Shown piece by piece: positions 1-64,000 of a stretch of DNA of 64,000 bases. The DNA comes from Liolophura sinensis. Taxonomy: Eukaryota; Mollusca; Polyplacophora; Chitonida; Chitonidae. The first letter of the stretch is position 1. Each line of letters starts with the position of its first letter. Location: the NCBI RefSeq assembly GCF_032854445.1, contig NC_088295.1:50579385-50643384 (forward strand), written 5' to 3'. The position numbers and the translations under genes are program-made. The notes below the pieces were generated by a model. The model had not been told where the DNA came from. It saw only the letters and a program-made list of their open reading frames with translations, and ran no database searches.

Positions 1-469
1 TTCAACACGTAACCCCATCTTGCAGTTTTAAATGCATGCATAGTTCTGAAAGTTGATGTTGTGGTGACCATCTGATCAAGTGTATTGTTCTTGACGCCTT
101 GCCGGCTCGTGGAAAAAACTGCACTGGGAATTAACGTTACATGAGATAGGAATAGACTGTCAATATCAAACAAGATGACAAAGATTTGCGTCACTGCACA
201 TGTCTCGTTCCCGAATGCAAATCCTATCGAGAAACATCTCCATTTTCATTTGAAATGATCACAGCAGATTTTCTTTTTGTCGTGTTTTATTTTCTATTTG
301 AGTGTGTCGTAGAAAGGGTTTGGTGTGAATCGTGGGTCAAAAAGATAACAACTGACGTTCTGAATCAGAACGTATACCGGTATGTGTTAAAGAACGTCTA
401 GCTGATGGATGAGCCTCGTACAATCAATTCCCCCCCCCCCCCCCCCCCCCATCCCTCACCCCCACAATG

Positions 470-1160
470 GTCCCAGGTTTACATGATGTAAACACCTGGT
501 ACAGAGAAGTTCCGTATCTCCTATACTTAATGGTCCCAGGTTTACATGATCATTACATCTGGTACAGACAAGTCAGGACGTAATCTCTACATCTAATGTT
601 CACTTGTCTGCATGACCAAGACATCTCGTATAGAAAAGCTCAGCAGAAACGCATTTGCCCTAACGCTTTTTATCCCTTGCTCGAATGTTTATAATGGGAA
701 TGCAGATTTAAATATATCTTTTATTTAAATAAATTATCATTACAATTGATATACGTACAGCGGCATGATGAATATATCTCCTACGGAAGAACTGTAGCTC
801 CTATATCTAACGGTCTCAGCTCTGCATGATGTATTTTGTATAAACAAGTCTTGAAGCTCTTATATCTAATCGGTTCCCTAGTCTGCATGATCAATACTTC
901 TCGAACAGACAGGTCCTGTAGCCACAATATCTGTTGGCCCCCCGGTCAGCATGATCAATACATTGCGTACAGACAGGTCCTGTGGCTCCTGTATCTAATC
1001 GCTCCCTAGTCTGCATGATCAATACATCTCGTATACACAAGTTCAGTAGAAACGCATGTGTTCTAATGCATTTTGTCCTCTAATGGAATGTATGTAATGA
1101 AAATGCAGACGTAAATATAATTTTTTAAAATAGGTTTTCTTTACAATTGATATCCGTACA
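470..1160 (+). repeat. Intron 1 minisatellite with duplicated acceptor segment
   Basis: Degenerate copies about 60 bp long carry the words CTGCATGATCAATACATCT and TCTAATGGTCCCAGG, and fill about 470-640 and 780-1046. The 120 bp just upstream of exon 2 (1047-1161) has a diverged second copy at 640-766 that includes the acceptor context TACAGCGG. Position 760 is therefore a decoy splice acceptor not followed by exon sequence. The same family occurs at 11195-11890 and 18808-19455. Confidence 0.8.
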
Positions 1161-1161
1161 G

Positions 1162-4100
1162 CGGTTTAATCGGGCGGAGTTGGGCGATGCTCTTCGGCAG
1201 TGCTGGGTTCGAGGTTTGCATGTTTGACGTCGACAAGTCCCAGTTAGAACAAGCCAAGACAGCCGTCCTAGAGCAGCTGAAGGACCTGGAGTCTCAAGGC
1301 TTGCTGCGTGGAACGCTCTCTGTTCAGCAGCAGTACGACAGCATTGTAACCACCTCCAGTTTGGCAGACTGTGTGAAAGGCGCTGTCCACGTCCAGGTAT
1401 ATTGTCAAATAAAATAAAGTATTGTACGGGAGGCCGTTTCGATCCCGGGTATATATCGCCAAAAATGATAGTCTGTTTGTACATGTTTGTACATGGTTGG
1501 CGGGAACAGAAGTTTCAGTTCACCATCGACCTTTGGTAAAGGCTGTGGTTGAATCTGCCATCACATATATTAGTCCCAACCTATATAATCACCAAAATAA
1601 GGTGAACTTTTTGGATGCAGCGTCACCTGCTGAAATGACAACGTTTAATAGAGCTGCGCGGTGTACAGTGTCGGGATTTGACAGATAGAATGTGCCCATT
1701 TCTCCTGGGATATGTGCCCGGTTTACTCCGCTTATGCATATATCGGTTAGCTGTCACATATATGGGTGAAATATAGTCTTCTGTTCGACACAATGCGGAG
1801 TTAAATCCCAATACGTATTTTATTTATTTGATTGCTGATTATACGGCGTACAGAAGATTATTTTGCTAAAATATAATTAACAGCGATGAGATTTATTGGA
1901 GGAGGAAACCTTGGACAGACGTACGTGAACAGACCCCATACCTGGACTGACCCCCTATCTGGACAGACCCCATACGTGTATGGACAGACCCATATACGTG
2001 TTGTTAACTATTCATACATGGTGCAAAACGCAAATCATGACTTGACGCTCAGTATAACAGGAATATGGGCCTGCTGGGTGTGAGCATGATGTGACTGGGT
2101 GAGGCATCCCGTCTGCTGATCATTGTTGTCTTCGGCATGGCATTTCAGTGAGACAGCGCAATAAATATGCCGGAATGGATCCGGCCTGTTAAACGACACC
2201 GTAATAACATGGCCGAAATAAGGCTGAAAGCGACAAACAAAAGAAATAAAGGTACTGTTTGTGGTCTTCTCCTGATTAATGGTGAATCAATTTCAGGAAT
2301 GTGTTCCAGAGACAGTAGACATGAAGAGGAAAGTGTTCACACAGCTAGACAGTCTGGCGGATGACCAAGTCATACTCTGCAGTTCTTCTAGTGCCATTGT
2401 CCCGTCCAAGTTCACAGAACATCTTAAACATAGGACAAAATGTCTTGTTGCCCACCCAGTAAGTTCTTATATGGTATGGTTTATAGTTTAATTTAATGTC
2501 ACTTTGCAACATGGCTGGAGATTATATGATGGCGCTGAGGCTTGGTGAACTTTTAGTGTACGTTCCTGTATACCGACGCTTGCAGATCTAGTGTTTGAAT
2601 GGGGTTCTCCGCTAAAGGCCATTATCCCTTAGCTACTTAGTTAGGTTCACCATATATATACCTGACGGAAAGCAACGGTTTCTCCCTCTCTCTGCCCATG
2701 TGTGAGAAGGTTTACCATATATACCAGATGAGATACAGCGGTTTTTCCATCTTTCTGCCCGTGAGTCATAAGGTTTGTAATATATATATATATATAAACC
2801 TTCATGAGTCAGAAGGTTTACCATATATACCTGACGAGAGGCAAATTTTTTCATGAACCGTTGTCAGCTTACGTGTAGGCCTACATTACTTTCGATTGCA
2901 AACGTACTCCTGGCAATAAAACCCGCCCAGATTAATCTCAAAGAAAATACTTTAAGCGGTAAATGTAGGCTTACTTCTGACAGTGAAAGGCCGTCCTACA
3001 GAACGTAGTTGCAAACAGGGCTTGGACGTATAAATATCTACATGTTGTTTTTCTTTGTTTTACTGCTAGCTACTTATTTGTGCCATCAGCCATATGTGCT
3101 TATTTTATACGATCATATTGTGACATCGTCCTGTTATACGGGTCCTATAATTAAGTATACGGTTCCAAATGCTGTTTTAAACATGAAGGAACGCTATCAT
3201 TGAATGTGTCCCTTTCCAGTCAATAACCTTGTACTTGTAGATTAATCCTCCATTTTACTGCCGACTGGTGGAATTAGTACCGGCTCCATGGACGGACCTG
3301 GAAGCTGTGCAGACGACAAGGGACCTCATGACGTCAATTGGACAGGCACCAATCACACTGAAGAAGGAGACCACAGGTTTCATACAACCGCGTATACAGC
3401 ACGCTATTCTAGCCGAATGCTGCAGGCTTGTTCAGGTATAGAGACTAAACTCACTAAATTACAAACTCCAAATATTTGATAGATTGTGTTACTTTAGTCG
3501 ATACAGATAAGGAATTATCACCCTTTACCACTTCCTTGTTGGTTTATGTAGTTGCCATAGGAATGACATCGAGTGTCTTACGGTTATCAGGGCAACTCAG
3601 AATAGGCGTTATGATATATGTTAAAACATGGCTGAGGATCCATGGTATTTCATGTTTATGGAGCTTTGTGAACTTGGATGGTGTATGCTCGGACCTACAC
3701 AGCGATTACTGGACAGCTGCAGTAATCAACCCATACATTGACTTCGTCAGTGTCACTTCCTCATTCCGTCAAAGTGCAAATCCCTAGGAGCATACGTCAC
3801 AGCTCAGTGCTTTAGCTGTTGTCACAGATTTACTTTTCGCTTAAACATACGGGTATGCATGCTTGCTAAAGCGTGTATTTATACTCCAAAGCATCTATGA
3901 TAACGAGCTGTTCCCTAAAAAGGTTCAGTATTCACACTAGAAGGTAAATACATAACACACAAGCAACGCCTTAACTCAGTATTATGTTGCTAACATTTGT
4001 TCGTAACCATATTCATCCCATAAATGTGACCCAGAACATGGGATAAAAGGTGTGGGATAAATATCGTTTCCGATATCTTTTTGTGAACAGTGTTAAGATT

Positions 4101-7100
4101 GATTGGTTTGTGACATTTCATTGATAAAATCAACCAATCAAAAGCTAAACACGCGCTGAACTACTTTGTTGCACTACGTGACTTTGTCGTCTGTATTGAG
4201 TACAAACGTCCAACATATGTTGACTGTACGTATAGTCGTAGATGCTTTGGAAATTCCTTTATCATTTAACGTTTTGAATGTTCTTGTCTGTGTTATGCTT
4301 AGGCGCATTTCAGCCGGCGTTCTCACACACGTAGATATGCACGCCCCGCACTCGTGCAGTCGTCACTGGTTTTCCCGTGACTCCTCGATACAGTCTTCTT
4401 TTGTCAATCATGTTCCTTGCTCTGACTTACAACTTATTTTTGTTATATAATGATGGTCCTTCAGCTGCTCTAGGACGGCTGTCTTGGCTTGTTCTAACTG
4501 GGACTTGTCGACGTCAAACATGCAAACCTCGAACCCAGCGCTGGCGAAGAGCATCGCCCAACTCAGCATACGTCACAGCTCAGTGCTTTAGCTGTTGTCA
4601 CAGATTTACTTTTCGCTTAAACATACGGGTATGCATGCTTGCTAAAGCGTGTATTTACACCCTAAAGCAGCTTTCATAAGGAGCTGTTCTCTAAAAATGG
4701 TTCAATATTCACGCTAGAAGGTATATATACATAACACATAAACAACGTCCAAACTCAGTGTTATGTTGTTAACATTTCTTCGTAACCATATTCAACCGAT
4801 GAGTGTGACCCTGAACATGGGATAAAGGGTGAGGGATAAATATCGTTTCCAAAGTCTTTTGTGAACAGTGTTAAGATTGATTGGTTTGTGACATTTCATT
4901 GATAAAATCAACCAATCAAAAGCTAAACACGCGCCGAACTACTTTGCTGCACTACGTGACTTTGTGGTCTGCATTGAGTACAAACGTCCAACATATGTTG
5001 ACTGTTCGTATAGTCGTAGATGCTTTGGAAATTCCTTTATCATTTAACGTTTTGAATGTTCTTGTCTGTGTTATGCTTAGGCGCATTTCAGCCGGCGTTC
5101 TCACACACGTAGATATGCACGCCCCGCACTCGTGTAGTCGTCACTGGTTTTCCCGTGACTCCTCGATACAGTCTTCTTTTGTCAATCATGTTCATAAACT
5201 GAAAACAGTCATCTACTACTAAGTTTTGATTGTGAAGATGATAATGAAAAATATTCATCCAAATTGTGGTCAATAAAGGCAGGTCTGAAGTTGAACTCTT
5301 TTGTGTGGCGTATGTTTCATCCTGAGCAGAAATGTTGCGCTTTGGTCTGAGGACGAATGACTGACATCACAAACAGAACCTCCAACTCGTGACCTTGCAG
5401 TATCAAATTTATTAAACTACAGGCAAAAATTTCGTTTGTTTCTCGCCAGAGGCTCGATAAACTTGTTACTACAGGATCACTAGATGGAGATCCTCTATTT
5501 TTGTCACAGAAGTACAAAATATAACAAGATATTAAATTATGATCTGAATAAAAATTTAAAAAATACCGCACCTAGTCAGCTGCCTCCGGTCCATTCTTTT
5601 TTTATTATTACAGCTTCACAGAAAGAACCAAGAGCTATTAGTAGTGTATTGTTGTACTGAGAGTTGTTGGTTTTGTGCTATAGTCTGTTAGAGAGTCGCC
5701 TAAATTCAGCTGTGTGTAAAATCAGTCACACTCGCTACCAAAATTAGCTTTAGTCAGTGTCACGTAATAACCCAAGCTTTACACATTGATACGTTAGACG
5801 TCCATATGGCAAAGAAAATGCAGTTAGAACACTTTTTCTAACTCATAATGTTAAAGTCCGTATGATCTGTTTCGGCGGCAAGAACCAATTCCCTCGGTGA
5901 CGTCATAATTATTAAAAAAAAACAACAGTGGACTGCTGGATATGGTGCGGAGCTCAACATGTTTTGAAGGAGGGTAACACCTGAACTGCTGTTGACTTTA
6001 CTGTAAACCCTGTTTCCTGACACTGCCATGTTTGAAACTGTTTACATTTTTTGTGTAATATAACCTTAATAACTGAATTTTACTTTATCTCTAGTAGTAT
6101 ATGATCGCAACGCTGTATGGTTTTAGAGGATGGATATTAGGAAATTAACGGCTCGTTGATGCAGCCATTGTAAAACAAATCACTCTCCACTCTCCACGTC
6201 CATTGCCCAGCATGCAACCTGCTTTTGAATAATTATAATCACCCGAGGCAATGAGTTCTTGGTGTACAAACTGAGCTTAAGGAGTTTAACATTACGAATT
6301 AGAAAAAGTATTCTAACTGCAATTTGTTTGTGATAATATAGATGTCTAACATATCAATGTGTAGAGCTTTTATTGTTAAAAGCTAAAGGCAATTTTGGTA
6401 GCGAGTGTTACTGATTTTACACAGAGCTGAATATAGGCGACTCTCTAAAAGAAATAGACAACAGAGGTAAACACATCACATCTTGAATCCGTTACCACCC
6501 GTATAAATCTCCGAACATCGCTAGCTCCCATATGTTGAATTTGCGTGTCTCTCTCTGTGTACATTCATGATGACGCGTGTATCTTAACTATCCACATTCA
6601 GGACGAGGTGATCAGTGTTGCTGACGTAGAAACAGCCGTTGTTGAGGGTCTGGCTCCACGTTACGCTTTCATGGGCCCTTTCGAGACGTGCCATCTGAAC
6701 GCCAACGGTAAGCGCTGAATCACGCATGCCCGCAGTGAGAAAACAAAGTGTCCACTTATTGCGATATACGACCAGCATTTTCATCCTACTAAACATGGGA
6801 AGTAAATGGAATGGGTAATTATACATCATCATATAACAAAAATAAGTTGTAAGTCAGAGCTGATCCTTACCCCATATCTGATACTTATAGAGTGTATAGC
6901 CATGAACTACAAGACAATTATGATTTAGTAACTGTAGTGCAAGGAATCATTCATGTTTGTAAATCATTTGTTTTAAAATACTGTTACTTTTTCACGCATT
7001 CAGTATTTTAGTTCCAGCAAACATGTTATTTGCAGGTCTAAAAGACTACTTTGACCGTTTCGGGCAGACCATATACGATGTTCAGAAGTCGTTTAACGTC

Positions 7101-7256
7101 CCACACCCAATGCAGGGCGCGAAAGCAGAGGAAGCGGAGCGAGAGGTTACCCAGTGGGTTCCGTTAGAGGCCTTACCCCAGAGGCGTCAGTGGAGGGACA
7201 GAAGACTAGCTGCTCTTGCCAAACTTAAAAACGAGCTTGACAATTCATCAAAGTGA
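1162..7256 (+). CDS. CRYL1: CRYL1 copy A, exons 2-6 (exon 1 off the left edge)
   Basis: Lambda-crystallin homologue / L-gulonate 3-dehydrogenase, a cytosolic NAD-dependent enzyme of the uronate (pentose) cycle in the 3-hydroxyacyl-CoA dehydrogenase fold. Exons are 1162-1396, 2297-2458, 3241-3435, 6602-6707 and 7036-7256, with GT-AG borders and compatible phases. Exon 2 carries the end of the Rossmann GxGxxG loop (GLIGRSWAMLF) and the acidic residue after strand 2 (CMFDVD). Exon 3 gives CSSSSAIVPSK and AHP, exon 4 VELVP, exon 5 RYAFMGPFET and exon 6 RRQWRD; all are family landmarks. The motif usually written GFxxNR reads GFIQPR, so the catalytic Asn is Pro. Residue 30 or so is Gly (FGSAGF) where copy B has Ala. 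By analogy with copy B, exon 1 should lie about 280 bp left of base 1. A possible ATTAAA signal is near 7427. Confidence 0.88.
2640..2850 (+). repeat. 64-bp tandem repeat in CRYL1 intron 3, copy A
   Basis: About three imperfect units share ACCATATATACCTGACG, GGTTTCTCC and CTGCCC(A/G)TGAGTCA, with a short (TA)8 tract at 2780-2796. The equivalent block in copy B is 13480-13800, where the TA tract has expanded to almost 100 bp. Confidence 0.75.
3789..5190 (+). repeat. Internal tandem duplication in CRYL1 intron 4, copy A
   Basis: About 620 bp starting GCATACGTCACAGCTCAGTG occurs at 3789-4410 and again at 4566-5190. Copy B has it once (about 14738-15355). Each unit contains a 10-bp inverted repeat, TTGATTGGTT / AACCAATCAA. 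Between the two units lie about 44 bp of filler and a 110-bp inverted fragment of exon 2. Confidence 0.85.
4455..4564 (-). pseudogene. Inverted fragment of CRYL1 exon 2
   Basis: The minus strand of this 110-bp stretch matches exon 2 bases 1177-1286 (GAGTTGGGCGATGCTCTTCG to CTGAAGGACC), inside intron 4 of copy A. It has no splice sites or flanking exons. It reads FASAGF, the family-typical version, whereas copy A reads FGSAGF and copy B FASARF. It therefore derives from an ancestral or third copy rather than from either present exon. Confidence 0.88.
5683..6467. mobile_element. Non-autonomous DNA element with long terminal inverted repeats, copy A
   Basis: The left arm (about 5683-5855) and right arm (about 6285-6467) are reverse complements over roughly 180 bp. 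The shared outer word is AGAGAGTCGCCTA and inner words include TACACATTGATA and ACTTTTTCTAA. The centre (5856-6284) has no coding frame resembling a transposase, so this looks like a MITE or foldback element. It sits in CRYL1 intron 4 and also in copy B (15850-16625), so it inserted before the locus duplicated. Target-site duplications are not clear. Confidence 0.7.
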
Positions 7257-7460
7257 ATTTGAAAGCTTTTCATCATATGTTTTTTTTTTAATTCTACTTG
7301 AACATTTAACTCTACCAGTAGAGTTGCAGTATATGTCTATGGTGCATACTTGTACTTATGCTCTGAAGTATGTGGGAAAGAAAATGTGGCCAAGGCCTCT
7401 TCAGTCAGCCATTTGACCAGTTGTGTGATTAAAGCTGCACATCCGAACATCACAGCGCCT

Positions 7461-7541
7461 GGTGAAAGACACACTTTTAGAATCAAAAATGGCTCACAAG
7501 GACAATATCCAGAAGCCTGCGATCGTTTACTAACAATCAAA
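7461..7541 (+). other. Fragment homologous to ORF B of the BTB array
   Basis: These 81 bases align without gaps to 20189-20269 in the array. In the matching frame the residues read GERHTF-I-N-SQ-Y-E-CD-L against DERQAF-I-N-SQ-Y-E-CD-L. Several codons differ only at the third base (TTT/TTC, ATC/ATT, TTA/TTG). The fragment is joined on the left to CRYL1 3' flank and on the right, after base 7541, to the decayed exon 1. It is not present in CRYL1 copy B. It is a relic or an isolated exon; no start or splice sites are evident. Confidence 0.6.
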
Positions 7542-7547
7542 TGTACG

Positions 7548-7613
7548 ATGGCGGAGACGAGCTCATCAGCCTCAACAAGGGGGACGAAATGCCAAAGTAT
7601 AAATCGTTGGAAG
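7548..7613 (+). pseudogene. Decayed CRYL1 exon 1 (first relic)
   Basis: The sequence begins ATGGCGGAGACGAGCTCATC, like exon 1 at 10463, and ends at CGTTGGAAG followed by GTACTG, the same donor context. One extra G in the G-run near 7580 relative to the relic at 18533 shifts the frame, so the VSIVG strand of the NAD-binding fold is lost. Similarity continues through about 7830 and, after a SINE insertion, at 8380-8505, which matches the start of intron 1. No exon 2 of its own follows. Confidence 0.8.
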
Positions 7614-8081
7614 GTACTGGTTTCGTTGAAAACGACGTGTGCTGTACCAGAGCCTTGTTGGCCATAGGAGCCACGAATCCCAGGGAGAGCCACGTGTAGC
7701 TGCACAGCTTTGACTTACTAGTGATTGATTTGTAGCAAAATGCCCTACATTTATATATAATGTGTAGGTGAATGTTGGAGTCTGCAATTAGACGAACTGC
7801 ATGTGTGACGGTCTTCCACCCTCCACCCCACCCCTAGTTCTTGCATATTTGCGGGTGATATATCCATGTACTGATAAAAAAGGCTTGTCTCTCCGTCTGT
7901 CTGTCTGACTGACCTTCTGTTTATCCCATGTAACCCTCTTACATTTTTCCCTCTATGCAGAGATGCAATCTCCTATTTTAAAATAAAATGAGAGCTTGTC
8001 AATGCTTTTCTCTTTAGAACTTTCAATAGATTCCTTGTTTTTCAGTCCGTGCATTTAGACTTCCATTGTACATTGACACCT

Positions 8082-8348
8082 GGGGCCTCCATGGCACAGC
8101 TGGTTAGCGCGCTAGCGCAGCGTAATGACCCAGGAGCCTCTCACCAATGCGGTCGCTGTGAGTTCAAGTCCAGCTCATGCTGGCTTCCTCCCCGGTCGAA
8201 CGTGGGAAAGTTTTCCAGCAACCTGCCGATGGTCGTGGGTTTCCTCCGGGCTCTGCCCTGTTTCCACCTACCATAATGCTGGCCGCCGTCATATAAGTGA
8301 AATATTGTTGAGTACGGCGTAAAACGCCAATCAAATAAATAAATAAAT
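8082..8348 (+). mobile_element. tRNA-derived SINE
   Basis: The head has an A-box-like TGGCACAGCTGGTTAGCGC and a B-box-like GAGTTCAAGTCC. The body contains CATAATGCTGGCCGCCGTC and the tail AATAAATAAATA. It has split the intron 1 remnant that follows the first exon 1 relic. Other copies or fragments lie at 42885, 43521, 43913, 57245, 61352 and 62397. Confidence 0.85.
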
Positions 8349-10240
8349 ACACTCACGCCTTAAAGACCCGCCCAAAGGTCTGCACTGGGAATTAACAGTA
8401 CATGAGATACGAATCGACTGTCCGCATTAAACAAGTCCTATAGCCCTAATATCTCATTTTCCCAGGTCTGCATGATCAATACATCTGGTATAGACAGGCT
8501 CCAATATAACATCATATTAACATCTAAGCTATGTAACGACTGATTTCTGCGCGCTGTATTAAGTGCCAAAAGTGTCGCTGGCTGAAAAGAAAGTAATTTT
8601 ACCTCAATTTAGTTCGCTTCATCCAATAAACTCCCAGAAAAAGAGCATCCATAGGGTGAGATCCGTCCGTCTTGTGATCATTATTTAGAATATCACTGGT
8701 TGAAAGGGCAATTCTGGCCTAATTTAACCAAGTTCACAAGGCATAAACGTTTAAGAACCTTAATCACGGAAGCACGAATGTTATCAAGGCTTTCGTCAGA
8801 AAACTTACTCCCTGTCTGAGGCACACGGCGTACTGTTTTCGGATGCAAGACCACAAGGATTTAGTAGTTGCTGCGTTGGCGGGAACTCTCCTGGATAATC
8901 TATCCACATCGCCATCGCCGTTGGATACCAGGGCTGTGAGGGCTAGAGACATCTCCCCTTTCCCCTTTTCTTCGGATATCTTCCGGAGACAGTGGCTGAT
9001 CAGACCGAAAAATCTTTCCATACCTTTTAAACGATGTGGTCATACCCCGGCATGTTGTCATCACACTGCTCTCCCTAATCATACATCTTAGCAGTCTCAC
9101 TTCCGGAGTGGGGTAACTCATAGAGCAACGCAATTGGGAAAGTTGCAGAGGGAAACGGTCCCACTTGAGTACTGTATTGATGGCAATGGACATTTACCAC
9201 TGTTCACACACGCATTAAAACTATCATAAACCGACGTCAGCCGTATGGCCTCTGTACTTAACTAACCTCTTTTGAAACTACCAAAAGGCTTCATGGCAAA
9301 TCACGTCTGTTAAAAAATAATCTCATTTTCCGAACCTATACCATAGCAGTTAGTGAGCTCGCCTGCGTCATGCTGCATTAACGAGACTGACGTTGACGTC
9401 ATGACCTTTATCAGCCTATATGCAGACAGACGGGATTCCAGGATTTTTCGCCTTCAATAACATTTTGAATGCCCACATCGGACACGAGGTTAATACAACA
9501 AGATCGAAACTGCGGCCGCAGTCAGGTAGACCCTGGAAATCTCCTATTTTGTCAGTTTCTGTTATTGTCATGGACCATTGTTGGTTATGCTAATCTGAGA
9601 ACACGGACCGATTCCACGAGGCCATTTCTGACTGAAGGCAGTATTTAAAAACGTTTCACAATGCTTAGTTGAAATTTGGATACATTTGTATTTAGACAAT
9701 ATTGACGAGTTATACAAAATTTTGATTTGTAAAAGCGAAAAGTAAATTTTAAGATCGTATTTCAAATTTTGACTTAAGTAGAAAATGGCTATGTGGACTC
9801 GGGCCCAGGTTAGTTAATTTGTAGAAAGATTCACTTGACGTCGATTTATGGTAAGGAAGTTTTAATGAGCGTGTGACCAGAGGTAAATGTTCCTTACCGT
9901 ATCTGACACATTTGGGGCCGTTTCCCTCCGTGACTTTCGCAAGTGCGTTACTCGATGAGAGCTGATGAGATTGACAAGTCAGGTCGAGTACACATCTTCG
10001 CCATTGTTTCTGAGGTAGCTTTCTTAAATTATTGGCTGTTGAAATATGTTTACATGCGTGGGCCTTGTATATGTATTTTGCAAGCAAATTTGCTGATGTC
10101 TGACCTGTAATTTGCTGATGTCTGACCTGTTGGCCTAACCCCAAGTAAGAGTTTTCGATTATTTGAATAGCAATTGTTAAGTTTTATTGTTTTCGTCTAT
10201 ATTTTAATTTCCAGTATAAGGATGCACTGGTGCTACGTAC
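8349..10240. other. Intergenic stretch between CRYL1 copies
   Basis: Bases 8380-8505 are a diverged remnant of CRYL1 intron 1, with the words CTGCACTGGGAATTAAC and TGCATGATCAATACATCT. From about 8505 to 10240 I recognise nothing. The longest frames (97 codons on minus at 8900-9193 and 82 on plus at 8843-9091) overlap each other and match no family I know. Confidence 0.5.
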
Positions 10241-10249
10241 AGGTATGTA

Positions 10250-10462
10250 ATGAGTACGTTTGCTTACAGGGCCGGAGTTATCTCCCTGTACATGATATCA
10301 TAGAATACCTATGCTTGGACGAAATCGGTGTCAAACCAACCTGAGCCGTACACTTTGCCCTGGCTTAAAGTTCAGAATATATCCCTGTAGAAGACGTCGT
10401 TTAACTTGTAATTCCTTTTTCCCCAGTGTATGTAATTCTGCACAGAGGCCTACAGCAGTAGT
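10250..10462 (+). promoter_or_regulatory. Probable CRYL1 promoter and 5' UTR, copy B
   Basis: The 200 bp upstream of the copy B start codon have a diverged counterpart at 18335-18532, upstream of the second exon 1 relic. Shared words include ATCTCCCTGTAC, GACGAAATCGGTGTC, CTGAGCCGT and ATATATCCCT. Conservation outside the exon marks this as the ancestral upstream region. The transcription start cannot be placed; no clear TATA box stands at a fitting distance. Confidence 0.4.
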
Positions 10463-17423
<6,961 letters not shown>

Positions 17424-17621
17424 ATTTGAAAACTTTCCATCATATGTTTTTTTTAAGTTCTACTTGAACATTTAACTCTACCAGTAGAGTTGCAGTATAT
17501 GTCTATGGTGCATATTTGTACTTATGCTGTGAAGTATGTGGGAAAGAAAATGTGACCAAGGCCTCTTCAGTCAGCCATTTGACCAGTTGTGTGATTAAAA
17601 CTGATCCGAACATCACAGCGC

Positions 17622-18334
17622 TTCTTTAAAAATTCTGTTATCGTTCTTTTTTGTCTGTTCGTATTCAAATTTGATATCGTGAGTATGAATTAGTGTTATA
17701 CACTGCAAATATTAACGACGCATGACATGTATTTATAAAAACACAAGCATTAATGTACAAACGGCTAACTGTTTTTATTTGAAGGCAGACGAACCACAAA
17801 CACGTTACATGTATATGGTGGGACCATACACGCATAGGTTCTTGTTAAAACATGGCTGGCAAACTTTTTTGTAATACTGACGTTTTCAGTAAATCGTTTC
17901 AACGTATTCTCCAAAACATTGGTGTTTTATAGAAAACATGTGATATGTCTACTAGAGTGGTCAAATAACCGTTTTTGTTTTAACATGTATATTCCTATCA
18001 GTTTTGGCTATGTATTACGTACCATTATTTTGAATAATTTCCAATGACGAGATAAAACAAAAAACAATTTGATTAACTTGTGAATAGTTTGGAATGCCGT
18101 GGTAAAAGAGCGTACATCTAGGTTTCGTGATACATATGTATACGTACTGTATCAGTGAAAGGGTCCAGGAGGGGACTAATAAATGCCTTATAGACTGCGT
18201 ACACTAACTTCAAACTGAGAAAGCCGGATACTTAAAATATCACGTGCAAGAGTTTAATAATTGCGATTGCTTAATTACAATCAAATCAGGATTTACCACC
18301 TCGCCAGATCGCCTGAGCAAAAAAAAATCACGTG
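17622..18334. other. Intergenic stretch with nothing recognised
   Basis: AT-rich sequence between the end of the copy B duplication and the second exon 1 relic. I see no gene, repeat family or RNA in it. Confidence 0.5.
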
Positions 18335-18594
18335 CAAAGGTAATCTCCCTGTACTTGATAAAGTATGCATAGACGAAATCGGTGTCTTGTATGCCTTCGA
18401 ACAGGTCAAACGAATCTGAGCCGTCATTCTGCCCCGACTTAAAGGTCAGGATATATCCCTAGGGACCCCATTTTATCAGCCATACTTTTAACTGTTTTTC
18501 TTCGTGTATTTAATACACCGCACAGCAGTACGATAGAGACGAGCTTATCAGCCTCAACGAGGGGACGAAATGCCAAAGTATCCATCGTTGGAAG
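18335..18594 (+). pseudogene. CRYL1 upstream region and exon 1 (second relic)
   Basis: Bases 18335-18532 match the copy B upstream region. Bases 18533-18594 match exon 1. The frame is open to the donor (ETSLSASTRGRNAKVSIVG, then GGAAG followed by GTATTG). The start codon has become ATA and the following GCG codon is deleted. No exon 2 lies downstream: the intron 1 minisatellite follows and the copy stops where exon 2 should begin, near 19455. It is a truncated third gene. Confidence 0.8.
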
Positions 18595-18807
18595 GTATTG
18601 GTTCGTTGATGCGACGTGCGCTCTTACAGAGCTTAGTTGGCCATACAAGCCACAAATCCCAGGAAGAGCCACGTGTAGCTGCAGAGCTTTGGCTCACTAG
18701 TGACTGATTTGTAGCAAAATGCCCTACATTTATATATAGTATGTATCTGAATGTTGGAGCCTGCAATTAGGCGAACTGCATGTGTGACGGTCTTCCACCC
18801 CCACCCG

Positions 18808-19455
18808 ATATCTCATGTTCCCTGGTCTGCATGATCAATACATCTGGTACGGACGAGTCCTATAGGTCTACATGATCAGTACATCTCGTACAGACAAATC
18901 CTGTTGCCACGATATCTCATGTTCTCAGGTCTTCATGATCAATGCATCGCGTACAGACAAATCCTATAACCATAATATCTCATGTTCCCATGTCTCCGCG
19001 ATCTATACATCTGGTCTAGACAAGCTCCAAAATCTCATCGGTTCCCTAGTGCGCATGATAAATACATCTCATACAGTCATGACCCGTATCTCCAATATCT
19101 CCATGGTGCCAGGTTTACATGATCATTACATCTGGTACAGACAAGTCTCGTATCTCCTATATCTAATGGTCCCTAGTCTACATGATTATTACATCTGGTA
19201 CAGACACGCCCCGTATCTCCTATATCTAATTGTCCCAGGTTTACGTGATCAAGACATCTGGTACAGACAAGCCAGGTATTTCCTACATCTAATTATCCCA
19301 GGTTTACATCACCAATACATCTTGTATAGAACAGGTCTGCAGAAACGCGTTTGTCCTAACGCTTTAAATCCCATTCTCGAAAGTATATAATAAGAATGCA
19401 GATATGAATATATTTTTTATTTAAATAAATTATCATTAAAATTCATAAACGTACG
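18808..19455 (+). repeat. 60-bp minisatellite, intron 1 family, orphan copy
   Basis: About nine degenerate units share CATGATCA-TACATCTGGTACAGACAAG. They are followed at about 19331-19455 by a diverged copy of the segment that precedes exon 2 in the real genes. The acceptor word TACAGCGG is lost here (GTACGATACC). Because the period is a multiple of three, one frame (18872-19390) stays open for 172 codons; I do not regard it as a gene. Confidence 0.8.
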
Positions 19456-19544
19456 ATACCTAGCCCTTGTACCAGTATATAATGATCCCAGGTCTACATA
19501 ATTAATACGTCTCGTATAAAAAATTTGTTCTAAGGTCAATCACA

Positions 19545-19610
19545 TTACATTAAAATAAATCATCTTTCAATCATATTTAGAAATTTGTTATAAGATCAAA
19601 GGTACTCTTT
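19545..19610 (+). other. Left edge of array: unit with BTB gene deleted
   Basis: Bases 19555-19608 match unit spacer 20594-20650 (TCATCTTTCAATCATATTT to CAAAGGTACTC). From about 19612 the sequence matches the 3' flank of the BTB gene (22093 onward, TTTGATTAGTAAATACGTCC). The roughly 1.4 kb between these points in a normal unit, which contains the whole BTB gene, is missing. The array therefore begins with a deleted unit 0. Confidence 0.8.
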
Positions 19611-20008
19611 GACTCTTTGATTAGTAAATACGTCCCTGCTTGACGTTTGGCCATGAATTAAACATTTTTCCGCTTTACTTCTTGTTTGCAGATTTTCAGT
19701 GCTCATGCGTACAAGTTGCTTTTTTTCTACTTTGTTGTTGGTACATGTTTCAAATAAATGAGGATTAATTTTACACAACACAAATTTCTGGACTCAGATA
19801 AATGTCCTATCGTCTGTATTCGCAAGCAAAGCGCTAATATAGCTTCATTTTGTCGTCACTTACAGATACTTTAATTTGAAAACAAAATGCGGTACCTTGG
19901 CAACCTGAACCATTGTTTCTCTGAGAAACGCTCTTTCGCTCCTTTTTCTCCTCCAATGGTAACTGCATAGAAGCACGCTGGTTTCACTGGCAACTTTATT
20001 TAATATGA

Positions 20009-20377
20009 CTTTTATACAAAGGATACAAAATATTGTCAACAAAACTTCAAAACAAGGAACTGGCACTTCGTGTATGCAGTTCCTTAAAATTTCTCTCTTC
20101 CATACCCTGTGTTTATGTTGAAAATTCCAGTATCCCTGACGAAAGTACAATTAAAGCGAGAAAGAGGGATTCGTTGATTATACAACTAGATGAAAGACAA
20201 GCATTCGAAATTATAAATCACTCACAAAGACCATATTCGGAAAGCTGCGATTCTTTGAATAACAATGAGTTCAGGTTTGACCTCCTCGACGGATCGTCAG
20301 ATCTTTCAAATTTTCCTGATCACACGTTGATCGCAGACTATAAAGTCAGCACAATTGTTATGAATTCTAAATTCTGA
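20009..20377 (+). CDS. ORF B, unit 1: conserved open frame, function unknown
   Basis: Open for about 122 codons after an in-frame TGA at 20006, with no ATG except one six codons from the end. If coding it must be an exon or use a start outside the frame. It is serine-rich and polar with a basic patch (KARKRD) and an acidic C-terminal half (NNNEFRFDLLDGSSDL); no signal peptide, membrane span or domain that I recognise. A gap-free relative at 7461-7541 keeps the same frame with several silent third-base differences. A 14-bp perfect palindrome, GGCTTTATAAAGCC, follows 6 bp after the stop, then AATAAA (20399-20404) in units 1 and 2 only. This copy has His-Thr and Lys near the end where others have Gln and Thr. 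An acceptor-like site ending TTACAG at 19864 lies upstream but does not feed this frame directly. Confidence 0.4.
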   Translation, partial: LLYKGYKILSTKLQNKELALRVCSSLKFLSSIPCVYVENSSIPDESTIKARKRDSLIIQLDERQAFEIINHSQRPYSESCDSLNNNEFRFDLLDGSSDLSNFPDHTLIADYKVSTIVMNSKF

Positions 20378-20404
20378 CTGTGAGGCTTTATAAAGCCAAA
20401 TAAA

Positions 20405-21021
20405 CAAAATTCCTTCACATAAGAACCCTAAAGCTTTTGGAGGGTAGTTTTATAATATAGCAGAAACCCAATGTGACTTTTGGACAGGGCACACTGTCCT
20501 TCGATAAAGTGAGAGCTGAGATGGTCTTTGTCAACTATACCTGGAGAAAGATGCTTGACATCTACTGTCTCCAGACATCAATCACAATGAATTAAAACAA
20601 ATCATCTTTCAATCATATTTAGAAATTTGTTATAAGATCAAAGGTACTCATCACTTGACAATAATCCATTCACACCCTGGACAGCCCAGCACACCCAGGG
20701 GATAAAAACAGAGACATATTCGCTTTATCTACCTGCTGTTTGGCGAAGCACTTTTAATATTGGCTACACATCTTCACAGATGTGGTACAGATGATTCACT
20801 AAGAATGACACGCCCCATGTAGCCTTAATAAAGTAGCCGTCTCTTTTCACCCACCTATGAAATACTGACTGGACATTCTGGAGTCCACGTTAAAGGTGTC
20901 GATACCTCAGACAATAAGCAGATATGTTGAAATTATTCTGCAAATGTCGCCAAGCCCTAAGCTAGCCGTCATCCATGTAATTGTCTTGAGCCAGTGACGG
21001 TGGTGTCAGCAAACCCTTGGC
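20405..21021 (+). other. Unit spacer upstream of BTB gene (unit 1 as example)
   Basis: Repeated nearly unchanged in every unit. It holds a 7-bp hairpin with a TCAC loop at 20767-20784 (CACATCT / AGATGTG) and the inverted pair CCCTGG / CCAGGG around 20677-20700. No open frame is credible. It ends in the proposed promoter. Confidence 0.5.
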
Positions 21022-21027
21022 TATATA
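21022..21027 (+). promoter_or_regulatory. TATA box of BTB gene (unit 1; the same in all units)
   Basis: TATATA lies only 7 bp before the first ATG (21034) and 85 bp before the second in-frame ATG (21112). A start site 25-30 bp downstream of the box would fall inside the first codons. This favours M27 (MDCQQ) as the real initiator, with a 5' UTR of about 60 bp. The box is conserved in all nine units, including the relic. Confidence 0.5.
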
Positions 21028-21033
21028 TTCACA

Positions 21034-22080
21034 ATGTTTCGTCCATACCCATCAGTTAAAACATTATTGCTTCCCTTTGACACATCGCTTGTGGACCGCA
21101 TCTTCCTTACTATGGATTGTCAACAAGTCGAATTTTCTTTCGATCACGGAGATGGACTTTGTACTTTTTTAACAACGTCAGACAAAAGACTGTCAACGGA
21201 TGTGGAACTGCTAAACGTTGAGGGACTGAGCGCTGATCTTTCTCAACTTCTTTGCCAACCCGATTTGTGTGATATTCGCTTTCTCATTGGACCACACAAG
21301 GTACCCGTGTATGCTGTCAGTTCCATCTTGGCCGTTCGAATCAGTTTCTTTAGGAAACTCTTTAACACCAAGTCCACATGCACAACACTGCCCGTAAATG
21401 CCGAAGACGTTGTAAGAAAGAAGAACCCACTTTCGGCAATCGCCAAGGTCTTCAAGCGAAAATCGAGGACGCTTAACGTGAAAATTGAAGAGAAAGTGAG
21501 AGAAGAAAGCTGGCAAGTGGAACTTCCTGACGTCGAGGAAGGTGTTTTCCGCAGTGTTCTAGATTATATCTACAGTGGAAATGTGCTAGTAAATGTTTAC
21601 AACGTGGTTGGGGTCATAAAGGCGGCCCACAAGTACGCTTTACCAGAGTTATGCGCCGCGTGTTTCATCTACGCTAAAAGGAACATCACCCACACGTCAG
21701 CTCTGCCTCTGCTCTCAGCAACATGTACATATGGTCAGCTATCATTAAACGAAAGACTCCAAGGCATCATCTTAAAATACATAGCTGAAAATGCAGAAAC
21801 AATCTTGACTCAGACAGCATTTGACCACCTCTCCAGACAAGAGGTTGATCTGATTTTCCGCCAGTACAATATTCAGGCTTCGGAAGAAACCAAGTTGGAA
21901 GCCATTCTCAGGTGGAGTCACAAGTTCAGCGGCGATGCGGGATACATGTACCTTCAAAAAACACTTAAACTTTTTATCCGTCGTGTTAACATGCTGAAAA
22001 TATCCAAAAGTACACTGGAAAATGTTATAAAACCTTTGTGTCTTTTTCCTGACGAAGTTATACATAAAACAGCGGTATAG
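21034..22080 (+). CDS. BTB-BACK protein, unit 1
   Basis: Intronless, 348 codons from the first ATG or 322 from M27. Residues 67-112 and about 159-217 form a BTB/POZ fold (CDIRFLIGPHKVPVY, ILAVR-SFFRKLF, then LDYIYSGNVLVN). The fold is interrupted by a basic insert of about 45 residues (KKNPLSAIAKVFKRKSR). Residues about 218-345 form a BACK domain (ALPLLSATCTYGQLSLNERL, ILRWSHKF). There are no Kelch repeats. BTB-BACK proteins usually dimerise and act as substrate adaptors for Cullin-3 ubiquitin ligases. The split BTB and the ending KPLCLFPDEVI resemble the serine-enriched (gprs) protein group of invertebrates, but without its serine-rich tail. Unit-specific residues are I103 (Ser in all others), C116, V121, G170, I195, K200 and the end IHKTAV. 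AATAAA lies at 22236-22241. Confidence 0.9.
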   Translation: MFRPYPSVKTLLLPFDTSLVDRIFLTMDCQQVEFSFDHGDGLCTFLTTSDKRLSTDVELLNVEGLSADLSQLLCQPDLCDIRFLIGPHKVPVYAVSSILAVRISFFRKLFNTKSTCTTLPVNAEDVVRKKNPLSAIAKVFKRKSRTLNVKIEEKVREESWQVELPDVEEGVFRSVLDYIYSGNVLVNVYNVVGVIKAAHKYALPELCAACFIYAKRNITHTSALPLLSATCTYGQLSLNERLQGIILKYIAENAETILTQTAFDHLSRQEVDLIFRQYNIQASEETKLEAILRWSHKFSGDAGYMYLQKTLKLFIRRVNMLKISKSTLENVIKPLCLFPDEVIHKTAV

Positions 22081-22235
22081 TAGTGGAAAATGTTGATTCT
22101 TTAATTAGTAAATACGTCCCTGATTGACTTTTGGAAATGAATTAATAATTTTTTCCGCTTTACTTCATGTTTTTAGATATTTAGTGCTCATGTGTATAAG
22201 ATTTTTTTTGTATTTTGATGTTGGTACATGTTTCA

Positions 22236-22241
22236 AATAAA
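22236..22241 (+). promoter_or_regulatory. Polyadenylation signal of BTB gene (unit 1)
   Basis: AATAAA in the context TTTCAAATAAATGAG, about 155 bp after the stop codon. The same word stands at the same distance after every copy, which fits a complete intronless transcription unit within each repeat. Confidence 0.55.
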
Positions 22242-22491
22242 TGAGCACTAATTTTACACAACACAAATTTCTGGACTCAGATAAATGTCCTATCGTCTGT
22301 ATTCGCAAGCAAAGCACTAATATAGCTTCTTTTTGTCGTGACTTACAGATACTTTAATTTGAAAACAAAATGCGGTACCTTGGCAACCTCAACCATTGTT
22401 TGTCTGAGAAATGCTCTTTCGCTCCTTTTTCTCCTCCAATGGTAACTGCATAGAAGCACGCTGGTTTCACTGGCAACTTTATTTAGTATGA

Positions 22492-22860
22492 CTTTTATAC
22501 AAAGGATACAAAATATTGTCAACAAAACTTCAAAACAAGGAACTGGCACTTCGTGTATGCAGTTCCTTAAAATTTCTCTCTTCCATACCCTGTGTTTATG
22601 TTGAAAATTCCAGTATCCCTGACGAAAGTACAATTAAAGCGAGAAAGAGGGATTCGTTGATTATACAACTAGATGAAAGACAAGCATTCGAAATTATAAA
22701 TCACTCACAAAGACCATATTCGGAAAGCTGCGATTCTTTGAATGACAATGAGTTCAGGTTTGACCTCCTCGACGGATCGTCAGATCTTTCAAATTTTCCT
22801 GATCAGACGTTGATCGCAGACTATACAGTCAGCACAATTGTTATGAATTCTAAATTCTGA
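22492..22860 (+). CDS. ORF B, unit 2
   Basis: Open over the full length. It differs from unit 1 at three residues: NDNEF for NNNEF, DQTL for DHTL and ADYTV for ADYKV. AATAAA follows the palindrome as in unit 1. Function unknown. Confidence 0.4.
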   Translation, partial: LLYKGYKILSTKLQNKELALRVCSSLKFLSSIPCVYVENSSIPDESTIKARKRDSLIIQLDERQAFEIINHSQRPYSESCDSLNDNEFRFDLLDGSSDLSNFPDQTLIADYTVSTIVMNSKF

Positions 22861-23516
22861 CTGTGAGGCTTTATAAAGCCAAATAAACAAAATTCCTTCA
22901 CGTAAGAACCCTAAAACTTTTGAAGGGTAGTTTTATAATATAGCAGAAATCCAATGTGACTTTTGGACAGGGCACACTGTCCTTCGATAAAGTGAGAGCT
23001 GAGATGGTCTTTGTCAACTATACCTGGAGAAAGATGCTTGACATCTACTGTCTCCAGACATCAATCACAATGAATTAAAACAAATCATCTTTCAATCATA
23101 TTTAGAAATTTGTTATCAGATCAAAGGTACTCATCACTTGACAATAATCCATTCACACCCTGGACAGCCCAGCACACCCAGGGGGTAAAAACAGAGACAT
23201 ATTCGCTTTATCTACCTGCTGTTTGGCGAAGCACTTTTAATATTGGCTACACATCTTCACAGATGTGGTACAGATGATTCACTAAGAATGACACGCCCCA
23301 TGTAGCCTTAATAAAGTAGCCGTCTCTTTTCACCCACCTATGAAATACTGACTGGACATTCTGGAGTCCACGTTAAAGGTGTCGATACCTCAGACAATAA
23401 GCAGATATGTTGAAATTATTCTGCAAATGTCGCCAAGCCCTAAGCTAGCCGTCATCCATGTAATTGTCTGGAGCCAGTGACGGTGGTGTCAGCAAACCCT
23501 TGGCTATATATTCACA

Positions 23517-24563
23517 ATGTTTTGTCCATACCCATCAGTTAAAACATTATTGCTTCCCTTTGACACATCGCTTGTGGACCGCATCTTCCTTACTATGGAT
23601 TGTCAACAAGTCGAATTTTCTTTCGATCACGGAGATGGACTTTGTACTTTCTTAACAACGTCAGACAAAAGACTGTCAACGGATGTGGAACTGCTAAACG
23701 TTGAGGGACTGAGCGCTGATCTTTCTCAACTTCTTTGCCAACCCGATTTGTGTGATATTCGCTTTCTCATTGGACCACACAAGGTACCCGTGTATGCTGC
23801 CAGTTCCATCTTGGCCGCTCGAAGCAGTTTCTTTAGGAAACTCTTTAACACCAAGTCCACATGCACAACACTGCCCGCAAATGCCGAAGACGTTGTAAGA
23901 AAGAAGAACCCACTTTCGGCAATCGCCAAGGTCTTCAAGCGAAAATCGAGAACGCTTAACGTGAAAATTGAAGAGAAAGTGAGAGAAGAAAGCTGGCAAG
24001 TGGAACTTCCTGACATCGAGGAAGGTGTTTTCCGCAGTGTTCTAGATTATATCTACAGTGGAAATGTGCTAGTAAATGTTTACAACGTGGTTGGGGTCAT
24101 GAAGGCGGCCCACAAGTACGCTTTACCAGAGTTATGCGCCGCGTGTTTCATCTACGCTAAAAGGAACATCACCCACACGTCAGCTCTGCCTCTGCTCTCA
24201 GCAACATGTACATATGGTCAGCTATCATTAAACGAAAGACTCCAAGGCATCATCTTAAAATACATAGCTGAAAATGCAGAAACAATCTTGACTCAGATAG
24301 CATTTGACCACCTCTCCAGACAAGAGGTTGATCTGATTTTCCGCCAGTACAATATTCAGGCTTCGGAAGAAACCAAGTTGGAAGCCATTCTCAGGTGGAG
24401 TCACAAGTTCAGCGGCGATGCGGGATACATGTACCTTCAAAAAACACTTAAACTTTTTATCCGTCGTGTTAACATGCTGAAAATATCCAAAAGTACACTG
24501 GAAAATGTTATAAAACCTTTGTGTCTTTTTCCTGACGAAGTTATACCTAAAAAATCTGTATAG
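23517..24563 (+). CDS. BTB-BACK protein, unit 2
   Basis: Full 348-codon frame with the same BTB, basic insert and BACK layout as unit 1. Distinguishing residues are C3 (MFCPY), A95 and A101 in the BTB helix (AASSILAARSSFF), I167 (PDIEE), Ile for Thr in TQIAFDH, and the C-terminus PKKSV. It keeps G170 and K200 as in unit 1, so units 1 and 2 are the closest pair at the left of the array. Confidence 0.9.
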   Translation: MFCPYPSVKTLLLPFDTSLVDRIFLTMDCQQVEFSFDHGDGLCTFLTTSDKRLSTDVELLNVEGLSADLSQLLCQPDLCDIRFLIGPHKVPVYAASSILAARSSFFRKLFNTKSTCTTLPANAEDVVRKKNPLSAIAKVFKRKSRTLNVKIEEKVREESWQVELPDIEEGVFRSVLDYIYSGNVLVNVYNVVGVMKAAHKYALPELCAACFIYAKRNITHTSALPLLSATCTYGQLSLNERLQGIILKYIAENAETILTQIAFDHLSRQEVDLIFRQYNIQASEETKLEAILRWSHKFSGDAGYMYLQKTLKLFIRRVNMLKISKSTLENVIKPLCLFPDEVIPKKSV

Positions 24564-24977
24564 TAGTCGAAAATGTTGATTCTTTAATTTGTAAATAGGT
24601 CCCTGATTGACTTTTGGAAATGAATTAATAATTTTTTTCCGCTTTACTTCATGTTTTTAGATATTTAGTGCTCATGCGTATAAGATTTTTTTTGTATTTT
24701 GATGTTGGTACATGTTTCAAATAAATGAGCACTAATTTTACACAACACAAATTTCTGGACTCAGATAAATGTCCTATCGTCTGTATTCGCATCGGCAAAG
24801 CACTAATATAGCTTCTTTTTGTCGTCACCTACAGATACTTTAATTTGAAAACAAAATGCGGTACCTTGGCAACCTGAACCATTGTTTCTCTGAGAAGTGC
24901 TCTTTCGCTCCTTTTTCTCCTCCAATGGTAACTGCATAGAAGCACGCTGGTTTCACTGGCAACTTTATTTAATATGA

Positions 24978-25268
24978 CTTTTATACAAAGGATACAAAAT
25001 ATTGTCAACAAAACTTCAAAACAAGGAACTGGCACTTCGTGTATGCAGTTCCTTAAAATTTCTCTCTTCCATACCCTGTGTTTATGTTGAAAATTCCAGT
25101 ATCCCTGACGAAAGTACAATTAAAGCGAGAAAGAGGGATTCGTTGATTATACAACTAGATGAAAGACAAGCATTCGAAATTATAAATCACTCACAAAGAC
25201 CATATTCGGAAAGCTGCGATTCTTTGAATAACAATGAGTTCAGGTTTGACCTCCTCGACGGATCGTAA
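24978..25268 (+). pseudogene. ORF B, unit 3, truncated by a nonsense codon
   Basis: A TCA-to-TAA change at 25266-25268 ends the frame right after LLDGS, removing the last 26 codons found in unit 1. The codon that ends the frame in other units (TGA) is TCA here. From this unit rightwards the AATAAA after the palindrome is AAAAAA, so the signal is lost. Confidence 0.45.
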
Positions 25269-26001
25269 GATCTTTCAAATTTTCCTGATCAGACGTTGAT
25301 CACAGACTATACAGTCAGCACAATTGTTATGAATTCTAAATTCTCACTGTGAGGCTTTATAAAGCCAAAAAACAAAATTCCTTCACGTAAGAACCCTAAA
25401 GCTTTTGGAGGGTAGTTTTATAATATAGCAGAAATCCAATGTGACTTTTGGACAGGGCACACTGTCCTTCGATAAAGTGAAAGCTGAGATGGTCTTTGTC
25501 AACTATACCTGGAGAAAGATGCTTGACATCTACTGTCTCCAGACATCAATCACAATGAATTAAAACAAATCATCTTTCAATCATATTTAGAAATTTGTTA
25601 TAAGATCAAAGGTACTCATCACTTGACAATAATCCATTCACACCCTGGACAGCCCAGCACACCCAGGGGGTAAAAACAGAGACATATTCGCTTTATCTAC
25701 CTGCTGTTTGGCGAAGCACTTTTAATATTGGCTACACATCTTCACAGATGTGGTATAGATGATTCACTAAGAATGACACGCCCCATGTAGCCTTAATAAA
25801 GTAGCCGTCTCTTTTCACCCACCTATGAAATACTGACTGGACATTCTGGAGTCCACGTTAAAGGTGTCGATACCTCAGACAATAAGCAGATATGTTGAAA
25901 TTATTCTGCAAATGTCGCCAAGCCCTAAGCTAGCCGTCATCCATGTAATTGTCTGGAGCCAGTGACGGTGGTGTCAGCAAACCCTTGGCTATATATTCAC
26001 A

Positions 26002-27048
26002 ATGTTTCGTCCATACCCATCAGTTAAAACATTATTGCTTCCCTTTGACACATCGGTTGTGGACCGCATCTTCCTTACTATGGATTGTCAACAAGTCGAA
26101 TTTTCTTTCGATCACGGAGATGGACTTTGTACTTTCTTAACAACGTCAGACAAAAGACTGTCAACGGATGTGGAACTGCTAAACGTTGAGGGACTGAGCG
26201 CTGATCTTTCTCAACTTCTTTGCCAACCCGATTTGTGTGATATTCGCTTTCTCATTGGACCACACAAGGTACCCGTGTATGCTGTCAGTTCCATCTTGGC
26301 CGCTCGAAGCAGTTTCTTTAGGAAACTCTTTAACACCAAGTCCACATGCACAACACTGCCCGCAAATGCCGAAGACGTTGTAAGAAAGAAGAACCCACTT
26401 TCGGCAATCGCCAAGGTCTTCAAGCGAAAATCGAGAACGCTTAACGTGAAAATTGAAGAGAAAGTGAGAGAAGAAAGCTGGCAAGTGGAACTTCCTGACG
26501 TCGAGGAAGGTGTTTTCCGCAGTGTTCTAGATTATATCTACAGTGGAAATGTGCTAGTAAATGTTTACAACGTGGTTGGGGTCATGAAGGCGGCCCACGA
26601 GTACGCTTTACCAGAGTTATGCGCCGCGTGTTTCATCTACGCTAAAAGGAACATCACCCACACGTCAGCTCTGCCTCTGCTCTCAGCAACATGTACATAT
26701 GGTCAGCTATCATTAAACGAAAGACTCCAAGGCATCATCTTAAAATACATAGCTGAAAATGCAGAAACAATCTTGACTCAGACAGCATTTGACTACCTCT
26801 CCAGACAAGAGGTTGATCTGATTTTCCGCCAGTACAATATTCAGGCTTCGGAAGAAACCAAGTTGGAAGCCATTCTCAGGTGGAGTCACAAGTTCAGCGG
26901 CGATGCGGGATACATGTACCTTCGAAAAACACTTAAACTTTTTATCCGTCGTGTTAACATGCTGAAAATATCCAAAAGTACATTGCAAAATGTTATAAAA
27001 CCTTTGTGTCTTTTTCCTGACGAAGTTATACCTAAAAAAGCTGTATAG
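26002..27048 (+). CDS. BTB-BACK protein, unit 3
   Basis: Full 348-codon frame. First copy with V19 (DTSVVD), M195 with E200 (KAAHEYAL) and Arg in YLRKTL, features shared with units 4-7. Private changes are Tyr in FDYLSRQ and Gln in STLQNV. It keeps A101 like unit 2 and G170 like units 1 and 2, so it is intermediate between the left and central units. Confidence 0.9.
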   Translation: MFRPYPSVKTLLLPFDTSVVDRIFLTMDCQQVEFSFDHGDGLCTFLTTSDKRLSTDVELLNVEGLSADLSQLLCQPDLCDIRFLIGPHKVPVYAVSSILAARSSFFRKLFNTKSTCTTLPANAEDVVRKKNPLSAIAKVFKRKSRTLNVKIEEKVREESWQVELPDVEEGVFRSVLDYIYSGNVLVNVYNVVGVMKAAHEYALPELCAACFIYAKRNITHTSALPLLSATCTYGQLSLNERLQGIILKYIAENAETILTQTAFDYLSRQEVDLIFRQYNIQASEETKLEAILRWSHKFSGDAGYMYLRKTLKLFIRRVNMLKISKSTLQNVIKPLCLFPDEVIPKKAV

Positions 27049-27459
27049 TAGTGGAAAATGTTGATTCTTTAATAAGTAAATAGGTCCCTGCTTAACGTTT
27101 GGCCATGAATTAAACATTTTTCCGCTTTACTTCTTGTTTTCAGATTTTCAGTGCTCATGTGTATAAGATTTTTTTGTATTTTGATGTTGGTACATGTTTC
27201 AAATAAATGAGGATTAATTTTACACAACACAAATTTCTGGACTCAGATAAATGTCCTATCGTCTGTATTCGGATCGGCAAAGCGCTAATATAGCTTCTTT
27301 TTGTCGTGACTTACAGATACTTTAATTTGAAAACAAAATGCGGTACCTTGGCAACCTGAACCATTGTTTGTCTGAGAAATGCTCTTTCGCTCCTTTTTCT
27401 CCTCCAATGGTAACTGCATGGAAGCACGCTGGTTTCACTGACAATTTTATTTAGTATGA

Positions 27460-27828
27460 CTTTTATACAAAGGATACAAAATATTGTCAACAAAACTTCA
27501 AAACAAGGAACTGGCACTTCGTGTATGCACTTCCTTAAAATTTCTCTCTTCCATACCCTGTGTTTATGTTGGAAATTCCAGTATCCCTGACGAAAGTACA
27601 ATTAAAGCGAGAAAGAGGGATTCGTTGATTATACAACTAGATGAAAGACAAGCATTCGAAATTATAAATCACTCACAAAGACCATATTCGGAAAGCTGCG
27701 ATTCTTTGAATAACAATGAGTTCAGGTTTGACCTCCTCGACGGATCGTCAGATCTTTCAAATTTTCCTGATCAGACGTTGATCGCAGACTATACAGTCAG
27801 CACAATTGTTATGAATTCTAAATTCTGA
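27460..27828 (+). CDS. ORF B, unit 4
   Basis: Open over the full length. Distinguishing residues are Thr for Ser in RVCTSLKF and Gly for Glu in YVGNSS. The Gly variant is kept in units 5-8. Function unknown. Confidence 0.4.
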   Translation, partial: LLYKGYKILSTKLQNKELALRVCTSLKFLSSIPCVYVGNSSIPDESTIKARKRDSLIIQLDERQAFEIINHSQRPYSESCDSLNNNEFRFDLLDGSSDLSNFPDQTLIADYTVSTIVMNSKF

Positions 27829-28483
27829 CTGTGAGGCTTTATAAAGCCAAAAAACAAAATTCCTTCACATAAGAACCCTAAAGCTTTTGGAGGGTAGTTT
27901 TATAATATAGCAGAAATCCAATGTGACTTTTGGACAGCGCACACTGTCTTTTGATAAAGTGAGAGCTGAGATGGTCTTTGTCAACTATACCTGGAGAAAG
28001 ATGCTTGACATCTACTGTCTCCAGACATCAATCACAATGAATTAAAACAAATCATCTTTCAACCATATTTAGAAATTTGTTATAAGATCAAATGTACTCA
28101 TCACTTGACAATAATCCATTCACACCCTGGACAGCCCAGCACACCCAGGGGGTAAAAACAGAGACATATTCGCTTTATCTACCTGCTGTTTGGCGAAGCA
28201 CTTTTAATATTGGCTACACATCTTCACAGATGTGGTATAGATGATTCACTAAGAATGACACGCCCCATGTAGCCTTAATAAAGTAGCCGTCTCTTTACAC
28301 CCACCTATGAAATACTGACTGGACATTCTGGAGTCCACGTTAAAGGTGTCGAAACCTCAGACAATAAGCAGATATGTTGAAATTATTCTGCAAATGTCGC
28401 CAAGCCCTAAGCTAGCCGTCATCCATGTAATTGTCTGGAGCCAGTGACGGTGGTGTCAGCAAACCCTTGGCTATATATTCACA

Positions 28484-29530
28484 ATGTTTCGTCCATACCC
28501 ATCAGTTAAAACATTATTGCTTCCCTTTGACACATCGGTTGTGGACCGCATCTTCCTTACTATGGATTGTCAACAAGTCGAATTTTCTTTCGATCACGGA
28601 GATGGACTTTGTACTTTCTTAACAACGTCAGACAAAAGACTGTCAACGGATGTGGAACTGCTAAACGTTGAGGGACTGAGCGCTGATCTTTCTCAACTTC
28701 TTTGCCAACCCGATTTGTGTGATATTCGCTTTCTCATTGGACCACACAAGGTACCCGTGTATGCTGTCAGTTCCATCTTGGCCGTTCGAAGCAGTTTCTT
28801 TAGGAAACTCTTTAACACCAAGTCCACACGCACAACACTGCCCGCAAATGCCGAAGACGTTGTAAGAAAGAAGAACCCACTTTCAGCAATCGCCAAGGTC
28901 TTCAAGCGAAAATCGAGGACGCTTAACGTGAAAATTGAAGAGAAAGTGAGAGAAGAAAGCTGGCAAGTGGAACTTCCTGACGTCGAGGAAGATGTTTTCC
29001 GCAGTGTTCTAGATTATATCTACAGTGGAAATGTGCTAGTAAATGTTTACAACGTGGTTGGGGTCATGAAGGCGGCCCACGAGTACGCTTTACCAGAGTT
29101 ATGCGCCGCGTGTTTCATCTACGCTAAAAGGAACATCACCCACTTGTCAGCTCTGCCTCTGCTCTCAGCAACATGTACATATGGTCAGCTATCATTAAAC
29201 GAAAGACTCCAAGGCATCATCTTAAAATACATAGCTGAAAATGCAGAAACAATATTGACTCAGACAGCATTTGACCACCTCTCCAGACAAGAGGTTGATC
29301 TGATTTTCCGCCAGTACAATATTCAGGCTTCGGAAGAAACCAAGTTGGAAGCCATTCTCAGGTGGAGTCACAAGTTCAGCGGCGATGCGGGATACATGTA
29401 CCTTCGAAAAACACTTAAACTTTTTATCCGTCGTGTTAACATGCTGAAAATATCCAAAAGTACATTGGAAAATGTTATAAAACCTTTGTGTCTTTATCCT
29501 GACGAAGTTATACCTAAAAAAGCTGTATAG
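28484..29530 (+). CDS. BTB-BACK protein, unit 4
   Basis: Full frame. It defines the central-array type: V19, V101 with S103, R116, A121, D170 (EEDVF), M195, E200, YLRKTL and the end LYPDEVIPKKAV. L221 (THLSALP) is shared only with unit 6, which lies exactly two units (4,960 bp) downstream. Confidence 0.9.
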   Translation: MFRPYPSVKTLLLPFDTSVVDRIFLTMDCQQVEFSFDHGDGLCTFLTTSDKRLSTDVELLNVEGLSADLSQLLCQPDLCDIRFLIGPHKVPVYAVSSILAVRSSFFRKLFNTKSTRTTLPANAEDVVRKKNPLSAIAKVFKRKSRTLNVKIEEKVREESWQVELPDVEEDVFRSVLDYIYSGNVLVNVYNVVGVMKAAHEYALPELCAACFIYAKRNITHLSALPLLSATCTYGQLSLNERLQGIILKYIAENAETILTQTAFDHLSRQEVDLIFRQYNIQASEETKLEAILRWSHKFSGDAGYMYLRKTLKLFIRRVNMLKISKSTLENVIKPLCLYPDEVIPKKAV

Positions 29531-29939
29531 TAGTGGAAAATGTTGATTCTTTGATTAGTAAATAGGTCCCTGCTTAACGTTTGGCCATGAATTAAACATT
29601 TTTCCGCTTTACTTCTTGTTTTCAGATTTTCAGTGCTCATGTGTATAAGATTTTTTTGTATTTTGATGTTGGTACATGTTTCAAATAAATGAGGATTAAT
29701 TTTACACAACACAAATTTCTGGACTCAGATAAATGTCCTATCGTCTGTATTCGCAAGCAAAGCGCTAATATAGCTTCTTTTTGTCGTCACCTACAGATAC
29801 TTTAATTTGAAAACAAAATGCGGTACCTTGGCAACCTGAACCATTGTTTCTCTGAGAAATGCTCTTTCGCTCCTTTTTCTCCTCCGATGGTAACTGCATA
29901 GAAGCATGCTGGTTTCACTGGCAACTTTATTTAATATGA

Positions 29940-30308
29940 CTTTTATACAAAGGATACAAAATATTGTCAACAAAACTTCAAAACAAGGAACTGGCACTTC
30001 GTGTATGCAGTTCCTTAAAATTTCTCTCTTCCATACCCTGTGTTTATGTTGGAAATTCCAGAATCCCTGACGAAAGTACAATTAAAGCGAGAAAGAGGGA
30101 TTCGTTTATTATACAACTAGATGAAAGACAAGCATTCGAAATTATAAATCACTCACAAAGACCATATTCGGAAAGCTGCGATTCTTTGAATAACAATGAG
30201 TTCAGGTTTGACCTCCTCGACGGATCGTCAGATCTTTCAAATTTTCCTGATCAGACGTTGATCGCAGACTATACAGTCAGCACAATTGTTATGAATTCTA
30301 AATTCTGA
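29940..30308 (+). CDS. ORF B, unit 5
   Basis: Open over the full length, with Arg in GNSRIP and Phe in RDSFIIQ. It matches the ORF B two units downstream (34900-35268) residue for residue, as the higher-order repeat predicts. Confidence 0.4.
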   Translation, partial: LLYKGYKILSTKLQNKELALRVCSSLKFLSSIPCVYVGNSRIPDESTIKARKRDSFIIQLDERQAFEIINHSQRPYSESCDSLNNNEFRFDLLDGSSDLSNFPDQTLIADYTVSTIVMNSKF

Positions 30309-30963
30309 CTGTGAGGCTTTATAAAGCCAAAAAACAAAATTCCTTCACATAAGAACCCTAAAGCTTTTGGAGGGTAGTTTTATAATATAGCAGAAATCCA
30401 ATGTGACTTTTGGACAGCGCACACTGTCCTTCGATAAAGTGAGAGCTGAGATGGTCTTTGTCAACTATACCTGGAGAAAGATGCTTGACATCTACTGTCT
30501 CCAGACATCAATCACAATGAATTAAAACAAATCATCTTTCAACCATATTTAGAAATTTGTTATAAGATCAAATGTACTCATCACTTGACAATAATCCATT
30601 TACACCCTGGACAGCCCAGCACACCCAGGGGGTAAAAACAGAGACATATTCGCTTTATCTACCTGCTGTTTGGCGAAGCACTTTTAATATTGGCTACACA
30701 TCTTCACAGATGTGGTATAGATGATTCACTAAGAATGACACGCCCCATGTAGCCTTAATAAAGTAGCCGTCTCTTTTCACCCACCTATGAAATACTGACT
30801 GGACATTCTGGAGTCCACGTTAAAGGTGTCGAAACCTCAGACAATAAGCAGATATGTTGAAATTATTCTGCAAATGTCGCCAAGCCCTAAGCTAGCCGTC
30901 ATCCATGTAATTGTCTGGAGCCAGTGACGGTGGTGTCAGCAAACCCTTGGCTATATATTCACA

Positions 30964-32010
30964 ATGTTTCGTCCATACCCATCAGTTAAAACATTATTGC
31001 TTCCCTTTGACACATCGGTTGTGGACCGCATCTTCCTTACTATGGATTGTCAACAAGTCGAATTTTCTTTCGATCACGGAGATGGACTTTGTACTTTCTT
31101 AACAACGTCAGACAAAAGACTGTCAACGGATGTGGAACTGCTAAACGTTGAGGGACTGAGCGCTGATCTTTCTCAACTTCTTTGCCAACCCGATTTGTGT
31201 GATATTCGCTTTCTCATTGGACCACACAAGGTACCCGTGTATGCTGTCAGTTCCATCTTGGCCGTTCGAAGCAGTTTCTTTAGGAAACTCTTTAACACCA
31301 AGTCCACACGCACAACACTGCCCGCAAATGCCGAAGACGTTGTAAGAAAGAAGAACCCACTTTCAGCAATCGCCAAGGTCTTCAAGCGAAAATCGAGGAC
31401 GCTTAACGTGAAAATTGAAGAGAAAGTGAGAGAAGAAAGCTGGCAAGTGGAACTTCCTGACGTCGAGGAAGATGTTTTCCGCAGTGTTCTAGATTATATC
31501 TACAGTGGAAATGTGCTAGTAAATGTTTACAACGTGGTTGGGGTCATGAAGGCGGCCCACGAGTACGCTTTACCAGAGTTATGCGCCGCGTGTTTCATCT
31601 ACGCTAAAAGGAACATCACCCACACGTCAGCTCTGCCTCTGCTCTCAGCAACATGTACATATGGTCAGCTATCATTAAGCGAAAGACTCCAAGGCATCAT
31701 CTTAAAATACATAGCTGAAAATGCAGAAACAATATTGACTCAGACAGCATTTGACCACCTCTCCAGACAAGAGGTTGATCTGATTTTCCGCCAGTACAAT
31801 ATTCAGGCTTCGGAAGAAACCAAGTTGGAAGCCATTCTCAGGTGGAGTCACAAGTTCAGCGGCGATGCGGGATACATGTACCTTCGAAAAACACTTAAAC
31901 TTTTTATCCGTCGTGTTAACATGCTGAAAATATCCAAAAGTACATTGGAAAATGTTATAAAACCTTTGTGTCTTTATCCTGACGAAGTTATACCTAAAAA
32001 AGCTGTATAG
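30964..32010 (+). CDS. BTB-BACK protein, unit 5
   Basis: Full frame of the central type. It has T221 (THTSALP) as in unit 7, and one private change, Ser for Asn at 239 (LSLSERL). The spacer before it carries CCATTTACACCC, shared with the spacer before unit 7 but not with those before units 4 or 6 (CCATTCACACCC). Confidence 0.9.
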   Translation: MFRPYPSVKTLLLPFDTSVVDRIFLTMDCQQVEFSFDHGDGLCTFLTTSDKRLSTDVELLNVEGLSADLSQLLCQPDLCDIRFLIGPHKVPVYAVSSILAVRSSFFRKLFNTKSTRTTLPANAEDVVRKKNPLSAIAKVFKRKSRTLNVKIEEKVREESWQVELPDVEEDVFRSVLDYIYSGNVLVNVYNVVGVMKAAHEYALPELCAACFIYAKRNITHTSALPLLSATCTYGQLSLSERLQGIILKYIAENAETILTQTAFDHLSRQEVDLIFRQYNIQASEETKLEAILRWSHKFSGDAGYMYLRKTLKLFIRRVNMLKISKSTLENVIKPLCLYPDEVIPKKAV

Positions 32011-32419
32011 TAGTGGAAAATGTTGATTCTTTGATTAGTAAATAGGTCCCTGCTTAACGTTTGGCCATGAATTAAACATTTTTCCGCTTTACTTCTTGTT
32101 TTCAGATTTTCAGTGCTCATGTGTATAAGAGTTTTTTGTATTTTGATGTTGGTACATGTTTCAAATAAATGAGGATTAATTTTACACAACACAAATTTCT
32201 GGACTCAGATAAATGTCCTATCGTCTGTATTCGCAAGCAAAGCGCTAATATAGCTTCTTTTTGTCGTCACCTACAGATACTTTAATTTGAAAACAAAATG
32301 CGGTACCTTGGCAACCTGAACCATTGTTTCTCTGAGAAATGCTCTTTCGCTCCTTTTTCTCCTCCGATGGTAACTGCATAGAAGCATGCTGGTTTCACTG
32401 GCAACTTTATTTAATATGA

Positions 32420-32794
32420 CTTTTATACAAAGGATACAAAATATTGTCAACAAAATTTCAAAACAAGGAACTGGCACTTCGTGTATGCAGTTCCTTAAAA
32501 TTTCTCTCTTCCATACCCTGTGTTTATGTTGGAAATTCCAGAATCCCTGACGAAAGTACAATTAAAGCGAGAAAGAGGGATTCGTTGATTATACAACTAG
32601 ATGAAAGACAAGCATTCGAAATTATAAATCACTCACAAAGACCATATTCGGAAAGCTGCGATTCTTTGAATAACAATGAGTTCAGGTTTGACCTCCTCGA
32701 CGGATCGTCAGATCTTTCAAATTTTCCTGATCAGACGTTGATCGCAGACTATACAGTCAGCACAATTGTTATGAATTCTAATTTCTCACTGTGA
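32420..32794 (+). CDS. ORF B, unit 6, with extended C-terminus
   Basis: Open frame reading STKFQNKE where most units have STKLQNKE. It ends MNSNFSL because the usual TGA is read as TCA, adding two codons before the next stop. Unit 8 has the same two features. Confidence 0.4.
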   Translation, partial: LLYKGYKILSTKFQNKELALRVCSSLKFLSSIPCVYVGNSRIPDESTIKARKRDSLIIQLDERQAFEIINHSQRPYSESCDSLNNNEFRFDLLDGSSDLSNFPDQTLIADYTVSTIVMNSNFSL

Positions 32795-33443
32795 GGCTTT
32801 ATAAAGCCAAAAAACAAAATTCCTTCACATAAGAACCCTAAAGCTTTTGGAGGGTAGTTTTATAATATAGCAGAAATCCAATGTGACTTTTGGACAGCGC
32901 ACACTGTCCTTCGATAAAGTGAGAGCTGAGATGGTCTTTGTCAACTATACCTGGAGAAAGATGCTTGACATCTACTGTCTCCAGACATCAATCACAATGA
33001 ATTAAAACAAATCATCTTTCAACCATATTTAGAAATTTGTTATAAGATCAAATGTACTCATCACTTGACAATAATCCATTCACACCCTGGACAGCCCAGC
33101 ACACCCAGGGGGTAAAAACAGAGACATATTCGCTTTATCTACCTGCTGTTTGGCGAAGCACTTTTAATATTGGCTACACATCTTCACAGATGTGGTATAG
33201 ATGATTCACTAAGAATGACACGCCCCATGTAGCCTTAATAAAGTAGCCGTCTCTTTTCACCCACCTATGAAATACTGACTGGACATTCTGGAGTCCACGT
33301 TAAAGGTGTCGAAACCTCAGACAATAAGCAGATATGTTGAAATTATTCTGCAAATGTCGCCAAGCCCTAAGCTAGCCGTCATCCATGTAATTGTCTGGAG
33401 CCAGTGACGGTGGTGTCAGCAAACCCTTGGCTATATATTCACA

Positions 33444-34490
33444 ATGTTTCGTCCATACCCATCAGTTAAAACATTATTGTTTCCCTTTGACACAGCGGTT
33501 GTGGACCGCATCTTCCTTACTATGGATTGTCAACAAGTCGAATTTTCTTTCGATCACGGAGATGGACTTTGTACTTTCTTAACAACGTCAGACAAAAGAC
33601 TGTCAACGGATGTGGAACTGCTAAACGTTGAGGGACTGAGCGCTGATCTTTCTCAACTTCTTTGCCAACCCGATTTGTGTGATATTCGCTTTCTCATTGG
33701 ACCACACAAGGTACCCGTGTATGCTGTCAGTTCCATCTTGGCCGTTCGAAGCAGTTTCTTTAGGAAACTCTTTAACACCAAGTCCACACGCACAACACTG
33801 CCCGCAAATGCCGAAGACGTTGTAAGAAAGAAGAACCCACTTTCAGCAATCGCCAAGGTCTTCAAGCGAAAATCGAGGACGCTTAACGTGAAAATTGAAG
33901 AGAAAGTGTAAGAAGAAAGCTGGCAAGTGGAACTTCCTGACGTCGAGGAAGATGTTTTCCGCAGTGTTCTAGATTATATCTACAGTGGAAATGTGCTAGT
34001 AAATGTTTACAACGTGGTTGGGGTCATGAAGGCGGCCCACGAGTACGCTTTACCAGAGTTATGCGCCGCGTGTTTCATCTACGCTAAAAGGAACATCACC
34101 CACTTGTCAGCTCTGCCTCTGCTCTCAGCAACATGTACATATGGTCAGCTATCATTAAACGAAAGACTCCAAGGCATCATCTTAAAATACATAGCTGAAA
34201 ATGCAGAAACAATATTGACTCAGACAGCATTTGACCACCTCTCCAGACAAGAGGTTGATCTGATTTTCCGCCAGTACAATATTCAGGCTTCGGAAGAAAC
34301 CAAGTTGGAAGCCATTCTCAGGTGGAGTCACAAGTTCAGCGGCGATGCGGGATACATGTACCTTCGAAAAACACTTAAACTTTTTATCCGTCGTGTTAAC
34401 ATGCTGAAAATATCCAAAAGTACATTGGAAAATGTTATAAAACCTTTGTGTCTTTATCCTGACGAAGTTATACCTAAAAAAGCTGTATAG
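33444..34490 (+). pseudogene. BTB-BACK gene, unit 6, nonsense codon at 156
   Basis: Identical in layout to unit 4, but codon 156 (AGA, Arg) has become TAA at 33909-33911, two adjacent base changes. Translation would stop inside the basic insert after 155 residues, leaving half of the BTB fold and no BACK domain. The rest of the frame (to 34490) is otherwise intact and has no nearby ATG for re-initiation. Private or nearly private residues are F13 (shared with unit 7) and A18. L221 is shared with unit 4. The lack of further damage says the stop is recent. Confidence 0.85.
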
Positions 34491-34899
34491 TAGTGGAAAA
34501 TGTTGATTCTTTGATTAGTAAATAGGTCCCTGCTTAACGTTTGGCCATGAATTAAACATTTTTCCGCTTTACTTCTTGTTTTCAGATTTTCAGTGCTCAT
34601 GTGTATAAGATTTTTTTGTATTTTGATGTTGGTACATGTTTCAAATAAATGAGGATTAATTTTACACAACACAAATTTCTGGACTCAGATAAATGTCCTA
34701 TCGTCTGTATTCGCAAGCAAAGCGCTAATATAGCTTCTTTTTGTCGTCACCTACAGATACTTTAATTTGAAAACAAAATGCGGTACCTTGGCAACCTGAA
34801 CCATTGTTTCTCTGAGAAATGCTCTTTCGCTCCTTTTTCTCCTCCGATGGTAACTGCATAGAAGCATGCTGGTTTCACTGGCAACTTTATTTAATATGA

Positions 34900-35268
34900 C
34901 TTTTATACAAAGGATACAAAATATTGTCAACAAAACTTCAAAACAAGGAACTGGCACTTCGTGTATGCAGTTCCTTAAAATTTCTCTCTTCCATACCCTG
35001 TGTTTATGTTGGAAATTCCAGAATCCCTGACGAAAGTACAATTAAAGCGAGAAAGAGGGATTCGTTTATTATACAACTAGATGAAAGACAAGCATTCGAA
35101 ATTATAAATCACTCACAAAGACCATATTCGGAAAGCTGCGATTCTTTGAATAACAATGAGTTCAGGTTTGACCTCCTCGACGGATCGTCAGATCTTTCAA
35201 ATTTTCCTGATCAGACGTTGATCGCAGACTATACAGTCAGCACAATTGTTATGAATTCTAAATTCTGA
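34900..35268 (+). CDS. ORF B, unit 7
   Basis: Open over the full length and identical in sequence to the unit 5 version (GNSRIP, RDSFIIQ, ending MNSKF). Confidence 0.4.
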   Translation, partial: LLYKGYKILSTKLQNKELALRVCSSLKFLSSIPCVYVGNSRIPDESTIKARKRDSFIIQLDERQAFEIINHSQRPYSESCDSLNNNEFRFDLLDGSSDLSNFPDQTLIADYTVSTIVMNSKF

Positions 35269-35923
35269 CTGTGAGGCTTTATAAAGCCAAAAAACAAAAT
35301 TCCTTCACATAAGAACCCTAAAGCTTTTGGAGGGTAGTTTTATAATATAGCAGAAATCCAATGTGACTTTTGGACAGCGCACACTGTCCTTCGATAAAGT
35401 GAGAGCTGAGATGGTCTTTGTCAACTATACCTGGAGAAAGATGCTTGACATCTACTGTCTCCAGACATCAATCACAATGAATTAAAACAAATCATCTTTC
35501 AACCATATTTAGAAATTTGTTATAAGATCAAATGTACTCATCACTTGACAATAATCCATTTACACCCTGGACAGCCCAGCACACCCAGGGGGTAAAAACA
35601 GAGACATATTCGCTTTATCTACCTGCTGTTTGGCGAAGCACTTTTAATATTGGCTACACATCTTCACAGATGTGGTATAGATGATTCACTAAGAATGACA
35701 CGCCCCATGTAGCCTTAATAAAGTAGCCGTCTCTTTTCACCCACCTATGAAATACTGACTGGACATTCTGGAGTCCACGTTAAAGGTGTCGAAACCTCAG
35801 ACAATAAGCAGATATGTTGAAATTATTCTGCAAATGTCGCCAAGCCCTAAGCTAGCCGTCATCCATGTAATTGTCTGGAGCCAGTGACGGTGGTGTCAGC
35901 AAACCCTTGGCTATATATTCACA

Positions 35924-36970
35924 ATGTTTCGTCCATACCCATCAGTTAAAACATTATTGTTTCCCTTTGACACATCGGTTGTGGACCGCATCTTCCTTAC
36001 TATGGATTGTCAACAAGTCGAATTTTCTTTCGATCACGGAGATGGACTTTGTACTTTCTTAACAACGTCAGACAAAAGACTGTCAACGGATGTGGAACTG
36101 CTAAACGTTGAGGGACTGAGCGCTGATCTTTCTCAACTTCTTTGCCAACCCGATTTGTGTGATATTCGCTTTCTCATTGGACCACACAAGGTACCCGTGT
36201 ATGCTGTCAGTTCCATCTTGGCCGTTCGAAGCAGTTTCTTTAGGAAACTCTTTAACACCAAGTCCACACGCACAACACTGCCCGCAAATGCCGAAGACGT
36301 TGTAAGAAAGAAGAACCCACTTTCAGCAATCGCCAAGGTCTTCAAGCGAAAATCGAGGACGCTTAACGTGAAAATTGAAGAGAAAGTGAGAGAAGAAAGC
36401 TGGCAAGTGGAACTTCCTGACGTCGAGGAAGATGTTTTCCGCAGTGTTCTAGATTATATCTACAGTGGAAATGTGCTAGTGAATGTTTACAACGTGGTTG
36501 GGGTCATGAAGGCGGCCCACGAGTACGCTTTACCAGAGTTATGCGCCGCGTGTTTCATCTACGCTAAAAGGAACATCACCCACACGTCAGCTCTGCCTCT
36601 GCTCTCAGCAACATTTACATATGGTCAGCTATCATTAAACGAAAGACTCCAAGGCATCATCTTAAAATACATAGCTGAAAATGCAGAAACAATCTTGACT
36701 CAGACAGCATTTGACCACCTCTCCAGACAAGAGGTTGATCTGATTTTCCGCCAGTACAATATTCAGGCTTCGGAAGAAACCAAGTTGGAAGCCATTCTCA
36801 GGTGGAGTCACAAGTTCAGCGGCGATGCGGGATACATGTACCTTCGAAAAACACTTAAACTTTTTATCCGTCGTGTTAACATGCTGAAAATATCCAAAAG
36901 TACATTGGAAAATGTTATAAAACCTTTGTGTCTTTATCCTGACGAAGTTATACCTAAAAAAGCTGTATAG
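35924..36970 (+). CDS. BTB-BACK protein, unit 7
   Basis: Full frame of the central type with T221 as in unit 5. F13 (TLLFPFD) is shared with unit 6. A private change puts Phe for Cys at 231 (SATFTYG) at the start of the BACK domain. Confidence 0.9.
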   Translation: MFRPYPSVKTLLFPFDTSVVDRIFLTMDCQQVEFSFDHGDGLCTFLTTSDKRLSTDVELLNVEGLSADLSQLLCQPDLCDIRFLIGPHKVPVYAVSSILAVRSSFFRKLFNTKSTRTTLPANAEDVVRKKNPLSAIAKVFKRKSRTLNVKIEEKVREESWQVELPDVEEDVFRSVLDYIYSGNVLVNVYNVVGVMKAAHEYALPELCAACFIYAKRNITHTSALPLLSATFTYGQLSLNERLQGIILKYIAENAETILTQTAFDHLSRQEVDLIFRQYNIQASEETKLEAILRWSHKFSGDAGYMYLRKTLKLFIRRVNMLKISKSTLENVIKPLCLYPDEVIPKKAV

Positions 36971-37379
36971 TAGTGGAAAATGTTGATTCTTTGATTAGTA
37001 AATAGGTCCCTGCTTAACGTTTGGCCATGAATTAAACATTTTTCCGCTTTACTTCTTGTTTTCAGATTTTCAGTGCTCATGTGTATAAGAGTTTTTTGTA
37101 TTTTGATGTTGGTACATGTTTCAAATAAATGAGGATTAATTTTACACAACACAAATTTCTGGACTCAGATAAATGTCCTATCGTCTGTATTCGCAAGCAA
37201 AGCGCTAATATAGCTTCTTTTTGTCGTCACCTACAGATACTTTAATTTGAAAACAAAATGCGGTACCTTGGCAACCTGAACCATTGTTTCTCTGAGAAAT
37301 GCTCTTTCGCTCCTTTTTCTCCTCCGATGGTAACTGCATAGAAGCATGCTGGTTTCACTGGCAACTTTATTTAATATGA

Positions 37380-37754
37380 CTTTTATACAAAGGATACAAA
37401 ATATTGTCAACAAAATTTCAAAACAAGGAACTGGCACTTCGTGTATGCAGTTCCTTAAAATTTCTCTCTTCCATACCCTGTGTTTATGTTGGAAATTCCA
37501 GAATCCCTGACGAAAGTACAATTAAAGCGAGAAAGAGGGATTCGTTTATTATACAACTAGATGAAAGACAAGCATTCGAAATTATAAATCACTCACAAAG
37601 ACCATATTCGGAAAGCTGCGATTCTTTGAATAACAGTGAGTTCAGGTTTGACCTCCTCGACGGATCGTCAGATCTTTCAAATTTTCCTGATCAGACGTTG
37701 ATCGCAGACTATACAGTCAGCACAATTGTTATGAATTCTAATTTCTCACTGTGA
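37380..37754 (+). CDS. ORF B, unit 8, with extended C-terminus
   Basis: Open frame with STKFQNKE and the MNSNFSL ending shared with unit 6. A private Asn-to-Ser change gives LNNSEF. Function unknown. Confidence 0.4.
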   Translation, partial: LLYKGYKILSTKFQNKELALRVCSSLKFLSSIPCVYVGNSRIPDESTIKARKRDSFIIQLDERQAFEIINHSQRPYSESCDSLNNSEFRFDLLDGSSDLSNFPDQTLIADYTVSTIVMNSNFSL

Positions 37755-38402
37755 GGCTTTATAAAGCCAAAAAACAAAATTCCTTCACATAAGAACCCTA
37801 AAGCTTTTGGAGGGTAGTTTTATAATATAGCAGAAATCCAATGTGACTTTTGGACAGGGCACACTGTCCTTCGATAAAGTGAGAGCTGAGATGGTCTTGT
37901 CAACTATACCTGGAGAAAGATGCTTGACATCTACTGTCTCCAGACATCAATCACAATGAATTAAAACAAATCATCTTTCAATCATATTTAGAAATTTGTT
38001 ATAAGATCAAAGGTACTCATCACTTGACAATAATCCATTCACACCCTGGACAGCCCAGCACACCCAGGGGGTAAAAACAGAGACATATTCGCTTTATCTA
38101 CCTGCTGTTTGGCGAAGCACTTTTAATATTGGCTACACATCTTCACAGATGTGGTATAGATGATTCACTAAGAATGACACGCCCCATGTAGCCTTAATAA
38201 AGTAGCCGTCTCTTTTCACCCACCTATGAAATACTGACTGGACATTCTGGAGTCCACGTTAAAGGTGTCGATACCTCAGACAATAAGCAGATATGTTGAA
38301 ATTATTCTGCAAATGTCGCCAAGCCCTAAGCTAGCCGTCATCCATGTAATTGTCTGGAGCCAGTGACGGTGGTGTCAGCAAACCCTTGGCTATATATTCA
38401 CA

Positions 38403-39449
38403 ATGTTTCGTCCATACCCATCAGTTAAAACATTATTGCTTCCCTTTGACACATCGCTTGTGGACCGCATCTTCCTTACTATGGATTGTCAACAAGTCGA
38501 ATTTTCTTTCGATCACGGAGATGGACTTTGTACTTTCTTAACAACGTCAGACAAAAGACTGTCAACGGATGTGGAACTGCTAAACGTTGAGGGACTGAGC
38601 GCTGATCTTTCTCAACTTCTTTGCCAACCCGATTTGTGTGATATTCGCTTTCTCATTGGACCACACAAGGTACCCGTGTATGCTGTCAGTTCCATCTTGG
38701 CCGTTCGAAGCAGTTTCTTTAGGAAACTCTTTAACACCAAGTCCACACGCACAACACTGCCCGCAAATGCCGAAGACGTTGTAAGAAAGAAGAACCCACT
38801 TTCAGCAATCGCCAAGGTCTTCAAGCGAAAATCGAGGACGCTTAACGTGAAAATTGAAGAGAAAGTGAGAGAAGAAAGCTGGCAAGTGAAACTTCCTGAC
38901 GTCGAGGAAGATGTTTTCCGCAGTGTTCTAGATTATATCTACAGTGGAAATGTGCTAGTGAATGTTTACAACGTGGTTGGGGCCATGAAGGCGGCCCACG
39001 AGTACGCTTTACCAGAATTATGCGCCGCGTGTTTTCTCTACGCTAAAAGGAACATCACCCACACGTCAGCTCTGCCTCTGCTCTCAGCAACATGTACATA
39101 TGGTCAGCTGTCATTAAACGAAAGACTCCAAGGCATCATCTTAAAATACATAGCTGAAAATGCAGAAACAATATTGACTCAGACAGCATTTGACCGCCTC
39201 TCCAGACAAGAGGTTGATCTGATTTTCCGCCAGTACAATATTCAGGCTTCGGAAGAAACCAAGTTGGAAGCCATTCTCAGGTGGAGTCACAAGTTCAGCG
39301 GCGATGCGGGATACATGTACCTTCGAAAAACACTTAAACTTTTTATCCGTCGTGTTAACATGCTGAAAATATCCAAAAGTACATTTGAAAATGTTATAAA
39401 ACCTTTGTGTCTTTTTCCTGACGAAGTTATACATAAAACAGCTGTATAG
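38403..39449 (+). CDS. BTB-BACK protein, unit 8
   Basis: Full frame and the most divergent intact copy on the right. Private changes are K163 (QVKLPD), A194 (VVGAMKA), L212 (CFLYAKR), Arg in FDRLSRQ and Phe in STFENV. It shares L19 and the C-terminus FPDEVIHKTAV with unit 1 but keeps R116, A121, D170 and E200 of the central type. It is thus a mosaic of the outer and central types. Confidence 0.9.
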   Translation: MFRPYPSVKTLLLPFDTSLVDRIFLTMDCQQVEFSFDHGDGLCTFLTTSDKRLSTDVELLNVEGLSADLSQLLCQPDLCDIRFLIGPHKVPVYAVSSILAVRSSFFRKLFNTKSTRTTLPANAEDVVRKKNPLSAIAKVFKRKSRTLNVKIEEKVREESWQVKLPDVEEDVFRSVLDYIYSGNVLVNVYNVVGAMKAAHEYALPELCAACFLYAKRNITHTSALPLLSATCTYGQLSLNERLQGIILKYIAENAETILTQTAFDRLSRQEVDLIFRQYNIQASEETKLEAILRWSHKFSGDAGYMYLRKTLKLFIRRVNMLKISKSTFENVIKPLCLFPDEVIHKTAV

Positions 39450-39859
39450 TAGTGGGAAATGTTGATTCTTTAATTAGTAAATAGGTCCCTGCTTGACTTT
39501 TGGAAATGAATTAAAATTTTTTTCCGCTTTACTTCATGTTTTTAGATATTTAGTGCTCATGCGTATAAGATTTTTTTGTATTTTGATGTTGGTACATGTT
39601 TCAAATAAATGAGGATTAATTTTACACAACACAAATTTCTGGACTCAGGTAAATGTCCTATCGTCTGTATTCGCAAGCAAAGCGCTAATATAGCTTCTTT
39701 TTGTCGTCACCTACAGATACTTTAATTTGAAAACAAAATGCGGTACCTTGGCAACCTGAACCATTGTTTCTCTGAGAAATGCTCTTTCGCTCCTTTTTCT
39801 CCTCCGATGGTAACTGCATGGAAGCACGCTGGTTTCACTGGCAATTTTATTTAATATGA

Positions 39860-40150
39860 CTTTTATACAAAGGATACAAAATATTGTCAACAAAACTTCA
39901 AAACAAGGAACTGGCACTTCGTGTATGCAGTTCCTTAAAATTTCTCTCTTCCATACCCTGTGTTTATGTTTAAAATTCCAGTATCCCTGACGAAAGTACA
40001 ATTAAAGCGAGAAAGAGGGATTCGTTGATTACACAACTAGATGAAAGACAAGCATTCGAAATTATAAATCACTCACAAAGACCATATTCGGAAAGCTGCG
40101 ATTCTTTGAATAACAATGATATCAGGTTTGACCTCCTCGACGGATCGTAA
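39860..40150 (+). pseudogene. ORF B, unit 9, two nonsense codons
   Basis: A GAA-to-TAA change at 39971-39973 (codon 30 counted from the TTG at 39884) and the same TCA-to-TAA change as unit 3 at 40148-40150. It is clearly non-functional and leads into the decayed ninth BTB copy. Confidence 0.5.
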
Positions 40151-40883
40151 GATCTTTCAAATTTTCCTGATCAGACGTTGATCACAGAATATACAGTAAG
40201 CACAATTGTTATGAGTTCTAAATTCTCACTGTGAGGCTTTATAAAGCCAAAAAACAAAATTTCTTCACATAAGAACCCTAAAGCTTTTGGAGGGTAGTTT
40301 TATAATATAGCAGAAATTCAATGTGACTTTTGGACAGCGCACACTGTCCTTCGATAAAGTGAGAGCTGAGATGGTCTTTGTCAACTATACCTGGAGAAAG
40401 ATGCTTGACATCTACTGTCTCCAGACATCAATCACAATGAATTAAAACAAATCATCTTTCAACCATATTTAGAAATTTGTTATAAGATCAAAGGTACTCA
40501 TCACTTGACAATAATCCATTCACACCCTGGACAGCCCAGCACACCCAGGGGGTAAAAACAGAGACATATTCGCTTTATCTACCTGCTGTTTGGCGAAGCA
40601 CTTTTAATATTGGCTACACATCTTCACAGATGTGGTATAGATGATTCACTAAGAATGACACGCCCCATGTAGCCTTAATAAAGTAGCCGTCTCTTTTCAC
40701 CCACCTATGAAATACTGACTGGACATTCTGGAGTCCACGTTAAAGGTGTCGAAACCTCAGACAATAAGCAGATATGTTGAAATTATTCTGCAAATGTCGC
40801 CAAGCCCTAAGCTAGCCGTCATCCATGTAATTGTCTGGAGCCAGTGACGGTGGTGTCAGCAAACCCTTGGCTATATATTCACA

Positions 40884-41060
40884 ATGTTTCGTCGACACCC
40901 ATCAGTTAAAACATTATTGCTTTCCTTTGACACATCTTCCTTACTATGGATTGTCAACAAGGCGAATTTTATTTTGATCAGAAGTGGAGTTAGTGACCGT
41001 TGAGGAACCGACCAGTGATCTTTATATGCTTCTTTCCCAATCCGATTGGAATATTTAGGT
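40884..41060 (+). pseudogene. BTB-BACK gene relic, unit 9 (right edge of array)
   Basis: Begins ATGTTTCGTCGACACCC like the other copies. A 16-bp deletion after GACACATC shifts the first-ATG frame. The second ATG (at 40946) still starts MDCQQGEF, but a larger deletion removes the next part. Recognisable words such as GTTGAGGAACCGAC and CAATCCGATT continue to about 41050 with many substitutions. Nothing of the BACK domain remains. It is much older than the damage in unit 6. Confidence 0.8.
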
Positions 41061-42884
41061 AGTCATTCTGTCCCAAAAGTGTTTTGTATAAATTGATGGC
41101 GTTTGTGCTTACCAAAATATTAACTTGAAAAATAATCAGTACAAAGTCAAACTGCAGCCGTGCGTCACCTCATATCTAGGGACGGATATTTCGATCAATG
41201 ACGTGCAGCAATTTTTCAGTCACTCATGTTGGTTGGTTTTGATGTTTAATTTGAAATTTTGCCAGAACTCATGGATGTCTTTCCTACTGTTGGCGTTCTG
41301 GTAGGTTTGACTGAAATATATGCTTTTTATATGTAGATGGTAACCCGAAAATTGGAGAAAGGTTGGAAATGGGCCTTCCTGCATGACGTCGAGAGGTTTC
41401 GAGCTGCGATCACATCGCCCGATGTACAAGTTGCCATGGGAACCAGAAATTCCACACAAATGACCCTTGTTCGAACATCAATCCAAAATATCCCTAACCG
41501 ACACATTACCTTTTATCCATTTGCCTGTTGCTTAACGCCATACTCAAGGATTTGTTTTTCCTTATAGGCCTCCGATGACAGTCTGTTTTACAGGCGGTGG
41601 AAACTAGGGTTCATTAACCAGACCTTTTCAAGTTACTAATGAGCTTTCCCATATGTGCCGTTTAGACATGCGCATAACACTGGAGGAAAGACATCTGGTC
41701 TTGAACCACAAGACTGCTCAAGCTGCCGAACACGAGCGTCAGCGATCGCTAATAATTCACCGAACTGGAGGTACCTTTGTTCTGTGGTATGACTTCATGC
41801 ACTTACATGAACTGACAAGAGGCCCTATTTCACTGGTTAGGTGTGACCATTTGAAAGCTTTCACACTGTCGTCACTACTCTGGTCAAGAAGTGAATACGC
41901 ATCATACAGATATAGGCATATTAACACAAATTTCATTGTGCGCCACATGTCATGTACTAATTTATGCATATCTCTTATTTCTGAAACATGACAAAATAAT
42001 CACGTGAAATTATCCTTGTATGCCCAACTAGGACATCTTTCCTCCCGGCCCGGGATCAAAAAACCACCTTAGACTTTAGTCAAGACTTCAACCATTAAAT
42101 TTGGTAAGTTCGTTTCCGTTATATCAGCTGAAATTTGTTGTACAATAACTTACCCAGAACTTACGTTGCCAAGCAATATTGTGACCTTGTTACATATTCT
42201 TTAAAAAAAAAAAAAAGCATTTTACAACACTGAACAGAACGTAGATGACAAACCGTAAACTTTGATAGATTTGTCCGACGCTATTGTCATGAACTTCCAA
42301 GTGTGTCATAGTTTAGACATGCTCAAGTTCTGCATGCTTCAGTCCATGCAATTGTCTTACAAGCAAGCTGGTTCGACCCAATTGAGTAAGATTTAATTAA
42401 TGCATTGTCTTATTGCGCTATAGACAAAGATAACCACATACAGATTTGCACATTTTCTGACAAATGTCACATCTGGATACCCTCAACAACAATCGGCATC
42501 GTCTTAGTAACCAACATCGACTTACGACCGTGTGCGCCACGACGGGCGTATCTTATGGATTCGACACTCCTAACAAGTATCAACTATTCGAATAAAATAC
42601 AGATCTGCTTAATGTTGAATTCTTTTCATCGGGTAGTTGTTGGTGCATCTTTTCCGACAAGTCTATTTTCACAATTGCGAGATACAACCTCGGTAACTTT
42701 AAATTTTCTCTTAATAACGGCAAACACATCTAACTTTTTTATATATAGAAGAAATGAAAGGCTGTATTTTCCCAACCTGTGTCCCTGAGTAGGCGAATCA
42801 GTGTATACGATGGACTCGAACACTTCGCCTCCGTTTTCAAGGACAGGCACTTTCCCTCGCACTCTTCTGCAGATATGGTGCAAG
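41061..42884. other. Intergenic stretch with nothing recognised
   Basis: AT-rich DNA between the array and RPL24. Short frames (112 codons at 41653-41991, 127 at 42405-42788) match nothing I know and have no codon pattern in their favour. A poly-A run lies at about 42202-42216. Confidence 0.5.
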
Positions 42885-43103
42885 AATTTGATTGGGTTTT
42901 TGCGCCACTCAAGAATATTTCACTTATGGGACGGCGGCCAGCATTATCTTGAGTGGAAACCGGGCATAGCCCGGAGGAACTCACGATCATCAGCAAGTTA
43001 CCATCAGACTTTCCCACGTATACCGCCGGAGAGGAAGCCAGCATGAACAACTGCATTGGTGAGAGGCTCCTGGGCCATTGCTGGGCGCTGGTACGCTAAC
43101 TAC
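42885..43103 (-). mobile_element. tRNA-derived SINE, diverged
   Basis: Reverse-complement copy of the SINE at 8082. The tail module (TCAAGAATATTTCACTTATG, GGCGGCCAGCATTAT) is at the left and a degraded tRNA-like head (GGTGAGAGGCTCCTGGGCC) at the right. Confidence 0.75.
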
Positions 43104-43193
43104 CTCGGTCCCACAAAATGTAAAGTAACACGAACTGTAACCTAAATGCCAACAGACAAACAGACAAATTAACAACCAATTCTTCTGGTATTA

Positions 43194-43199
43194 TTTATT
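43194..43199 (-). promoter_or_regulatory. Polyadenylation signal of RPL24
   Basis: AATAAA on the minus strand, 40 bp beyond the RPL24 stop codon. This is a normal spacing for a ribosomal-protein gene with a short 3' UTR. Confidence 0.7.
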
Positions 43200-43238
43200 T
43201 TTGAGCGAACTCAAAATATCATAACATAGGACATCAGA

Positions 43239-46200
43239 TTAGCGTTTGCCACCTACACGGGGTTGCTTTGCTGGGGCAATTTTCGTGGCTTTCTGTTTCT
43301 GCTGAGGCTTTCCTGCAGGCTGAAAGGGGAGAATCAAAGCATAAGTAATTAACACCACATACAACATTTTCCAAATTTTGACATTCATTAAATTTGCTTT
43401 GTTTATATATAATTTTCAGATTTTACACTAAAGCATTGTTTCTTCTGCAGTTTAATAAAAGGAAACACTTAATATATAATACGAGTAGTGATCCACTAGA
43501 AATAAGACAGCCTAAAAAGTTATTTATTTATTTGATTGGTGTTTTACGCTGTACTCAAGAATATTTCACTCATATGACGGCGGCCAGCATTATGGTGGAT
43601 GGAAACCGGGCAGAGCCCGGGGAAAACCCACGACCATCCGCAGGCTGCTGGCAGACCTTCCCACGTACGGCTGGAGAGGAAGCCAGCATGAGCTGGACTT
43701 GAAGTCACAACGACCGCATTAGTGAGAGGCTCCTGGGCCATTACGCTGTGCTAGAGCGCTAACCAACTGAGCCACGGAGGCCCCTGATAGCACAAGTATA
43801 TACATAACCCATGTCCAACTACCTCACCAGATTTTCACCAGATTCTAAGAGTTCTAATGATCTTCAATAGAGACTGAAAGGTGTTTTGTGGTTGTTTGGA
43901 ATTTATTTCCCTGATTGGTGTTTTACATCCTAACTGAAAAATACTTTGCGTACATGATGGCAGCCAGCATTATGATAGGACAGCTGAAGAAGTCCTACAT
44001 AGATCATGTGTTAAGATGGATTTGGCATTAAAGGCCCATAGTGCAAATCTCAAACACGTTCACTGTTAAAGAAGAAGAAAATTTAAATATCAATCAAATA
44101 CCATTGAAAAGAGTATGCATTTCCTTGCAGCTGCATGCCATAAAAAAATTCTAATACTTACCTCAAGTTGATTATAAATAAAGTCAGCAATAATGGGCTC
44201 AGCGATTTATGCCAGCTTTGCCGTTTTCAGGCTTTACCCATATGGTGAGGAAAAATCGCAAAATGATGCAGCAGGCACCACCAGAAAGAAAAAAATGTGC
44301 TCTTTTCAACCTATAGTGTCATGGTTTTAAGTTTTCTTCTCATTTAACTACCTGTCACACAGCAGAGGCTGTATAACTTAAAGGCTGTAGAAAGCTTACC
44401 TTCTTTTTTGTGGCGTCTTTAGCCTTCTGCTTCTCCTTAGCAGCTCTGTAACAGAGATAGCAAAGGATATCAACTTCAACCCCTGTGAGAGAACACTGTT
44501 GTGTTTCTTAACATTCAAAATGCTTCAAGCATACAGGCATCTAAAAGGAAAATGGAGAAACATTACAGTTAAACTGTAACTCAAATGCATTAAGGTTTTG
44601 ATTGTCTTTTTGTGTCCTTTCCTTCTCTATTCAGTATTCATTGTTTTCACATGTCTGACTACTGTTTTACGTATTTATCTTAACTACTACTCTGAACTGA
44701 CATGCAAAAATGCCTTTGTTTTTGTTTTAAATTTATGGACGAGTTGTTATGTGAGTGAGTGAGTGGATGTGTGAGTGAGTGGATGAATCAATGAGAATTA
44801 TTTGTTTACTGAGTTTATCAACCCTTTATATTTGGCATGCGAGTTAAGTGATAACAGGGACAACAATATCCAAGGCAAAGACTGTAGAAAAACAGGAGAT
44901 CAGCCACTGAAAGTTGCAAATCTTCAATGAAGTCTAGCTTTGTCAGCTTGTGTAGATAAGAATATACATTTTAGACACAAAATCTATGTATCGGTTTCAG
45001 TGAATTTGGTTCAGTGGTTTTGGAGATAAAATGCTCAATATCAAGCCAAATATGAATACTGATGATAAAAAAAAAGTAGGCGAAAGGACTCCGTATAAAA
45101 TATGGTCAAACAATGTTCATCTATGCAAAGCTTCATTCTCTACTTACTGATTTATAGATTAAAACATGTTCTCGCCACAATATGGCTGAAAAACTGCCGA
45201 TCTGGCGTAAAGGCATAATCATTCATTCATTCATTCTCTACTGGAGACAATCAAATTAAACAGATTTTGTGATGAGTTTTGTAAGGAGTCAGTTATCAAG
45301 ATATTTTGTTGACTGACATACAGTATTACGACCACAACCATATGTCAAAGCTGACTGCGAGTTGAAAATAACTGTTCATGAAATGAACGTGTAGTAATAG
45401 CTATATCAGAAATCATCTGCACATGCATATATACATGTAGATGCTCAAATGGAAAAATAACATTTCCACGGCTTTCTACAAAATTTCCCTAATTCTCATC
45501 TTTACATTACTCGGGCTTACCCTGTATTGTAATTTTCGGTCTTAAATTGAGGACATATTACATCTTATTTTAAGGCCATTAAATGGATCTACTCAGATGA
45601 TCTTGACATTACCTAGCCACATTTGCAAAGAGAAAAGAATATCTTTGTTGTTTACATTCACTGCAGTAAAAAAATGAGTCTTTTCACATGGGTAATTTGG
45701 CCACTTTGTCTTGTCGACACCCCCTTTCATGTCATGAAAATAGTGTTATACAATTCATGACTGGATCATTAGTTCATAAACTTCAGGTTTTATGACTGTG
45801 GCAAAACTGTAAATGAATCTTGAAAAATGAAGCGTAGCAGTTTACCTAATGGCCTGCTCTCGTTGAGCTTTACGCACTTCAGGCTTCTGGTTTCTTTTGG
45901 CCAGAATATCTGGCAGTGAAGAGCCTGCAATAGCTCGCTGGAACTTGGTTGTACGGCGAGTCCTTTTCTTAGAAACCTCCTCAGTCTGCCCCTTCTTGTG
46001 CTTCCTCCTGTACAGCACAGTCCAGTTTATTTTACGTGGGTTACGCTTCATCATCTGTGAACTCTGACACTTCTGATTGATAAATTGAAACACCTGTAAC
46101 AAACACACGTTCAAAATACAGTGTTCTAGAATTGAACAAGTACATGAAATGGGATTGAAGATATCGTACAGCATCGACTAATCATCATTTAAATCAAACT

Positions 46201-48546
46201 TATATAAATGTACATGTAAACTACAGTTCTACCACACTAGCAAAGTTAGGCTCATTCATAGTTTAAAGGATTCATGAAAAGACTGTGTTCTAAAGACAAA
46301 TGACGAAAGTTATGCTCAAGAAATTTTTTTTTTTTTTGAAATTTTCCTTTCTGTGGCATTTTTACACGTTTATTACTTCCCTGCATTATGCACATTTTCC
46401 GGCAATAGTCAGACTTTTTTTGAAATTACATCATCGTTCCATCTTGCTCGGAGCACAGTGAACACCCCGAAGTGTCCCTAGCCCAGTGAAGTGTGGCTGC
46501 TACAGTACATTTTTGGCTGTTCCAAAAACAGTGGGATAATTTCAGGCTTTGGCTTCTGCAGATTTCCAGTGACAATTCGACAAGAATGCACAAGGAAAAT
46601 GAAGCAATCTAATTTTTCCCCATATGACCGCATCGGAATGCTCTGAGCTGTCACACGTCTCCATTAAATGGTCAAAAATTTTTGGTTCAAACTGATGTCA
46701 TATACTGGATGACAGGTCTTCCACATTGTGTAAAATTTACATTGGGTCTCTGTTCACTTACGGTATATACACCGCACCAGATTTGTTACTGGCTGGCAGC
46801 TAGCCCTATACATGTATATACTGTGTAGACAAGCTGAAAATCATAGACACCACATAGGTTCGCTGAGCCAGCTTAACGCCCCCTCTGCTTTCCCCAATCG
46901 GTCTCATCCCCGCTCCCCCGCAAGAGTTCTTTTTAATAGGGATCATCGTTGATGTCACCACTACAAGGTACTTAATTTCCAATCTGACCGCTGAGGTCTT
47001 AAGGAAACTGTACTTGGAAGTCATTTTTACCCCCCGAAGCAAAGGCTGAAATTTATTTTTGGTGCTGTTATATTATTACACGTCCTAAACTGCATGCTCA
47101 GAAATATAGGCAAAGAAATTCATTTGTCCTTTTTAACAGGATTTATATAAAACTTAAGCAGTTAAGTATGCTTTTGCCTGTCACAGTATTTTTGTAATTC
47201 CTATGGCATAGTCATGATAGTGTTCACGAAGAGCACATGATGTTTGCAAAAATATCTCACGCTTTAATGCAAAATTTAAGAGATAATGTGAAAAAATATT
47301 TTGAAGTGACGTTTTTATGTTTTGAAGTGACGGTTGATGGAGTGGCTGTATGTTGGCAGGCAAGTGTACATCTGCATGGTAAGCACTCAACTGAAACTTT
47401 TTGGCATCAAAGTCAATACATTTGTACATAATGGATAAGGCAACGAGTGACGTTAATTAACGACAATGGGAGCTGGATCCTAAAATTTGTATGTTTCTGA
47501 AACAGGTATTTGAATCGAAATAAATATTTGTATCGAATAGACAAGTAAAAATGAACTTTCAACAGTGCCATCCACACCAAAACCATTATGAAGGCAAACT
47601 TCTGAGACATACTCAAAGACATTACAGCTGGTCGCCTACAATATTTCTACCACTTCTGACATTCACAAAACATAAAATTTTATAATTCAAACGCTGACAT
47701 TTTACACTAAAATCTAGCAACACCAGTAGAAAAAATTTGAGCCATGCTATATAAGCAGGTTCTCCTGTGTGCGTTGGACATGTTCGATTAAACTGCAGGA
47801 TTTCAAACTTATCTTACTTTTTAAGTTATAGCATAGCGTTGTTGTAATAGACCTAACTGATTATTTCAATACAAGGCCCTGTGATTTAAGACATGTCAAA
47901 ATGAGGTTGCTGAAAAATGAACTACTTCAGCGGGGCCTTTACCACTAGACAGTGACAGCAACATACTGTCAGTATTTGCTTGTAAGAGTAACCTAACTGG
48001 TAAGAATTCACACACATTGGAAGATAAATATATTAAAATGTTTCTGTTTTTAAAGTACATCACATTTGTTCTCTGGTGCTGATGAAATCATAAACATTGC
48101 AGCGTTAGTGTTATTTTGTTTCACCTTTTCTAATTTAATGCGTTGAACTGATCAAACAAACTTAAGTTGAAGGTATATCAAGAATTTTTCAGGGCCTACT
48201 ACTAAGTTATTATTACGGCATGAGCATGTATTTTCAGGCTGTCAAACAGATGAGATATCTCATGTGAATAATTTGTAGCTTCACGAAGGAATTCTCTTAA
48301 GTCACACGTTGCTGGTAATGACCACATACCCTGCCATCGGTTCGGACCAGTTTCTTCCCATGGCCAGGGTAGATTTTGTACCCACTGAACGAACACAGTT
48401 CGATCCTAAAAGAATAAAACAGAAGAGTCAAAACAAGCATACATCTCGCCCTTTATTCATGCTTTAAATTTTAACGGATGATGGAAAATGATAACAAATT
48501 CTACAGATTTTTTCGCGTGGTACAAGCGCATTATCTCTTACTTCAT
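43239..48546 (-). CDS. RPL24: Ribosomal protein eL24 (RPL24), complete
   Basis: Component of the large (60S) cytosolic ribosomal subunit. On the minus strand the coding exons are 48542-48546, 48330-48405, 45846-46093, 44400-44445 and 43239-43319, all GT-AG with matching phases: 456 nt, 151 residues (157 in human). Exon 1 contributes only ATGAA. The protein begins [18 protein letters not shown], the family signature, then [52 protein letters not shown] and a Lys/Ala-rich tail ending PRVGGKR. The N-terminal zinc-ribbon region keeps Cys at LCSF and at QKC. A pyrimidine tract resembling a 5'-TOP lies just before the ATG. Introns 2-4 hold SINE pieces but no snoRNA that I could support. Confidence 0.95.
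43521..43783 (-). mobile_element. tRNA-derived SINE, nearly full length
   Basis: Minus-strand copy in the last intron of RPL24. Its head reads GGGGCCTCCGTGGCTCAGTT on the minus strand, with the B-box-like word followed by the standard body and an AATAAATA tail. It is one of the better-preserved copies in the window. Confidence 0.88.
43913..43992 (-). mobile_element. SINE tail fragment
   Basis: Contains GATTGGTGTTTTACATCCTA and GGCAGCCAGCATTATGATAG, the reversed 3' module of the same SINE family. The head is absent. Confidence 0.65.
45165..45236 (+). mobile_element. Fragment of a second SINE family
   Basis: GCCACAATATGGCTGAAAAA and CTGCCGATCTGGCGTAAAGG, followed by (ATTC)n. This is a different 3' module from the main family and is also typical of molluscs. 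It lies in RPL24 intron 3. A (GTGA)n stretch lies nearby at about 44752-44790. Confidence 0.6.
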
Positions 48547-48788
48547 GTTGACAAGCGGAAAAAGGAAGTAACTCGTACTTTTATCACAGAATAGCCATTT
48601 CTCAGACTCGTACATTTGATGTATGTTTGAGCCAATGGAAAACATTCTTCTTGCCACGGCCGCGGGAAGTTTCTAAAATGGCAGCCTCCAGTGAAAAGTT
48701 GCAAGGAACGTAACCACTGCTAATTTTTACTGATTTATTCCAGTTGCCATTTTAAACAGATTTTTTAAAGTGTGTTACTTAGTCCACT
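48547..48788. promoter_or_regulatory. Shared bidirectional promoter of RPL24 and CEP97
   Basis: About 240 bp separate the two divergent first coding exons. On the minus strand CTTCCTTTTTCCGC (48555-48568) lies just before the RPL24 ATG and resembles the 5' terminal oligopyrimidine start of translation-machinery genes. Toward CEP97 the sequence is GC-richer (GCCACGGCCGCGGGAAG at about 48654). No TATA box is seen on either side, as is usual for housekeeping genes. Confidence 0.6.
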
Positions 48789-51700
48789 ATGGAAAAAGAA
48801 GGTAAAAGGAAGATTCTTGCCACTGTTAAGCTTCAATCACTTCAGCTTCCAAACTCTTGGAGGGTTTGACAGTTGCAGAATATCTAGCTCAGCTAGTCTG
48901 GGACACCACGCACGATAACGTGGCGCCAAGCGCCTGTTACTTTGACTAAAATTCACTAAAAATAACACCTCGAACCTTACCTTACATTTGGTATGTACTG
49001 ATTCACTGAGTCGACCAAAGTGTGCCTGTCACAGCACAGGCCCTCGTATCGATCCAACAGGGCCCGGCCATACACTACTGTATGTGGACTTTACGTATGT
49101 AGGAAGACAAGGTCGAAACAAAGTTTCACCGATTAAAAAATAAGCCTTTTCTCCGCTAATTTTGCACTCATCTCTAATTCCTATAACCAAGAATCTCATC
49201 TGATATCTTTGAATATGGCGTTAGGCGTAGATCACAGCCGAGGAGTGATCCAGGTTAAAATAGTTGCATGTAAAAAGGGCTTAGCGCGTAGAAACTCCAC
49301 ACCACAAAATCCGTGCAGAATGAACCAGTACATGCATTTACAGGGCAAAACTCCAATAAATCGGGTTGTTGCTTGGTGCGCATACATTGTTGACCTTTCA
49401 CCACATCTCTATGTTTTGATCAGCTGGCTGTCTTTTCTGATGAACAGAAGGCCAAGTTACAGCGGAGGCGCGAATTTTCGATTGTATGAAGGCTATGGAG
49501 CAGAATGATGGACTCGTTGTCTCTGTCTACCGTGCCATTCTAAATTTCATGGAAAGGTTTACCACTGCTGCGCATGCGCGCCCTGCTGACCGAGATTTTA
49601 AAAACATGGCAGCTTGCTAAATACAAGACTATTTTGGGAAATGATGATGTAGAGTCTAGTAATGATTGTGGCGAAATGTTCGTAAATATTTTAGCTTTCA
49701 GAATTGCCATGCTATATGTGTATTCAGCCTGAATCTAATGGGCATGCATTGGAATTGAACGAGGCGGTAACTCTATGTAAGCCTTAGCCATTATACCAGA
49801 ATCGAGTCAACATAACTCTCAGGCTAAGGGTGGCCATTGGCTCCAGGATTTCAGTATATAATAGTCAACCTTAGACCAAGGTCTCGGGCTACAATTCCTG
49901 ATGTCCTGCGAATTCCTACCGTAATGCCTAGATTCGGTCATATACTAAGCTTTTATACGGACAATTTCACTAAAAAAAAACCCTATCTTATTTTTGCTCT
50001 CCACCGATTCCCTAAGTCGAACGGACTGTAAACATGTCAAAGCCAGCATCAGTAAACCAACTTTCAACAGTAATCGACAAGTTTAAACTTTGGAGTGGGA
50101 CAAATGAAACTAACGTGCGCCATGTTTGGAATTTCTTTCTCAACATCGGGCAGTGATGGGTCGCGAAAATTTTATACCACTCAACATTCTGTTTACAGGG
50201 CATGCAATTCTTAAAGAGAATGTTGGGTAGGACATAATTTTTGTGGCCCATCACCTTGTCCGAAGTTGAAAAAAAAATTCCAAACATGGCAGATGTTGAT
50301 TTGAGTTGTCTGATTCGAAAGTTTAATTGGCTGGATTACTGTTGAAAGATGGCTTACCAATGCTGGCTTTGACATATTGTATTTTGGGGGTTTTAGGGAA
50401 TCGGTGGATAGCTAAAAATACGGTAAGGTTTGAGACATTTTTTTAAAGTGAAATTGTCCACGTGAAAGTCTATATAACTGAAGCTGGGCATTATGGTAGG
50501 AACATCCAGCTTAGTGTTGGGCTAATGAATCTTATGCCGACATTAGTTTTTCCAAAATGTCCATAATGTGTACATAATCCATTAGAAGGTCGACTAGTGC
50601 TTTATCTTGACACGGCCATTGTTTTCACTTGCGTCATGTTTTGTGAGTATCTGTACAAGTTTTATTAGGTACACATATAAATACATTGTTAGTTGCTTTC
50701 AGGGAAAATGTTTCTAATAAGTGGCACAGATGTGTACATTATAGTTCACTGTCTGAAATTGGTTGCATTTCAGCTGTTGGAAGCATCTTGGATTTTACTG
50801 GCAAAGGGGTCACAAAGATAGAATACTTGCCTCATGTGGACCCAACAACTATTATATATGACAAGAACGCTATATCAAAATTGGAGAATTTGGAACAGTA
50901 CAAGCGAGTCCAAGAGGTACAGAAAACCGAATTGTACTTCCGAGTTATGTAACTTTAATTCAAGCTCACATATAGCAGTTCTGTGTTTGTCTTATGCTAG
51001 CTGTCAAAGATTTTGATTTTAAGTAATCTCATTTCTTTCCCCTTCTTTCTCCCCCCCCCCTTTTTTTGATATCTTTATCAATTGTTATGTAACAGAACAA
51101 AGCACAATGTTTTTGTTTTACTCAATTACGTATTTGCGTGAAGTTTATAACTGCGTCTTAGTTATATTTATAAGACACAGATGTTTTTTTTTTCTTTGTA
51201 ATGATTTTAGCAATGTAAAACCTCCTTGGTGTTTAATATTTTCAGTTGTCAGTTGCTGACAGTCATATAGTGAGAATGAATGGGCTAGAGAAGCTAAGGA
51301 CACTGCGAATGTTGAATTTGCCAAACAATAGCATTGTTTCAGTTGAAGGTAATTTGATGGTTATAAAATCCGATACTGAAATAATAATACATGTATGTAT
51401 AAGAAATGGATACAATCATTATTTGTCAGGTCCCTTTTCAAAGCTATCAAATGTGAATCAGATCATCATCATCAGTAGTAAAAACACCAGTCAAATTAAT
51501 GAGTAAATATATTAATAAAGCTAGAAAAGTTATGTAGTTATTAGACAGCTCTACACTGAAGGTTAAGGCTTTCGTGTTACATTATTGAGACAAATGATGT
51601 GAATTTGGTTTTCCTGTATTGTTGTTTTTCCTGTATTTTTTTCCTATGTGTTTATTTATTTCATTGGTGTTAAATGCTGCAAAGAGTTTTTTCACTTTGT

Positions 51701-54700
51701 GTTTGGAGCAAAAATATGTATATGCTTTAGTATTCAATGGGTAAAGTTTAAAAAATATAAATGTACATAGCACATGTACATCTACTAAATGTGAGTAGAT
51801 GCCATTGGTTAGATGTAAAACTAAATGACTTAAAAGCAAATAGAAGTAACCAAAACTTCTAGTGCCAGAAACACTTTCCGTGTACACTTTTAAATTTATC
51901 TTGGTCTCTCCTCTCTCTTTCGTCAGGTCTTAGTAATCTGACAAATCTAATGTGGCTGAATTTATCTGGAAACAGTATCAAGGTAGGTTGATTTGGTTTT
52001 CTATAGGTACAATCCTTTACAATCACCTCAGTGTTATCTAATATCAGTATGGTGCATGGAGTTACTGTTACAGTAAACTGAAGAATTTTGTTTTACAAAT
52101 GTAAAACCATTTTCATAAGGTGGCGATTATGCGAAATGGTGGTAATGATATTGTTAATACATATACAATGACTATAAACCAGAAGCTAATGTATTGAGCA
52201 ATTAATCATTTTTTTTTTCTTTTCAGGTCATCGAAAACCTGTCGTCCAATATTCATCTTCAGCATTTGGATTTTTCTGACAACTGTATCTCTTCTTTAAG
52301 TGACCTGTCATTCCTGGGTCATTTGAGGGTACGTCTATGCTATATGTTGATGGGTCACGTTTCTTTTCTGACTGCCGTAATAAATGTCCTTACTGTTTTG
52401 TGACAGCCACAGTTGTGGATGTTAATATGTAATCATGTTCTCTGTTCATATTTTGAAAGTCTGCTAATGAAATCCCCATTGCCTATGATTTCTCTATGGC
52501 CGTTGACGGGCCCTCTGGGGCTGCTTGTTTATCACTCTGCGCGTAATTACCTCGTCAACGTGACAATTTGGATTGGATTTTAATGAAGCTTAGCAGGGCT
52601 TGACAGAGACCTTGTGAAGATGTACAGGTACTATTTGGGTGATTATTCATTCTTTCCAGAGTTTTTTGCTCTTCAAACCTACAAAAGTGACTTGTAGATA
52701 GCGAGTCATTGTCAACACATCTCCTACCGTTATGATTCATGAAACTTTGTGGGCATGATAGAGACCATGTGAGGATTTACATGTGGTATTTGGGTTGCAC
52801 CACATGGAGTTGTTGACATGCCTTATCAGGCTTTCATATATAACATATCTCATTATCTGTATGCTGAGGAGTTGGAGAGTGCAATGCCACACCTTCCACC
52901 AGTTTGAATACATATCTGACCCTATTTTTACATGTCAGTTTAATCAGCTGACTGATTTAATATTTACTATCAAGATACAACCTTAACAAGGGAAGCAGTT
53001 ACTTTTGTCTCTTAAAAATGACATGTCAAAGGTTTTTCATGGCAGTCATCAAATCTCGGATGCAGTGTGCAGAACTGAGTTACATGTAGATCTGTTTTTT
53101 GCTCTTTTGACGTTTTTAATGTTTTGTTAGTTGTGACGAGAAGGTATTACACTGTACACAAGCTCACACCAAAAACAAAAAAATTACATCAAGACCTGCT
53201 TAAATTTTCAAATTCCCAGGATGTTGTCTGCTATTTTTTCTGCTATCTCTGCTATATATTTCTCCTTCTGTCTAATTACAGACCCTGTTGCTGCATGGCA
53301 ATATGATCAGTTCTGTACGGACAGTTCCAGACTTCCTGCCCAACTCCATTGTGGCCTTGTCATTAGCAGAAAATGAACTGGACAACTTGGCAGAGGTTTG
53401 TAAACAAAAAACATATATTCTTTGCTACACAGAAGTGCCTTCATCAAAATTCATTCTTGTGTCTAAAATTGCATTTATGATTAACAGAAATTGAACTGGA
53501 GAATTCAGCAGAAGTTTTTGCAGAGAAAGGACCAAAAACATTCTCTTTCTGAAATATGAACAGGAAATCTGTACTACATGTACTCCATCATAACAAGGTT
53601 TTTGGGGGTACAAATCTACCTACTTTTTTTTAACTGTGTTGTATGAAGTTAGCTAGCCACCCAGTCTGTGGCCTATGAGATGGGTAACGACAAAGTGCAA
53701 TGTTGAATAATGATAGCTCTACACCTTCCTTGTCAAACGTTAAAAGTCATGCTGTAGCTTAAGATTCAGTTTTGACGCATGAAACTACAGAAGGAACATA
53801 GTGGATGTAGTGAAGTTACATTCTGATTGATTTGTCTACCTTATAGAGCCACTAACAAAGTCTTGTGGATTTTTCTGATTTCCTTAATTAAGTTGTCCAA
53901 AGTAACATGGAAAGGCCAATATGTGCTTCTGAAAGTGCCTTTTAACACACAAAACTGAGAGAAATCCAGTCTGTTGAGACACAAAAAGTTACTTCCTACA
54001 ATACCTACAGCCATTAGCAGTCACGAAAATGCTTTTTATCCTGTGCTTTTGCTCACTATGGCATTCACTGGTCTATAAATACTCAAAATACCCGCCCCAT
54101 TCAAATTAGCCCAATTCACATGTAAGTGAAGAAAGAACATAAATGGAACTGAAGTTGAAGCATATACATTCTGTGTTCATTTATTTTGATGTGTTGATAG
54201 ATGTAAGTGTTGATTGTACAAGTCTTCACCAGTTGTTTTAGCTCTTTTTCTGGGTACATAAGAGCAAGCACACCTCTGTCTTAAAGGTAGATTCTCAACT
54301 TATACCACTCAATGCTGTAGCTTCAAAATGCTGCAAAACCAGCCATTATCAAAGGTTCCAGTTTAAACAAAAAGCACCATTTATATGGTAGAGTGATGAG
54401 AAGGGAGGTAAGTCAGTAGGGACCTATTGTAAGCCATATTAGCAGTATATTATGGCTTTATAAGATGATAACATGATAGCCCAGCCTTAGAGTGTAAATA
54501 AGATAAAGAAAATTTGAAGGTTTTTTTCACTAAAACTAATGAAAGTTTGTAAAGAAGTGGTGTAAAAACAGCTTGGTGAACAATTTGGTGTACACATTTA
54601 TGATTTACATATGTTGAGGCGTGCAATATTGAAGTTGAGGTGTACACAGAAATGTGGTGATTAAAATACAATTAGCAGAAAATGAACTGTAGCATGTTAC

Positions 54701-57700
54701 TAGTTGATTTCTGTTGTCTTTGGAATGTTGCAGATTTCCTGTTTGTCAAGTCTTATCCATTTGGAGCAGCTTTCAATCATGAACAATCCCATGACAGCTC
54801 AACCATATCCTCTGTGATTTTAGACATGCACTCATATTTGCTCTCCACATTTATAATTTGGCCGCATTCCATGCTTCTCACTCATGGCACACATAACTAA
54901 TGTATATGTACACATATATGGTCAGTGGTCAATGGTCAATGGTTGTACCATGTATTAATAATCAATATCAGTGGTTACAGTACCTCTGTAGGCCTACTCT
55001 TACTCTTACACGTCTGTCAACATCTTTATGCATGTACACAGTGTGTATTGGATAGGAATATTTTGGCCTTACTCATAGCATAATTGTAAAGTTGGTACCA
55101 ATATGTTTTAGATAAGTAGACATGCAAGATCAGATTTTGCAGCTAAAACACTCATCAGTATGTATTGATCATGTATTGACAGGTAGAAAAAGGCTGGTTA
55201 CCAGCAGTGAATGATAGATCCATTAGAGGAGGAGAGTCAGCCAGTTACTGGCTTAATGACGGACATCTCTCCAGATTAACCACCTTCTGTCAGTCAATGT
55301 ACCAGATCTTTGTTCTCAAGGCATATCTTATCTTGTTCATGCCTGGAAATAGATCTAGCTTGATTGTCATAGGTGTTGAAAAGTGCAATGTCATTTGATG
55401 CTAAAATTGTCAAGAATGCACTTTTATGTGAATATACTGTGTACTTGTAAACTGCTACTCATTTATTTACACGTGAGAGCTAGTCACTATAGCACACACA
55501 AAGTGCAGGTTCAATCCCAGCTTTGGACAGGAAATTTGTGAATTCCACTGAGGAGACTTGTGAGGCCGTTTGCCCAGTTTTTGTTGAAGACTGAAGAAAA
55601 CCCCACCAATATGGTGTGCACATCTGTAGACCCGCCGTTAGTAACTTGCCAAAAACTTGGTGATTTACCCTGTGCACTTGAGTCTCCTCAACCCATAATA
55701 CAGACTGCCATCACATAAGTAAAAAAAATTTGAGTATGATATTAAACAACAATCAGATAAATACATAAATTTATTTAAATGTGTATTGGGTTTACTAGTC
55801 TTAGTGAAGACTTAATTACACAAACCTGTACATAAACCAAAAATACTTGCAAGAGACTTAGATTGCAAGAACTTTTTACTTACTGTATTTAATCATACTG
55901 TTTTGTGTTGATTTCAATGGGAATCTCAAATAAATTCCCTTAGATTTTGATTTAATTGGGTATTTGATAAGCGTTGGAGGAAATGCTTCTTGTTTTCTTG
56001 ACTGTACAAACAGATTTTGATTATCGGCCTCTAGCCATAAGCTGCTGTGAAACTCTCAAAGTCCTGGATGGTCATATTATTTCTGAGAAAGAAAGGTAAG
56101 CAAATGAGTCAGACAGTTATAGGCATAGTCTTCCTTTATGTGGCCTAATGGTTAGAGTGTTTGCCTAGAAGTCAGATCAAACCAGGGTTAGTTCGCCCCA
56201 AAGAGTTTAAAAATGGTAATTCCTGCTGCAGTTAGAACTTTGATCAAGGAAACCTGACTGGTTGGCCCGATGTCAGTATAATGCGACTGGGTGGCGTGAT
56301 ACTTTAGTGGCAGCAGCACTTTGGCTTCTTGGACTCGTCCCATCGCAAGGAGACACAGTATATGTATACACACATTATGACTTCTTGTCATCATATGACT
56401 GAAAAATTGTTAAGTACATACATACATAAATACATCCCCACCCCACTTAGCTTCTCGGCATGCCTCAGTATACTTGGCAAAGGGCAGGGTCTGGTGAGCC
56501 TGGTGTCAGTATACTGGGCGTCATCACTATCCTTCAGTGAGACAGCACTATCAAGGTGCATATCTGTAGAACCACTGTGAGATGGTTTTGTTTTGGTTAA
56601 ATATTGAACATTAGACCAGACACATCCAAACCAGATCATCTCTTGTCTAGTGACTATAGCTCAGACAGCAATGAGTGCAGCCGTAGAAAGAGTCTGTAGC
56701 TGATCACAGATATTGTATCAAGTGGAGAGAGTTGATTGTTTTACAATGTATCGGTCACTTTTAAAGACCATCATTAAAAATATGTGTGTTGAGTGTGACC
56801 TGACTTACCCTCCAAACAAACAGTCCTACTCCGTGAAAAAAAACAACAAAAGTTTATTTCTTTAAAATCCCTCTTTTTTTTTTCATTATCCAGAATAAAA
56901 AGATGAAAAAAAGAAATATTACCCACGCACTATTTTTTTGATAGTGTCCCAACACAGAATTTTCAAAGAATGGTGAAATGGAATATAAGAAGTGTACTTC
57001 ATTTTCAGATTAAAGACAGAGTGGCTGTACAGCAACAGGAAACAGACTGCATCTGAGAAGGCTGACACCAGGGTGAGGTGAACACTGGGAAGTTTGACCT
57101 GTCATAAGCAGGTCATTAATGAGGGGTTATGATATGACGTATATCAGTTCGTCCATCCATCCATCCATCCATAAACTTTTTGTCTCATTGTGTGATATAT
57201 TGATTTTACATGTTGCATGTTGTTAACACTGCAGAACTGCATGCTTCAGTTATTCATTCATTTGATTGGTGCTTTAGGCCATACTGAAAGAACATTTCAC
57301 TTATACGACGGCAGCCAGCATTATGGTGGGTGGAAATCGGGCAGATTACAGTTAGAACTCTTAAACGTGTAGTGCCAGTGTATATGCATACATCTGCCAG
57401 TAGTTCGGAAGCCTATTGAAATGCCTCCTGACAAGGTTTATCTTGAGGCTCCGAAATTCTGCTTACCACCTTAACAGATTCAATAGCAGAGTTGTCTGTC
57501 ATTGATCAGTCACCTGAGAATAATAGTACATGGACTGTGACGCCCTCTTGATAATTCTTCGTATTAAACTTAAGTCACAAAGAACAGCAATTCATCTTAG
57601 GATTTATATTTCATGTTGTAAAAACAGAAGTACGGAAGCCAACATAGTAGAGTTTATTGTTTCGCAAGAGTAGTGACATTGGTTTTTGACAAGGGGCCGG

Positions 57701-60700
57701 GCTTCACAGCCACAGTGGATTACTCACACCACTCCTGTTTCCTCCCACTCATAAACTTGATAAAGTGAAAATATTATTGGAGATTATGTTAAGTAAATAA
57801 ATATAAAGGCTAATTTGTCAAGATAACTCTCATGAAAAAATCAATGATGAGCAGAACGGTTACATTTATAGTTTTAAGTTAAGATATATTTGTTTTTTTG
57901 ATCATTAGTCAAGATACCTCTGTAGAAATGGTGAAAAGAAAAGATACCTGTGCAAATTTTTGCTTTAGGTTATAGTCATAATCATGTACATTAATTCTTA
58001 TAAATTGTTAATATGATCTCTGTTGTGATGTCTGTGAGTCTGGTAGTTTGGCAGTTTGATACATTATTACTGGTACAGGGTCACAGGCAACATCAGGGCG
58101 GGTGTGATCAGTCAATCAACCAATCAACAGCAATACATGCATTTGACTGATGCAGAAAATAATAAGTCAAAGCTGGCAGTTTTCAGGGAAGAAGAGTCAT
58201 ATAAAGTGACTGGGTGTGCTCTCCTTGTACAGTGTATATGAAGACGTGAAGACTTCCAAACCAACTGAGCATAGGCAGCTTTATACTGCATGGTGTTCAA
58301 TATTGCAGAGCACTACGAGAGTGCCAGTGCTTGTTATAACTTTCTCTAGACTTCCGTATTTCTGTACTCTACTAAATGTACTCAAGCACAGGCATACAGA
58401 GCAAGTGAAAGTTTTTTTTTACATTGTTTTTAAGCAGGGTTACATGATGTATTCTACAATATTTCAGTCATTTCTCACAATTTTATTTTCCAATCTTATT
58501 TAATTGTGCACAGTAGGTTACAGTAAATGTGAACACTGCTAAGATTTATGCATATTGGCTCAGTTTCATTTTAACATTATAATTACCAATTTAGACAAAG
58601 ATGATGCCAAAATTAGAAACATAACCAGTAACAACTTTACTGAATTTTCAGCTTGTTTCACTCCATTGGAAATCTAAACCAGCGATATCAGGTTTTCAGG
58701 TAGTTCCTCTCATTGTTCAGTCATTGTGTTAAAGGAACCAATGTTGGTATACCTGCTGATTGTGAACAGGCCCACCCCTCTGTACCCTCCTTAGAGCTCC
58801 AGCCAACAATGATGGCTCCCAACCACTGATAGATTTGTCCAGTATAAATCATTGATTTAACTAGGTTCTTACTGAGGGACATGTCTGTACTTGACCTGGC
58901 TAGCCTAAAGTGTACTACATTCTCTGAAGTCTTACTATCCTGGGGTAATAGTGGGGCTCTTTGGAGGTACCAGCATGTGGTCTATCTACTGAAGTGAATT
59001 TACATGGGATTATTGACATCTGATGAGTTGTGTAAAGTTTACAGCAAGGTTTCTACCCAAACAGTAAGCATTTTCATGTAATCTGTGTTTTTTGTCCCAG
59101 AGGAGGGATGTTGTCACTGTGGAACATACCTATAACAGCACACGTTCGCATCCACATTTTGAGTTTGTAGATGATTGAGTGATGATACTTCAGGAGAACT
59201 TCTACAGTTTTTCTAATCTGTGAAAGTCTTAATGTCTATGTACCATTTGCTTATAGTGCTGCAGGTACATACACCCAGTTTGTAAAGTAAATTGGATGAA
59301 TTATTGTCTTTCGAAAATATTTTTCATGGTATTTCAAAATATATAATTATGTTTAGCGTAAGTGTGTTCATTGTTCTTTTATAACATTTATATGGTATTG
59401 GTACATATATACAAGCCTGGTTATGTAATTCTTTCAATTCTGTTGAATGGATTGTTAGTCAAAGCTCATTGTTCTACGCAGGTTATAATAAAATCTAATA
59501 AGCAAGTGTGATATTTACTGATATGAAATATTAGTTTTACTTCTTAAGGAAATCATCACATTCTCTTTTGTTTCTGTTTGGGTATAAATATATCTCTAAT
59601 ATCAGAATTTTAATACCTCTATGCCAATTAATTACTGGTTTCAGTTTGATTATGTGTGAATATGGCTGTGTTGATGGTACTACTAGGTATGGTATATGCT
59701 ATAATGTGCACTGTACCGGTACCCACTCATAAATGAAATAGTTCACATGTAAAGTGGGAAAGCTGTAAATACATGTTTTGTTGATTGTTCAGTATTTGTT
59801 ACCTCCCGATGAGCAGGAAAGTGTTCTGTAAGTTGTAACATGCAGGTACTGTACAGCATGTAAGCTGTGTTACATAAACATTAACCCAGTTCTACAGGTT
59901 ACACATGTACAGTCCTCATACAAATCACAGTATATCTGAATTGGCTGAGACTAATATAAACAGTTATAAGGGGTAAAAATTAAGAAAATGATGTTTTGTA
60001 ACACATGGTTTTGTTAGGCTTGGGTTTGGCCAATCAAGATTGAGGTTTGTTAAGAGCCAAGCTCAAAAGGTGCAGAACTGTCTGCTAGGCTATGTCCTAT
60101 GAAAGAAATATGCTGTAGTACAACACAATGAACATCCATGTTTATGTGTACATTCAGAATGAAAGTCTTACAACCTTACGTAAACCTTTTCTGTTAGCCT
60201 GTGTGGTATAGAAATAATGTGGATTTTTTTTGTCTATTCATGACATCATAGTGCACGAATTAGGCCCAGCTTAATTCTTTTATTTGGTTATCAGGAGTAG
60301 ATTATAACCAGCTGGTTATTATGCTTATTTTACAATAGCCAAGCAACCCACGCACAGCGTTGGTTCACAGAAGATCTTAGATGTTCTTCTACTTCCACTG
60401 TTCTTAAGGACCCTGGTTGTAAAAAGCCAATTTGTGTGGCCATACAGTTGGTCCTGAAGTTGGATTTTTTTTGGAGACAACTACCTACCTGTAGAAGTGT
60501 ATATCTATAGGTATCTATGTAGGGTGCATGGGACTTGTGGGAAAGTGTGTGAGTTACTTGCCATAGGCCAGCAACTATCAACTCCTTGCTGTTGTATATG
60601 ACATGAAAACGTCTTCAATATGGTGTTTAAACAATTTAAGAATTAATTTTATGTGAAGAACATTTTGTAAGTGAATTTGATAGGTCAGAAAGTGGCAGTT

Positions 60701-63700
60701 ATGTTACCTGTCATAGTGGCACAACATGTCACATGATGGTGCATGCAATGCTAGTCTTGCACAGTACTTGTACTTGTCACAGCATTGGGGCAGTACCAGT
60801 CACAGCATTAGGGCAGTACCAGTCACAGGATTGGGCAGTACCAGTCACAGCATTGGGGCAGTACCAGTCACAACATTGGGCAGTACCAGTCACAGCATTG
60901 GGCAGTACCAGTCACAACATTGAGGCAGTACCAGTCACAGCATTGGGCAGTTCCAGTCACAGCATTGGGGCAGTACCAGTCACAACATGAGGCAGTACCA
61001 GTCACAGCATTGGGCAGTACCAGTCACAGCATTAGGCAGTACCAGTCACAGCATTGGGCAGTACCAGTCACAGCGTGGTGCAAACTGTGCTTGTCTCAGT
61101 GTTTTGGCAGTAGGCCTTGATCACAGTTGTCACTATGATTAACACAGCTTTTTATTGGCAATCCTTGTCATTCTTTCTGTGTTCATGTAATTTTTTTTTT
61201 TTCACCATCAGCCCAAGTCTGCACAGTCCAATGGGATTTCACACGTGGGACTGATAGAGCAGTTGTCCGACGTCAAGGGGAGACCAGCCACAGCTCCTGT
61301 TTCTTACAACCACTCTATACACGGTGAGTGGCTGCATGCTTCGTTGATCTCCCGCAGTAGCTGGGAAGGAATGACAGCAACCCGCGGATGGTCATGGTGT
61401 GGGTGTTTCCATGGGCTCAGCCCGGTTTCTTTCCACCATAATGCTGGCCGTCATCGAATAAGTGAAATATTCTTGAGTACTGAGTAAAACACCAATGAAA
61501 TAAATAAATGAATAAATAAATAAATATATATACATGTCTTTGTGATGAGAAAAATAATGCACAACACAATTACCACTGATTGGCTGGTTTATGATATGGG
61601 GAAGTCTGCTAAGCTAGGTTATTAACACTGCACTCGTGTGTGAAAAAGACTGAAGGTAAAATCAATGGTCTGCTATCATGTCTGATGCATCGGCCAATCA
61701 GAAGGGAGTCTGTGGCTTTTAGGATATCCTGCCACTTTGAGCATTTATAAAGAGTAAGACGTAAGTTCCACATTGAGCATTTATACATTTTGAATGATTC
61801 TTGAAAAGATTCCATTGTATCTGGCTTATTGTCATGTCTTTTTTTTTTTACATTACGCCAATCTTTTTCTCAGAACTTATTGTTATTTGTCCTTTTTAAG
61901 GCAACACATTTGATTCTCAGCAAGAGTCTGTTGAGCTGGCGGTGGTCCATGGAGACAGTACTGGTCATGTGACAGGAGCAGATGTCCCTGCGAGAGGAAA
62001 GCCAAGAGCAGCATGGAGTAAGGACATCTAGTCTATATCTTTCACTCATTTGCCTAGAAATATACTTTACGCCTTTCCAATATCATTGGAAACAGTTTAC
62101 TGCTTCTCTTTGCATGATTCTGCCCTGATTTTGAACTTCATATACTTTCTTTGTTCTGTTTTGGATTGTGTTAAGCGTAGTTTTGGAAATTGGCCTCGCA
62201 GTTATTTTCCTGGAACGCCCATGTTGGTTGACAGCTGGTTGACAAATGTCTGTTTCGGGTTTTTGATATGGTGTGACTGGGTATGACATCAGTGTTTGGT
62301 GTCAGTGCACTATGACCAGATAGGACATCATGTCAGGAGTCATTTACACTGTGACTGAGTTGGACATTATGCCTGGTGTCAGTACACTGTGAGCCTGGGG
62401 GGCCTCCGTGGCTCAGTTGGATAGTGCGCTAGCGAAGCGTAATGACCCAGGAGTCTCCCACTAATGCGGTCGCTGTGAGTTCAAGTCTGGCTTCCTCTCT
62501 GGCCGTATGTGGGAAGGTCTGTCAGCAACCTGTGGATGGTCGTGAGTTTCCCCCGGGCTCTGCCTGATTTCCTCCCACCATAATGCTGGCCGCCGTCGTA
62601 TAAGTGAAATATTCTTGAGTACGGCGTAAAACACCAATCGAATCAATTCAATCAACTGTGAGCCTGTGACTGAGTGGGGTGTCATGCCTAGTGTCCGTTA
62701 TGTGGCGTTCCAGTCACAGAGGGGAGAGAGAGAAAGATGTGATATGACCAGAAAAGCAGCCACAAGCTTACTGATAAGAAACTGAGTTTGTCGTGAAGTT
62801 GATTTGGTAGAATTTTGAACATTATGAGACTTAGAATCTGAACAATACCACACAAGCAGCATGTGTGCTTAGAATGTAGTAATGGCATAGTTCATCAGTG
62901 TCTTTCACTTGGAACACTTTTTATTGAGTCTGTAGTGAATGGGTGTGTTGTTGTTACACAACAGGTAATCAGGAAGGAGCAGTGACATTGGCCATCTCTC
63001 CTCAGACAGGCACAGGACTTCAGACTGCATCAGCAGGTGAGCTTATTTGTCTGATTTGTGCAGTTATATGTCTCATGTCGATCACAGGAAGAATAGGGGT
63101 TTTTTTGCAGTGTGAAAATTCTTCTGTGATAAGGATTTAAACCACAAAGGTGGGGTCCTCGGTACTTAAACTGTCATTATTTTTTCTTTGTTTTTTTTCC
63201 TGCTCAAAGGCTTTAAATAAATAAAATATAACAGACATTTGATTATTCCCTTATCTAAAACTTTTTTGTGCTTTTAAGTCATGAAGTGTAAAAATCAATG
63301 GTGATGTCAGCCTCTTTAAATATGCAAATAGAGTATACATATAAAGAGAGTTTTTTAGGGGGGGGGGGGAAGTTCTGTCACTTTCTATTGTGGAAATATT
63401 TTTGTGCTACAAAAGTGTGCTAAATTATATACATGGCTCAGGAGATCTGGACAAGTGCCAAAGACATGTGATGGTGAATGTGTACTTAGAATATCGACTG
63501 GGCTAAACAGTGGTCACTCCAGTGCCAACCTCTATGCTGAATATATTTTGAGAGGTGTGTAAATTGACTATAGGTCATGGTATGTCAGTGCTCACCTTAG
63601 GGCAAGCCACTGGGTTATTTCTATTTTGCCAGCCGTGACCTCAAAGTACATTTTAGTTCTTATAATTTACTTGGTTCACAGACCATAGCACTTACCTCTA

Positions 63701-64000
63701 GTCCTCAGCTTTATTAGGGTGAACAAACATTTTCTGATGCCAGTGCGGCTGTTGTTGAGGTTTTGGATTTTTGCCACTTTGTATCTGAATCTAGCCCAAA
63801 TAGGAACACCATCATATAAATATATTTTGTGTGTTAAGAGGTGAAAGGGTAAAGGTCATAGGTGAGCACTTCTCAGGGAACTGTGTCTGTGAAATGAGTT
63901 CTGGTATCACAGATATTGTTGATATCACAGTCAATGGACAGAACTCAGGCTCAGACCGGCTCATGATGTTGATTCGAAGGATTGTATCAAGCAATGAGAA
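48789..64000 (+). CDS. CEP97: CEP97-like centrosomal leucine-rich-repeat protein, 3' end off the right edge
   Basis: CEP97 works with CP110 at centriole tips to restrain cilium formation. Exons: 48789-48801 (candidate start, MEKE), 50774-50916, 51246-51348, 51927-51982, 52227-52328, 53282-53395, 54734-54813, 56014-56095, 57009-57072, 58652-58699 (weak), 61212-61323, 61901-62017, 62965-63036 and 63877-64000 (partial). The LRR part reads [76 protein letters not shown] and [10 protein letters not shown]. Then come [20 protein letters not shown] and the cap [11 protein letters not shown], in the same order as in vertebrate CEP97. Later exons encode polar, probably disordered sequence ([19 protein letters not shown]). 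Phases agree at all other joins except 54813 to 56014, which is out by one base. The alternative first ATG at 48678 (MAAS, donor at 48691) also has the right phase. Confidence 0.85.
49890..50520. mobile_element. Large imperfect palindrome (foldback element) in CEP97 intron 1
   Basis: The two halves are reverse complements around a centre near 50203. CAACATTCT (50182-50190) pairs with AGAATGTTG (50217-50225). Further out, CCATGTTTGGAATTT pairs with its complement at about 50275-50290, GTCAAAGCCAGCAT with the stretch at about 50360-50372, CCACCGATTCCCTAA with about 50395-50410, and GGACAATTTCACT with about 50448-50460. The arms are about 300 bp with small indels and the loop is about 25 bp. No transposase frame is present. 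Confidence 0.75.
55480..55775 (+). mobile_element. Old tRNA-derived SINE
   Basis: A B-box-like GGTTCAATCCC at about 55508 is followed by a diverged body. The tail reads GCCATCACATAAGT, TTGAGTATGATATTAAAC and AATCAGATAAATACATAAAT, related to the main SINE 3' module. It lies in CEP97 intron 7. Confidence 0.6.
56136..56400 (+). mobile_element. Second tRNA-derived SINE family
   Basis: The head TGGCCTAATGGTTAGAGTG (A box) and AGGGTTAGTTCG (B box) are followed by GATGTCAGTATAATGCGACT and GGGTGGCGTGATACTT. Pieces of the same body occur at 2084-2165 and 12944-13030 in CRYL1 intron 2, at about 56500-56580, and around 62250-62400. Confidence 0.6.
57245..57347 (-). mobile_element. SINE tail fragment
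   Basis: TTTGATTGGTGCTTTAGGCC and ACGACGGCAGCCAGCATTAT are the reversed 3' module of the main family. The (CATC)n run at about 57148-57171 is separate. Confidence 0.65.
60777..61076 (+). repeat. 22-23-bp minisatellite in CEP97 intron 10
   Basis: Thirteen successive units of CACAGCATTGGGGCAGTACC AGT vary mainly in the G-run (GGGG, GGG, GAGG, AGGG) and in AGC versus AAC. Frames translating as repeated [15 protein letters not shown] are products of the repeat. Confidence 0.95.
61352..61528 (+). mobile_element. SINE, 5'-truncated
   Basis: Begins in the body, contains CATAATGCTGGCCGTCATCG and TTCTTGAGTACTGAGTAAAA, and ends in (AAATAAAT)n. It lies about 30 bp after the donor site of the CEP97 exon ending at 61323. 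Confidence 0.8.
62397..62655 (+). mobile_element. tRNA-derived SINE, nearly full length
   Basis: The head GGCCTCCGTGGCTCAGTTGG is followed by GTTCAAGTC, the body CATAATGCTGGCCGCCGTCG and the tail ACACCAATCGAATCAATTC. It has inserted into an older stretch of GTGTCAGT-ACTGTGA repeats (about 62250-62400 and 62655-62700) in CEP97 intron 12. Confidence 0.85.

Follow-up and report, generated by a model that had tools for sequence, protein, structure and literature searches.

A probably young tandem array of intronless BTB-BACK genes with sequence exchange between its units

Background

What keeps a row of near-identical genes alike, and is the row kept because it is used? The question is raised by a group of BTB-BACK genes in the window, the whole stretch of 64,000 nucleotides from Liolophura sinensis analysed here. 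We consider it probable that the locus is a young tandem array in which one intronless BTB-BACK gene was amplified, the copies exchange sequence and the edges are decaying. A dose function, an assembly artefact, a second coding frame and a mobile element were weighed against this reading.

Layout of the array

Self-alignment of the window and alignment of the units revealed an array of near-identical 2.48-kb units lying head to tail (Table 1). Eight 348-codon BTB-BACK frames were observed, all on the forward strand and at intervals of 2479-2485 bp. The repeat unit consists of the intronless gene and about 1.4 kb of flanking DNA. Every one of the eight frames is 1047 bp long without an indel and seven are open, unit 6 being interrupted. 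The frames bear out the initial annotation, which had counted eight full-length head-to-tail copies, seven of them intact.

When the window was aligned to itself, the match one unit away extended over 18.85 kb at 98.6 % identity, which is far above chance expectation. Whole units 1-8 share 97.3-99.8 % identity over all 28 pairs, with a mean pairwise divergence of 1.7 %. Compared with the unit-4 protein, those of the six other intact units show 96-99 % identity. The flanks, which had been called identical, are near-identical instead.

Table 1 Features of the array, with positions counted from the first letter of the window
Feature	Positions	Strand	Details
Array, units of about 2480 bp	19609..40936	+	Self-alignment, unit alignment
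Left-edge remnant of a further unit	19536..19600	+	65 bp, 92 % identical; blastn, unit 2 against the masked window
BTB-BACK frame, unit 1	21034..22080	+	Intact; Pfam BTB 55.2 bits
Region of highest variability in the unit, directly 3' of the gene	22093..22491	+	43 variable sites in 399 bp, eight units
Stop-to-stop frame of 122 codons in unit 2 (ORF B)	22492..22857	+	Counterpart stretch in 9 of 9 units
BTB-BACK frame, unit 2	23517..24563	+	Intact
BTB-BACK frame, unit 3	26002..27048	+	Intact; Pfam BTB 60.7 bits
BTB-BACK frame, unit 4	28484..29530	+	Intact
BTB-BACK frame, unit 5	30964..32010	+	Intact
BTB-BACK frame, unit 6	33444..34490	+	Stop at codon 156
BTB-BACK frame, unit 7	35924..36970	+	Intact
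BTB-BACK frame, unit 8	38403..39449	+	Intact
Ninth gene copy, decayed start with deletions	40884..41047	+	Weak matches only past 41047

Exchange between units and decay at the edges

The flanks at both ends of the array are unlike the unit sequence. In the ninth unit the gene is decayed, yet the 655 bp upstream of it are nearly unchanged from the inner units, with 4, 3 and 4 differing sites against units 5, 6 and 7, respectively. The whole-unit identities of this unit (85-86 %) take in the decayed gene and flank, and the gene and the upstream part were compared separately.

In the four-gamete test, incompatibility was seen for 485 of the 1485 pairs formed by informative sites, and at least 14 exchanges were required. 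Once the T-rich 3' stretch was set aside, incompatibility remained in 128 of 435 pairs and at least seven exchanges were required. In addition, similarity between units rises with their nearness (Mantel r = 0.53, p = 0.0045). Because a permutation test gave no more than a modest signal that incompatible sites cluster (p = 0.02), recurrent mutation may account for part of the mosaic. Head-to-tail units with mosaic variants, by which tandem arrays with exchange between units are recognised, are present. The initial suggestion of very recent amplification or ongoing homogenisation agrees with the low divergence, the Mantel correlation, the seven or more exchanges and the decayed edges.

The mosaic variants and the decayed edges argue for amplification with partial homogenisation. 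A founder gene with about 1.4 kb of flank would have been amplified head to tail, most likely via unequal crossing-over of misaligned copies. Later exchange between the copies, by unequal crossing-over or gene conversion, would then have produced a near-uniform interior with decayed edges. Judging from the open 348-codon frame with its BTB domain, the founder gene was presumably functional before it was amplified.

Protein domains and the Cullin-3 question

Two of the eight frames (units 1 and 3) were covered by the Pfam domain scan. The BTB domain (PF00651) was found with an E-value of 1.8e-16 and bit scores (Table 1) above the cut-off of 20.5, and the BACK domain (PF07707) scored 20.3 and 20.0 bits, just below its cut-off of 20.9. 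In the term BTB-BACK, therefore, the first part stands and the second is borderline, and structure alignments with gigaxonin and KLHL11 extend into the BACK part. No kelch repeats, MATH domain or Rho GTPase domain were matched in the frame, which stops at 348 codons, by Pfam up to an E-value of 0.1. The BTB frame may resemble the insect 'serine-enriched protein', a term absent among the papers listed in a literature search around BTB genes. No relatives were confirmed in viral and prokaryote contigs, as expected because the gene is of animal type.

Among solved structures, the best matches were gigaxonin (residues 115-295, E-value 1.7e-5) and BTBD6 (E-value 3.1e-5). The frame resembles BTBD6 and gigaxonin/KLHL-type BTB-BACK proteins, differing from the latter in having no kelch match. 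The alignment with BTBD6 is split into residues 78-110 (weak alone) and 158-214, and the aligned pieces are separated by 47 residues here versus 6 in BTBD6. This suggests that about 40 extra residues follow the second BTB helix and precede the strand after it. The gene, if expressed, would yield an adaptor-like protein of the BTB-BACK type with a longer loop.

The available text of PMC3616122 describes a phi-x-E motif in the alpha3/beta4 loop of Cullin-3 adaptors. By eye, V155-R-E157 is a candidate for this motif; because the loop is rich in Glu, such a match is likely to arise by chance. Structure prediction for the seven intact frames was of low confidence (mean pLDDT 39.7, pTM 0.27) and too poor to place the motif. 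In RhoBTB2, a reported Cullin-3 binder, A2 and B3 of the first BTB domain are separated by a much larger insertion (PMC1257465, in the part available), and the extra residues here seem to be at the same place. However, the frame differs from RhoBTB in having no Rho GTPase match up to an E-value of 0.1, a much shorter insertion and one BTB domain.

Selection on the BTB frame and a possible dose function

Among the eight units, 32 non-synonymous and 10 synonymous changes were counted in the BTB frame, with two changes apiece at codons 156 and 221 counted separately. Omega was 1.08 (interval 0.51-2.46; kappa 2.05) when computed with 31 non-synonymous changes and about 1.11 by hand with all 32. 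Since amplification the frame therefore looks neutral, and no sign of constraint or of surplus amino-acid change is detectable within this wide interval. Seven gap events were found in the non-coding part of units 1-8, versus none in the frames, which hints at some constraint on the frame. This sign is weakened because five of the seven gaps sit in the T-rich stretch 22146-22307. Seven open frames of eight are also expected under mild selection, and the lower end of the omega interval is 0.5.

Promoter and poly(A) signals were scanned in the eight post-gene stretches and in the last 60 bp before the first gene. Each post-gene stretch contains three TATA-like words as well as two AATAAA, at about +155 past the stop and about 205 bp ahead of the next ATG; a third AATAAA is present in the first of these stretches. 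One TATA box and one AATAAA per gene, as described earlier, does not match these counts. The TATATAT beside the gene ends at -6 from the ATG and is too close to serve as a normal TATA box for it. Scanning for promoters and terminators of bacterial type gave 7 and 2 sites versus 5.6 and 1.8 expected, a result without bearing on an animal-type gene.

It had been proposed at the outset that the family could diversify Cullin-3 targets or raise dose. Both a kept dose and diversified targets are unsupported because the frame varies as if neutral. A working multigene array, kept uniform for the higher dose of a Cullin-3 adaptor that many copies give, would fit the seven open frames, the missing indels and the exchange between units. 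The longer loop would be compatible with Cullin-3 binding, given the much larger insertion described for RhoBTB2 in the available part of PMC1257465. However, with frame change that looks neutral, unit 6 broken, the ninth gene decayed and the claimed signals not as stated, we consider such an array distinctly doubtful. It is unlikely that this is a living, homogenised array of a BTB-BACK adaptor, kept for dose, whose Cullin-3 binding region has an unusually long loop. If true, a ubiquitin-ligase adaptor would in effect be arrayed as histone genes are.

Assembly as a source of copies

The copy number might be partly an assembly artefact, with two haplotypes or overlapping reads joined end to end, and the closest pair, units 5 and 7, is only 5 sites apart. 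However, all pairs of units 1-8 differ (5 to 66 sites), adjacent units differ at 13 to 54 sites, and both edges pass into unlike flanks. With these differences, an artefact is quite unlikely, and the amplified array remains the preferred reading.

ORF B and the repeated unit

The initial annotation paired each gene with an uncharacterised frame, ORF B, for which it gave no coordinates; we took it to be the frame of unit 2 in Table 1. It is the longest frame in the non-coding part and is free of internal stops in seven of the nine units, the exceptions being units 3 and 9. With blastn against the masked window, a 76-bp relative was found at 7463-7537, matching in the same frame. These observations would suit a real coding sequence, either as a further gene or as a 3' exon belonging to the BTB gene. 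However, ORF B has no usable ATG, and its terminal stop is missing in units 3, 6, 8 and 9. Its length barely exceeds chance expectation: a frame as long was found in 102 of 2000 shuffles and in 22 of 111 flank slices. The slices overlap one another, and duplicated and partly coding sequence is among them. Among eight units its changes are 12 non-synonymous and 0 synonymous (probability 0.03 to 0.06 without selection), and no Pfam match was found up to an E-value of 1. A second gene was rejected in view of the start, length, stops and substitution pattern. Exons of one gene were rejected as no strong donor was seen near the gene end in a rough splice scan, which used donor and acceptor consensus frequencies. 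Coding by ORF B is thus very improbable and the proposed pairing is not upheld; the frame is most likely non-coding passenger sequence.

That the unit is a mobile element, or was spread by one, is extremely improbable: interspersed repeats and duplications lie around the array, but the copies are exclusively head to tail, no match at E-value ≤1 was found in the window beyond the edge pieces and the 76-bp relative noted above, and no transposase or integrase was found by Pfam in the frames scanned.

Comparison with known systems

The array is mostly an ordinary young tandem gene array, and general precedents for BTB expansions exist. The rodent TDPOZ genes, in the part of PMC2724483 available, are likewise intronless BTB-domain genes that have multiplied and are clustered on one chromosome. 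They are described there as retrocopies with a MATH (TRAF) domain, the majority lying within a 2.5-Mb cluster, whereas the array here has no MATH match and consists of tight 2.48-kb units. In Acropora corals, where gene families expand in tandem by non-allelic homologous recombination, the available part of PMC12314368 attributes recurrent tandem duplication to unequal crossing-over or repair of a related kind, and neutral neighbours hitch-hike. The tandem expansion, the duplication mechanism and the neutral passengers are shared with our reading of the array; the gene families are different, and sequence diversity is reported there in contrast to the near-uniform array here.

By itself, the array leaves the picture of BTB proteins and Cullin-3 ligases unchanged. 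Should the copies be expressed and differ in number from one individual to another, it would serve as a useful case of adaptor dosage. It offers a clean natural example of a gene partway from amplification to decay, in which exchange can be read at the level of single bases.

Organization of the BTB-BACK array

When the window was aligned with itself, a head-to-tail array was observed at 19609-40936, with 98.6 % identity over 18.85 kb at an offset of one unit and shorter matches at each further multiple of the unit length. Each unit (about 2480 bp, numbered 1 to 9 from left to right) carries an intronless 348-codon BTB-BACK frame and flanking DNA. The frames are spaced 2479-2485 bp apart and seven of the eight full-length ones are intact, the frame at 33444 being interrupted by a stop at codon 156. 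Pairwise identity among units 1-8 ranged from 97.3 to 99.8 % (28 pairs), and the closest pair was units 5 and 7 (5 differences). The self-alignment, frame starts and stop codons bear out the main point of the initial annotation, eight copies with seven intact. Clustered intronless BTB genes have been described before (PMC2724483), as has tandem expansion through unequal crossing-over (PMC12314368).

Features of the array and its surroundings
Feature	Position	Strand	Remark
348-codon frames, units 1-8	21034, 23517, 26002, 28484, 30964, 33444, 35924, 38403	+	starts
Ninth, decayed gene copy	40884		start
ORF B, unit 2	22492-22857		122 codons, stop to stop
Piece of further unit, left edge	19536-19600		65 bp, 92 % identity
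Direct duplication, left flank	1-7828 and 10745-18806		pieces 89-97 % identical, offset 10.2-11.0 kb
Exon shared by the two duplicates, near-identical	6984-7253, 17151-17420	+	second copy by translation
Ribosomal protein L24e exon, right of array	45845-46177	-	PF01246, E 4.4e-15
Leucine-rich-repeat gene, beyond L24e exon	from ~50776	+	weak LRR matches

Exchange between units

The informative two-state sites number 55, and 485 of the 1485 pairs they form failed the four-gamete test, which requires at least 14 exchanges; a permutation test for clustering gave p = 0.02. When the T-rich 3' stretch was excluded, 128 of 435 pairs failed (at least seven exchanges), and the frame alone had 36 failures in 136 pairs (at least three exchanges). 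Recurrent mutation could explain part of this incompatibility. Similarity also rises with the nearness of units (Mantel r 0.53, p 0.0045).

Unit 9 retains its upstream part at the right edge, and its gene, with deletions of 16 bp and 52 bp, is traceable only to about 41047, past which matches are weak. In the 655 bp upstream of the gene, only 4, 3 and 4 sites separate unit 9 from units 5, 6 and 7, respectively, so that this part either kept exchanging with the array or separated late. Taken together, the site incompatibilities, the nearness effect and the decayed edges suggest that the tandem units have undergone unequal crossing-over and gene conversion. With a mean divergence between units of 1.7 %, inter-unit exchange and decayed edges, the earlier reading of recent amplification is supported.

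Selection on the BTB-BACK frame

Single-base changes in the frame across the eight units comprise 32 non-synonymous (one of them to a stop) and 10 synonymous. Omega, computed with 31 of the 32 non-synonymous changes and a transition rate taken from the non-coding part, was 1.08 (interval 0.51-2.46); across the eight units and within this wide interval it gave no sign of purifying or of diversifying selection on the frame. Under neutrality a nonsense share of 3.8 % is expected, or about 1.6 of 42 changes, and one was observed. Frame length is equal in all eight units and the non-coding part has seven gap events; this was given little weight as counter-evidence because five of the seven gaps fall in one T-rich stretch. 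The suggestion that the expansion raised dose or diversified Cullin-3 targets is therefore unsupported.

ORF B

ORF B, the uncharacterised frame said to accompany each gene, came without coordinates and was equated with the longest frame of the non-coding part. ATG-initiated frames of at least 30 codons in that part number two, of 38 codons each. Frames of at least 122 codons were present in 102 of 2000 dinucleotide shuffles of the 1436-bp stretch and in 22 of 111 overlapping flank slices. Changes among the eight units are 12 non-synonymous (one to a stop) and 0 synonymous; two internal stops are found in unit 9, and the terminal stop is lost in units 3, 6, 8 and 9. No Pfam match to ORF B was found up to E 1. 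A 76-bp stretch at 7463-7537 is 72 % like ORF B (blastn E 2.6e-4; tblastn E 0.01, same frame), but by eye its mismatches are evenly distributed over codon positions, and thus the likeness is no argument for coding. Two blocks of the left duplication flank the stretch, and the second copy of the duplication has about 0.9 kb of other sequence in its place. The frame recurs in every unit because the units are copies of one another. Lacking a long ATG frame, of a length little above chance level, with stops and 12:0 changes, ORF B did not hold up as a partner gene and is most likely passenger DNA.

Protein domains and regulatory words

In Pfam scans of two of the eight frames, both had BTB far over its cut-off, in two stretches, and BACK slightly under its own. 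The top solved-structure match was gigaxonin (residues 115-295, E 1.7e-5), whose BTB is matched in its first half by frame residues 115-157. BTBD6 matched in two pieces (residues 78-110 and 158-214), the first weak alone, with 47 residues between them in the array protein versus 6 in BTBD6. In our reading of these alignments the split BTBD6-type one is preferable, on which some 41 additional residues would lie after the second BTB helix and before the strand that comes next. Binding of the predicted protein to Cullin-3 is conceivable and should not be assumed. A structure model built from seven near-identical sequences was unusable (mean pLDDT 39.7), and no relatives were confirmed in viral and prokaryote contigs.

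The units had been described as each having a single TATA box and a single AATAAA, which is wrong. All eight post-gene stretches contain two AATAAA words (at about +155 and about 205 bp upstream of the next ATG; the first stretch alone has a third) and three TATA-like words (TATAAAT, TATAAAG and TATATAT). The final base of TATATAT lies at -6 from the ATG in 9/9 units, and this word could presumably serve only a transcript beginning within the frame and translated from a later ATG.

Surroundings of the array

The exon of the left duplication was searched in its first copy, which resembles the lambda-crystallin C-terminus (PDB 3ado, E 3e-6). Sequence akin to the 63-bp repeats of this duplication lies at 18864-19454 and gives the impression that a third copy started where the array does at present. 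The first exon of the leucine-rich-repeat gene, which we take to be CEP97-like, gave weak matches only, the best being the LRR protein PPP1R7 (E 0.012). Judged by these genes the DNA is probably from an animal, and an interspersed repeat hints at a mollusc. Between this gene and L24e, a ~590-bp imperfect palindrome (74 %; 49913-50502) has the look of a foldback element. A SINE-like interspersed repeat of about 260 bp occurs at 8082-8346, 43520-43784 and 62399-62647 (copies 84-90 % alike), a minisatellite of 22-bp units (13.4 copies) at 60776-61074, and a perfect AT-dinucleotide tract of 48.5 units at 13619-13715.
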